DNA of 64,000 nucleotides from Amphiura filiformis (taxonomy: Eukaryota > Echinodermata > Ophiuroidea > Amphilepidida > Amphiuridae): contig NW_027305496.1 of the NCBI RefSeq assembly GCF_039555335.1, positions 372,001 to 436,000 on the forward strand, written 5' to 3'. The position numbers were made by a program, and so were the translations under genes. Below are positions 1 to 64,000 of the stretch, one piece after another. Position 1 is the stretch's first letter, and each line of letters starts with the position of its first letter. The notes beneath the pieces were generated by a model. That model had not been told where the DNA came from, did not search any database, and saw only the letters and a program-made list of their open reading frames with translations.

Positions 1-44
1 TGAAAATCCTCTGGACGAGAACCAAAACATTAATTTTATAGGCC
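1..44 (+). repeat. Inverted repeat partner of 8244-8288
   Basis: These bases are the near-exact reverse complement of 8244-8288. A third, diverged copy in the same orientation as this one lies near 8593-8626. This is a dispersed repeat or the terminus of a larger element cut by the window edge. No coding potential is visible. Confidence 0.6.
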
Positions 45-720
45 TACGGCCTAATGGCCAAAAAGGGGGGCCCGGCTCTGAAAATAATATTACTCATCAG
101 GGCCTATTATTATTTAGGTGCGAAGGGGGGTGGGGAGAGGTGAAATAAATAGGCCTATCTGTATTTTTCTTTTTGCATCAGGTCCCCCTGTTAGGCCTAC
201 AAGTGTTTGTGAACGGTCCCTCAAAATTAAATATTCTTTTCACGTCCGGCGTCCCCACCTTTTTGGAAAATTGTTATATGCCTATTGGTGTGTAGTGTTT
301 TTTTTTTTTTTTTGTTGTTTTTTTTGGGGGGGGTTGTTTTGTTTTGTTTTTGCTAAATTGACAAAGCACAACAGTTGACATTGCTAGCATTGCTTAAAAT
401 TTACTATGAAATTTGAAAAATAATAATTATAAAATGTGGACTGCAACTTTTGAGCGTATAGGCCTAGGCCTAAAGGCCAACTAAAAAAAAATAATTCGTT
501 TCGCGCCCACCTCCCTCCCCACTTTCTGACATCAGTCCATTTTTTTCTTCAATTTCATATTAAAAGTTTTTAATAATTTGGTAAAATGTTAATGCTGCAT
601 AAACAAGTTTATTAGTCATCATGAATCTCTTGCAAGTGTTTTGTGGAACTCTCTAACGGTAGGCCGCCTAACCCTTTTTAGCTCTAAGAGGTCTAGGGCC
701 TATTAAACCCCTCATAATCT

Positions 721-974
721 CAGGCGGCGAGTGGCACTATGATAGAGCCGGCAACTTGTGAAACCGCCCGGCCGTATGGCATTTTCCATAGGCCTACTAA
801 GTTAGTTTTGTGAATTTGTGGGGTTCATTATCGAACCCCAACGGTTTTATCTTGTATTTATATTATTGATTAACGGCCTATTTGTTTGTGATATTTCAAG
901 CGTTTTAAAATTTCAAAATAATCCCATTCAATTACACGGTTGACGATGGAAATTTACTGAATTTAGAGAATGCA
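721..974 (-). repeat. Dispersed repeat, inverted copy of 62467-62663
   Basis: The segment matches 62467-62663 in inverted orientation. Shared landmarks are GGCGGCGAGTGGCA, GCCGTATGGCATTTTCCAT and GGTTCATTATCGAACCCCAA, itself a small hairpin. The copy here is about 57 bases longer because of internal indels. The family is not recognised and no protein is encoded. Confidence 0.7.
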
Positions 975-1747
975 CGGCGCATACCACCTGCATAATCTTA
1001 AATAAAAAGCCCTCCTCCTGGCAGATGCTGAAAACTGCTAGCAATGTCAATTTTCTGTGAAAACTGCTGCACTTTGTCAATATTAAAAAAAAAAACAAAA
1101 CAAAATAAAACAACAACAAAACACCTCCTCCCTCCTCACAAGTTTTCAAAAAGGTGGGAACGCAAAACGGATTTTTAATTTTTAATACATGTAGGCCTAT
1201 GTGGCCTAAGTAGCCTAAAGATTAAACTCAGATTTTGATGTCAAGTGTAAAGAATGCGCGAGCAGCTCGCCCGAAAAATTTAGTCACACGACCTTGATAA
1301 TTTTATAACATTTTTTGGTGTAAAAATTATGACCTCCTGTTTCTGGTATAAAAATTTATGAACTCCAGTATATTCATGACCCCCCCATTCCGAAAAAAAA
1401 AATGACAGACCCTATTTAGGCCTTTGAATGAATCATCAAAATAAACATGATAAATGAAGAATGCTATATTTAGTAGATAGCATGGTGTCTATCAACACTA
1501 TGATATGCTGCTATATAGCATAGTATATGTATTTAAGACATTAATAAGGAACTTATTATAGCCTTCCTCATTAATTTATGAATTTGAACTTGTTCTAAAT
1601 TTCCATGTTTGTATATTATTCATATCATATTCTCATAATATTATTTGTATATCAATGTTATGTATAGGCCTATGTTATCAGGGCTTCCAGGGAGACCAGT
1701 ACTTTTGTATTGATGGAATTTTCCTGAATAAATAACGAATAAATAAA
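975..1747. other. No gene seen; low-complexity AT-rich sequence
   Basis: The stretch holds A-rich and T-rich runs, a few TAGGCCTA octamers and, near 1480-1530, an isolated fragment resembling the satellite that begins at 1748. No open frame with protein-like composition was found. Confidence 0.5.
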
Positions 1748-2239
1748 TAAATGTCTATAGTGCATTCATCAACATGAGATTGCCCTGCTATCTTCAGTAG
1801 CCAGCATAGTGTCTACAGTGCATTCAACACTATGATTTGCTGCTATCTTCAGTAGATAGCAGAGTGTCTATATAGTGCATTCATCAATATGAGATTGCCC
1901 TGCTATCTTCAGTAGCCAGTAGGCCTATAGTGTCTATAGTGCATTCAACACTGTGATTTGCTGCTATACAGTAGATAGCATAGTGTCCATGCATTCATCA
2001 ATATGAGATTGCCCTGCTATCTTCAGTAGCCAGAATAGTGTCTATAGTGCATTCAACACTGTGATTTGCTGCTATCTTCAGTAGATAGCATGGTGTCTAT
2101 AGTGCATTCAACACTATGATATGCTGCTATCTTCAGTAGATAGCATAGTGCCTATAGTGCATTTAACACTATGATTTGCTGCTATCTTTTCTTGAGTAGG
2201 CCCTATATATAGCATAGTGTCTATAGTGCACTATGAGAT
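1748..2239 (+). repeat. Diverged left part of the ~55-bp satellite
   Basis: Degenerate units with the same core as the main array (CTATCTTCAGTAGATAG followed by TAGTGTCTATAGTGCATTCA) repeat about nine times. Unit length varies and divergence exceeds that of the block right of the insertion at 2242. This looks like the older edge of the array. Confidence 0.85.
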
Positions 2240-2241
2240 TA

Positions 2242-3253
2242 GGGGAGAGCGGGGAGTGTTCGCCCTAGGGGCAGGTTCGCCCACCCCTTGATTCTCAACA
2301 CTACGGCTATCGGGGAATGTGCAGCTGGTGATGGCAAAATTAGGTGACATAGGTCATTATAAACTTCTTATATTAGCTACGCGACATATATAGGAATGTG
2401 TTCATCGAACTGCAGCCAAAGCAAAACAAATTACACTAAAACGTAATTTTTTCTTGCATTAATAATGTTGTATTATCATCGATACATAAATACAAATGGT
2501 TTTAATGGAAATCTGTATCAGGAACATATGGGATTTGTCAAAGATTTAACGCAGTTATAAACTCGGCATTCGATTTGTATTTTGCATACCCTGAGGAAAA
2601 TACAAAGATGTACACAAGGGGCACGTTCGCCCCTTTGAGGATGGGGCATGTTCGCCTTATATTCTCCCCGGGCGGACTTACCCCAAACTGGTGGGCGGAC
2701 CTGCACCATCAGCGTATTATGCAAAATATTGATAATTACACCATTGAACAAGGTAAAACTAGTGAAAAGCATGTGTTTTTAAGTTATGCGCGATATCAGT
2801 ATTACTCATACCACCGTTCATGTCCTAATCCATAAATCCCCTGAAGTTGTAAAAAATATGTTTATATATATAAGTTCACTTTAGACCCATACAATTTACC
2901 CTGACCCCGACCCCTGCAATAAATTGAGTAACTCCTCAGAAGAGAATTAATGCCTTGTATACTTTTTCTAAATGTTTGTATTGAATATGTTATTGTTATG
3001 CAATGTTTTAACCTTTTTTGATTTAGGGTGAACTTACCCCACCATATGGGCGAACCTTCCCCAACATGGGGCAAGGGCTTTGCAAAATTGTTTTGTTTGG
3101 TCTATCCTGTTGCTATTGTAAGGCCTATAGTTCTGAGATTGTGGTCGTATATAGCCAAGACATATGGCTTTCAAAAGGGCTATGACCTAACCTTAAAATT
3201 GACATCGCTAGGCTGATCAGAAAAAAGTAGGGCGAACACTCCCCGCTCTCCCC
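2242..3253. mobile_element. 1-kb non-autonomous TIR element inside the satellite
   Basis: The ends are perfect inverted repeats of about 26 bases, beginning GGGGAGAGCGGGGAGTGTTC, and are flanked by TA on both sides (2240-2241 and 3254-3255). This suits a Tc1/mariner-type target duplication. Satellite continues on both sides, so the insertion postdates array formation. Variants of the terminal motif (GGGGCA-GTTCGCC) recur internally near 2269, 2620 and 2643, and inverted near 3045. No transposase frame is present, so an autonomous relative would be needed for movement. Confidence 0.85.
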
Positions 3254-3255
3254 TA

Positions 3256-5410
3256 CCCTTGCTATCTTCATAGCATAGTGTCTATAGTGCATTCAACATT
3301 ATGATTTGCTGCTATCTTCACTTGAGTATATAGCATGGTGTCTATAGTGCATTCAACACTATGATATGCGGCTATCTTCAGTAGATAGCATTGGGTCTAT
3401 AGCGCATTCAATGCTATAAAATGCTGATATCTTCAGTAGATAGCATTGGGTCTATAGGGCATTCAACGCTATAAAATGTTGCTATCTTCAGTAGATAGCA
3501 TTGGGTCTATAGCGCATTCAATGCTATAAAATGTTGCTATCTTCAGTAGATAGCATTGGGTCTATATCACATTCAATGCTATAAAATGCTGCTATCTTTA
3601 GTAGATAACATTGGGTCTATAGGGCATTCAATGCTATACAATGTTGCTATCTTCAGTAGATAGCATTGGGTCTATAGCGCATTCAATGCTATAAAATGTT
3701 GCTATCTTCAGTAGATGGCATTGGGGCTATAGCGCATTCAATGCTATACAATGTTGCTATCTTCAGTAGATAGCATTGGGTCTATAGAGCACCCAATGCT
3801 ATAAAATGTTGATATCTTCAGTTGATAGCATTGGGTCTATAGAGCATTCAATGCTATAAAATGATGCTATCTTCAGTAGATAGCATTGGGTCTATAGCGC
3901 ATTCAATGCTATAAAATGCTGCTATCTTCAGTAGATAGCATTGCGTCTATAGCGCATTCAACGCTATAAAATGCAGCTATCTTCAGTAAATAGTATTGGG
4001 TCTATAGCGCATTCGATGCTATAAAATATTGCTATCTTCAGTAGATAGCATTGGGGTCTATAGCGAATTCAATGCTATATAATGCTGCTATCTTCAGTAG
4101 ATATAGCATTGGGTATAGCGCATTCAATGCTATAAAATGCTGCTATCTTCAGTAGATAGCATTGCGTCTATAGCGCATTCAATGCTATAAAATGTTGCTA
4201 TCTTCAGTAGATAGCATTGGGTCTATAGCGCATTCAATGCTGTAAAATGTTGCTATCTTCAGTAGATAGCATTGGGTCTATAGCGCATTCAATGCTATAA
4301 AATGTTGCTATCTTCAGTAGATAGCATTGACTGAGTCTATAGCGCATTCAGTATAAAATGCTGCTATCTTCAGTAGATAGCATTGGGTCTATAGCACATT
4401 CAAAGCTATAAAATGTTGCTATCTTCAGTAGATAGCATTGGGTCTATAGCGCATTCAATGCTATAAAATGTTGCTATCTTCAGTAGATAGCATTGGGTCT
4501 ATAGCGCATTCAATGCTATAAAATGTTGCTATCTTCAGTAGATAGCATTGAGTCTATAGCGCATTCAATGCTATAAAATGTTGCTATCTTCAGTAGATAG
4601 CATCGGGTCTATAGCGCATTCAACGCTATAAAATGCAGCTATCTTCAGTAAATAGTATTGGGTCTATAGCGCATTCGATGCTATAAAATATTGCTATCTT
4701 CAGTAGATAGCATTGGGGTCTATAGCGAATTCAATGCTATATAATGCTGCTATCTTCAGTAGATATAGCATTGGGTATAGCGCATTCAATGCTATAAAAT
4801 GCTGCTATCTTCAGTAGATAGCATTGCGTCTATAGCGCATTCAATGCTATAAAATGTTGCTATCTTCAGTAGATAGCATTGGGTCTATAGCGCATTCAAT
4901 GCTGTAAAATGTTGCTATCTTCAGTAGATAGCATTGGGTCTATAGCGCATTCAATGCTATAAAATGTTGCTATCTTCAGTAGATAGCATTGACTGAGTCT
5001 ATAGCGCATTCAGTATAAAATGCTGCTATCTTCAGTAGATAGCATTGGGTCTATAGCACATTCAAAGCTATAAAATGTTGCTATCTTCAGTAGATAGCAT
5101 TGGGTCTATAGCGCATTCAATGCTATAAAATGTTGCTATCTTCAGTAGATAGCATTGACTGAGTCTATAGCGCATTCAAGCTATAAAATGTTGCTATCTT
5201 CAGTAGATATCATTGGGTCTATAGCACATTCAATGCTATAAAATGCTGCTATCTTCAGTAGATAGCATTGAGTCTATAGCGCATTCAATGCTATAAAATA
5301 CTGCTATCTTCAGTAGATAGCATTGGGTCTATAGCGCATTCAACGCTATAAAATGTTGCTATCTTCAGTAGATACTGGTAGCATTGGATCTATATAGCGC
5401 ATTCAACACT
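3256..5410 (+). repeat. Main block of the ~55-bp hairpin satellite
   Basis: About 39 tandem units of roughly 55 bases. Each unit holds three inverted repeats: CTATCT/AGATAG around a 5-base loop, TATAGC/GCTATA, and ATAGCATTG/CAATGCTAT. Identity between units is high in the middle and falls at both edges. A 662-base higher-order repeat is visible, with the stretch from 3959 repeated from 4621 with the same rare variants. No protein is encoded. Confidence 0.95.
3959..5155 (+). repeat. Higher-order repeat, 662-base period (12 monomers)
   Basis: Diagnostic variants recur exactly 662 bases apart. Examples are the unit with AACGCTATAAAATGCAG at 3959 and 4621, and the insertion GACTGAG at 4329 and 4991. 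The second copy diverges after about 5155. This points to recent segmental amplification within the satellite, by unequal exchange or slippage. Confidence 0.85.
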
Positions 5411-6614
5411 CACCACATAGCGATACGTTCTACAGTGGCGTAGAGAGGGGGAACATGGGGGCACGTGACCTGGGCGCCACATTTAGGGGGCGCCGAAATG
5501 ATGGTGAAAAAAAATCAATTCTCGAATAAATTAAAAAGTACCGTAACATCTGTAAAATAGTAGGCCTAGGCCCTCTCCAAAAAGATAATAGGCCTATATC
5601 TTTTTAATTTCAAAAGATATGGTAATAATTTTTTGCTGTATCACATGAAAATATAATATAGCCTATTCTCGACTTTCTGAAAATTTAAGTCTCTAAATTT
5701 TAAAAAAAATCTGTAAAATTGAACCCAGAAAGCTTATTGAAGGCCCTATTAATCTGACAATGTCTTTTTCATTTGGCCAAAGAGGACGTTTTCACATTTC
5801 AAGTCACAATTTCACTATTTCGGGCAAAAATTGCAACTAACATGCTGTATATACAACCAGGAAAGTAATCCGCCCGTCCCATCAGTCAGTCAGTAGGCCC
5901 ACTATCAGCGTTCCAGCAATCAGTTCTTTAAACTAGGACCTAAATAAATTAAAATAATATGATGAATTCAACAATTGGGGGAAAACCCATCGGACCATGT
6001 TGGACCATCGCGGGCCTTCGTGGCTGATTCTGCAGCTTGGGTGTAGCAGCAGAGCCAGTGCAGGGCAAAATAATACTCAGGCAAAGATGCTCATGATTTC
6101 GTCACAAATAGCTTCTTTAAAATACCACTTGCAAGTTTGACGTGCATTATGGCAAATTCAGAGATTCAGGTAAGCCAAACCCAACCTAAAATGAATATAT
6201 CTACAGTTTTCTAGATTACATGATATAAATGTTTATTTGGTACATCTTTGATACCGGTAAATCCGCTGCTTAGATAATAGTCTCATGACGTATAGGCCAC
6301 CTGTATAGGGCCTTTACGCTTCATAATTTATTCACAACTTGTTTTTACATTCCCGCATTTTATAATTCTCTCTCTTTTTCACATCAAATGGTCATTGTTT
6401 AGTGCAATTCGTATTCTTGTTCAGCCATTGCACAACAGCAATTGTCCCTGCGCGTAGCCTGTTTGTCGTGATTTAAAAAAGTCCCTGTTCCGCAAAATGT
6501 AATGCAACATGTTTAATATCAGTTGCTTAATGTTATCTCTAAACGGGGCTTTTGAGAAGTCTGTTCGTGTTATTCCTGCATGGGCTCAGCTCTTATCATG
6601 TTAATCTTTAATAT
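5411..6614. other. No gene seen between satellite and TIR element
   Basis: Unique-looking AT-rich sequence with several TAGGCCTA octamers. The first ~120 bases (GGCGTAGAGAGGGGGAACAT onward) have the look of an old interspersed repeat. No splice-bounded open frame is convincing. Confidence 0.4.
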
Positions 6615-7221
6615 ATATAGGTTTTCCTGGCCAATTTCGCAACTTGTGCGTTCGATTTAATAAAAGTGTCATTCGTTTTCGCGCAAGATTGAATGATCGC
6701 AACGAATCCCGATTTCTTTTTCGCATTATGAGCAATCGATTTCATTTTAGTTCAATCAAATTAATGTATGATCAGAACAATTCATTATTGTGAATTCAAT
6801 TTCGTTCTCGAATGTTTCAATTTCACCATTAGACGTCTAATTTAAAGAAATAGGCAATCAATTTCGCCAAAGATGCACGGGGCCTGCGAAACGTTGTTAA
6901 TCCTATTTTCAATTTCATGCATTGACAATCTAATTAGCGAAAAGGAATTCAATTTGAAATTATGCGCATTTTCAAGTATACTGACATAGGCCTATTATAG
7001 GCCCTACGTCTACGTTGCAGCAGAAAAAAGTGAGTAGGCCTAGCCCTGTGTAACACAGAATAAACACACAAATGTTTTAATGGGTAATGCTTGTAATGAG
7101 AAGTATACTTTGAATACGAATGTAACATGTTAATATTGTTTTAAACACATGAACGCATTAAAATATGTTTAAAACGTCGCTGCACATTCCGGTGTTAGCA
7201 ATATTTTAATATTTTAATATT

Positions 7222-7267
7222 TTAACTGGCATGTTAAAGTCTTAAAAGACTTTAACATGCCAGTTAA
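7222..7267. repeat. Perfect 22-bp-stem hairpin
   Basis: TTAACTGGCATGTTAAAGTC is followed by TT, a two-base centre AA, and the exact reverse complement. A 22-base perfect stem with almost no loop is rare by chance and suggests a recently formed palindrome. Confidence 0.9.
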
Positions 7268-7636
7268 TCCAGTATGCGTAGCGTCATAGGGGCACGGGCG
7301 GGGTGTGGGGGGGGGGGGCACGTTCCCCAATCGATCTGAAATTTGTAAAAATCCCACAGGAAAATTGGCGAAAATGGCTTGTGCCCCCCCATCAGATCCG
7401 GTGTCTCCCCTTTCATGGTCGGTGCCCCCCGAATAAAAATTAATAAAATATTATACAATAGGCCTATAGTTCCGATTTTCACACAATGAAATGGACACGA
7501 AATGGGTCTAATTAAACAGGTTGTGATGTGAAGGATATGTTTATAAGTCGACTGCAAAATATATGCTTAGCTATTTAATTTCTGGATGTTGTTTTGACTG
7601 TGTTCATTCATATACATATATATCATACAATTAAAA

Positions 7637-7857
7637 GGGGCAGTCTTCAGCAAACGGCTCTTTTCAGAGCCACCAAAACCTTTATATTAGCAGATAGGCG
7701 AGATCTGCTAGTTCTCTGTAGACAAGGGGCAGTCTTCATTGAACGGCTCTTTTCAGAGCCACCAAAACTTACAAAATCAGCAGATAGGCGAGATCTGCTA
7801 GTTTCTGTTGACAAGGGGCAGTCTTCAGCAAACGGCTCTTTTCAGAGTCATCAGTAG
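7637..7857 (+). repeat. 89-bp tandem repeat carrying histone-type 3' stem-loops
   Basis: Two complete units and one partial unit, 89 bases apart. Each has GGCTCTTTTCAGAGCC (7656-7671 and 7745-7760, then 7834-7849 with one change) followed by ACCAAAAC in the first two. This matches the metazoan replication-dependent histone mRNA stem-loop consensus. The first two units also hold a second hairpin, AGCAGAT/ATCTGCT. No histone coding sequence and no purine-rich downstream element (such as AAGAAAGA) is visible, so these are probably relics amplified inside a mobile element. Confidence 0.8.
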
Positions 7858-7898
7858 ACAAGAGGCGGTCTACATGTCTCATTCTTAGGTACTTTGTC

Positions 7899-7928
7899 CT
7901 GAAGAAGTCAGAGCTACTCCTGACGAAA
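7899..7928 (+). ncRNA. Hammerhead-like ribozyme core (candidate)
   Basis: CTGAAGA is followed by one A, then a 5-bp stem GTCAG/CTGAC with an 8-base loop, then GAAA. This matches the hammerhead layout CUGANGA, stem II, GAAA. Degenerate hammerheads of this type are known in Penelope-like retroelements. The extra A before stem II and the lack of an obvious stem III/cleavage strand argue for an inactive relic or chance match. Confidence 0.3.
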
Positions 7929-8243
7929 GCTTGCCAGTTCTAAACTTGTCCGACGGCGAACCCGCTAAAAACCTACTAATAATTTATATGATTAACTAGA
8001 CTGAGCTTGATTAAACTTTGTGACATACATCACTTTGGTTTCTGAACTAAACCGGGGAAAATGCTTTTAAATATATATATATATAATTAGTTATAATTCA
8101 TTTTCTTTTTTACTAGGCCTATGCATACGGCAATTTTAAACATTACTTAAAAATATGTTTTCCCTTCACATTTAATATAGCAACGTGCTTGTTTGAACAA
8201 TGTTGACGATAGATGTATCTAATGTTCAATATAAACACGATAA

Positions 8244-8288
8244 GGCCGTATAAAATTAATGTTTTGGTTCTCGTCCAGAGGATTTTCA
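8244..8288 (-). repeat. Inverted repeat partner of 1-44
   Basis: Reverse complement of the first 44 bases of the window with one insertion. A poly-T run follows at 8311-8330. Confidence 0.6.
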
Positions 8289-9339
8289 TGAATTGATGAG
8301 GAGGGAGGTGTTTTTTTTTTTTTTTTTTTTCCAATGTAAAATTAGCATTGTCAGTAGTTTTCGGTCTTCTCCAACAGTGCTCGAGGAAACGATGAGGCCC
8401 TTTTTTTTTTTTTTCAAATGTGAGATTCTGAGGATAAACCCCTAGAGTACCACAAAAAGACTTGGAAGTGATGCTTGTTCTCTAATAAACTTATTTATAT
8501 GTATGAAGATTTCATAAATCATTCCAAAGTCTAAAAAAATTGAAAATCTAAAAAAAAAAAAAATCTGACAAATCCCAGAAATTGAGGAGGGAGGGACGAG
8601 AACCAAAATATTAATTTTACACGGCCTAAATAGCATTTTTATATTTGACCATTGTAAAATATTTATGAACTTCTGGATTTTGCGAATTCGATTGAACATT
8701 TTTCCATTTTGTTTCCGCATATATGAATTTGAATTTCCAAATAGGCTCTGAATTCAAGGCCACGTGAATTTGGTTGCACAATTTGCGAAATTTGCTGCAC
8801 AATGTGCGAAATTGGGTGCCCTATTTAGAATTTTAAATGCGTATTAAATGAAATAGATTGCACATTTGCTAAATTGAAATCGAGAATGTAAGCGTTCATT
8901 CAATTTCGCGCGAAAAGGAATGACACTTATACTAAACTGAACGACCAAAGTTTGAAATTGGACGGGAAAACCTATATTACCCTATCTGTGACAAGATCTG
9001 AATTTTGAAGCTACTACAACATAACACATTAAAAATATAGGTTTTTGTTGATATTATGCATTTTCCCCGGGCATCTTTGGACGATAATGTGGGGATTGAT
9101 TGAACATTTATAGTGATGCCCGGTGCGGTAGTTGTCAATGCATAGCCATATAGCCTATATGCAATATAAATGATGCATCATGCAATAGGGAAATCCCTAG
9201 CCAAGCCATTAAAGCAAAAGTGAGAGCTGAGATTTCTGTAAATGTTTACTATTACTAGAGTACCTGTAGCTGTGAGGGCACTGTAGCTGTATGTGAGAGT
9301 ACCACCAGCATCAGATAATGATACTGTTTGACCCCTATG

Positions 9340-10112
9340 CCCCCATATGACCTCTGACCCTAGATGACCTTGGCCTTGATCCCCTTTGACCTTTGATGAC
9401 CTCAGTTTTACTTGATACATCCGTTTGAAATTTAGAAATCATTTTCAGCTATGAATGCTGGGAAGGCATTGCAGTCCTCGCAGGGAGTGGTGAAATCTTC
9501 CTGTTCCTGTCATATTGAGAATATGTTACCATGTTTAAGCCCTTGTATCAAGGATTCCACCCACCAAGTCTGTGCCCGATCGGACAGTTTGAAATTTGAC
9601 CCCCTCCGTAATGACCTTTGACCTTGGTTGACCTCAATGTTATTTTGCGCATATATTCCCCTCGTAGCAAGGATTCCGCCCACCAAGTTTGAGCCTGATC
9701 GGACAAAGTTTGAAATTTAACCCCTCCGTAATGACCTTTGACCTCAATTTCATTTCGGGCATATAGGCCTATTCCCCTCGCATCAAGGATTCCACCCACC
9801 AAGTTTGAGCCCGATTGGACAAAGTTTGAAATTTGACCCCTCCGTAATGACCTTTGACCTCGGTTGACCTCGATTTTATTTCAGGCATATATTCCCCTTG
9901 CATCAAGGATTCCACCCACCAAGTATGAGCCCGATCGGACAAAGTTTGAAATTTGACCCCTCCGTAATGACCTTTGACCTCGGTTGACCTCAATTTTATT
10001 TCGGGCATATATTTGCCTCGTATCAAGGATTCCACCTACCAAGTTTGGGCCCGATCGGACAAAGTTCAAATTTTGACCTTTGACCTTGACCTTGACCTCC
10101 GATGACCTTTCA
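9340..10112 (-). repeat. ~120-bp tandem repeat with DR1-type motifs
   Basis: The phrase CAAGGATTCCACC (with small changes) begins near 9548, 9669, 9785, 9905 and 10025, giving periods of 121, 116, 120 and 120. Most units contain TGACCTTTGACCT, the reverse complement of AGGTCAAAGGTCA, a perfect DR1 nuclear-receptor element. The right end has extra TGACCT half-sites in series. A terminal motif GCCGGACAGACAGACA lies at about 10203. Open minus-strand frames across the array are by-products of the period. Confidence 0.85.
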
Positions 10113-10386
10113 AACTACCCCATAAACGTGGAATGCCCGATACGTAGGCCTATCTATATCCGAAATATCAGAGCGATGCGTTGAAGCGCGGCGAAACGCA
10201 TTGCCGGACAGACAGACACACAGAGCTTATTATTTTATTAGTAGGCCTAGGCCTATAGATGTTTTAAAAATCAGTAATAAAATAATAATTATTTAAATGT
10301 GTGGGATATAGGTGCAGATAAGATATATCCATGCAGCTTGTCTGTACGCATTGCGCCAATATTCATACATATGAGGGAGGCACCAA

Positions 10387-10411
10387 TAAGGAAGAAGAAG
10401 AAGAAGAAGAT
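10387..10411 (+). repeat. (GAA)n microsatellite
   Basis: A short run of about six GAA/AAG triplets interrupted at the ends. Confidence 0.8.
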
Positions 10412-10613
10412 GTAGATATGGCCTTAATTTCTCATTTTAATGCAGCAGTTGACACTAGCTCTTAAAAATAAAAACATGAAGCGAGGGCGCTATTAGTATT
10501 CAAACCCTGTCAAAACCAGTGCCCTGTACAAAATAAATGCATGGAGCGAGGGCGCTATTACACTTTCAGAACCAGTCAGAACAGTATACTATAGTAACCA
10601 GACCTGAGCATAA

Positions 10614-10880
10614 GGGACCGATCGTTATTTACGGCAGGGGGGAGGGGGGAATGGGTGTTTTGGCAAAAATATCGACAAAAAATTTCGGGTTCCCCCCTCG
10701 CGTCCGCTTAAAATTTTCGCGTTCCCCCTTGTTTTCCCAATTTTCTCCATTTAAAATTTAACAATCCCCCCTCCTGGTTCAACTAAAATTTCAGGTTCCC
10801 CCCCTCAAGAACACAAAAAATTTCAGGCTCCCCCCTAAATTTACCCATTCCCCCCCCTGCCATAAATAACGATCGTTCCC
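10614..10880. mobile_element. MITE, ~267 bp, G-rich/C-rich arms
   Basis: The left end GGGACCGATCGTTATTTACG, followed by a G run, pairs with the right end CATAAATAACGATCGTTCCC preceded by a C run. The interior is also partly self-complementary, with repeated TTTCGGGTTCCCCCC-type phrases. No frame of substance. The flanks give no clear target duplication. Confidence 0.8.
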
Positions 10881-11995
10881 TGGTTCCCTAACCAGGTTTT
10901 TTTTTAAGGGCACTGTATTTTAAGTTGTATAGGCCTATATCACCCGCGCATAAGTACACCCAAAGTAGGCCTAAGTATTTTTTTGCGATGAACCAGGCAA
11001 CAAACCTGTACAACTAGAGGCCTATAGGCACACAGACCTTCCGTATTAATTGAAAATCGGGATTTTATCTTGTTTTATTTCACAATGTTACTGCACATGA
11101 TAATCTGATCAAACATGAATCTTGATTGGAAAAACCCACTATTATATATAGCCCCGGACTATAGCCAAACCACAATTGGGTATTCCAGATGAAATTCACA
11201 CCCCTTGATAAAATATAATCATGACTATGACATTTGACCTTAGTCTCCCGCAGGTTGTGTTACTTTCAAATAGGGCTACCTGAATGGGTGGCTGTGTTTG
11301 AAATAACAGCCTACACCCGGCCCCTGTGTGAAGATTACTCTCTAGATTTCAAAGAGTGAAAAAGTCAATCCTCCTCGTCGGAGTGCATCTCCGGGTCAAT
11401 CGAAAAGATTGACATTTCAATCTAGAGTGAAAACCACATTTTTTTCCTCCATACGAGTAAAATTTTCACTCTGCAAAGAGTGAAATTTCAATCTTTTTAG
11501 AGTGAAATTTTCAATCTTTTCACACAGTGTTCCCTCAGCACAATCTCTCTCGATTGAAGTGTTTTTAAATTTAATAAACATTTAAATAAACTGCTATGAA
11601 TTTAATCTTTTAAAATTAAATGATTGGAAATCACCGTATGATAAGATACCGGTATCACATGATAGGAATTCGGAAATCACCGTATGATACGATAAGCTAT
11701 GATAAATTATTGTGATTATTTTTTTCAGGACTCAGCCGCCATGCAATGTAGACCTGCCTACTACTATATCAAGCATGCTAATCAAAAAATCGGCGTGATT
11801 TTGCACAAATTATCAGAGAATCTGTGATTTTAGCATCACGAAGAGTAGCCTAATCCAGATGATATTGGTGATTCTGTTTGGGAAATATATACCTTTAGTA
11901 AGTAAGTATAGGAAAATAACCAATATGTATCATAGGGGCCTATATTTTAAGTACCAACACTCAGTAAAATTGTTAACTTGATTGTTGGGAGTGGC
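10881..11995. other. No gene seen; repeated GAGTGAAA phrases
   Basis: Around 11345-11520 the words AGAGTGAAA and TTTCACTCT recur several times in both orientations. Similar words appear at 17000-17130. This suggests a dispersed repeat of unknown type. Confidence 0.4.
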
Positions 11996-12545
11996 CTTCT
12001 TTTCCGGGGGAGGGGGGGGGTCACTCCCATTGTGGCATGTACACCATCCGCGATAATCAACTTTTGAAAAGCACCCTAAACAAGGATTTAACCCTTGAAT
12101 AAAACAATACCCTAAACAGGTGTTTTCACACCCTAAACAGGGATTTTATTCCTTGCATCAAATTTCATACCCTAAATTTCATTTCCGCGTATTAGCAATT
12201 GTAATTTTGCTACCCTTTTTCCAATATTTCATGTTTTTGACACCCTAAACGCGTTACTCGCGTGTCGTGTTAACCCACGAAAAACTACCCTTTTTACGCG
12301 TTTTCATTATCGCGGATGGTGTAGGCCTACAGGCCACACTGGGAGTGACCCCCGGGCTTCTTTTCCTTGTTCTTTGTTTTCAAATTTATTTCTCACTTCT
12401 TTTTACATACAGGCCAGCATGCTTATATTGTCTTTTTAGCCTGGCTTTAGCATTTTGTTTGAGCCTGGTCCCATCAGGACACAAGCGTGTCTCCACACGG
12501 AGTGACCGTTTAAACAAACAAACAAACAAACTCTAAAAATAATTG
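11981..12545 (+). repeat. Dispersed repeat, interrupted by a MITE
   Basis: The flanks of the MITE at 12006 (GTTGGGAGTGGCC on the left; ACAGGCCAGCATGCTTATA and GAGCCTGGTCC-CATCAGGA on the right) match 59905-60060 in order. Removing the MITE gives a continuous homologue of that second copy. The plus-strand frame here (12267-12536) crosses the insertion boundary and is not a gene. Confidence 0.7.
12006..12356. mobile_element. MITE with ~45-bp TIRs and 10-bp target duplication
   Basis: The sequence CTTCTTTTCC is present on both sides (11996-12005 and 12357-12366). Inside it, TCACTCCCATTGTGGC followed by ACACCATCCGCGATAAT is mirrored at the other end. A 9-11-base duplication is typical of Mutator-like elements. 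The interior repeats the word CACCCTAAAC several times. No transposase is present. Confidence 0.85.
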
Positions 12546-13154
12546 TTGCTATTTTAGCAACACTCTTTTAATACTTTAAAGGCCCATTTATTTCCACATT
12601 AAATCAGTAAATCATAAAAATCATCATTTTTATTACATTATTTTGTTAGTAGCATATGTGCTATAACCTGCAAGTGGGTAGACTACCCCGTAGTCCACTT
12701 GCCCATTGTGCATACTCTGGATATTGTATTTAAGCTTAAAACTCTGATTTAATTAATGTGTGCACAATTGATAGATTTTCACATCTGATCAGTCACCCTA
12801 CTCCCTCTGTTTGTTAGCTTCCCAAAATTTCGGGGTTCGCTATCAATAAACTGGTAGATTCCAAAATCAGAATTGTTCAGTATTAAAGTGAGCCGTTATA
12901 ATTATGCAAGATAATGTTGCATTCAATTACTTTTATTGTCACTAATCGTCTGATATTTTTAACTCTTTATGACCATTTTACTATTGAATACTTTAATTTT
13001 AATAAACATCAGTATAATTTTGAGTTCAACGAAATGGGTTCATCATGACTAATAATAACATATTTTTAATAAATTTCGACTATGGCATAGTCTAGCAAGT
13101 GGGTGATCCGGAAGTCGAATTATGACATTATACATGAAAATGTAGGCCTAATGT

Positions 13155-13612
13155 AGGTGGGGTATGAACGTTTGGACAGTATTTTTTTTTGTGAGACATG
13201 AGAGCACATCAGACATATCGAATTGCATTCTGAATACGAAGAGTGTCCTTCTATTCTGATATAATACACATTTTATGGCAAATGATTAAAATTTATATTT
13301 TCGATATTTAACAGTCCTCGAAGTAAACTTTATAAATCCAATGATATGTACTCAAAGAGTAGGCCTATGTAGCTGGGATGAAAAGCAGATTATCATGCAA
13401 TTACAAATTTTGACCTTTTGTATAAAAGATACAGGATTTTTTCACCCAAACACACACACAATTAGGTCGTTTTGGGGGAAAATGTATATCTTCAATACGA
13501 AAGGTCAAAACTTCCAATTGATCGTCGGCTTCTCAGCCCAGCTACATATCATTAGCCTTAGAAAGTTTACTTCGAGGACTGTTAAATATCAAAAATAAAA
13601 AAAAATTATATG
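13155..13612. mobile_element. Palindromic MITE, copy 1 (right end missing)
   Basis: Starts near GGTATGAACGTTTGGACAGT. Internal inverted pairs include TTTTGACC...GGTCAAAA, ATGTAGCTGGGATGAAAAGC against the later CCCAGCTACAT, and AACAGTCCTCGAAGTAAACT against GTTTACTTCGAGGACTGTT. Same family as the complete copy at 21931-22536 and the partial copy at 52861-53112. The terminal inverted block after 13612 is absent. Confidence 0.7.
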
Positions 13613-14269
13613 AAAAGGTTCGACTACAAAAACGATTCTCTTATAAATGCATCTACGCACAGTTTCCAACTCGATACACCCGAGCACACACATTGCATAT
13701 TTCCAGCACGGCGAGTCTAGCCTAGTACGCAGTCTGTTATACTACACGGTTGAGTGCATAGCATCATAAGAGCTGTGTGAGATCTAGTGGAAAATAGGAT
13801 TCTGTGATTGGTTTTTGTCAAAACCTCAAGTGTTCCCTTCATCCAATCAGATTTTTTTTATAATTATCAAGCGAAAGCTAACGCTTCCCCCTAAAAAGAC
13901 GTTTCCCCATTAGGTCAACAAACAACGCAATTCAATGTTAGAGCAAGGTGAATATGGTAAATCTGTTGAAAAATACCTATCCAAGCACATTTTTGACCAA
14001 AATATAGGTTTTAAAAGTCTAAACCTCAAGTGTTCCTAACAATATTTTTCAAATTTTATGTCATTAAGTGAAAGAGCACACTTGTTATTGTCCATAGGCC
14101 TACTAACCTCATTTTAATGAGCAATGACCAATTCTCTTTAAATTGCAAATCTTGTGCGAAAATTTACTATTTTCGCTTGTTTTGTCACACGATTATAAAT
14201 TCAATGAAATATGACTTTGCTAAAGAGAAATTGATATGATAAAAGTTTAATAATTTGATATAATGTCAA

Positions 14270-14651
14270 CACTTCCGTTTAAAGGCTCGGACAGCAAATT
14301 TTATGGCAAAAATTGTAGATCTTTTTGGGTAAAAAGTGTGTAGGCCTATACCTAAAAGGTCAACATTTTTAAATGATCGTCGGCTTTTCCTCCCAGCTAC
14401 AAACACTGTAAGTACATTAGATTAATTAAGTAAACTTCGATGACTGTTAAATATCAAAAATAAAAAAATATCAAATTTCAATAAATTGCCACAAAATTTG
14501 TATTATGTCGCGAATTAAAAAAAAAAAAAAATCAAAATTATTTGACATTTCCTCCTATTCAGAATGCAATTTGATTATGTCTGATGTGCTCACATGTCCC
14601 AGAAAAAATACTGTGCAAACGTTGCTGTTCGAGCCCTTAAACGGAAGTGTT
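14270..14651. mobile_element. MITE, ~382 bp, right half of the same family
   Basis: The ends ACTTCCGTTTAAAGGCTCGG and CGAGCCCTTAAACGGAAGT are mutually inverted with two mismatches, giving TIRs of about 26 bases. The interior matches the right half of the palindromic family at 21931, including CATCAGACATA-type sequence in inverse and the phrase GATCGTCGGCTTTTC. Probably an internally deleted derivative. Confidence 0.75.
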
Positions 14652-15512
14652 GAAATTATAGCATGTAGTGTGTAACACGAATGTTAAAAAACAAAATTGT
14701 GTTAGAATTAGTGTTAAAATGTGCAAACGTTGCTATCCGAGCCCTTAACTTAAAACATTTCCGATATTATATTTTAAGACCTTATCATGTTAACATCTTC
14801 ACTATTATGGAAATGTTACCATTTATCGGAAATATTCAAAGTTTAACGGAAAAGCTCAAATGTTAACATGTGATTGTGAACAGCGTGCAAGTTTATGTTA
14901 AAATAATGTAAATTAAAGCGTTAAATATTACACTGCAAAAACAGTGTTAAGAAATCGAGGACAAATTGCTGTTTTGAAAGCTAAATGTCTGGCATTTAAA
15001 CACTTTAATGCTTAGATCCTAAACACATTTCATATTATTATGTGTTTATATGTTCAAGATCTAAAACACTGAAGTGTTTAAATGCTAGACTTTTTAAACA
15101 CCAATCTGTCCTCGTTTATAAACACTGCACTGTAGATCCCTAGCCCTAACACTTCACACGTAGGCGTTTAGCCAAATTGTTATTATTACCTACATCACTG
15201 ACATGTACCTTGAAAAGGGTTTCATATTTTGAAAACTATTTTCCTACACATCACAAATCCAAAGTAAAATCAACACCGTCCCTTTGGTTAAAAAGTTATC
15301 ACACTTCGAATTTGTATCTAAATGCATCAAACACTTCATTGTGGCTTTCTGGTTCTCAACCCTCGGTTTATTCCGTTGCGCGTTTGTTCACCTTTCATAA
15401 GTGAAATATTTGGTGTGAAAAGCTGTAAGGCTTGGTGACCTAATAATCAGAATTCAATCTATTTTGCGGACAAAATGACGGTATAATTATCACTTTTATT
15501 CTAATTTTTCAG
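14652..15512. other. Probable upstream or intron sequence of the 15.5-kb gene
   Basis: AT-rich, no coding. Repeated words around TTAACACT/AAACACT between 14930 and 15125 hint at an old inverted repeat (GTGTTTAAATGCT and its inverse). The stretch ends in a polypyrimidine tract and AG at 15512. Confidence 0.4.
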
Positions 15513-15514
15513 TT

Positions 15515-16213
15515 ATGAAGATGGTAGGCCAATACAGTCTGAATGGTTTGCAACTCTACTTCATCATCCTTCTACTTTTGAACTTTGGCGTTAGGGGATT
15601 CGAAAGTCGACGATGCAAACTCGGCCACATTGAACCAATCGGAGAATGTATAGTCTTCTTACACCAGCCGTTCATGTCACGGGTACAATGTAATTCAGGG
15701 GGTGGGACATTTTTTATCGACGGGGTCAATGAATCTGATAAAACCGATTTGCTACCGGTAGGAAATACATCCTATTTTACCTATCATACTAATACAACCG
15801 CAAATATGACCCGAAAAATTTTATCATTTGAATGCGGTGGTGACATAGCGGCGCGAGTCAAACTGATAGTAGTCAAGGAAGTAATACCGGGGAATGGTAA
15901 CTCCAGTCAAGATGGCGGCGGCATGGAAAATGGCGGCAGAGTAAATGGCACTGTTGTTCCTAGTTCACGTCATGGTGATGGATATTCAAGTATTGGATTA
16001 GGCGGATCCGTCTTCGGTGGTCTTCTGTTAGTTGTTGTAATGATTATGGGGATGATTATAATTAGACAGTATTTACAAAACAGAAGGCTGACATCTCATC
16101 TGAATGAGTATCATCAAGTACCTACTCGGTCAGACGAAAATGGCACAACATCAGTTGGAATGGCAGAACGTAACCACGATCAGTTTCCAGATAGTCAGGA
16201 GGATGAATTATGA
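15515..16213 (+). CDS. Predicted type I single-pass membrane glycoprotein, 232 aa
   Basis: No family recognised. Residues 1-28 look like a signal peptide (hydrophobic core LYFIILLLL, small residues before F29). The ectodomain, about 29-160, has four cysteines (34, 45, 59, 107), enough for two disulfides, and six N-glycosylation sequons (N72, N84, N93, N97, N129, N144). Its first part is compact with beta-like alternation. The part from 126 is a Gly/Asn-rich stalk. Residues 165-184 form a transmembrane helix, then a ~48-residue cytosolic tail rich in polar and acidic residues, ending EDEL. The frame starts two bases after a good acceptor (TTTTTCAG at 15512), so this may be a single coding exon after a 5' UTR exon, or the last exon of a longer gene. 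A receptor-like or adhesion role is only a guess. No poly(A) signal is obvious. Confidence 0.75.
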   Translation: MKMVGQYSLNGLQLYFIILLLLNFGVRGFESRRCKLGHIEPIGECIVFLHQPFMSRVQCNSGGGTFFIDGVNESDKTDLLPVGNTSYFTYHTNTTANMTRKILSFECGGDIAARVKLIVVKEVIPGNGNSSQDGGGMENGGRVNGTVVPSSRHGDGYSSIGLGGSVFGGLLLVVVMIMGMIIIRQYLQNRRLTSHLNEYHQVPTRSDENGTTSVGMAERNHDQFPDSQEDEL

Positions 16214-16580
16214 CACTCAGGGGTTGGGGCAAAAATATATGTAAGGCGTGTTCACAACTAAAAAAAAACCGAAAAAAAAAAACCGCAGTGATTTATAGTG
16301 TGCTACGCACAGGCACAACGCCTAGACGTTGATCCACAAGCCTCAGCACACTTCACAGGTTGTCGCTGACCACTACGGCCCCACATCATTCCACAAACCA
16401 TTAAACAACAATTCAGGGACTTTGCTGCTTCAAGAGCGCACACCCTAGACATTCCACAAATAACCATCGCAACCAGGATCAGCTCCCCGAGTTTCGTACG
16501 GGTTACAACGAGACAAATTAGCAGTGAGTTCCTTGTCCAAGGGAATTTCAAGCTAACTCAATTTTTCCATGTGAGCGTAT

Positions 16581-16653
16581 AGGCACCGCCAGGGTTCGAA
16601 CCCGCAACCTCTCGCACCATAGTCGAACGCCTTATCGATTGAGCTAACTTGAC
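16581..16653 (-). pseudogene. tRNA-like relic or SINE head
   Basis: On the minus strand the 73-base stretch shows an A-box-like TTAGCTCAATCGATAAGGC, an anticodon-like loop CTATGGT and a B-box GGTTCGAACCC. The 3' half ends GCGGTGCC. The acceptor stem does not pair, one anticodon-stem pair is broken and the T-stem has a mismatch. It is therefore a decayed tRNA or the promoter head of a SINE, not a functional tRNA gene. Confidence 0.55.
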
Positions 16654-17195
16654 TGCTAACTACCCGGCACATGTCGACATACTTAACTTTGAGATAGAAA
16701 TGCCCTTACAAGATACATGTATAAAAACATTGGCACATTTTTTAAATTTAGGTTTTAAAAGGTTTTGTTTTTGTTGCTGCTATAACAGTTGGTCTTAACT
16801 CGAGAATTATGGAACATTTAGCCCTCATAACTGTTGGTCTAAAGCATATAAAAGTATTATAAGATTTATAGAATGGCAAACACTTGTCAAATCCAGTTTT
16901 CAAAGTAATCGAGATGAGTGTATGACAGGAGGGCTTACCCCGGGCAGTGGCGTAGTCAGCTTTCTTGGTCAGTGGCAAAATACAATTTCGGGGGCACTTA
17001 CATGTACTCTCTAAATTCAAAAGAGTAAAACATTGATTGAGTATACCTATGCACTCCAAAAAGAGTGAAAGTCACTCCAAAAGAGTAATTTTACTCTTTC
17101 AAGGAGCCATAAAGAATCACTCCAAAAGAGACGTCCCTTTACTACATTGCTCCTTTGGACATTCTACCCTTTTGTAGTACAATTTACTCTTTTGG
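16654..17195. other. No gene seen; ACTCCAAAAGAGT-type repeats
   Basis: Between 17008 and 17175 short words such as CACTCCAAAAGAGT and its inverse recur, similar to 11345-11520. The rest is unremarkable AT-rich sequence. Confidence 0.4.
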
Positions 17196-18622
17196 ATATC
17201 TGCAGTAGATGTAGGGCCTATGCATTGATAAACTACCTGATATTGCAGAAGATGAGAGTATTGATAAACTACCTGATATCTGCATTAGATGTGTGCATTG
17301 ATAAACTACCTAATATATGCAGTGGATGTGTGTATTTTACTACCTGATATCGGCAGTAGATTTGAGCATTGATAAACTACCTGATATCTGCAGTAGATGT
17401 GAGCATTGAAAAACTACCTGATATCTGCAGTAAATGTGAGCATTGATAAACTACCTGATATCAGCAGTAGATGTGAGCATTGATAAACTACCTGATATCA
17501 GCAGTAGATGTGAGCATTGATAAACTACCTGATATCTGCAGTAAATATGTGCATTGATAAACTACCTGATATCGGTAGTAGATTTGAGCATTGATAAACT
17601 ACCTGATATCAGCAGTAGATGTGAGCATTGATGAACTACCTGATATCGGTAGTAGATGTGTGCATTGATAAACTACTTGATATCGGTAGTAAATATGTGC
17701 ATTGATAAACTACCTGAGATCAGTAGTAGATGTGAGCATTGATAAACTACCTGATATCGGTAGTAGATGTGAGCACTGATAAACTATCTGATATCTGCAG
17801 TAAATGTGAGCATTGATAAACTACCTGATATCAGCAGTAGATGTGAGCATTGATAAACTACCTGATATCGGTAGTAGATGTGTGCATTGATAAACTACCT
17901 GATATCTGCAGTAGATGTGAGCACTGATAAACTACCTGATATCGGTAGTAGATGTGAGCATTGATAAACTGCCTGATATCGGTAGTAGATGTGTGCATTG
18001 ATAAACTACCTGATATCGGTAGTAAATATGTGCATTGATAAACTACCTGATATCAGCAGTAGATGTGAGCATTGATAAACTACCTGATATCGGTAGTAGA
18101 TGTGAGCACTGATAAACTATCTGATATCTGCAATAAATGTGAGCATTGATAAACAATAAGCAGTGTGAGCATTGATAAACTACCTGATATCAGCAGTAGA
18201 TGTGAGCATTGATAAACTACCTGATATCTGCAGTAAATGTGTGCATTGATAAACTACCTGATATCGGTAGTAGATTTGAGCATTGATAAACTACCTGATA
18301 TCAGCAGTAGATGTGAGCATTGATGAACTACCTGATATCGGTAGTAGATTTGAGCATTGATAAACTACCTGATATCAGCAGTAGATGTGAGCATTGATGA
18401 ACTACCTGATTTCGGTAGTAGATGTGTGCATTGATAAACTACCTGATATCGGTAGTAGATGTGAGCATTGATAAACTATCTGATATCGGAAGTAGATGTG
18501 AGCATTGATAAACTACTTGATATCGGTAGTAGATATGTGCATTGATAAACTACCTGATATCGGTAGTAGATAAGAGCATTGATAAACTACCTGATATCGG
18601 TAGTAGATGTGAGCACTGATAA
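17196..18622 (+). repeat. 37-bp palindromic satellite (~38 units)
   Basis: Tandem units of about 37 bases built on GCATTGATAAACTACCTG, ATATC, and GGTAGTAGATGTGA. Each unit centres on a near-perfect palindrome, CTACC-TGATATC-GGTAG, with GATATC at the heart. Variants read GATATCTGCAGTAGAT and GATATCAGCAGTAGAT. Identity is high with a few short deletions (near 18150). Frames across it are artefacts of the period. Confidence 0.95.
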
Positions 18623-19904
18623 TAACTGATTAGAAATTCAAAATGGCTGCCAATATATCATCATTTTTCTTGTTAATGACAAATTGTTGCTTCCAATATG
18701 TCTTTGTATATGTATTGGGGGTCAACCCCCCACAAATTTGACACTTTCTATGCAGTACTTGAGTGGTGAAAAATCGAAAATGGCTGATGTTAATCCCCGG
18801 GTGTAAATCGTAAAAAATTGTGTTGCTAAGTGTAATTTCGCACCATATTAAAAACCTCGCGTCGAGGTTTTCCAAAGTTTAAAAAATAACGGTTAGTTAA
18901 TGAAAAAAGAAGAAGTGAAATTTAGCAACGCGACAAGGTTTATTTGCCCGTAATAGAGTTCTATTGTATTCGCTATTGTATCCGCTATTGTATTCTATTC
19001 ATAAAAACTACTGCAAGAATCGCGGCATACACAGTTCTTGCTGGTCACTACCGCCGGCGGCGTTTCGCATTTATTAAAATTCAAAATGATCGGATACTCT
19101 TACAATTATAGACTTATACCCGCTTTTTATATAATATCAACAAATTGCAATTATGAAAACTAAAAACTTTTAAAGTGAAATATATTTACCATCGAAAACA
19201 TATCATACTTAATTGTATATAATCTATATTGAACCCTGAAGTGCCCAATTATATCAAATAGAAATTCATACCAGCACCTATGGGCATCTGTCGACGTATA
19301 ACAATGTTAATCTTTCGTTCATGCTTCACACGTAACTCGTTTATTTACACACTGCACGCAAGAAGCTTATTGGAAAGGCTAGCATCGAGCGATGGCAATA
19401 GCGGCGGTAGATGCAAGTATGAACAACATCATTCAAGCGTTTAATCCCTTATAACCTTTAGGTCCGAGAAGTGTGAAAGTTTGTGAATGATGTTCTCTAT
19501 ACGTCAGTGTAGAATCATCGTATGCAATTTCAACCGCAGTAGGCATATTATGACACAATAATCCATTAATTACTCGGACTAGAATCCAGAACCCACATAG
19601 CTCGAGATACTCTAGCTAAAATACAGGTTTACATTTACTATCTTACATTATCTTGCTGTATTTCAGCTAGAGCTCCAAACGACAAGCTTCCGGGTTTTTT
19701 TTGGAGAACAATACTGTTACGTAAGATGAAAAAGAAACCCGCCTCGGAGCCCGCCCTACTCATTATTTCATTGTACTTATTGCAATTTGCTTCCACACAT
19801 TACGTAATCAACACAAAGCTTTTGTGAGGATTAGTGAGTGGATAAGAAATTGACAGTGGAGGATACGAAGGACACGCCGATTGTTAGTTGTCAATCATGA
19901 ATTG
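18623..19904. other. No gene seen between satellite and foldback
   Basis: Mixed-composition sequence with a local inverted pair (CTAGCTAAAATACAG near 19612 and CTGTATTTCAGCTAG near 19657). It is less AT-rich than its surroundings in places, but no splice-bounded coding was found. Confidence 0.4.
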
Positions 19905-21930
19905 CCGCAACGTATTAAGAGGCATTATCTGTTATTTTGGAGAATTTTTTTTAAATTTTTGCCACGGTCAAAAAATGGATTTCCTTTAAACTTTCATATT
20001 TGATGCACCTTGACCTGAAACAAACACACATGAAATAAATTTGGGAAAAATATCCCCGTTGCCATGGTAACAGCAAAATTTTCATTTTAGGCCTATTTTC
20101 ACAATTTTGCATTTTTCAGCAGTCAATTTGTCAAGTTTTGAAGCCAGTGTTACTAATATACACAATATATATATACTGTTTTCTTTATAAGGTATTAATA
20201 GGTCAAACCTTAGATGCCGCATTGAAAGTATAAAAATAATCACCAGATGTCAGGGTGGGTTATACCATTTATTTGAAATAGGGGTGTTTTTCAATTTTTT
20301 CAAAGTATGAAAATATACCAACTTTGTATAGCTCATAAACCATATGGTAGTGCTCCGATTTCAACATCGACCACAGCATGTTGAGATGATACATTGGTCT
20401 TATGAAAAAGTTACATTTGAGCTTGGGGAAAACACATCTGTATATACAGTGTTGCCAGACATTTTCCTATTTTTCGAAATTCAACACAAATCTCACCTTA
20501 AGTTAAATGATGTGAAAATGAAACATCATCCTTTCAAGGAACATTTATTAGAAAGAGAGTTTTATTCATATCAAATTTGATCAGTTATAATGGTCAGTGT
20601 TGTTCTAAACCACATGGGTGTTGCCATAATTGGGGTTTTATTGTGATTTGTGGATATTTTCAACTTTTTAAAAGTTATAAAAATACCAAAATGCATTTCT
20701 ATAATAAAGTAAGAAACATTGACCTCGTCATGTTGAGATGATACATTGGCCTTATGAAAAGTTATTTTGATCGGGGGGGTAAAACATCAGTTTATACAGT
20801 GTTGCCAGATATTTTCCTATTTTTTCAAAATTCAACACAAGTCTCGCCGTAAGTTAAAAGATATGAAAATGAACTTCACCTTCATATGGAACATATCTTT
20901 TTAGAAAGAAAGTTAATTTCATATTCAATTTGATCATCTGGGATGGTCAGTGTTATTCTAAGCAATATGGGTGTTGCCATAGCTGGCGTTTAATATGACA
21001 ATATTTAGATATTTCCAGCTTTTTACAAGTCTTAAAAATAGTACACACCTTTAAAATTATTGTGGAATGAACGCAATATTAAGGTTAAAAATTAACCTAA
21101 GAACACTTAGTATGTGAATTTAAATTTTAAATTTGATTTCGGAAAATATTTCCTTCTATACAGTATTGCCAGATATTATCACATAATTCAAAATTCAACG
21201 TATGTTGAGCTTTTTTCAGCTTTTTTCAGCTTTTTCAGCTATTTTTCAGTCTTAAAAATGCCAAAATACAATGGCATGCATTCCTAAAATAAAGATGTGA
21301 AAATGAAACATCGACCTCATCATGTTGAGATGATACATCGGTCTTATGAAAAATTTACATTTGAGCTTGGGGAAAAACATCTGTTTATACAGTGTTGCCA
21401 GATATTTTCCTATTTTTTCAAAATCCAGCACTAGTTTCACCTTAGGTTGAAAATGAAAGATTATTAGAAAGATATTTACTTTCATATTAAATTTGATCAG
21501 TTGTATAAATGGTCCGTGTTGTTCAAAACCACATGGGTGTTGCCATAATTAGGGTTAAATAGCGAGATGTGGTTATTTTTACAAGTTTTGAAAATACCAA
21601 AATACCATGGTATGCATTCCTTAAAAAAAAAAACCATTTTGAAATGATACATATTTGGTCTCATGAAAAATTTACACTTAAGCTTGGGGAAACATATGTT
21701 TATACAGTGTTGGCAGATATGTTCCTATTTTTTCGAAATTTAACATAAGTCTCACCTTAAGTTAAATGATGCGAAAATGAAACTTCACCTTCACAAGGAA
21801 AGTTTATTAAAATGAAATTTACTTTCATATTAATTTGATCAGTTGTATAAATGGTCAGTGTTGTTCCAAACCACATGGGTGTTGCCATAATTAGGGTTTA
21901 ATAGTGAGATGTCGATATTTTTATAAGTCA

Positions 21931-22536
21931 TAAGGGTTCAAATAGTGACGTTTTCACATATTTTTTGTGGACCTGAGAGCACATCAGACATATATTGAAA
22001 TTTGCGATATAATACAAATTTTATGGCAAATGCTTAAAAATTGATATTTTTGAAATTTAACAGATCTCAAAAGTAAATTGTATAAATCTAGTGATATGTA
22101 CTTAAAGTGTATGTAGCTGGAATGAAAAGCCGTCCATATGAAAATTTGACCTTTCGTATTGAAGATATAGATTTTTTCACCAAAACACCTAAGGTCTTTT
22201 GGGGAAAAATCTATATCTTCACTATGAAAGGTCAAATTTTTCAATTAACATTAATTAATTGATTAGTGGTTGGCTTTTCATCCCAGCTACATACACTTTA
22301 AGCACACATCATTAGATTTATTAAATTAACTGTAATATGTCAAAAAATAAAAAAATTCAATATGCATAATTTACCCAAAATTTTTTATTGTATCGCGAAT
22401 TAAAAAAATCAAAATTATTTTATATCAGAAGGACATTCCTCATATTCAAAATGCAATTTGGTATGTCTGATGTGCTCTCAGGTCCGACAAAAATACTGTG
22501 CAAAGGTGGGTGACCAACCCCTTAAAATACAACACA
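21931..22536. mobile_element. Palindromic MITE, complete copy nested in the foldback
   Basis: The ends TAAGGGTTCAAATAGTGACG and the inverse of GGGTGACCAACCCCTTA begin long inverted arms. These include GGACCTGAGAGCACATCAGA (left) and its inverse near 22470-22485. The centre is GACCTTTCGTATTGAAGATA facing TATCTTCACTATGAAAGGTC. About 600 bases, non-coding. Related copies lie at 13155, 14270 and 52861. Confidence 0.85.
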
Positions 22537-23524
22537 GAAAACATCAAACATGTATACTTTAAAATATACATAAAAGCCATAATGTTTTTACCAATATACA
22601 CATACTAGCTAGGCTAAAATAAATTAAAATAACATAAGATTGTTACATTGCAAAAAGATGCATATAAGAGTAAGATAATGTTTAAATTACGCCTACCCCA
22701 TATTATTAAAGCACACATCCCAACTATACTTGCAAAAAAGATATGGGGAAGAAATGGGCAAAAAACTATATAGATCCAGCAAATGTCTCGAAAGATATGA
22801 GAATAGTCAAAAACAATATAACGCACAGAACCTTTTCACAGCTAGACAAATTAATGTCCAGTTACCTTTCCCGAGAGGAGCTCGCAGGAGAGTCGAAAGT
22901 ATGAAGAAGAAATGACCATTGAAATGTGGCATGATATTGTTGCTAATTCTCTGTCATTCAAGCATCCCCTGCTCATTGATGACAGGAATTTGTAAAAAGG
23001 AAGCAACTAAAATTAAGCTTTCAAGACTGAAGGAGATTTATATGAACACTTTTGCAGATACTTAAAGGGTTAAAGCAAAATAAAAAATCACCAAATGTTG
23101 ATAAAAGTTGTCTGAGGAAATATCCGTTTCAAGTAGAAAAAGAGGACTACTGGGCACAGTATACCTATAACATGACCGCGGAGGGGGTTCTCCCTGGTTA
23201 AAGGTATACGGGGATGTGCCACGGTTTTGGGGGTAGCTTAGCAATTTTGGTATGTCGATTGGTGGGTTTGTATTGTGGAGACAATACACCAAATTGGGTG
23301 CATTAAGGCAAAATTACCCATAAAAGCGCCAAATTAGGACAAATTTGTGTGCTTTTTGGGTGTTTTTTGTGAAAAATTGGAATACTATAGCTGTAACTTT
23401 AATAAGGTGTCATTTTAAAATTGAAAATGTATCCACATTTCACTATTAACTCCATTTATAGTGGCATCATCCATGTGGTTTATTCATGGCAGCGATTTAA
23501 ACAATATAAATCCTAAAGTGAGAC
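22537..23524. other. Foldback spacer, no gene recognised
   Basis: The only notable stretch is 22725-23060. It reads as protein-like fragments in more than one frame (for example KKLYRSSKCLERYENSQKQY) but lacks any recognisable domain. It may be a decayed part of an autonomous ancestor. Unsupported. Confidence 0.3.
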
Positions 23525-25022
23525 ATACGTTGAATTCTGAATATATGTGATAATAACTGGCAATACTGTATAGAAGGAAATATTTTCCGAACTCAAATTT
23601 AAAATTTAAATTCACATACTAAGTGTTCTTAGGGTAATTTTTAACCTTAATATTGCGTTCATTCCACAATAATTTTAAGGATGTGTACTATTTTTAAGAC
23701 TTGTAAAAAGCTGGAAATATCTAAATTGTCATATTAAACGCCAGCTATGGCAACACCCATATGGCTTAGAATTAACACTGACCATCCCAGATGATCAAAT
23801 TGAATATGAAATTAACTTTCTTTCTAAAAAGATATGTTCCGTATGAAGGTGAAGTTTCATTTTCATATCTTTTAACTTAGGGCGAGACTTGTGTTGAATT
23901 TTGAAAAAATAGGAAAATATCTGGCAACACTGTATAAACTGATGTTCCCCCCCCCCCCGATCAAAATAACTTTTTCATAAGGCCAATGTATCATCTCAAC
24001 ATGACGAGGTCAATGTTTCTTTTTTTTTTTATAGAAATGCAATTTGGTATTTTTATGACTTGTAAAAAGTTGAAAATATCCAAACCTCACAATTAAACCC
24101 CAATTATGGCAACACCCATGTGGTTTATCTGGCAACACTGTATAAACTGATGTCTTACCCCGCCCCTCAGATCAAAATAACTTTTTCATAAGGCCAATAT
24201 ATCATCTCAACATGACGAGGTCGATGTTTCTTTCTGTATTATAGAAATGCATTTTGGTATTTTTATGACTTGTAAAAAGTTGAAAATATCCACAAATCAC
24301 AATTAAACCCCAATTATGGCAACACCCATGTGGTTTAGAACAACACTGACCATTATAACTGATCAAATTTGATATGAATAAAAACTCTCTTTCTAATAAA
24401 TGTTCCTTGAAAGGATGATGTTTCATTTTCACATCATTTAACTTAAGGTGAGATTTGTGTTGAATTTCGAAAAATAGGAAAATGTCTGGCAACACTGTAT
24501 ATACAGATGTGTTTTCCCCAAGCTCAAATGTAACTTTTCATAAGACCAATGTATCATCTCAACATGCTGTGGTCGATGTTGAAATCGGAACACTACCATA
24601 TGGTTTATGAGCTATACAAAGTTGGTATATTTTCATACTTTGAAAAAATTGAAAAACACCCCTATTTCAAATAAATGGTATAACCCACCCTGACATCTGG
24701 TGATTATTTTATACTTTCATTGCGGCATCTAAGGTTTGACCTATTCATACCTTATAAAGAAAAAATCATATTTATATTGTGTATATTTGTAACACTGGCT
24801 TCAAAACTTGACAATTTGACTGCTGAAAAATGCAAAAATTGTGAAAATAGGCCTAAAATTGAAATTTGGCTGTTACCATGGCAACGGGGATATTTTTCCG
24901 AAATTTATCCCATGTGTGTTAGTTTGAGGTCAAGGTCCATCAAATATGAAAGTATAAAGAAAATCTATTTTTGACCGTGGCAATTAAATTCTCAAAAATA
25001 ACAGATAGTTCCTCTTAATATT

Positions 25023-25722
25023 TTACTGCATGGCATTCCGCAAACACCAAGACAAATTATGCCGTATTTTTCCAAAGATCATCTCATATGAAGTAAGCTG
25101 AATGCGATCTGTACTTTTGTAACATTCCGATCGCTTTTGATCACCTATTATCGGCGAATTTGCTTGAAAACACGTGAGTTCATGTTGTGTAAACATAATT
25201 AGCATAGACACAAATGAAATTACGATGCAATACAATGCAATTTGAATGCGCAGCAGATCTATAGAAATAACGTTGCCCGGTTTTATGCAGAATTAGACCC
25301 TGTCTGAACCCACAGTCTTTTGATAGTTGGTGGTTGTGTAAATATTTTCTAAACACTATAAAAAGACAGCTTTGTACTATACCAGAGAAGATGTAATTCT
25401 GTTCTCCCTGCTTTTCTTACATCTTCTCTTGCAAACTGGAATGTGTATGTGGAGAATTGTAATTTTAATATCCGATGCTACGGAAACAATCAGGTATGAC
25501 TATAATATTAATCAAAATCAAGAATAATATCAAACAAATCCTCCTACTCTCTCAGTACACTTGGTTTAGGCAGGAGGGTGAAAGTGCATATAGGAACAAT
25601 GCCAAAAACTACGTCACGCCGGTCACGCTATTGTTCGACTTAAACTACATCATTCGCCATTTTGTAAATATTAACGCATGATCGTTGCTTTGAAGTTTCC
25701 ACCGGATAGCCTGTGGACAGGT
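25023..25722. other. No gene seen
   Basis: AT-rich sequence without convincing coding. ACATCTTCTCT near 25420 and AGAGAAGATGT near 25384 form a small inverted pair. Confidence 0.35.
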
Positions 25723-26886
25723 GCGTAGCCACGGCTCGGATCAGCAGGATTGATCCGACCAAGTTTGGTTTAAGAAAAAAGAACAAAATAATCACTAGTA
25801 TAGTAATAATTAGTTCTGCTTGGGCCAAATAATACGAAAAAATTCATAGTTAGGTTTAACTATAGATTATAGATTCACTGATAACAAAACAATGCCATTT
25901 GAAGGGAAACTATGCCCTCCTTCATTACCAAAATTGTATCAAACAAAATAATGATGCTATTTATTAGTAAAATTAGTAAGCCTAATGTAGACCAATGCTA
26001 CTCAATACTAATAATTATAGTTCTGCTCGGGCCAAATAATACAAAACGAATTCATACCTTTGGCGAAGTTTAACTGTTTAAATTATAGATTCACTGATAA
26101 CAAAACAACGCCATTTTTGAAGGGAAACTGATAATATGCCCTCCGTCAGGACCGAAATTGTATCAAAGAAAATGTTGTCAGCACAATTCACACGTATTCT
26201 CTGTAGGTTGCACAAAACTATTTCCAGTTCGTTTAACATTATTTCTGCTTTGAACATGAATAACAGATAACTTGACTTTCAGGCATGATCAATAATATTT
26301 TGCTTCATATTGTGATGAACAACCATGGTGAGAACCTTTTGTTAGGGCCGCTATCAATGTTTATACAAGAGAATTTTCCCACGACTCTTGAATTACAGTA
26401 AAGTGAATTTATTTCAAATCAAGATTTGAACTTGAATTTTATGGGCTCCATAAATGCGCGATTTGCGTTCAGGTTTTGTGTGGAAATTACTGTTTGATAT
26501 TTATTCCTGCTCTAAGTTGTATTAACGGAACTTAAATCAATTTTGTATGGTATGGACATTTTTAAGCACAATTATTTACATAATAATGGTGGCCATTTTT
26601 GGGCAATGAGCAGGTTTCATTTTTGGGCAATGAGCAGGTTGAATTAATACTGCATGGGCAAAATAATTTACCGGTGTGCATCTTTTTTGTAAAAGTAATG
26701 TTAGTGGAAAATTTGTACACACTAATAGTGTAAAAAAAGTACACCAAGTGGTTTCAATTGGGCCTTCATATTTAAAATTGCCTAATTCTTAGGGGCATAT
26801 GCCCGGGCTTTATGCCTATCAGATACCCTTTCATCTTTATTTAATAGGTTGGTGATCCGACCAATCAAGAATTCATGGCTACGCGT
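25723..26886. mobile_element. Candidate TIR element with internal tandem duplication
   Basis: The left end (GTGCGTAGCCACGG then GGATTGATCCGACCAA) is mirrored at the right end (TTGGTGATCCGACCAATC then ATGGCTACGCGTC). CTGTGGA occurs just outside both ends and may be target duplication. Inside, about 150 bases beginning TAGTTCTGCT at 25810 are repeated at 26015. No transposase. Confidence 0.5.
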
Positions 26887-27563
26887 CTGTCTGTGGATAG
26901 CGCAAGAGCATGCTTTGACCATGCGCAAAAAAATGAATATCATGAAGATGTTTAAGATTGATTCTTAGATGTTTCAAAAATTACCGTCATATTGCATAGA
27001 TTCATCAAAGAATGGTTTGAAGTACTAACCTTATTTAGTAATTTTAAAAATCGGGAGAATTTTACAAAATCAATGTTTTTACCTGTCGGTATTACAACTC
27101 GTGAAACACATTAGTGATGTGCCTGGGTGACCTAATCTACTAACCTTTAACGTTTCCTCTATGAACTCTAACCCTCCTGCAATATGGCGCCTATTGTCTA
27201 GAGTTAAACTACATCTTTCGGTGTGTTACGTAATACTACGATGCCTATCCCATTATATCGATCCCTGGTTTAGGCCTGCATTATGAATAAATACTTGAAG
27301 AAAAAAGTTGAGCTAAACAAGAAACCTTTCGTGCTTGGCTGATCCTTACTGGATGAAGGTCATATAGAGGCCCTGCATGCTTTTATCGATTGGCTCTAAA
27401 CAAAGGATTTGAACCGGTGTCCTTCACTAAATCATAGTGCAGTGCAGTCATTTCAATCAAATGTTGTCATCAACCTATTTGATCGTAGTGCATTTGTTAT
27501 GTGTACGAGCGTGTTTATAGTGGGAGCAGATGTGTGGTACATTACGGTAAATTTCTATCCGGT
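26887..27563. other. No gene seen
   Basis: Unique-looking sequence with a possible decayed B-box-like word GATTTGAACCGG near 27405. No open frame of note. Confidence 0.35.
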
Positions 27564-27866
27564 CATGATGCAGTCATGTCTACAGTAGAATTCATCTCGA
27601 CCTTTGCAGGACTTAAACCCCATTAAAAGCTATTAAACCAAGATAACACTCATTGAAGCAGCTCAACTGATTAAATCAGATCTTCTCTGGTTGTGCACAA
27701 GTGTCTCTTTTAAGCTGTTTTACATGTGCGACATCGCAATAAAGCTGGTATTATAGCTTCAGTTGGGTAACCGATTATAAAGGAAACGAAAGGAAACAAT
27801 GGTATGTGTACCTTTGTTCACGAAATGAGACAAAGACCTGCTTTTTGTTAACCAGCATTCTTCAAA
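27564..27866 (+). repeat. Dispersed repeat family R1, copy 1, left part
   Basis: Matches 45889-46180 and 54156-54300, and the inverse of 51905-52046. It starts CATGATGCAGTCATGTCTAC. The family continues at 31512-31897, because a foldback element (27866-31512) has been inserted here. Confidence 0.8.
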
Positions 27867-28211
27867 ACATGGAATTAAGAGACATGGAAGTTGGTCGATC
27901 CAACACCTATTGAAATATTTACGTAACATTCTATAGAGGGTACGTATCAAGCTATTGTGATAACAATGTAGTCAGCGTGTCTTTGATGTGGATCATACTT
28001 GCCGCCTTTATTGCCAGTTCGTTTATTTACAGGTTTATTATTTTGAGCAAAAATCGTGTTTTTCTTGATTATGTTTCAAGTATGTTGTTTTTATTCGGAA
28101 AAAAGTGACAGGGATGTTAGATTTGTAATCCATAATTACAGAAATCCAATCAAAATGTCGATTTCTACCCTATACTTACAGATTTTCTTAAACTTCAAAA
28201 TATTGGAAATC
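27866..28211. mobile_element. Foldback left arm (~346 bp)
   Basis: Reverse-complement match to 31163-31512 over its whole length with few mismatches. The outer end is AACATGGAATTAAGAGACAT and the inner end is ATATTGGAAATC. Together the arms define a foldback element of about 3.65 kb that contains the LINE at 28212-30769. Removing the LINE leaves a spacer of about 0.4 kb. Confidence 0.85.
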
Positions 28212-28230
28212 TTTTAATGTACTTAGTAAA

Positions 28231-29751
28231 ATGTCAAAGAATAAAAGTCCGGGTAATGATGGTTTATCATGTGAATGGTACTTGCAATTCTGGAATAAAA
28301 TTGATACTTTTTTGGTGCATGTATTAAATAAAGGTTTGAATAAAGGAGAAATGTCATCTTCTCAGAGGCAAGCTGTGATTACGTTGATTGAGAAAGAAGG
28401 TAAAGACAGATGCAAGTTAAAGAATTGGAGACCCATATCCTTACTTAATGTAGACTACAAAATCGCCTCTAAAGCCCTTGCGATGAGAGTTGAAAAGGTT
28501 ATTCATAATTTGATTCATACTGACCAAAGTGGATTTGTTAAAGGTAGATACATTGGTGACTCAGTTCGTTCTATTAATGATATTATGGAGTATACTAAAT
28601 TCAAAAATATTTCTGGTCTTCTTTTGTTCTTAGATTTTGAAAAAGCGTTCGATTCGTTAGAGTGGAACTTTATTTTTCAAGCTTTAAATCGAATGAATTT
28701 TGGTCCAAGTTTTGTCAAGTATGTCAAATCCCTTTACACTAATATTAGTAGTTGTATTCTTAATAATGGGCTTACATCACATTACTTTTCGGTGGGGCGC
28801 GGCGTGCGGCAGGGCGACCCATTGAGCTCTTACTTGTTTATTTTGGCGATTGAATTATTGTCATGTTCAATACGTGAAGACGCATCTATTTCGGGTATAA
28901 TTGTGAATAACTTTGAACTTAAGTTAATTCAGTATGCAGATGATACTACATGTGTTTTAAATGACGTTCAGTCAGCAAATAATCTTTTAAAGGTTTTAGA
29001 TCTTTTCTCTAAGGTCTCTGGATTAAAATTAAATGTAAGTAAATCTCAAGCATTATGGCTTGGTTCTAAGAGAAATTGCAAAGAAAAACCATTGAATGTT
29101 GAGTGGCCAAACAATCCTGTTAAGGCATTGGGTGTGTATTTTTCTTATGATAATGATGCTGCTGGGAATCTGAACTTTGTTCCAAAAATCAAGCATATAA
29201 AGACTCTGTTAAATATTTGGAAAACTAGAAACTTAACCCTTTCTGGTAAAATCCTCTTGATCAAAACATTTGCATTATCAAAATTTATTTATTTGGCATC
29301 AGTCATTCATATCCCTGACCATGTGATTCAGCAAATTGACACTATTATTTATAATTTTCTTTGGAATGGAGGTAAAGGTTTTGTTAAGAGAAACACAATT
29401 ATTGGTGAAATTGACCAAGGAGGGCTGAAAATGGTTGATGTAAAATCTATTTTTGCTGCTCAGAAAATTAAGTGGGTTAGTAAATACAATACCACTTCAG
29501 CACCTTGGAAAATTATTTTGAATGAATTTATCATCCCATATGGTAATGATTTAATCTTTTATTGCAATATCTCCCCAAAGCAAATAATGAAATGGCATAT
29601 TCCATCCTTTTATAAAGATATGTTGATTTCGTATATTAATTTAACAAATCCTGATAATGTCGACCCACACCAGCAATGTATTTGGAACAATCGTCGCATC
29701 CTTGTGAATCGCCAGTCCATCTATTTTCAGCATTTTTTTTTTTTTTTATGA
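28231..29751 (+). pseudogene. LINE ORF2 fragment: reverse transcriptase
   Basis: The 506-codon frame begins inside the RT domain (SPGNDGLSCEWY). Residues 67-72 read WRPISL. Catalytic motif A is LFLDFEKAFDSLEW (D135), motif B is RGVRQGDPLSS (190-200), and motif C is QYADDT (234-239). These fit the L1/Tx1 lineage rather than the Jockey or CR1 type. A thumb and connection region follows. The frame ends just after a 15-T run at 29733-29747, which shifts the reading frame. The ORF is therefore broken by a homopolymer indel, genuine or a sequencing error. The start is not a real initiation codon because the 5' part is lost. Confidence 0.9.
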
Positions 29752-30567
29752 AGTTAGTAAGCGACTTATTTTACACTGATGGTACGATTGTTCCATTCAA
29801 GGTCTGGAGTGATAGGGGATTTTTAAGAAGTATTTTTGCAATGGAGGAGCATTATTGATGCAATTCCCTCCTCATGGAAACAAGTTTTGAAACAGGGTTT
29901 TGACAGGCATCTTTGTACTCCTAAAGGTTTCGTATTGTATCATGAAGATAAAGAAATCAATATTAGTAAAATGACATCTCAATGTATTAATCGTATTTTT
30001 GTACAGAGAATACAAGAGCCTCCAACATCACAGAAAAAGTATAAGAATGAGTTTAATATTAATGACGATGAATGGAGTGTTATTTATCTTATGCCTTTCA
30101 AGTCAACTTATGATATAAGAACCAGGATTTTTCAATATAAGATTAATCTTAATTGTCTAATGACAAATAGTAGACTGTATAAGATGAACCTTGTGAACAG
30201 TGAAATGTGTACCTTTTGTAATAACTCTCCTGAATCTTTGAACCATTTGTTTTGGGATTGTAAATATGCGAAGAAAATGTGGGATGATTTTAGATCATGG
30301 TATATAGACAATATTGATGGAAACATTGATTTAAACTATAAGCATATTATTTTTGGTTTTGGTTCCGAGACTTTATTGAATATATGTGTCATTTTAATCA
30401 AAAAGGTTATTTATGACAGTAGATTTAAAAACCAAAAGCCATCTTTTGTGTCTTTTCTGCAATTGATTAAATTTCATTACAAGCTTGAGAAACGAATTGC
30501 TATTACTAATAATACAATGCACAAATTTATTGATAAATGGCATGTTTTAGAACAGATGTGTTGTTAA
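29749..30567 (+). pseudogene. LINE ORF2 C-terminal part, frameshifted
   Basis: Coding continues in a second frame (MKLVSDLFYTDGTI) from 29749 and returns to the first frame near 29840 at FLQWRSIIDAIPSSW. The final 243 codons end at TAA 30565-30567. They contain the zinc-knuckle CTFCNNSPESLNHLFWDC (C-x2-C-x8-H-x4-C), the usual C-terminal domain of L1-type ORF2. Two compensating frame breaks separate it from the RT. Confidence 0.85.
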
Positions 30568-30769
30568 CTTTCACCATTCTTTTTTAAAAAGCTGTAATGG
30601 ATTGCGCTCTTTTCAAACATCATGTAATGTTTTTTATCAATGTTCTCCTGCATTATGTAATTCTGTGTAGTTTTTCATTTTCTGTATACATGTTTTTCTC
30701 CCATTGAGCACAGGGAAATAAAAGCCGTTTTGGCTAAGTGAAATATAAAAAAAAAAAAAAAAAAAAAAA

Positions 30770-31162
30770 GTTCTGACAATGGGCTGTGTTATATTACCGC
30801 AGTGCATGACTAGTTTTATGAACACAAACAGATTTTAAAAATCCCTACGAAGTGGTCAGAAAACTATCAGTTTAATTTATACAATTTTATTAAAAGTATG
30901 TAATTATGTGAAAACCTACCGATTAAATGTATATATATGCTAGACTTTCAGATAGCAGTTTTAAAACAGAAAATGAAATGAAATACAATTTATTTTACGC
31001 AAAATATAAAGATAATACCCGACTCTGGAACATTCTGGTCAACAGCAATTTCGGGCAGCCCCGGGCACACAAATAGATGCGGGATTCATTGTATAATGTA
31101 AAGCATGTGCCAAGTGCGCATATCAATTATTACCGCTAATTAGCGGTTTAGTCGTAAATGCA
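30770..31162. other. Foldback spacer right of the LINE
   Basis: About 390 bases of AT-rich sequence forming the rest of the foldback loop. No coding. Near 31130-31150 a short inverted word TACCGCTAATTAGCGGTTTA is present. Confidence 0.5.
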
Positions 31163-31512
31163 TGATTTCCAATATTTTGAAGTTTAAGAAAATCTGTAAG
31201 TATAGGGTAGAAATCGATATTTTGAATGGATTTCTGTAATTATGGATTAAAAATCTAACATCCCTGTCACTTTTTTCCGAATAAAAACAACATACTTGAA
31301 ACATAATCAAGAAAAACACGATGTTTGTTCAAAATAATAAACCTGTGAATAAACGAACTGGCAATAAAGGCGGCAAGTCTGATCCACATCAAAGACACGC
31401 TGACTACATTGTTATCACAATGGCTTGATACGTACCCTCTATAGAATGTTACGTAAATAATTCAATAGGTGTTGGATCGACCAGCTTCCATGTCTCTTAC
31501 TTCCATGTTTAA
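31163..31512. mobile_element. Foldback right arm (~350 bp)
   Basis: Inverse of 27866-28211. High identity between arms shows a young or gene-converted element. Confidence 0.85.
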
Positions 31513-31897
31513 ATGTAGCTTGTACCGTTTTTTTGTGGCATCCTTCAGAACGGAGCGGTCCGTTACCAATATAGCTCAATATTTTCGGTCAAATCTCCAT
31601 TCAATTAACACGGGGAGTTGGCTAGTTATGAGCTAGCTATGCTTTGCCCTCACTCATATTTTACAAAAGTGCGACCATTTCTGAACATCTAACCTAGCTG
31701 TAATTTTAGGTCATGTTAGAGAAACATATTTGCTAGAAGTTTGGAGAATAAATTAAATATTGGCTGGTTATTTTTCACACAGTGATGTTAACTAGGCAAG
31801 TGTCCATTCTTCCAACATACATCATTGTAGGTCACGCGTCAATGGTGAGAGCACTGTGTATTGTGTATAGGAAAACGGACAGTAACTGCAGTATGTC
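31512..31897 (+). repeat. Dispersed repeat family R1, copy 1, right part
   Basis: Matches 46367-46753 almost base for base (AATGTAGCTTGTACCGTTTT through AACGGACAGTAACTG-CAGTATG). This completes the R1 copy begun at 27564. Confidence 0.8.
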
Positions 31898-32118
31898 AGA
31901 AATTATCCGGATAAACACTAGCAGTATATGTATGTAGGGTAGATCGATATCCTTCTCAACCGAAGGATATTGTATTTGCACTATAAACACACCAGTATAT
32001 TGTGTGCGGTATTACCGGAAGTAGGAGCTTCGTCATGATGGGTAGACACTAGTATTTTGATAAGTAAAATAGCTGGATGAGGTATGTAGCTGGTTGGGGT
32101 GGTTACGGTTCGCTAAAA

Positions 32119-32620
32119 CCACTAACCGCGAAATATGGATATCCAACTAGTTTGCCCTGTATGGCTACAAAGAATCACTAACCGCGCAATGTGGATATCC
32201 AACTGTTTTGCCCCGCAGGTCCATAAAGAACCACTAACCGTGGATATCCAACTCAAAAAAGCATCAATATCTACCAAAACGTAAAAAGGGGCCAAAGTTT
32301 TTAAAAAAATTGTGAAGCTTTTCACCGTTTTCTAAACTTGGTCCCATTTATCACACTAACCACAAAATGTGGATATCCAACTAGTTTGCCCCACAAGGCT
32401 TCAAAATATCACTAACCGTGATATATGGATAATTGGATATCCAGGTAGTTTTCCCCCAGAGCTTCAAAAAACCACTTACCGCGAAATATGGATATCCAAG
32501 TAGTTTGCCCCGCAGGGCTACAAAGAACCAATAATCGCGATAATGGATATCCAACTAGTTTGCCTCGCATGGCTACAAAGAACCACTAACCGCGCAATAT
32601 GGATATCCAACTCAAAAAAA
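32119..32620 (+). repeat. ~60-bp tandem repeat with GGATATCC core
   Basis: About eight degenerate units with CACTAACCGCGAAATATGGA, TATCCAACTAGTTTGCC and a variable GGCTACAAAGAA. The palindrome GGATATCC recurs in each. A longer unit (about 430 bases) is duplicated too, as the phrase ATCAATATCTACCAAAA occurs near 32264 and 32623. Confidence 0.85.
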
Positions 32621-32699
32621 GTATCAATATCTACCAAAAAACGTGTGGTTTTTCACCCTTTTTAAAACTTGGTCCCATTTATGAAACGTTTTTTGGTAG

Positions 32700-33610
32700 A
32701 TATTATATGCACCAATGTCTTCATCAAATGTTTTGTTTCTGTTGTTCAATGTTGAATAACATATTTGTCTATATGTGACGAGTATTCCTTGACCCTCATG
32801 AATTAGGATGATTTAAACTGACCGCCAATTATGATGGTCTGATATTTATTGATTTGTTCCTTGCAATGTGGAAAAAGAGATACATCTAGCTGCTTTTCAA
32901 TAAATGTAGTTATCATGTAGGCCTATGTGCCAATAAAAGCGCCCATGGAATGCCCTCACGGTGTGAAAACCTATGGTATATCAACTTTGATAAAAGGAAG
33001 GTAAAGCGTGACATAAAAAGCTAACATTAAATTCATGTTTAGCTGAAAATAACTGCGTAACCGCGTTATATCATTCATGTGTTTCATCATTGTTACAATT
33101 GATACCACTAGGTGGCGCCAAATCGGTACCACTTAAAGCCATAATGTAAGATCTTATAATATGAAATTTGTTATTTTTTTTTCAAACCTGTTTTTTTTTT
33201 CATATTTGTACTGTTTACTTTCTTTGAGAAAAGTGGGGGGATGAGGCTGTGGATCACGAAATGCCCCTTTAATTGGCCAAAATAGCCAGTGAGGTTTCTT
33301 TCACTTTACTTAAATTGTTATTTCAACCTAAAATGGACAGCAACCCTCCCGTCAGTTATTACTCGGTAATATTTTTTCAGCATTTTGTATAAAGAATAAC
33401 AAAATCAAAATTTCACGGAAATCGTACATTAAGGCTTTAACCTCATATTTGGCAAAATTATTCCACATTTGCACCATATTTCAACAGTTTAGCTACAAAA
33501 TGGAAAAGTTTGTCGCAAAAAGGTGCTGGATCAACTATACTTCAAGATATTTTTCCAACCCCATCCTGCAATGTCAAAAAGAAATCTACCCTAGTTACGC
33601 CACACAGTGT
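32700..33610. other. No gene seen
   Basis: AT-rich sequence. The frame at 33510-33713 has no recognisable domain and crosses the duplicated block that starts at 33615. Confidence 0.4.
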
Positions 33611-33614
33611 CGAC

Positions 33615-34276
33615 ACCCTATATTATAAATATAAACTTAATACTTCGTTGGTGCGCGACGGGCGAGTGGTATTTCACCGAACTCAAGAAAAGGAGTCGTA
33701 TCTGATTGGCTAGAAATCGATCGCTAGATCGCTCAGTGGTAAAGTACAAACTCAAAATGAAGAGATGTATTCAATTCGATTGAAATCGATATTCTATTAT
33801 TGACGCAGATAAAGAAAGTGGCATAGTGTACATTGTATTATAGACATGTGATTTAATATTCTATACAGCACCTACACGTGTTCCTTTGTATAATTGTAAT
33901 TCTCAAAAATAAAAATCACAATTTTGATGAACGATTTCAAAATCGTTACGGATTAAATGCAGTAAAATATATCCACAGCATACAGCAATCGCCGCTAATT
34001 AGTATATTGCATTTTCAGTTAGTGTATTGGAAACAAAACCTTGGTTTTACCTGACAACAAATCGAATTTTCTTGTAATGGCAATATATATGGTGTACATG
34101 CGCAAATCGTAAAAACGTAGAATAGAAACTCTGTGGCAGGCTCTGTGGTGTATCTCATATCGTGTAAATGGTATGCTTAGCCTGAGTCGCTCGCCCTATC
34201 TCGAACAAAATCGCCATGCGTAGCTGTTGAAAAACGAGAGGATTCGCCGTACTATCACGGCAATTTTTAATGACGC
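33615..34276 (+). repeat. Duplicated block upstream of the first MS4A-like gene
   Basis: Homologous to 54126-55275 in the same orientation, with landmarks ATAAATATAAACTTAATACT, TATTTCACCGA, GATTGGCTAGAAATCGATCG and CGAGAGGATTCGCCGTACTA. The other copy carries an extra 502 bases (R1 copy 4) at the point equivalent to 33647/33648, so this is the empty site. The block lies about 0.8 kb upstream of the first coding exon. Whether it is promoter or simply passenger sequence is unknown. Confidence 0.85.
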
Positions 34277-34559
34277 TGTGAGCGTTTGGCAGTGCAGTGT
34301 ACAGACGATCTCCGAATGGGCCTGTACACGAGCAAGTATTATCGACAATCCAAATTGAGAATTGTTTCAAACTGAAAATAATGAGTCATCATGATTAAAG
34401 ATAATAATTATTATATATAGTACAATTAAGCAAAAGTGCATCTTAATGACAATTGCATAGTAATTAGGCCACCGTTTATTACCCAATTATTATGCAGCAG
34501 GATAACCAATAACAACATATACATAATATTATATTCGCCACGCACAACGTTTTGTGACC

Positions 34560-34811
34560 AGATTCCTGTGAACTTTACGGTTGAGAAAACACTGAACAAT
34601 ATTTAGTTAACAATTTTGGGTACAACAGATCTACTTCGTGGTTCACGCCACGTTTGACCAAGCGTTATTAAATGACGTTTGGGTACGTCTATAGAATATG
34701 CGTGTGAGTAGTGTGGCAGGCATTTTCTTTCGATTACCCCAGGCTGTAATAATGTAATGTAATGTTCATGAAAGGAAACAGATTTCTATGATATACCTGA
34801 GCCAATAAGCG
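34560..34811 (+). promoter_or_regulatory. Candidate promoter / 5' UTR exon of the MS4A-like gene
   Basis: The part from about 34605 to 34735 is similar to 53870-54050, with landmarks TTTGGGTACAA, CTTCGTGGTT, CCACGTTT and GCGTGTGAGT. A donor G|GTAAGT lies at 34811/34812, and the next exon starts after the acceptor ending at 35077. A non-coding first exon ending at 34811 would explain both. The transcription start is not visible. Confidence 0.35.
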
Positions 34812-35077
34812 GTAAGTGTTTTTATTTGTCATTAAAATTTTGTATATTTAAAATAGAGAAAAAAAGTCAACTCAACATGTGCTTTTTGACGTTTCAGGAG
34901 TAAAACGAAACAATAGGTCTGCACTATTCATAGAGTGATTATACCATTTGAAGCTATTGGACAAATAATTTCGTTTTATTTTACAAATGATTTTGATAAT
35001 GTATTGGCTATTTAAATTTGGCTAATGTTGTAATTTATTTATGTTATTTTGTTATCTATTTTTTTGACTGATTTTAG

Positions 35078-35272
35078 GGCTCAAACACTATGTGTTGTAC
35101 GTGCAAGTCGTGTCGTAAACAATGCTGTCGAATTATACTCGGGATAATTACTATATTTCTCGGTCTTCTTTCTCTCGTGGGCGGGATCCTGGTATTTTGT
35201 GTTAATGATGGCAATGTAAATGACTTACAGAATGGGACGCAGTTTTATGTCGCAATATTTGGTGGATTATGG
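35078..35272 (+). other. MS4A-like gene 1, first coding exon (61 codons)
   Basis: Acceptor GATTTTAG ends at 35077. The first ATG follows after 12 bases and begins MCCTCKSCRKQCCRIILG. It encodes the Cys-rich cytosolic N-terminus, TM1, outer loop 1 and the start of TM2. Donor TGG|GTAAGT is phase 0. The paralogue exon at 60530-60715 aligns end to end, one codon shorter. Confidence 0.8.
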
Positions 35273-35956
35273 GTAAGTGTATATTTGAATACATGAATAC
35301 AAAACACACCCAAGTCCATTGACAGTGATTTTGAGAAAACTAAACAAAATTGTGCATCATTTTAATTTCTTCAGTAAGCGTTACCTGGTACGTAAATAGG
35401 GCAAGTTTAACATGCAAATGAGTATGCCGGACTTGGACTGTGTTGTGAATCACATATGTGCATTCTTTACCCTTTGCTCTCAGTCATTTATTCTTGATCT
35501 GTGCGCGTTCAGCTTCATTTCTGCGTTCTTACCACCTATTCCGTCAACATGTTGCTATCACCTCAATTTAGCACGTCGGCCATCATGCCCTGTTTGCGAG
35601 GACACTATAATATGTGTGCAAAAACCACCCAAGTCCTTAGGATTTCACATGCTCAATAGACACACGTAGAATGGTAGAGTGTGGATTTGTGTTGTTCTTT
35701 TTTACATATGATATGTATAAGCAACAATTTCTCATGCTAAATGAATTCGGCCATATGGACTGAGGTGGGCTTTGTATTCAGGTATTCATTTATATTGTGG
35801 GTTACCATTACGGGGGTAGGGGCTTATTTGAACTCCCTTGCGTTAAAGTCCATTATCGAAAAAGGGTTTATACATCATCATCATTATTATTATTATTACT
35901 ATTATTATTATTATTATTATTATCATTATTATTATTATTATTATTATTAGTGTTAC

Positions 35957-36043
<87 letters not shown>

Positions 36044-39000
36044 GGCTATTCTGGTTGGAATTCTCGGAGGATGCTTATTGCCATGCTGCTGTTGTTGTTG
36101 CAGAAAAACTGACGATAGATGTAGGACTTGTTTGGTAAGTAAGCCTATAGACGAATCCAATTCCACGCATTCCTACACCTCAATGGCAGCCATAGCTGGG
36201 TCCCCGTCGGCTCTATCTCACCTACAATGTGAAATGATGCGACCTTGGAGGGTATTTTAAATTGCATTCTATCACCCGTGTAGACAAAAGAATGATAACA
36301 GTTTACAACACAAAAGAATCTAACATCGAATTTTAAGCGGCTTTAATCCAGCCAATTGGGCAGTCACAACACCAGTTGGGTGCTGCGGGGACCCAGTAAT
36401 GGCCGACCAAATCCTGACCCTGACTTGGCTCGTGGAGTCGTCTATACAGGGTCTGTAAAAGTAATTATCGCTTCTGTTTTCCCCTTACAACAATTTCATG
36501 CGAATCCACATATTTGAGAACATCTTGTGAAAGTTTTGAATGCAAATTGATATCGCGGTCGTATGATTCTTGATCTATAGCTAATGTCATGTAATATGTA
36601 GGTCATAACGTAAGAGGTCATTGACCTTTGTAATGGGTACAAATGTCAAACACATGCTTTTTGATCCATGATTATGATTGAATTATCGTTAATTGTCATT
36701 TTCTTGTATATCATGTGATAAAAATAATTAACTATTTCATTTGACAACAGAATGATGAAAATGACGCATGTCTGAGATATTTCAGGAATAAAATGACCTC
36801 TGACGTCAAAACACACCACTGGTGCAATGCAATCGTTTGCAGTTTTCACAAGTGATGATGCCTAAATCTGGTCATTTATGTTAATAAATCACTCCTAATA
36901 GTAATAGGACAACGCCAACCATTTACTAATGTTTCCTGTTTAATTTTGTTTGATTTCAGCTCGCACTGGACTTCATAAGTGCATTATTAGTAGTGGTATT
37001 GGCGATTGCCTTGTTGGGATCTGATATAAAAGCGTATGAAAGCATCAAGGGCAAATACGATAAATGTCTAATGTTTAATGATGATGAGAGTTCTTGTAAG
37101 GTATTTACAGAATTATTCTATTTACTATTACAGGGCTGTCAACTCTCAGGCATTGGGCGTGAGTCTCACCCATTTCTCACGGTCTCACGCCAAGGTAGTT
37201 TTATCTCACGCCTAGTAGTAAATATCACGCAAGGAGCTGTCAAATGAGTAAAATCTCATGCATTGTAAAATAATTTGTTTGTCCCTACCCCCTCCTCACT
37301 TTTGAGAATCTAGGGGGCGCCGTGGCTCAAGTAATCATGGGTCAAAATGAACAGTGTAGTCGGCAAAAAGTACGCACCTGTTCGACAGTGTCTCACGCCA
37401 AGCAATTCCATAAAGTTGAAAGCCCTGCTTATTCTGTACAAATCCAATACAAAACCATTGTTACTTGCCATAAAATGTTAGCTTTTACTGGCAGATAAAT
37501 CCCCTTTTAATTTTGAGCCGAACAACTAATATAAGGCAAAGCAAAGAAAACTACCAATACGTATCACTCCTTCGGTTGTGTTACGGTACGATCCTTCGTT
37601 GCGTAGATCACCGTTCCGCACGCCATGTACGTACTGTGTTATAAACATCACATATGTGTTCGACTAATATTTCCATCGTAATAATAAGCGACGGTTCCTG
37701 CGTTTTATTCAAAATCTCGGATTTTGACAAAACTGCAGCACCCAGGGTCTTGATTTTTGCAGGTTATGCTGGTTTAAAGGTCCGTGACCCGATCGACAGC
37801 ATCATCCCCCCGATTGTTCTCATTTTTTTTCTAGGGTCTGTGGTTTTTGGTATCATTTAATAAATTATATTTTTCTCATTACCATCCTGAAATTTGACGA
37901 TCCAATTTGATGTATTTTTGGAGAAATCAAGAAACAAACAGGCTATACTGGTAACCACCTTCGACATTCTGGGTAGGAAAAAATGATTCCGTGAATAGGA
38001 GCCGTTTACTCCCATGCCAATTCGCACGAACGGAAATAGGTCCGAATCCATGAGGGCGCTATAATGATAAACGCTTAAAACAAAAATAAAGAAATACATA
38101 AGGGATTAAAAATATGAGAAAAAATGTCCCCCACTATAAAATTAATTATTTAATTAATTAAAAATATTATAAAAATCCCATTTTTTCATTAAAACAGTTC
38201 CTAAAATAAAAGATAAGTGTAAAATGTACGTGATGATAATATACAAAATTAAAAGGAAATGTATCAGGGTCAAATTAAAATAAAAAGAATGAGATATTTT
38301 GTCAAAAGAAAGATGAGCGTAGTGGTATGGCGAAGCACTCGACGGGAGTGTTGTTTCTGGATGCCGGACCACAATGCAATTCATGGTACCAACGTATTGG
38401 CTTACTAATTGTGCTAATTATTCACTTTTACGCTGAAAATGTTCTCGTTTTGTCACATAGATGCACAAAGGGGACAATATTTGAAATTGTATGTAAGTTT
38501 GAAGACAATCCATATCCTAAACTGATAGGGTTACCCCCCTTTAAGTACAATATAATCGTGTAAAAAAACCCAGAATTTTGAAACATATTGATGGCGTCCT
38601 CCTCAGCAAATGTTATAATATGGCTTTAAGGCGTAAAGGCACTTTAGGTTATTTTGCTAAAATAATACAGTTTATTTCAGCAGAGTACTATACATGTTTT
38701 GTCATGTTGGCATTAAACAACAAGTATTTGCAACAGAATCAATGTCACACGCATCCATCTCCTAAAAGCTCACACAAAATCATATCAAAAGTCCCGGAAA
38801 ATCAGAGTAGTGGAACAGTGCCTAATTTGCACAAATTCAAAACGGCAGCTTATGTAGGTAAAAGCTGGTTAAAATCCATACCATGCCAAATATATACCAA
38901 TGTATTCATTATATAGCCACAAATGCCAAATGCTAATATTTTAGGGTCCACATGTGTCGGCAATTGAAAAATGCTCCAATTTTAATCAATCTGATCTCCA

Positions 39001-42000
39001 AATTAATTGTTCATCTGCCAAAAAAAAAATAAATAAATAAATAAACGTATGTTTAGAAATTTTAGTTCGTTTCGTTTTATTCTCCTGGTGGAATCTATAA
39101 TTATGTGGAAGAAAAAAATAATGAGTTATACAAAGCAAATATATTGAATGAACTCATTTTCATATGCGGTGAAATAGCCTCACTGTAGATAACAAACCAA
39201 TCACCTACATTTCCCTCAAACAGACCGAGAAGGCGACTTTCAACGTTTTAGTGGCGTTATTTCTAATAAGTGCCTTTGAATTCATCATTGGTTTGGCAAC
39301 AGTAATCGCCGTTTGTTTCAAGATCAGACGATGGTGTAGAGGAGAACCCGATGACGAACAGGTGGATCTATTTCGTGTAAGTAGTCTATTTTCTACACTG
39401 GTTCGTAGTGTACGGACCACGGCTGTGGTTGTTTCAGAGTGCGGTTTTTCTCAATCGATTGACCTTTTCGGTAAATCCCATAAGCCTTTGGGAGTACACC
39501 TGAGAACTCGTCATTTGACGTCACGCCGATTTGCAATGCGCACTAACGATGTTCGATAAACGACGTGCGCATCGGCGCAGATCGGTGTGACGTCAAATGA
39601 CGAGTGACGTGTACTCGCAAAGGCTTATGGGATTTATTGAAAAGGTCAATTGACCATCACTCTGTGGTCTGATTTTCACTATTTAAATCAATATTGAAAA
39701 ATACTACTTTGATGTTTTGCAAAAGTTCATTCTACAAATCACATACTTTGAAAACATGCTTGATTAATTGTTGTTAATGAGTGTTGTTGTTTCAGCCCTC
39801 TTAACATAACATAACATAATAGTGCACAGCACTATGTTGAACAAAGGGGAAGTCGTGCGATTTTGTTGTTAAAAGCAATTTCTCAATTGATTTCATTACA
39901 TTGAAAGGTAAACATGTTTCCATTTTTTTAAAGACCGTTCAGTGCCTAAAATCCAAGATGGCCGCCGTGATTGAAAATTTGCCATATTTTACTCATAAAT
40001 TGCGCTTTAGTAGGGTGCAGAATGGAAGTCCCATTCTCGGGTTGAGTACAAGAAGTTTTGAAGGTGTTTCTTAATAGATTTGAGGACGCTGAATAAAATG
40101 AGAGGGGTCTGCACCATCGAAAAGTGTGTGGAACTCTTGGTAGAGGGCGTTTTCAAAATGGCCGCCAAAATCCCTTAAAATCACCATAACTTGGTCAGAG
40201 AAGCACCTAGCAGCACGATTCTGATGTATATACCCATGTTTTTAGGGTCAAGGAATCCAATAGAGTCATTAACAACAGCCTTTGACCTATCATTCCAAGA
40301 TGGCTGCCAAAATTTCAAAATGGCCGCCAGTGAAAATTAATTTGGCTATATCTCAGGTGCAGAAAGTCCTAGAAGTATGATGCTGGTGTCTATACCCATG
40401 TTTACAGGGTCTAGAAATCCATTGGTATAATCTAAAACAGCACAGGACCTTAAATCCCAAGATGGCCACCAAAATGTAAAAATAACCACCACTAAAATGC
40501 AGAATTTAGCCTATATCTTATCTTATCAGTGGTTTATACGGCCTTATCCGGGGTTTATGATCCTTACCTGGGGCTAAGATACCTTAACCTTAGCATAACA
40601 CAGTCTAAACCCCAGATAAGGTATCTAAACCCCAGATAAGGCGCCGTAACCCCAGATTAAGGGACATAGATTCCAGATAAGGCAGTCCAAACCCCAAATA
40701 AGGTGCCTTAACCCTAAATAAGGAACATAAACCACAGATAAGGCATCTAAACCCCACGTAAGGTGCCTTAACTCTAGATAAGGATCGTTAACCCCGATAA
40801 GGGTCGTAAACCCCAGATAAGGCACCTAAACCCCAGATAGGGTGCCTTAACCCCAGATAAGAGACGTAAACCCCAGATAAGAGACATAAACCCCAGATAA
40901 GGCAGTTTAAACCCCAGATAAGGCGCCTTAACACCAGATAAGGAACGTAAACACCAGATAAGGCATCTAAATCCCACATAAGGCATATAAATCCCAGATA
41001 AGGCGCCTTAACTTCAGATGAGGGACGTAAACCTAGGATAACACAGTCTAAACCCCAGATAAGGCATTTAAACCCCATAAGGCTCCAAATAAGGGATGTA
41101 AACCATAAGGGATGTAAAACCCAAAAAAAGGGATGTAAACCATAGATAAGGCAGTCTAAATCCCAGATCCATTCTTTAGGCATCTAAACCCAGATAAGGC
41201 GCCTTAACCCCAGATAAGGGACGTAAACCCCAGATAAGGCAGTCTAAACTCCAGATAAGGCACCGTAACCACAGATAAGAGATGTAAATATAGGATAATG
41301 CAGTCTAAACCCCAAATAAGCTGCCTTAAGTAACTCCTGATAAGGGATGTTAACTGGGGATAACACAGTCTAGACCCCAGATAAGGCATCTAAACCCCAG
41401 ATAAGGGACGTAAGCTCCAGATAAGGCAGTTCAAAAAACCCAAATACGGCACCTTAAACCCTAGATAAGAAACACAAACCCCATATAAGGCAGTCTAAAT
41501 CCCAGATAAGGCATCTAAACCAAGATAAGGTACCCTAACCCCAGATAAGGGACCTGAATCTAGGATAATGCAGTCTAAACCCCAGATAAGGTGCCCTAAC
41601 CCCAGATCAGGAACGTGGATCTAGGATAATGCAGTCTAAACCCCAGATAAGGTGCCCTAACCCCCGATAAGGGATGTGAATCTAGGATAACGCAGTCTAG
41701 ACCCCTAAACCCATTACACTGTTGTCAATGGGAAAATGGCTGATTTTGGGTGAAATTTTCTCAAATTTAGAACTCTCACAGTTAATATAGTAAACGCCAC
41801 CAATATCAGGTGTGTGATGTGCCCTGATTAATTTGATTTAATTTAATTATTTAACTTTGTTTACAAGCTGAAAGTATTTCATGTTTCATGAGATGGGAAA
41901 GCCCCTTGTACGTGCAAGATAGAATAAAACTGTGATTGTGTGATTTTAGTGTATATTGTTGTTATATGTACCAACCATACTTTATTTTCAATTAAAGACT

Positions 42001-45000
42001 TAGATTTTGTTAGCTTAATCAAACAGTGTATTTGTGTTGTGCATTCGTGTGAGTTCGGGTAAAAGGTGATTTTGGCCTTGAGTCAGTACGACTCGTAACA
42101 GGTGAAACTAGATGATTTAATGATCAAATAGGTTGAAATGAGACTTTTCTTGTTTAAATGCACTGAACCGCAAACAAAATGGCATTGCGCCCTCGAAGCT
42201 GAAAGATACAATTAATTAGATAGGGCGAATATATGCTAAAAGGTGTCATATAATAAGAAAAATATACCATTTCGAAGCATCAAAACCCAAAATGTACTTT
42301 TTTGGCAATATAACTTGGTCAATTACAGTGATTTTAAACAGTCTTTTCAGATGCCACGCAAATAAATAGTTCATCATTTCCATGCATCGCCCAGGCCTAA
42401 AATGGCATTGCGCCCTCGAAGCTGAAAGATACAATTAATTAGATATGGCGAATACATGCTAAAAGGTGTCATATAATAAGAAAAATATACCATTTCGAAG
42501 CATCAAAACCCAAAATGTACTTTTTTGGCAATATAACTTGGTCAATTACAGTGATTTTAAACAGTCTTTTCAGATGCCACGCAAATAAATAGTTCATCAT
42601 TTCCATGCATCGCCCAGGCCTAAAATGGCATTGCGCCCTCGAAGCTGAAAGATACAATTAATTAGATAGGGCGAATATATGCTAAAAGGTGTCATATAAT
42701 AAGAAAAATATACCATTTCGAAGCATCAAAACCCAAAATGTACTTTTTTGGCAATATAACTTGGTAAATTACAGTGATTTTAAACAGTCTTTTCAGATGC
42801 CACGCAAATAAATAGTTCATCATTTCCATGCATCGCCCAGGCCTATTAGTGGTGTATAACTATGCACTAGTGCCATGAATAGGTACTGTATCTGATATGC
42901 CGTCCATCTTGGACCTGGCAAGGGGTCTGGTTATGTAAAACATTGTGCTTTTGGTTCAAAGACACAATTATACACTTGGAAACGTGATCATAAAAACAAA
43001 CTCATGCATTTATATACATTTAAGCAGTATATAAGTAGCCATATTGGTCGCCATATTGAATAATAATCATAATTCTAGAATATTAAAGTTATCTTTGAGT
43101 GCATGACACAATGCTAGTTCCAGTGTTTGAAATTTAGATTTTGAGCATACTTTGAGAGGTATGTGGCTTTTTTTTGCATGTGTCAGTCAGTTTTACAAGA
43201 TTTTGGCGGCCATCTTGGATTTTACCACTTACCCTGAATATTAAATCTTTCTTTGAGTGTCTGACACAAGGCTACATAGTTCCAGTGTTTGAAATTTACG
43301 TTTTTAGCATATTTTGAGAGCGATATATAGCTTTTTTTGCATGTGTCAGTCAGTTTTATAGGATTTTGGCGGCCATCTTGTATTTTACCACTTACCCCGA
43401 AATATTAAATCTTTCTTTGAGTGTCTGACACAAGGCTACATAGTTCCAGTGTTTGAAATTTACATTTTTAGCATATTTTGAGAGCGATATATAGCTTTTT
43501 TTTGCATATGTCAGTCAGTTTTATAGGATTTTGGCGGCCATCTTGGATTTTACCACTTCCCACGAAATAAAAAAATGGAAACATCTTTTTTCCCATTATT
43601 TACCCCCACAAGAGACAAAATCAAGTGAAAGTTTGCTTTTAACACCGAAATCACACGACTCGACATAGTGCTGAGCACTATAACATAACATAACATAACA
43701 TAACATAACATAACATAACATAACATAACATAACATAACATAACATAACTCAAGAACCACAGAACCTACAAAAGTATATCTGTGATATTTGAATTCTTCT
43801 ACACGCTCGCTATGAAATGATCAATGCAATTTTTGCCAAAGCTAACTACCATTCGCAAGATACTGTAAAATATTTCCTAACCTTAATATTATGCAATCAC
43901 TCGCCAAATATACTTTTTTCGGCTTATACAAAGACTCATAACATCAAGGATTGATAAAGAATTATCATAATGACGTGCTAGGTTGTGCTTAGCGTAATGC
44001 GTGACTGCTGTATTCTTATGTCAATTTAAGCGAGCGGAAGTTGGGAATATAATTGGCGCGCGCAGTATGAAAAACGGAAAAATATTTATAATGTTATTTT
44101 GCCAATTATAATCCAAACACAATATAAAGGGCTAATTAAGTTTTGTAGGGGTGCAAATGAGCACCTCTTGATCAGAAGACGAAGGAATTTATTATTAGAT
44201 TATTAAATAACGTTCGCTATGCCAGATATTACAGAATTGACTTTGTCTAAATGGCAAAAACTAACAGACAAAAATTCATCTTTATACCTAGGTTGTCGAA
44301 CCATCGAGATCTTCCCATCCTTCGGCACACCAACCATATCAGATGCCCCATGGGGTGAGACCAGGATACGACACCAGGTACAACCCACACATGTCACCAG
44401 GACAGGGGTCAGGATATGACCCGCGACGTGGAAGATCTCATGACCCCTATGTGCACTATAACAATCACGGAGGAGGTTGGTATATGAAGAGCTTATTTCC
44501 GAAACGTGTTAAGTCCACAAACCCATGTTTCTGATTTACCTGTGCAATATTGCAATGGGAGGTATTATAATTTCAGTTGAATGCACCATTACAAAGCAAA
44601 CAGTGGATGCATGCACAGTAACAATACTGTGTGAGGCTTTGTTTCTCAAATGAGAACAATAGTCTGCATATTGTTATGCAGCATTGTTATGGTAAATAAT
44701 AGCTTGTTGATGGTACAACTCATTGTTGTAAATGTCAAACTTGTCAAAGTAATTGTGATTGTATCACACCAGTAAATGAGACACATGGGGTTGTGGACTT
44801 AACACGGTTTGGAAATAAGCTATTCATTATGTACAGTTACTATTTTTACTTTATTATATCTACAAAGGTACAACCAAAACAGGCACATTTAGGCTCAATA
44901 ACTCCTGGGCCCGATTTGCCTATGACAGGACGGATTGGGACTGTCGGAAGTAACACCCTACTCGTTTCGTAACTGACTGCAAGCTACATTGTACAAGTAT

Positions 45001-45341
45001 AGGCGTGGTACTATTGTACACAGGACCGGCGGCTTATGCGTCCGCGTCGAAGAACGGTTATGACTTTTCTGGTTATTGTTTTCCAAGTCCAAAATATAGG
45101 CCTATCATGATGAGAGCTGAAGTCTGAATTTAACCTATAGATTTTTATTATGATTGAAATTACTCTTTTATGCTTGTTTATCATTTGGTGAACAAAATAG
45201 TCGCTCATCCCCTCTTAATTATTCCTTTAATTTTTTAAATATTTTTTGCATTCATTTTTCACCATTAACAGTCATCTTAATTTGTTCTGTTTTTTCTTCT
45301 TTTCAGCTACTTATAATCCAGGTTTTGGAAGATACATGTAA
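35090..45341 (+). CDS. Four-transmembrane MS4A/CD20-like protein, 244 aa, six coding exons
   Basis: Coding exons: 35090-35272, 36045-36134, 36960-37100, 39224-39376, 44343-44475 and 45307-45341, all with AG/GT borders. The first four junctions are phase 0, the last phase 1. TM1 is at about residues 14-37. A short outer loop has sequon N48. TM2 is about 52-73 and includes FGGLWAILVGILGG, reminiscent of the MS4A GG-I/W signature. A cytosolic loop holds six consecutive cysteines (75-80), likely palmitoylated. TM3 is about 92-114, the second outer loop about 115-142 and TM4 about 144-170 (SAFEFIIGLATVIAV, with the family's LEF-like motif). The cytosolic tail is rich in Pro, Gly, Tyr and Arg. Length and topology suit MS4A proteins, which act as membrane adaptors or channel-associated proteins. 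The family call is from pattern, not a search. A second copy lies at 60.5 kb. The last two exons are less certain than the first four. Confidence 0.75.
35273..36044 (+). other. Intron with TTA microsatellite at its 3' end
   Basis: The intron starts GTAAGT and ends in a trinucleotide microsatellite that runs directly into TATAG. No ordinary polypyrimidine tract precedes the acceptor. Frames for poly-L, poly-Y and poly-I here come only from the repeat. Confidence 0.75.
35874..36040 (+). repeat. (TTA)n microsatellite abutting a splice acceptor
   Basis: About 55 triplets of ATT/TTA with a few interruptions (TCA at the left, GTG near 35950). It ends four bases before the coding exon at 36045. Confidence 0.95.
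36045..36134 (+). other. MS4A-like gene 1, second coding exon (30 codons)
   Basis: Encodes the end of TM2 and the cytosolic loop: AILVGILGGCLLP, six Cys, then RKTDDRCRTCL. Phase 0 at both ends; donor TTG|GTAAGT. The copy in gene 2 (61322-61413) is 92 bases and out of frame. Confidence 0.8.
36135..36959 (+). other. Intron 2 of MS4A-like gene 1
   Basis: Starts GTAAGT and ends TTTGATTTCAG. No other gene. Contains nothing more than AT-rich unique sequence. Confidence 0.65.
36960..37100 (+). other. MS4A-like gene 1, third coding exon (47 codons)
   Basis: Encodes TM3 (LDFISALLVVVLAIALLG) and much of outer loop 2 with two Cys. Phase 0 at both ends, donor AAG|GTATTT. The paralogous exon at 62788-62937 keeps LVVVLAI-type TM3, SD-KAY and YDKC. 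Confidence 0.8.
37101..39223 (+). other. Intron 3 of MS4A-like gene 1
   Basis: About 2.1 kb. 37130-37420 repeats the word TCTCACGCC several times in a degenerate manner. The 112-codon frame at 38578-38916 has no recognisable features and no splice context. The intron ends CCCTCAAACAG. Confidence 0.6.
39224..39376 (+). other. MS4A-like gene 1, fourth coding exon (51 codons)
   Basis: Encodes TM4 and the start of the cytosolic tail (KIRRWCRGEPDDEQVDLFR). Phase 0 at both ends with donor CGT|GTAAGT. The paralogous exon of gene 2 would lie beyond the window. Confidence 0.75.
39435..39664. mobile_element. MITE, 230 bp, ~95-bp TIRs, in intron 4
   Basis: Left CAGAGTGCGG and right CATCACTCTG ends start inverted arms. 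They contain TAAATCCCATAAGCCTTTG and CTCGTCATTTGACGTCAC in mirrored order. It lies 58 bases downstream of the coding exon end at 39376. Confidence 0.85.
40540..41712 (+). repeat. ~20-bp minisatellite with AACCCCAGATAAGG core
   Basis: More than 50 degenerate units of about 20-22 bases: CTAAACCCCAGATAAGGC with variants TTAACCCCAG and GACGTAAACC. Minus-strand frames reading LIWGL and PYLGF repeats are produced by the period being close to a multiple of three, and are not genes. Confidence 0.9.
42176..42844 (+). repeat. Three perfect-phase tandem copies of a 223-bp unit
   Basis: Starts at 42176, 42399 and 42622; identity is nearly complete, with only a few base changes (for example GATAGGG/GATATGG). 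Recent tandem triplication. Encodes nothing recognisable; the identical minus-strand 62-codon frames are by-products. Confidence 0.95.
43077..43560 (+). repeat. Three tandem copies of a ~165-bp unit
   Basis: Each unit reads TTGAGTGTCTGACACAAGG, then GTTCCAGTGTTTGAAATTTA, then TGTCAGTCAGTTTTATAGGA and GGCGGCCATCTTGGATTTTA. The last unit overlaps the right TIR of the 3.9-kb element, so the TIR has been amplified inward. Confidence 0.9.
43681..43749 (+). repeat. (TAACA)n microsatellite
   Basis: About 13-14 perfect pentamers. The same repeat with about three copies borders the other end of the 3.9-kb element at 39802. Confidence 0.95.
43750..44342 (+). other. End of intron 4 of MS4A-like gene 1
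   Basis: AT-rich, unremarkable, ending CACCAACCATATCAG. The acceptor has a weak pyrimidine tract, one reason for caution about the next exon. Confidence 0.5.
44343..44475 (+). other. MS4A-like gene 1, fifth coding exon (cytosolic tail)
   Basis: Joins in phase 0 and encodes a Gly/Pro/Tyr/Arg-rich tail (MPHGVRPGYDTRYN, then SPGQGSGYDPRRGR). This low-complexity composition is normal for MS4A C-termini. The best donor is GAG|GTTGGT at 44475/44476. Without splicing, translation would run on into the MITE at 44484 and stop at 44532-44534. Confidence 0.6.
44484..44827. mobile_element. MITE, 344 bp, ~45-bp TIRs, next to a coding exon
   Basis: Ends ATGAAGAGCTTATTTCC and the inverse of GGAAATAAGCTATTCAT, followed by GTGTTAAGTCCACAA in both arms. 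TAT borders both sides (44481-44483 and 44828-44830), a possible target duplication. A related 30-base word occurs inside the R1 repeats at 46205 and 51691. It begins 8 bases beyond the proposed donor of the exon ending at 44475. Confidence 0.8.
45307..45341 (+). other. MS4A-like gene 1, last coding exon (11 codons)
   Basis: Strong acceptor (pyrimidine-rich, TTTTCAG at 45306). Joined in phase 1 it gives ATYNPGFGRYM then TAA, continuing the Tyr/Gly/Pro composition of the previous exon. Short, so tentative. ATTAAA at 45838 could serve as a poly(A) signal. Confidence 0.5.
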
Positions 45342-45610
45342 CGTAGCAAGCGGAAAGGACATCACACTATATTTTCTACTTCCAGAGACAACACCTTAGT
45401 TCATACTAGCTTTGGGTTTGTTGCCCAATTAGCATTGCGCTGTCTTGAATTTGATACAAAAGTTACGTCAGTTTTTCGCCTCAAGCTGTATCTCAAGAAC
45501 TACATCAGCATTGGGCCCATCTGTACACTTATATTGCACGGCCCCTGAATCTTCATCATGTTCATTGTAGTATTCTCAAGAGGACCGGACAAAGTCATAA
45601 TCCAACGCAA

Positions 45611-45792
45611 ATTTAGGGTTTATCTACCGGAAGTCAATTTGTGCCGAAATTCCTTCCCACAATACAATATGCGTATTGCATAACAAAGGAGATTGATTAA
45701 CCTCCGAACTGTATCTATTGTTATGCAATTCTCCTATTGCATTTTGGGGAGAAATGTGGGACAAATTGACTTTCGGTAGAGAAACCCTAAAT
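45611..45792. mobile_element. MITE, 182 bp, ~32-bp TIRs
   Basis: Left ATTTAGGGTTTATCTACCGG faces right CCGAAAGTC-inverse ending ACCCTAAAT, with AAGTCAATTTGT in both arms. Inner inverted words TATGCAA/TTGCATA extend the pairing. Confidence 0.8.
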
Positions 45793-45888
45793 CTGGCGTA
45801 TTGATCCAAATGTGAATTTCTTCATTTCACTTTATATATTAAAAGGAACAACAATAATTCTAAGCGTTCCACACTGCACTGTACAACA

Positions 45889-46753
45889 TGATGCAGTCAT
45901 GTCTACAGTAGAATTCATCTCGACCTTTGCAGGACTTAAACCCCATTAAAAGCTATTAAACCAAGATAACACTCATTGAAACAGCTCAACTGATTAAATC
46001 GGATCTTCTCTGGTTGTGCACATGTGTCTGTTTTACATGTGCGATATCGCAATAAAGCTGGTATTATAGCTTCAGTTGGGTAACCGATTATAAAGGAAAC
46101 GAAAGGAAACAATGGTATGTGGACCTTTGTTCACGAAATGAGACAATGGCCTGCTTTTTGTTAACCAGCATTCTTCAAAATGAGCAACATAATGATTGTT
46201 GACTTAACACGGTTTGGAAATAATTTCTTCATATTTTTGGTGTTATCTGTCGTTTACATATCCTTCCTAAATTACAAAAGTGCGACCCTCTCCAAACACC
46301 TAAATTAGCTAAAAATTTAGGACATTTTACAAAACTATATTTTCTAGAATTTCATAGAATAGTTTAAATGTAGCTTGTACCGTTTTTTTGTGGCATCCTT
46401 CAGAACGGAGCGGTCCGTTACCAATATAGCTCAATATTTTCGGTCAAATCTCCATTCAATTAACACGGGGAGTTGGCTAGCTATGAGCTAGCTATGCTTT
46501 GCCCTCACTCATATTCTACGAAAGTGCGACCCCTTCTGAACATCTAATCTAGCTGTAATTTTAGATCATGTTAGAGAAATATATTTGCTAGAAGTTTGGA
46601 GAATAGTTAAAATATTGGCCGGTTATTTTTCACACAGTGATGTTAACTAGGCAATGCCCATATACCTATAACATACACTGTTTGTAGAGGCCACGCGTCA
46701 ATGGTGAGAGCACTGTGTATTGTGTATAGGAAAACGGACAGTAACTGGAGTAT
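45889..46753 (+). repeat. Dispersed repeat family R1, copy 2 (full length)
   Basis: Runs from CATGATGCAGTCATG to AACGGACAGTAACTGGAGTATG, about 865 bases uninterrupted. It contains both halves that flank the foldback in copy 1, plus a ~185-base middle section absent there. No coding. Ends show only a short imperfect inverted similarity (CATGATGCAGTCATG against CATACTGCAGTTACTG in other copies). Confidence 0.85.
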
Positions 46754-46755
46754 GA

Positions 46756-46792
46756 TCTACTTAAGCGGTATACTTGGACCGCTTAAGTAGTG
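46756..46792. repeat. Hairpin CTACTTAAGCGG
   Basis: CTACTTAAGCGG and CCGCTTAAGTAG separated by about 9 bases, directly after R1 copy 2. Confidence 0.8.
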
Positions 46793-47330
46793 GCTTAAGC
46801 TGTATCTATCCACAATGACTTAACAGTTGGTACATGTTTCAATGGAGAATCAATATTTCGACCCCCATTTGGCACCCTGGTGGTGGGTTTTCCCCCGTCT
46901 GCCGCTCGATTGCAGATTAAGTAACCAAGTATTATGCTGAGCTGCCTCAGGGTCCAGACCTAAACACAACGACGATTCTGCAGATGCGTTTATTGTGAAA
47001 ATGGCGTCTGCAGTTACGAGATTACCGATGGATAATAAGACGCGAATTTGACGTTTTATTCTCGGATTTTATGAAACAAAATGTTATTTATGAAATGTTA
47101 AAAAACAATTGAATTAATATAAATCTAAAATAATTTAACAGAAATCCTTCAATAAAATCAGGTAGGCAAAATAAATATTTAACTTATTTAGCCGGCCGGC
47201 ACGCTGACCGGTAACGGTGTGTTTTGACTTTTGTTTATTTTTACTATGATGGTAAAAATATTTATGAGGTCTAGTAAAAAATATATAACATGTTCCATTG
47301 CGGGAAAATATTCAAAACTACTGGTCCCTC

Positions 47331-47400
47331 GGTGTTTGATGATTTGACTACTTCCTCCTCCACTGACGCGTCGGAAGTAGTCAAATCATCCAACACCTCG
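47331..47400. repeat. Hairpin, ~28-bp arms
   Basis: GATGATTTGACTACTTCC is mirrored by GGAAGTAGTCAAATCATCC around a 17-base loop containing GACGCGTC. Arms extend outward with partial pairing (CGGTGTTT/AACACCTCG). Confidence 0.85.
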
Positions 47401-48174
47401 TGAAAAAAAAAAAAAAAATGGCTATTTACAGGGCCGCACGTTTGTTTCATAGCCCCTCTTCAGAAGTATTCATTATATTCGGATTTGCTCTAGTAGCATT
47501 CGATGCAAAATTTGTTATTGTATGGGGTTCTTTTTTATGAGCCTTTTTAAAGCGCTTAAAATGGCCTGAAATGGGACTATAGCAATCTTTCCAGCTTTTT
47601 CTAATCTTTATTGCCATAAACTTTGCATGTAAAATGTAAAGGTCCATTAAAAAGAACTGTAGAAAATGCTAATTGAGCAAGTACATATGCAACGCACTAG
47701 TTTTCGAGAGGGGGCTATACAAATTATTTTTTATGTACTGAATGACCCTGGTATGTATGGTCTTTTCAAAAATAAAATATTTAACCATAGGTAGCCGAGC
47801 CATACTCTTTATAAAGGGAATGTTTGTATTGTATCCTGAAAATTAAAGAAATTAACCTCTGGAGGTTTCCATCAATTCTAGTCTACAGTTACATCTCGAA
47901 TTTGTCTAGTGGACCATATTTATTTAGAGTACCGTCGATAATGGGTACGGGGTATTGGCGTACCCAAGATTTTTCAGAGGGGGTGAGGAGGGGATAAAGT
48001 GAAGGAAAGGAGGAAAGGAAAAGTGACTTACATTGGGCTCAAACTTCAATCACGACAGCCAGCATCCCACAGGGAGGCAAGATGTTTGGGGGATGTTCTA
48101 AAAGGGGGTGGGTGAAAGATGTTCCGTAGGCGGAGGTATATAGTAGCTGCCACCAACCCGGCCACCAACTCCAG

Positions 48175-48218
48175 CCCGTCTTGGCTACGCAGCGTAGCCT
48201 ACGCTGCTAAGACGGGGA
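48175..48218. repeat. Hairpin CCCGTCTT...AAGACGGG
   Basis: CCCGTCTT-GGCTACGCAGCGTA pairs with TACGCTGC-TAAGACGGG. Short, imperfect and GC-rich relative to its surroundings. Confidence 0.75.
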
Positions 48219-50782
48219 AACGCCCTGGGTCTGGGGCTTAGGAAACACATAGAACATCGCCAAAAGTTAAGGACTTTTTTCATTCATAAGTAAGTTGAGC
48301 AAAATTTAATTCCTCCCATTAAAAAACAGGGCCCTGAATTTCACTCTCGGGTCAGCTCTCGGAGGTCCTGCCTGTTATGTTATTTACTTATAAGTAAAGC
48401 ATTTTTACTTTAGAGCAAACTGATTAAAATCACTAGTATTTGCTTCTTAAAGCAACGATTTTTATTGTAGCTAATTTTAACACTTATTCATCTTTCTTGC
48501 CTTTTGTGGTAATTTTAATTCTATATATAAACTCTAAAAGTAGTGTAAAAATTGAGGGCGCTATTTATATATGTTTTAAATTTAATTTAGCCAAATAATA
48601 TGAGCTATTCCTTTCATTTCATGATAAAATGTTTTAATGGCAGTATACAAGTACCTATCCATTGTAAATATGTAAAGATTAAGGTAAATTGCGCCATCAA
48701 TGTTCACATTTAGTTAATAATGACTACATGCATGAAACAAGATAAAGCACCGGTGTAACATTTGCTGATGAGGACGCCTCAATTTATTTTTCAAAATTCT
48801 GATTTTTATACGATTGTATAATGCACTTACTGAACTAAAATACCATGCAAAAACAATGCCCTAGGAGTTTTAATAAAATCTTGGGATCCCAAGTTTAAAT
48901 TCATTTCATTCAAATATTAGTCATAACAAATTGAGCGAATCGATCTCATTGACTGATTTATACACGAATTCACGATCTACTCCAGTTTTTGCGATTAAGG
49001 CTACATGCTCTTTTTGGTTGAAATATTTGACGGGAAATAATCCCGCCAAAACATTAAAGTAATCTTTTCCCACAACTAAATATCATAGTCAGGAAATTAA
49101 TGATGCATCTGGTAGCTTAGATCATAACTTTCATTATACTTAGTTGCAATTATCCCAGATAATTCTTGATTTGTTTTTACAGAGTCTTGAATTGTCGATG
49201 TTTTTGATCAAAAAACATCACTCGGTGTATTTTGAAACTCGAGGCATTAACTCTTCTCAAACTGGCCCCAAATCATAATTTATTATATGCACGTGTAGCA
49301 AACACCAATGGGAATAATTGGACGTTGTTTGCGGAGCCTAAATTTGGTTTGATTTTATTTCACAATAATTCTAAGGTGAGAATTTTGACCTGACATTTCC
49401 TTTTTGGATTTCCAATTTAAATTCATTGATATGTGATATTTTGAAAAAATAAAGAGTACGCTTACCTTTCTGCGACACTTCCCGATATCATTGAGCATCA
49501 GCTGATAGCCAACATTTTAGCTGAAAACAGTCCCTTCCTATAATTTTTGAACAAAATATGGTTCAAAGTGCGTACACTACGCGTATATACTGGCACACCG
49601 AGGTAATGAAGAGAGCTATTTAAGGTGGGGTATCTATTGTAAGCTATAAGGGTATAGGCCTATAGTATATCTTCCCGCAAGTGACAAGATGTGTCAAGCA
49701 GGTGCATACACAAGGGCGGTATATTCAAACGGTATTGTCATCATGCAGTTATTGTTAACTACATGTATGCACACAACACAGGGGCACTCACAATAGGCAA
49801 TTGAACCCTACTGGTAGCGCCGTGTTGTAGCTATTGAGGACGAACTAGTTAGTATCATATATCAAAAAGTATAAAAGCTATGATTTTAATACTTTTTCTC
49901 TGTTTCAAATACTTATTCTTTTCCAAATATCTGAATCTTCAACCCGGTACAAGCTTTAATAACGGGGGAACATACATTTTTATTAAAAGAAATCCTACCA
50001 TCTATCCAAACTCGCCGTGTTATTCCAATGCACATTTTACTTCACCGGGCAGCCATTTTTTGATCGTATTTTGAATATTGGCGTCATAAAACCGTCATAG
50101 GTACAAATTTAGTACTTTCTGTCAATCAATAATAGCTTATTCTCTACATGTCAATCTTTAAATAATTGGCATAGTCCTTATAATAACGGTACTCCGCCTT
50201 GATGAGTAAATGACAGCAAATAGCTGCAAACCAGTGAAAAATATCCCAAAACTCGATCAGTGGGGCTCCGTTCGTACATGTCAATAGAGTCATTATCGAT
50301 TGGATTAGTCGTCCGTAGCGGACAATTCGGTCGCTCATTGGATCAATATTATCAGGTGGTAATAAATTTGCATTGGACAATAGATTACTATATAATGGTT
50401 TAGTACTGCATATATCGGTTTAATCTTCAATAAGCGGGTTTATGGCTGGAAAGGTCACGGTGAATTCGCCGTGGACGTAAGTGCACTATGTCTGGATCAT
50501 TGAGTATCGATTGCGCATGTACACGGATGTATGTGGTCACTCCCCAGGTTTTGACATGAATTACAATTGACGTCGTGAATGACCCAGCGTTTTCATTTTA
50601 TTATTACAAAATTAATCGTCGTTTATCACAGTTCAATTCATCAAAATTAATTTGTATTAAATGAAAAACAAACAGACAAGTAAAGTCATATGTCTTTCTA
50701 TGACCTACCAAAATCTGATTTTCAATACACTAGAAACGTGTTGATATGTATATCTTTGAAAATCGCCGAATGTTAACCACAG

Positions 50783-50850
50783 TCACCGTGGCACGGTAGG
50801 CATCGTTAGCATTCATAGTGCCTTGGTGGCAGTGGTTCGAACCCTGGTGA
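50783..50850 (+). pseudogene. tRNA-like sequence, possible SINE head
   Basis: Contains an A-box-like TGGCACGGTAGGC and a perfect B-box GGTTCGAACCC about 40 bases later. The cloverleaf does not close. Likely a tRNA-derived relic. Confidence 0.4.
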
Positions 50851-51139
50851 AAATGTTAGTATTTTTTATTCTTTTTACTAATGCGCTGTGCCGTTTTTCA
50901 AACACGCCCCTGAATGAAATTGATGGGCAAGTACCCTTAAAACAAAACATTACCTTGTTTTGCCAAATTAATGAAACATAGCTGGAGTTGGGAATAGACG
51001 CCTGAATGAAATTGTGATGTTCTGCATTAGTTTGGATCAAAATTTAAAAAAGTATATCTGATAGTGAAAACTAAAATTTTCATCACATAAAAGTATGTTA
51101 TAAGAGCCAAGATAAATGCAGTAATAAATAGAAATAAGA

Positions 51140-51212
51140 AGGCACCGCCCGGATTCGAACCAGGGATCTCCTGTTTACTAGACAGGCGCTTTAACCGCTA
51201 AGCCACGGCGCC
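51140..51212 (-). tRNA. tRNA-Thr (anticodon AGT)
   Basis: On the minus strand a complete 73-base cloverleaf. The acceptor stem GGCGCCG/CGGTGCC has one G-U pair, and the discriminator base is T. D-stem GCTT/AAGC; anticodon stem CCTGT/ACAGG with loop CTAGTAA; T-stem CCTGG/CCGGG with loop TTCGAAT. A and B boxes are intact and there is no intron. It matches the usual animal tRNA-Thr(AGT) closely. AGT, read as IGU after deamination, decodes ACU/ACC/ACA. No obvious T-run terminator lies immediately downstream (lower coordinates); the nearest bases on the minus strand are CTTATTTC. Confidence 0.95.
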
Positions 51213-51235
51213 GGATGTATACTCCGTGAATCAAC

Positions 51236-52046
51236 ACAGATGTCATACTGCAGTTGCTGTCCGTTTTCCTATACCCAATACACAGTGCTCTTTCCCATTG
51301 ACGCGTGACCTCTACAAATAGCCCTACGTTAAAAGTATGGGGATATGACTAGTTAACGTCGCTGTGTGAAAAATAACCGGCCAATATTAAAAGTACTCTT
51401 CTAAAGTTCTAGAAAATATAGTTTTTAACATGTCCTAAATTTTTAGCTAATTTAGATGTTTGGAAATATTCGTACTTTGGTGTTTTAGTTAATGTTATAG
51501 GTAATAGTACATTGCCTAGTTAACGTCGCTGTGTGAAAAATAACCGGCCAATATTAAAAGTACTCTTCTAAAATTCTAGACAATATTGTTTTGTAACATG
51601 TCCTAAATTTTTAGCTAATTTAGATGTTTGGAAATATTCGTACTTTGGTGTTTTAGGAAGGATATGTAAACGACAGATAACACCAAAAATATGAAGAAAT
51701 TATTTCCAAACCGTGTTAAGTCTGCAAACCACCATGTTTCTCATTTTCAAGAACGCTGGTTAACAATAAACACGTATTTGTCTCATTTCGTAAACAAAGC
51801 CCACACACAATTGTTCTCTAGCGCTCGCTTTATAATCGTTCACCCAACTGAAAGGATAATCCCAGCGCATTGCTCCATTGTACGTGTAAAAGCAGAAACA
51901 TAGGATGTGTGTATTTAACCAGAGAAGATATGATTTAATCAGTTGAGCTGTTTTCAATGAGTGTTATCTTGGTTTATAGCTTTTAATGGGGTTTGAGTCC
52001 TGCAAAGGTCGAATTAAATTCTACTGTAGACATGACTGCATCATGT
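51236..52046 (-). repeat. Dispersed repeat family R1, copy 3, with internal duplication
   Basis: Inverse orientation: starts near TCATACTGCAGTTGCTGTCC and ends ACATGACTGCATCATG. About 175 bases (TTAACGTCGCTGTGTGAAAA through TTCGTACTTTGGTG) occur twice in tandem, at 51353 and 51519. The frame at 51691-51903 is repeat-derived. Confidence 0.85.
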
Positions 52047-52148
52047 ATAGTAAACGCCTTTAAGAAGGTATGCACTTGTTTGAGTGATAATAGTCAGAGA
52101 CAAGGTTCATTATTGATTATGTGGTACAACAGCTGATGGGTTCGAATC

Positions 52149-52610
52149 TTGGTAGAATCTTTAATTCTTATCCATTTCTTTTTCGGACATTTTCAGAGAA
52201 TTAAAAGCAATAACTGGGTAAACAACGTGGCATCTAGTTTCGTGCACTTCCAAATATGCGATGCAAATATTCTTTTTCTTCTTTTAGATACTGTGCACCA
52301 TTCCTTGTGGAACAGGACGCATAGGATTGTGTTGTACTGGTGTGTTGGTGTTGGTGGTGGTTGTGGTGTTGTTGGTGGTGGTGGTGGGGGGAAGGTGACA
52401 TTCGAGGCAGAGCAAAATTGTACGAAAATGGTAAAAAAGCCCTTCAAATATACAATATCATGGCAGCCAACATCCCATAAGGGACTTCTTGACTTCTTGC
52501 TGCTGTTATTTTGTTGCAACAGCCTTTTGTCCTGCATTTTTTCCTTATTGTTGCAGACGCTGTGGCAAAAAGCCGCTGCGTCTGTCGCTGCAAAAAACGT
52601 CGATATATAG
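52149..52610 (+). other. Open frame, 153 codons, probably not a gene as read
   Basis: The frame spans a (GGT)n-like low-complexity block and two good-looking acceptors (CTTCTTTTAG ending 52287; TTATTGTTGCAG ending 52556). In another frame, the sequence after 52287 reads CTIPCGTGRIGLCC. This weakly resembles the C-x-x-x-C-G-x-G core of a thrombospondin type 1 repeat. After the second acceptor one frame gives AVAKSRCVCRCKKRRYID then stop, a basic Cys-rich tail. These may be exons of an unrecognised gene. Evidence is thin. Confidence 0.2.
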
Positions 52611-52860
52611 ACTAGTAAATAAAATGTACGTTTGACCTAGAAAAAATTGGAACGTCAATGCTTTTGTTGGTGTTGTAAGCATTTCTAAAAGACCTCCAAA
52701 CAGAGCCAAAAAGAAGAAAAAAAAAAGAAGAGAAGAAATGCTTATTTGCATGAAACAAAATGTTCGGATTTTGATACAAATGGCTCTCAAATTCTTCCGC
52801 TTAGAACCACATGTTAAACATAGTTTGCTATATATTTCAGGTGTTTTTTTTTGGCATACT

Positions 52861-53112
52861 TAAGGGATGGGGTATGAGCCTTTGGACAGTATTTATTGTG
52901 GGACATTAGAGCACATCAGACATATCGAATTGCATTCTGAATACGAAGAATGTCCTGGTGATATCAAATAATTAAGATTTTTTGACCTTTTGAAATTTTG
53001 ACCTTTCGTATTGAAGATATGGATTTCCCCCAAAACACCAAAAAAAAAGGTCTTTTTGGGAAAAAGTCCATATTTTCAATATGAAAGGTCAAAATTTTCA
53101 ATAGATTGATAC
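52861..53112 (+). mobile_element. Palindromic MITE, partial copy
   Basis: Starts TAAGGGATGGGGTATGAGCC, continues GAGCACATCAGACATATCGA, and reaches the family's centre (GACCTTTCGTATTGAAGATA facing ATTTTCAATATGAAAGGTC). The right arm is missing. Same family as 13155, 14270 and 21931. Confidence 0.75.
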
Positions 53113-53869
53113 AAGTCTATGGCTGTCCCAAAATCAGTTCCAGACCCGGTTTCCAGACGCAATTTTGTATGTTGTTACATACAATTCAAAGTAATTTTAT
53201 CATCAAGTGACCCACATAAAGGAATACGACACCTATCGTGAGCCAATCTGCATTCTGTTGCCTGCAAAAAGCCGACGATCAGGTAAGAATTCTAAAAGCA
53301 GCGTGACTATAATATTCACGTTAATTTCATTATAAGCTTAAAACGTCAAATTGCAGTCATAAAATATATAATATTAGTAAATCACCAAAGCAAAGGTATG
53401 TGGAACTGCAATAACTATAACAAACTATGTGCTCAAAGAGTTGTCTTTGGCATGTCGGTTTCTTGAAATATCACCAAAAATATCAAATGTGGGAAAAACG
53501 CCCCAAAATTTAAAACAAACACGAATCTTCCAAAATAAATAGATATTCGCACTCGGCGGCCCAGTGACTATCTGCCGCTGTGTTTGGGGTAACTCGTTGC
53601 TTCCCCTCTCCAGATACCTGTACTTCAAGTTCGCCCATACCCCACGCCTTAAGCTGATTTATATATTTTGTTTCTAACCACTTGATACTGCACATAAGCA
53701 TATTATTCTTTGATCATTGAATGTGCTTCTTTCTAGTGATTTTGGTTGGTTGGTTTTTGATTTAGACTTTTGGGGAATACATTTTGATTCGGGTGCTATG
53801 GTCAGCACAACTTGTTTCACGTTTACCTTGATTACCTTGAACTTTATGGCTCAAAAATCACAATACAAT

Positions 53870-54097
53870 AACACAATATAACTAATTTGGGTACAAAAGA
53901 TTCGCTTCGTGGTTTCAACCCACGTTTATATCAAGTGTATTTATTATGAAGTATATATATAATATACATGCATACCGTATTATAGTTTCTTAATCAAGTT
54001 GCGTGTGTGAGTGAGTGTGACGGCCATTTTCTTCCAGATTTAGCTGTTTGAAGGCGGCGGTAACTGATATCCGTGATAGGCTATGCCCGGGTAGCAG
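53870..54097 (+). promoter_or_regulatory. Candidate promoter / 5' UTR exon of the second MS4A-like gene
   Basis: Similar to 34605-34735 upstream of gene 1 (ATTTGGGTACAA, CTTCGTGGTT, CCCACGTTT, GCGTGTG-GAGTG). A donor-like GCAG|GTAGGT sits at 54097/54098. If used, intron 1 of gene 2 would span 6.4 kb to 60529 and hold the LINE. Order relative to the duplicated block (54126-55275) is reversed compared with gene 1, so a rearrangement is needed. Tentative. Confidence 0.3.
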
Positions 54098-54125
54098 GTA
54101 GGTCCTATAATGTATTTCTTATTTC

Positions 54126-55275
54126 CTATATTATAAATATAAACTTAATACTCCGCATGATGCAGTCATGTCTACAGTAGAATTCACCACGAACTTTGCA
54201 GGACTTAAACCCCATTAAAAGCTATTAAACCAAGATAACACTCATTGAAAACAGCTCAACTGATTAAATCATATCTTCTCTGGTTGTGCACATGTGTCTG
54301 TTTTTTGTTAACCATCATTCTTGAAAATGAGCAACATAATGATTGTTGACTTTAACACGGTTTGAAATAATTTCTTCATACTTTTGGGTGTTATCTGTCG
54401 TTTATAATCCTTCCTAAAACACCAAAGTACGCATATTTCCAAACATCTAAATTAGCTAAAAATTTAGGACATGTTAAAACTATATTTTCTAGAATTTTAG
54501 AAGAGTACTTTTAATATTGGCCGGTTATTTTTCACACAGCGACGTTAACTAGGCAAATCCCCATACTTCTAACGTACGCTATTTGTAGAGGTCATGCGTC
54601 AATGGTAAGAGCACATGTGTATTGTGTATAGGAAAACGGACAGTAACTGCAGTATGGTTGGTGAGCGACGGGCGATTGGTATTTCACCGATCGCAAGAAA
54701 AGGAGTCCCATCTGATTGGCTAGAAATCGATCGCCAGATCGCTCAGTACAAACTCAAAATGGAGAGATGTATTCAATTCGATTGAAATCAATATTCTATT
54801 ATTGGCGCAGATAAAGAAAGTGGTATAGTGTGTTGATATAGTACATTGTATAGACTTGTGCTTTAATATTTTGTACAGGTGTTCCTTTATATAATTGTAA
54901 TTCTCAAACATAATATATCACAATTTTGACGAACGATTTCAAAATCGTTACGGATAAAATGCAGTAAAATATATCCACAGCAAACAGCAATCCCCGCTGA
55001 TTAGTGTATTGCGTTTCCAGTTAGTGTATTGGAAACAAAACCTGGGGTTTACCTGACAAAAATCGAATTATCTTGTAATGGTAATATCATATGGGGTACT
55101 TGATCATGCGCAAATCGTAAAAACATAGAATAGAAACTCTGTTGCAGGCTATGTGGTATCTCATATCGTGTGCATATGGTATGCTTAGCCTGAGTCGCTC
55201 GGCCTATCTCGAACAAAATAGCCATGCGTAGCTGTTGAAAAACGAGAGGATTCGCCGTACTATCACGGCAATTGT
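54126..55275 (+). repeat. Duplicated block, filled-site copy of 33615-34276
   Basis: Same order and orientation as the block upstream of gene 1. Differs mainly by the 502-base R1 insertion at 54156-54657 and small indels. Homology ends near TATCACGGCAAT. Confidence 0.85.
54156..54657 (+). mobile_element. R1 element copy 4 with precise boundaries
   Basis: The empty counterpart (33641-33650) reads TACTTCG|TTG, and this copy reads TACTCCG|CATGATGCAG...CAGTATGG|TTG. The R1 unit is thus a discrete mobile element of about 502 bases here. Its ends show short imperfect inverted similarity. No clear target duplication beyond one or two bases. Confidence 0.85.
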
Positions 55276-55777
55276 TGACACGAAGATATAGAGATGATGA
55301 CGTTGTGCCCCATCAAAAAATTTTGCATTAGAAGAAGTAGAAGAAGAAAACTAATTTTATATGCAATCAATCAATCAATCAGATTTCAATCAGATTTATT
55401 TTATTTCCATCAAAAATTACAACAAAATAATTATAAAAAGTACAACACGATGGAGGAGGTACAACGATAAGCGAAGCCTGTAAATGCTGCACCCCCTGTA
55501 TAATTAAATCACACAAATTAAAACAGAACAAAAACAAAACGAGGATCTGTAGCCAAAAAATTTAAATACAAATATAATGAATCAATCAATTTAAATATAA
55601 TATTGTACTATAATCATGAGTATTTAACATTAACATATAGCAAATTACAAACACTGATATAAAGCATAAAAGCAATGATAAACAACTTTGAGATGACATA
55701 TTAAGTGGAGGCAATGATTTAATAGAATGATTAACAGAAATATCACACTATAATAATGAAGCAAAACATGCTTGGAT

Positions 55778-56070
55778 CTACTTGTCATTCAGTAAGGCAT
55801 GTACTCCTCTCTTAAAGAGAGAAATGTTGGTAGCCTGTCTAATCTCATAAGGTATTTGATTCCAAATTTTTGGACCATTTGAGACAACAGTACTTGTTTT
55901 GTGCAGTTGGTAATTATGCTTATTTCTAGTATTATAACTGTGAATATCCTTAAGACTCTTAAACATAGCATCAAATGATTTTGGTAACATACCTTGGGTA
56001 TACTTATACATAAAAATAGACAACTCTTTCTTGTACATATCAAATATATCAAGAACATTGTATTTATCAA
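55778..56070 (-). pseudogene. LINE C-terminal region
   Basis: Two overlapping frames share this stretch. The true one reads MYKKELSIFMYKYTQGMLP and HSYNTRNKHNYQLHK, the conserved C-terminal region of Jockey/CR1-type RT proteins (HSYNTR-N motif), and stops at 55778. Separated from the RT by a frameshift between 56070 and 56100. Confidence 0.85.
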
Positions 56071-56088
56071 AAAGTGGTCTTGAATGGC

Positions 56089-57243
56089 TTAAATACGGAC
56101 TATGAGATTTATTCTTAAAGCTCTTTTTTGTAGCTTAACTAATTTGTTCAGATATGCCTTGTTTGCATTTCCCCAAAGTAAAATACCGTAATTAAAATAG
56201 GGTACAACTAGTGAACAGTAAAGGTTATACAAAGTTTGTTCGGGTAAATAATGCTTCACCTTGTTCAAAACGCCAATATTTCGAGAAGACACATTACAAA
56301 TATTAACAATCTGTTTCTTCCAAGAAAGATTTTCATCAATAGTTAGACCCAGGAATTTGGCTTCTTTAACACGAGCCAGTTTACAACCATCTAAAGATAT
56401 TACATTATTATTGTCATTGATTTCCTTGGTTTTGGACACAATACCTAAAAACATGAGATTTGTCTTTTTTGCATTGAGTGAAAGTTTGCTAGCTTTGAAC
56501 CAGTTAATTACCTCCCTCAGCTCATTATTAATTACATTACAGAGTTCATTAATATTTTCATGTAAGTAGAAAACAGTGGTATCATCAGCGAATAAAATGA
56601 ATGATAGTAATTCAGATGTGTGAGCGATGTCATTCATATAGATGATGAAAAGCAGAGGACCCAATATTGATCCTTGTGGAACGCCACATAAAATCGGTTC
56701 ATAAGATGAGACTTCTGAATTGTATGACACATATTGTTTTCTTTCAGAAAGATAAGATGTTACTCCTCTAAAACCATAGTGTTCCAGTTTGCTTATCAAA
56801 ATATTATGATTTATGGTGTCAAATGCTTTTGACAGGTCCATAAAAATACCAGCTGTGTGTTTCTTTTCACTACTTGCATTTTCAATGTCAAATACAAAAT
56901 CCAAAACTGCCATATATGTGGAATGGTTGCTTCTAAAGCCATACTGCTTATCATACAAAACATTGAACTTATTTAAAAAATCAATACATCTATTATACAC
57001 AATCCGTTCAAGCAATTTAGAAAAACATGGTAACACTGAAACTGTTCTGTAGTTACCAAACATTTCAGGGTTGTCTTTTTTGTATATTGGAACTACCTTT
57101 GCCATCTTTAAATCATCTGGCACAACTCCTGTGTTTAAAGAGAGACTTAAAATCCTCTGCAGTGGATATGCAATTTCATTCGCAACTCTTTTAACAATAT
57201 CGGATCCTATACCATCGTGACCTGGACTTTTTCGACTACCCAA
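56089..57243 (-). pseudogene. LINE reverse transcriptase domain
   Basis: Reads KSPGHDGIGSDIVK, KMAKVVPIYKKD, NYRTVSVLPCFSKLLE and QYGFRSNHSTYMAV. Motif A is FMDLSKAFDTINH, motif B is GVPQGSILGPLLF and motif C is LFADDTT. All catalytic Asp are kept. Coding upstream of the first Met in the same frame extends to about 57310 and is part of the domain. The C-terminal end breaks near 56090, after QKRALRI. Confidence 0.9.
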
Positions 57244-57314
57244 AGTTGCAATAATTTTCAGAATTTCTTCTTCAGTGGTTGGTTTAAAGAAACATGTAGA
57301 ACTATTTGGATTTT

Positions 57315-58838
57315 TTAAAAAAAAAAAAAATCTTGACCAGTATGGCTTATACTTTGTGCTAGTTTGGGTCCAATATTTGAAAAATACTCATTGAACTTAT
57401 CAGCAATTATCTTAGGATTTGTTATTGTTTCCCCATTACTTACAAATTTTTGAGACATGTTACGCCTTTTACTTCTCAATATATTGTTGAGAATCTTCCA
57501 AGTATTTCTCATACTGTACCTTTCTCTTTCAAGCAATGAAGAAAAATAACGACGTTTTGCCAGTCGGAGTAAAGATGTTAGCTTACTACGATATGATTTA
57601 TATTCAGAAATGTTTTCCTCTGTTGGTTTTTTGATTGATTTCTTGTACAATATATTCTTTCTACGAATCGATTTTACTAACCCTTTAGTTATCCAAGGAC
57701 ATCTAGGGTCATGTTTCTTGGCCCTCTTGTTGGGTTTACATTTTGGAATACACTCATCATAAAGTAGCATAAATTTTTCAATGAACTTATTATATGACAT
57801 ATTTACATCATCAGATGAACAAATAAAATCCCAGTCTACGTTTTTCAGCTCATTTTGAAATTTTTGTACATTTCGCTCAGTTTTACACCGTATGTTAAAA
57901 TTACAGGTACCTTGAAGATTATCAATCTTTCTGTACAAATTTAAATTTGTAGATAGAAAGATTGGAAAGTGATCGGTTATATCTGTTACCATGATTCCAG
58001 ATGTTTGCCATGTATAGCAATTGGTAAAAATGTTATCAATAAGAGTAGCTGTTTTTGTGGTAATTCTTGTAGGCTTTGTAATACATGGATATAAGGAATA
58101 AGATGACATAGTATTTAGAAATTCAGCAGTAGGTACATGAAGATCTTCATTTAACAAATTAATGTTAAAATCACCCATCAAGTATACAAGTTTATTTTCA
58201 TTATTAATAATCGACAGAACTCCATCTATATACTTATTGAATTCATGTATCCCTTGATCAGGAGGTTTATATACAACACCAATAACAATGTTTTGCAATC
58301 CTATTCTTTCTATTTCTAGAAAGAGACTTTCAACATATTCAGGATGTTCAATACCATCCAAGTCATCACGGAGTTTATAATGTATGTTGTTCTTCATATA
58401 GAGGCAAACGCCACCACCGCCTTTATTCTTTCTGTTTGCAAATTCAAGATTATAACCGCTAACATTAAAATAATCATGTGGCTTTTCTTTTAACCATGTT
58501 TCCACCAATCCTATAACATGAAAGTCAATATCAATAGTACACATGTAATCTCTAAACGAATCAAAGTTCTTATCCAGACTCCTGATGTTAAAATTAAGGA
58601 GTGACAAATTTTCAGAAGATTCGTTAGTAACATCTCTTAACTTAGTATCAGTATAATAATTAGTGTGACTGTTAAATTGCCCTGTATTCATATCATCCTG
58701 GTATTTTGTTGGATCAATAGCCAAGTGTTCATATTTATCAACATTAAATTCACGTGGAGTATCATCAATATCAAAATACTTATACAATTCTAATAAGAAA
58801 TTTTCATCATCAATGAAGTGGTTAAATGGTAAATTCAT
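57315..58838 (-). pseudogene. LINE AP-type endonuclease domain
   Basis: Hallmarks in order: LLNFNIRSL, GLVETWL, NKGGGGVCLYMKN, VVYKPPDQG, MGDFNINLL, TLIDNIFTN and TDITDHFPIF (catalytic Asp-His). A basic linker follows (ITKGLVKSIRRKN) and then FNEYFSNIGPKLA, which precedes the RT. The frame stops in a poly-T run (14 A on the plus strand, 57317-57330). A change of one base there would restore continuity with the RT frame. Confidence 0.85.
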
Positions 58839-58852
58839 TGTATCATTGCATT

Positions 58853-59074
58853 TTACACAAAACCAATAATGATTGTCATTTTTTTGAATTCTTTTCTGCT
58901 CAGATTGCTACATGATTTATGCACAAAACATTTACAAGTGCTACATTTCAGTTTTCTGTGATTTTTCTTAACACGCTTTTGGCATACAGAACAAGGGCTA
59001 CATTCAGACATCAAAACACAAAAATATTTATATATAAAATTACAATTTAAGAAAAAAAAACAATTATTTTGCAC
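58853..59074 (-). pseudogene. LINE N-terminal PHD-like zinc finger
   Basis: The frame contains CSVCQKRVKK...KCSTCKCFVHKSC. This C-x2-C, C-x2-C, H-x2-C arrangement matches the PHD/treble-clef finger of CR1-group ORF proteins. The frame is thrown off in an A7 run near 58877-58884. In the next frame the sequence goes on NDNHYWFCVKCNDTMNLPF, giving the last Cys pair and joining straight to the endonuclease frame. So this is one ORF with a one-base indel. The start is taken as the frame's ATG, with only moderate trust. Confidence 0.8.
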
Positions 59075-59364
59075 TCAAATAAATTTGAGGTCAACTTAAG
59101 TATGGCCCACATGCCACAAACAATATTTGGGTGAAAAGTACTGTACAACAATGAAACGTCAGTCAGGCATTATCAGAATTACTTAAAGAACTACATGTAT
59201 TACTAGGTAGATGTATATCACAGATTACTAGAAAAACGCAAGATGCACCCAGTACAATATGCAAGTAATATTTTTCGACCTGACCATTAACGTAAAACGC
59301 ATCTATTTTCATTGATTTTGTACTTTATTTTATCATACCGACTTATTAACTTTTTTCAATACTA

Positions 59365-59819
59365 AACTGAGCTCAAAAAGAAACTTATAATTTTTCACAA
59401 GGTCATATCTTGAAATCCTGTTCATCAAATCGAACCAAAATTACACACAGATTTACTTCAAAACTCTACTTTTAACACATGTCAGTAACCAAGCAGTTCA
59501 ACTGACACAACAGCAAAATGCACTGACATGGGACAGCTTCCTGGACCACATTCACAGCCCAGCCCTGTTTCATGATTTTTTTGCCCTGGGTGCCAAATAT
59601 TGGGCTGTGAAAGTGAAGGAAGTCCAGGAAGCTGTCCCACTACAGTGCATTTTGCTGTTGTGTCAGTTGGACAACTGCTTGGTTACTGACATGTGTTTTG
59701 AGTAAATATTAAGGTAATCCTGTGTGCAATTTTGGTTCATTTTGATTGACAGTATTTTAAGATATGACCTTGTGATTCACAAGTTGTAAAAACTAATAAG
59801 ATTCTTTTTGAGCTCAGTT
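59365..59819. mobile_element. Palindromic MITE, 455 bp, TA-flanked
   Basis: AACTGAGCTCAAAAAGAA is mirrored by TTCTTTTTGAGCTCAGTT, with TA at both borders (59363-59364 and 59820-59821). Pairing continues almost to the centre: CACAAGGTCATATCTTGAAA, ACATGTCAGTAACCAAGCAG and GGACAGCTTCCTGGAC all have inverse partners. Tc1/mariner-type by target site. Non-coding. Confidence 0.9.
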
Positions 59820-59904
59820 TATTTGTGGTTTTTTACCCAGTTGCTTATTTTGTTCAGTCTATGTTTGGTATTAGGCCCAACTTACTTTCTTTAATTTTCA
59901 AATG

Positions 59905-60060
59905 TTGGGAGTGGCCTTTCGTTTAATTGCTCTTTTTCTTCTTTCTGTTTTTCTAGTTTTCTCTTCATACAGGCTAGCATGCTTATAAGTTTTTAAACTT
60001 GGCTGGAGCATTTTGCTTGAGCCTGGTCCATCAGGACCCAAGTGTGTGTCTACCCGGACC
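59905..60060 (+). repeat. Dispersed repeat, intact partner of 11981-12545
   Basis: GTTGGGAGTGGCC, TACAGGCTAGCATGCTTATA and GAGCCTGGTCCATCAGGA occur in the same order as at 11985-12490, without the MITE insertion. Confidence 0.65.
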
Positions 60061-60529
60061 GACTGGTTATAGTCTTTTTGTCTATGTATTTATTTAGTTC
60101 ATTATGTTGTTGATGACATTGTCGCACAATAGTAATTGTTCTTCTGCAAGTACAACCGTGTGTGATCCTGTGTTGTGATTTAATCCTCATGTCCACATTC
60201 CGCTTGTTCAAACACGCAATCAACAACAAAGACCGGCTTATGACTTCAATGATGTAAGGGGGGAGGGAATTATGTTTTTTTGAGGCATTAACAGCTGTTA
60301 TCATTACGATAAAGCTGACGGGTTGGCGCCTAAATAGCTATTATGGTTTCTTTCAAAATACTGTGAAGATTTCGCCAGCAAAGGTTACGTTGAGGTAAAG
60401 AAGCAATTAGTTTATAGAGATACTGATCAGTCAGTCTTCTTAAAATCTGACGATATCAGTTATTTTACATTGAGTCAAATCAAATTTGGCCAATTTTACC
60501 ATCTACTTATGTTTATCATTGTTTTATAG
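60061..60529 (+). other. Sequence before the second MS4A-like gene's coding start
   Basis: No coding recognised. Ends in a T-rich tract and the acceptor GTTTTATAG at 60529, so at least the end is intron. Confidence 0.5.
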
Positions 60530-61077
60530 TACATCATGTATTACACGGGCAAGTCGTGTCGTAACCAATGCTGTCGTATTATACTGGGGCTAATTACTAT
60601 ATTTCTCGGTCTTCTCTCTTTCGTAAGCGCAATCCTGATACTTGTTGTAAACGATTTTGTTTTAAATGGCGAGGAAAAGGCGGAGTTTGGAGTCGCAATA
60701 ACAGGAGGAGTATGGGTAAGTCAATGAGGTAGAATCAAAGAGTACCGACTCAAAATTGCATCATATTGCGTCGTTGGGCAGGAAAACCTCATAAAAAGTA
60801 GTCAAGTGAGTGAGAATTTTTCCCATCTCGAGTAGGCCACTTGCTTTGCAAATGGGGATGCTTTTCTTCAAAAAACGTGTATGCTCAACACTGGAAATCT
60901 AATGGCGCGCCTATAAGATGACGGTTTATTTGAACGTTCATCACCGGAAAGATGAAGTGGTGATTGGGAAGTATGAACATTTAGATCGAGCTGGTTTTTT
61001 CCGTTATAAACCTACACAACTTGTGTTGTACAGAGTCAGGAATAAATATGAATAAAGAAATAAGCACATGACAGCGA

Positions 61078-61188
61078 AATCATCATTATCATCGTCATTA
61101 AAAGTATCCGCATCCTCCTCCTGCTCATCTTCATTATCATCATCATTACCACCATCATCATCTTCACCATCATCATCACAATCATCAA

Positions 61189-61287
<99 letters not shown>

Positions 61288-61312
61288 TATCATCATCATC
61301 ATCATCATTATG
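61078..61312 (+). repeat. (TCA)n microsatellite abutting a splice acceptor
   Basis: About 75 triplets of ATC/TCA with interruptions in the left third. It ends about ten bases before the acceptor TTGCAG at 61321. Poly-Asp, poly-Ser and poly-Met frames across it are artefacts. Confidence 0.95.
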
Positions 61313-61465
61313 GTATTGCAGGCTATTCTGTCTGGAATCCTTGGAGGTGCCTATTACCATGCGGTTGTTGTTGTTGTTGCCGAAAAACTGACGATAGATG
61401 TAGAATATGTTTGGTAAGTATGAATCGAAGATCATAATTATTAATTCAATATATCTTTCCACCAG

Positions 61466-61643
61466 CGTCTTGTAGGCAACCTCGCCAGTGATGTCATACG
61501 ATCACGGAGTAAGACTGTTAACTATTGTAACACGTGTGTTATCCCGAAAGCTTATAACAGGAATAACACACGTGTTACAATAGTTAACAGTCTTACTCCG
61601 TGATCGATCGTATGACATCACTGGCGAGGTTGCCTACAAGACG
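61466..61643. repeat. 178-bp near-perfect palindrome
   Basis: The left arm (61466-61542) and right arm (61563-61643) are exact inverses, apart from a four-base GATC duplication in the right arm. The loop is 20 bases. Outer word CGTCTTGTAGGCAACCTCGC, inner word GTAACACGTGTGTTAT. Lies in the intron between the second and third coding exons of gene 2. Confidence 0.95.
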
Positions 61644-61649
61644 AAAGGG

Positions 61650-62466
61650 AGAGCCAAGTTTTGTGGCGCTGGTCTACACACAACACGAAGGTGCAAAGCA
61701 GCAACGCTTCTCTTCACCAAGTTGACCGATCAGCGCTTCCCCACTTAGTTAGTAAATACACGTTATACTAAATTATTTTATAGTAACACGATAAGTCAAT
61801 TTATTATGATCAAAATATTGATGAAACACAGCTACATACTGCGAAATGCTTTGCATACGAAATCCTTGCATAGGTTTTCCAAAACGATGTTGCTTTCACC
61901 ATTCAGTCACTTTCGTCACTGGGAACAGCTCTCCTTGTTCTGTTCCATTTACATTAGACATGTTGATTTTTATGACAGCATGTCGACAGAATAGAATATT
62001 CTTGGGAAAGGTGTGCACTTTTGACGTACTTCAAATTAGTATAGCACCTTGTCTATGTAAAACAAATGACTGATTCAAGTACCCTTCGTTGGGAACACGA
62101 AGAGCTGTAATCACATTAAACAGCACAACACAACACCTGGGATACGCCCCGAAATCATCACATTTTGTTATTTGGGAATTTCCAAGATAATAATAGATCT
62201 GACTGACTTTGTTACTGTGATTACATGAGAGGGAATTTAAAGAGTTTTAAATGTAGACAAAGTAAATGACCAAATAAAATTACTCAGGGTGCATCACGTT
62301 GACCTTTTACCACCTTTGCAGTTCACTAACGCCCGAATGTAACAGAAAATCACAATAAGTCACATCCCAGGTGCTTCTTCTGGATAGGAACGGGATGGGG
62401 TGAGCAACACACATAGACATTTCTAACCAGGGATATAGTTACATGAAAAACAGGTGGTGAATGACG
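61650..62466 (+). other. Intron sequence of MS4A-like gene 2
   Basis: No coding recognised; two overlapping short frames near 61806-62073 have no features. Confidence 0.5.
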
Positions 62467-62663
62467 CGCATTCTCTAAATTAAATTTCCGTCGTGAACCG
62501 TGTAATTGAATGGGATTATTTTGAAATTTTAAAACGCTTGAAATATCACAAACAAATGTTGGGGTTCGATAATGAACCCCACAAAACTAACCGAGTATAT
62601 GGAAAATGCCATACGGCCGGGCGGTTTCACAAGTTGCCGGCTCTATCATGCCACTCGCCGCCT
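62467..62663 (+). repeat. Dispersed repeat, inverted copy of 721-974
   Basis: See the partner at 721. Here it lies in the gene 2 intron, about 125 bases before the third coding exon. Confidence 0.7.
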
Positions 62664-63330
62664 GATGAAAAACAGGTATGAATGTGCCATCAACGTATGT
62701 CATTCCTTACACCCCTGCTCCAACTAAACTACCGCAGTGTATTCAGGGTAATCAATTATCACATTTCACTGTTTCATTTCATTTCAGCTTGTGATGGACT
62801 TCGTATGCTCACTATTTGTAGTAGTATTGGCGATTATCTTACTGAGTTCTGATGTAAAAGCTTATCAGAGAGGAGAATACGACAAATGTCAGATTCAAAT
62901 GGATCACGAGGATAGTGAAAGGGACAACCCATGTTCGGTAAGGATTATTTACAAAAGTCTTCAATTAAGAATGATCAAGGGTGTAAACACAGGCATTTTA
63001 GTGTGTTGGCGGGAAAAAAAATTCAAAATTAATTTTCTGTGGCTGAAAATATATGTTTATTGATATTCACGCCCGAGTGAAAAACTTATTCAGTCTCACT
63101 TTAAGCAAAAAGTGACGTCATTGTCAAAATATTTAGTGTTAAATAAAAAAAAATCAAGAAAAACATTGCAATGTAAGTAATAAATGCACATAACTAGCAG
63201 AGGCTATTTGGTTCATATATTTTTATGCTGTATGTTTGATTGGAATGTTGTTTGTTTGTAAATTGTAGGACTTTGTAGAGTTGAGCAAAATCGGAAACTC
63301 AATCGGCATTATAACTTCCGGTTTATGAAA

Positions 63331-63555
63331 GCAGTTTTGGGACACTTTGACCTCTGACATTTCGGGAAAATTGCTGCAATTATTATTGATTAATTTATTT
63401 AAAAAATATTAAAATAATTAATTTATAAAATAACCATGTTTTGGGGGGTTTGTTTTTATTCTTTTTATTTTATTTTTAGATTATATTTTGTACATACAAA
63501 GACCAATTTCATGAATTTTCCCAATAGGTCAGAGGGCAAAGTGTCCCAAAACTGC
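63331..63555. mobile_element. MITE, 225 bp, 28-bp TIRs
   Basis: GCAGTTTTGGGACACTTTGA with CCTCTGAC is mirrored by GTCAGAGG-GCAAAGTGTCCCAAAACTGC, one mismatch. AT-rich interior. Lies in the intron after the third coding exon of gene 2. Confidence 0.8.
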
Positions 63556-64000
63556 AAAAACTGTCCCACAATGCATTGCAAACGTCCAATGCCTCATTTC
63601 AAATATATAGTTTTAGTTTTGGTTTTGGTTTTGGTCACGTGGTTTCCTATTGTCCTGCCTAACCACTTGAATCACAAGATATCGAACTCATTGTTTCTAC
63701 CTTTTGTTTAAAACTAAACATTTGTGGCAGGTAGTTTCGGTTTTGGTTTCAGTTTCTTATAAGTGGTGTGACAAATAAAATTACAGGATTTTCGAGTTAC
63801 CTGATCTAAGTATACAAAAGAAATGTTTAAATTTCGCAGTGCAATATTCACGAGCAGAGAAGTCGAACAAAGCAGTCTACATTTGAAAGCATTGATTTAG
63901 TTTGAAAGCATTGACAAGAGACTACGAAATCAGCCTAAGCTGATTTCACTGTGAAAATATATAGACCATCGAAATATTTGCATTCGACATTACAAAAGGG
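63556..64000 (+). other. No gene seen to the window end
   Basis: A short (GGTTTT)n run near 63610-63635 and again near 63737. Presumed intron of gene 2. Confidence 0.4.

Follow-up and report, generated by a model that had tools for sequence, protein, structure and literature searches.

The closest described systems are known from several genes. In PMEL merle of dogs, the length of a SINE poly(A) tail displaces the branch point from the acceptor and alters which acceptor is used, as described in PMC7349775, and in microsatellite-unstable cancers shortening of the T tracts of ATM, MRE11 and HSP110 accompanies exon skipping (PMC9957390). A UG-rich, TDP-43-bound tract upstream of the 3′ splice site of CFTR exon 9 is tied to exon inclusion (PMC12171016). 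Long AG exclusion zones are treated in section 6 of PMC1431707, where 838 of 67,334 exons in a human set have a zone of at least 100 nt and one half to one fifth of such zones are estimated to represent distant branch points; one example is traced to a repetitive element, and the AG-free zone made by that repeat is treated as unrelated to splicing. The same section expects an AG lying between a distant branch point and the acceptor to be used, with an exception, described in PMC5224494, for an AG within about 8-12 nt of the branch point. In the portion of PMC5224494 drawn on here, microsatellites are named in reference titles only, and we make no claim that a case like the present one is absent from print.

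Here we describe two paralogous genes with a long trinucleotide microsatellite at the acceptor of the same exon, E2. The tracts share with PMEL merle the placement of a slippage-prone simple repeat at an intron/exon boundary, with the T tracts of ATM, MRE11 and HSP110 a microsatellite at the position of the polypyrimidine tract, and with CFTR exon 9 a repeat-like tract preceding a splice acceptor. The differences are substantial. The SINE tail is a mononucleotide repeat with a measured phenotype, whereas the present tracts are trinucleotide, occupy two paralogues, have no element body in sight and are known from sequence alone; in place of the UG-rich CFTR sequence they present UUA and UCA repeats. 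The T runs, moreover, are good polypyrimidine tracts, whereas runs at the E2 acceptors never exceed two pyrimidines.

Results

Exon layout of two paralogous genes

Self-comparison of the window (the whole 64-kb stretch of DNA that was analysed) revealed two neighbouring paralogous genes on the + strand, with three matching exon pairs. The window looks like animal DNA, with exon-intron genes, retroelement coding regions and a G+C content of 31-41% (2-kb steps). All exons of both genes are predictions from the DNA sequence. The features are as follows:

35078..35272, + strand: gene 1 E1, with the ATG at 35090 and a GTAAGT donor, encoding the first hydrophobic segment and the beginning of the second, homologous to 60530-60715
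35273..36044, + strand: gene 1 intron A, 772 nt
35873..36042, + strand: gene 1 microsatellite, beginning with TCA units and continuing as (TTA)n, uninterrupted for at most 28 units (35957-36040)
35949..35950, + strand: AG within the gene 1 repeat, a possible decoy lying 94 nt 5′ of the E2 acceptor
36043..36044, + strand: gene 1 acceptor AG of E2
36045..36134, + strand: gene 1 E2, 90 nt, phase 0-0, AILVGILGGCLLPCCCCCCRKTDDRCRTCL
36960..37095, + strand: gene 1 E3, third hydrophobic segment, donor candidates at 37096 or 37101
43680-43749: third perfect microsatellite of at least 30 nt, (ATAAC)14
60530..60715, + strand: gene 2 E1, ATG at 60536, donor GTAAGT
60716..61321, + strand: gene 2 intron A, 606 nt
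61125..61308, + strand: gene 2 microsatellite, (TCA)n, uninterrupted for at most 33 units (61189-61287)
61320..61321, + strand: gene 2 acceptor AG of E2, 11 nt past the array
61322..61413, + strand: gene 2 E2, 92 nt, frame differing from that of gene 1
62788..62937, + strand: gene 2 E3

E2 carries the end of one hydrophobic segment and a Cys-rich loop. A fourth hydrophobic exon of gene 1 lies near 39200 (start approximate), and gene 2 extends toward the end of the window. The two copies of intron A are equivalent in that their flanking exons are homologous, both are in phase 0 and each follows a GG-x-W codon run. Divergence of the exons of gene 1 and gene 2 amounted to a dS of 0.55 (bootstrap 0.38-0.82; 133 codons compared, with gene 1 E3 taken as 36960-37097), spread unevenly from 0.34 in E1 to 1.03 in E3.

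The predicted protein of gene 1 matched the Pfam profile PF04103 (MS4A/CD20-like) along its full length (21.8 bits, E 2e-4, profile 1-156 of 156), or with 14.6 bits when a different E3-E4 join was used, and the E1-E2 part of gene 2 scored 20.6 bits (E 5e-4); neither the gene 1 protein nor the gene 2 part reached the gathering cut-off of 27.9 bits. The encoded protein thus appears to have a CD20-like layout with MS4A/CD20 membership below cut-off, and is not an established member of that family. According to the phylogenetic study in PMC2826416, invertebrate sequences resemble MS4A in the membrane segments only, and invertebrates are concluded to be without MS4A. A search of solved structures returned six weak matches to other families (E 0.11 to 0.84), with a query whose loop sequence was inexact.

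Several further features of the window were recorded. In gene 1, intron A contains a 40-nt inverted repeat (83%) that begins just past the donor (35280-35319 and 35755-35794, arms 435 nt apart) and is possibly a MITE. Intron B of gene 2 has a self-complementary fold-back (88%) at 61466-61643, just 3′ of E2, and its segment 62451-62665 is an inverted copy of 720-990 at the window start (about 271 aligned nt, 76% identical). Retroelement coding regions lie at 28192-30567 on the + strand (RVT_1 match at 28192-29748) and at 56089-58907 on the − strand (endonuclease match at 57318-58907), and the open reading frame at 28192 also matches 56422-57255 (tblastn). Large tandem arrays occupy 3321-5374 (55-bp units), 17222-18622 (37-bp) and 40604-41705 (about 20/61-bp). 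An 89-bp tandem repeat at 7635-7847 holds two matches to Rfam RF00032, the histone 3′ UTR stem-loop (34.9 and 34.8 bits; cut-off 34), and a tRNA-Thr (AGT) is found at 51140-51212 on the − strand.

Microsatellite tracts at the E2 acceptor

The gene 1 array was delimited by TRF as (ATT)n at 35883-36040 (52.7 units, 93% matches) and is preceded by CATCATCATCAT, beginning at 35873. Intron A of this gene ends in ...TATTATATAG, with the AG at 36043-36044, so that the tract continues into the acceptor. The gene 2 array, (TCA)n at 61125-61308 (TRF; 61.3 units, 88% matches), is extended 5′ by degenerate repeat to about 61080 and is followed by 11 nt, TATGGTATTGC, and then by the AG at 61320-61321; its end lies 13 nt from the exon. 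The first-pass annotation had described a trinucleotide repeat touching the same 3′ splice site in both genes. Both repeats do lie at the E2 acceptor, but contact is exact in gene 1 only. That the position is kept while the motif has changed was borne out, with (TTA)n in gene 1 and (TCA)n in gene 2 at the same E2 acceptor of equivalent introns.

Perfect microsatellites of at least 30 nt (units of 1-6 nt) number three in the window, and two of the three sit at E2 acceptors, a distribution by which chance placement of the tracts was ruled out. Under uniform placement the crude product for both positions is 3e-7, a figure computed for the six modelled acceptors only and under an assumption of independence that common descent would violate. 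The occurrence of repeats at the same acceptor of two paralogues is real and not a product of chance. RNA folding assigned the gene 2 tract a mean unpaired probability of 0.74 and the gene 1 tract one of 0.56, with exon values of 0.44 and 0.46.

Splice signals at the E2 acceptor

It had been proposed that the microsatellite may replace the polypyrimidine tract, and an ordinary polypyrimidine run is indeed missing at both E2 acceptors. Over the 38 nt that precede the AG, no more than 2 pyrimidines stand in a row at either, versus 7, 6, 4 and 4 at the remaining four modelled acceptors (those of E1 and E3 in the two genes), although a run of 4, as seen at two of the comparison acceptors, is itself ordinary. 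Pyrimidine content at −5 to −24 was 0.65 for E2 of gene 1 and 0.60 for E2 of gene 2, against 0.70-0.80 at the other acceptors; these 60-65% come in runs never above 2, and they exceed the content at 87% and 75%, respectively, of all + strand AGs in the window. Signal loss at the E2 acceptors is therefore clear for run length and branch point only, the content being just modestly low.

The branch-point rules applied are vertebrate ones, used here by analogy. A motif search found no YTNAY in the last 155 nt of either intron A, whereas all four other modelled acceptors have one within 40 nt; stretches drawn at random were free of YTNAY in 12.7% (92 nt) and 3.1% (155 nt) of cases (5000 samples each). 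The AG-free zone of gene 2 measures 215 nt and contains YTNAY only at −156, −189 and −195, and in this length and the lack of a consensus branch point near the acceptor it resembles the distant-branch-point exons with long AG exclusion zones of PMC1431707. Gene 1 differs from those exons in that its zone, free of YTNAY, is just 92 nt, short of the 100 nt that gene 2 reaches, and is bounded by an AG at −94; both zones, moreover, are made of repeat. Gaps between AGs elsewhere in the window (listed arrays left out) were at least 92 nt in 74 of 5377 cases and at least 215 nt in 0 of 5377, so that such zones are uncommon in the window, but they are made by the repeat itself. The nearest YTNAY in gene 1, at −175, is upstream of the AG at −94, which implies that the branch point would be an off-consensus A in the repeat, or that this AG is skipped or used; its use (35949-35950) would open a poly-Tyr frame and lead to a stop. 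Since the repeat also leaves the region without consensus branch-point motifs and almost without AGs, the spacing from branch point to AG is at least as likely a target of the repeat as pyrimidine supply.

Conservation of E2 and the gene 2 frame

Conservation is strongest in E2, with 27 of 29 residues identical between the genes compared with 63 of 104 in E1 and E3 together (Fisher P = 6e-4) and about 3 nonsynonymous differences compared with 56 (P = 2e-4); left out of these counts were the codon at the frame difference, one codon of the gene 2 Cys run, and any codon of E1 or E3 that faced a gap. The shortness of the exon (29 codons compared) and its consisting partly of a Cys run limit how strong this test can be. 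Past the frame difference, the 21 codons of E2 are 20/21 identical in residues (dN 0.02, dS 0.89). Such conservation needs translation, which suggests that E2 is spliced in and that its odd acceptor probably worked in both lineages.

With 92 nt in gene 2 as against 90 in gene 1, E2 of gene 2 is a base shorter in its early part and three bases longer in the Cys run. In the joined E1-E2-E3 of this gene, the last complete E2 codon is followed by two further codons and a stop, whereas E1 joined straight to E3 is open through E3 in both genes. Skipping of E2 is thus compatible with the frame in both genes, and in gene 2 it is inclusion, not skipping, that disrupts it. The gene 2 frameshift can be taken as a recent lesion, as an assembly error beside a long repeat or, most boldly, as marking an exon whose inclusion now turns the gene off. 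Within E2 of gene 1, a TGC/TGT run at 36084-36103 ends in TGCAG, resembling a second, exonic acceptor (the gene 2 counterpart is TGCCG); if used, it would remove 59 nt and lead to a stop.

Comparison of the two tracts

TTA and TCA are one transition apart, and each tract holds the unit of the other in register. In a common register, the gene 1 tract comprises 48 TTA and 4 TCA among 57 units, with three of the TCA contiguous at the 5′ end, and the gene 2 tract, its degenerate 5′ part included, 55 TCA and 5 TTA among 77. Outside the repeats, local alignment (200 shuffles of the gene 1 side for each comparison) found no similarity between the genes beyond shuffles for intron A (P = 0.235), intron B (P = 0.84) or the region upstream of E1 (P = 0.345). 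For the opening 150 nt of intron A the value was P = 0.02, which as one of four tests is not relied on; the aligned intron pieces include up to 2 nt of E1. Loss of intron similarity would be expected here because unconstrained sequence should be hardly recognisable at an exon dS of 0.55. A scan of bacterial and archaeal contigs for relatives elsewhere returned 206 pattern matches and 0 relatives, which says little for an animal locus.

Discussion

The position of the tracts, the relation of their motifs, the missing ordinary signals near the AG and the conservation of E2 are observations. Our best explanation is that the tracts descend from a repeat already present in the ancestral gene and are tolerated by splicing that still works, to which we give a probability of roughly 0.55. 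A compound TCA/TTA microsatellite at the 3′ end of the intron would predate the gene duplication, after which slippage may have homogenised one copy to TTA and the other to TCA; drift of a single ancestral compound tract would be the simplest account of what the two genes hold. In the RNA, the tract would form a spacer nearly free of AG, with neither a branch-point consensus nor long pyrimidine runs. The spliceosome could then rely on an off-consensus adenosine and dispersed uridines within the repeat, or else on a branch point 5′ of the repeat, from which the first AG fit for use is a long way off. E2 would be spliced in regardless, the tract being tolerated as a motif that makes almost no AG and offers two pyrimidines in three. 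Common descent, the inclusion of E2 and the placement of the branch point are the parts of this explanation that we infer.

Common descent is supported because the acceptor, the phase and the flanking exons are the same and because each tract has units of the other motif in register. Against it, the intron flanks are unalike, so that homology of the tracts would have to be read from position and unit content; at a dS of about 0.55 the repeat must have persisted for long; and a single C-T transition could have made the minority units independently. The explanation as a whole also has to accommodate one AG in the gene 1 tract and a pyrimidine content that is still fairly high.

It is possible, if on the whole doubtful, that separate repeats grew from T/C/A-rich sequence at one acceptor, a spot that tolerates only AG-poor tracts. 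The difference in motif and the failure of the intron flanks to align would fit such growth, as would the gradient of purity, which runs from the cleanest units beside the acceptor to a degenerate 5′ part, is clearest in gene 2 and resembles that of recent growth; reasoning from the motif, a unit with two pyrimidines is always free of AG. However, the four other modelled acceptors are without such a tract, and with only three perfect microsatellites of at least 30 nt in the window two independent arrivals at one acceptor are unlikely.

Gene 2 may also be decaying, with E2 and its repeat a non-functional remnant, a rather unlikely reading that would be compatible with common descent, independent growth or a length rheostat. 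The 92-nt E2, which shifts the frame into a stop, speaks for decay, but the exon past the shift is 20/21 identical in residues at the dN and dS given above, E1 and E3 are open, and the splice-site dinucleotides are intact. From these features it follows that the shift is recent, or else an assembly error next to a long repeat.

The first-pass annotation had further proposed that repeat length could tune splicing. Analogous systems in which control by repeat length at acceptors is known, namely PMEL merle, the ATM, MRE11 and HSP110 T tracts, and CFTR exon 9 (PMC7349775, PMC9957390 and PMC12171016, respectively), make such a mechanism plausible. A length-dependent rheostat maintained by selection, in which repeat number would set the branch-point-to-AG distance or the pyrimidine supply and hence the inclusion of E2, nevertheless seems improbable at this locus. 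It is just the E2 acceptor that lacks the ordinary signals of run length and branch point, and the open E1-E3 join of both genes would permit skipping, but the strong conservation of E2 favours steady inclusion, and in the example of Gooding et al. a long AG-free zone came from a repetitive element and not from a distant branch point (PMC1431707, section 6). Nor does the kept position call for a function, because inheritance of the repeat through gene duplication explains it.

Improbable too, in our estimate, is a version in which selection maintains the tract as a spacer that lacks a branch-point consensus and is adjustable by slippage. In both paralogues the number of units would fix the branch-point-to-AG distance and thereby the inclusion of E2; selection would act on the scarcity of AG and on the two pyrimidines in three, not on the motif, so that TTA and TCA would be interchangeable; and the gene 2 frameshift would make inclusion equivalent to truncation. 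Were this true, repeat length would act as a switch that decides whether gene 2 yields a short or a full product.

Some families of retroelements terminate in short tandem units, and retroelement coding regions are present in the window, but an origin of the tracts as 3′ tails of retroelements that entered the same intron is very unlikely, since two insertions at one acceptor would be needed, no element body is seen beside either tract, and a search for such an origin within the window found no match of intron A beyond that of repeat to repeat and the 40-nt inverted repeat of gene 1 (E 0.01, low-complexity filter on).

With both genes in one genome, the locus offers a natural paired test of the spliceosome's ability to cope with a long trinucleotide repeat that has neither a proper pyrimidine run nor a consensus branch point. 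The same pair of genes bears on whether the persistence of a repeat across gene duplication reflects constraint or drift. If repeat length affected inclusion, the two paralogues would carry a fast-mutating splicing switch.
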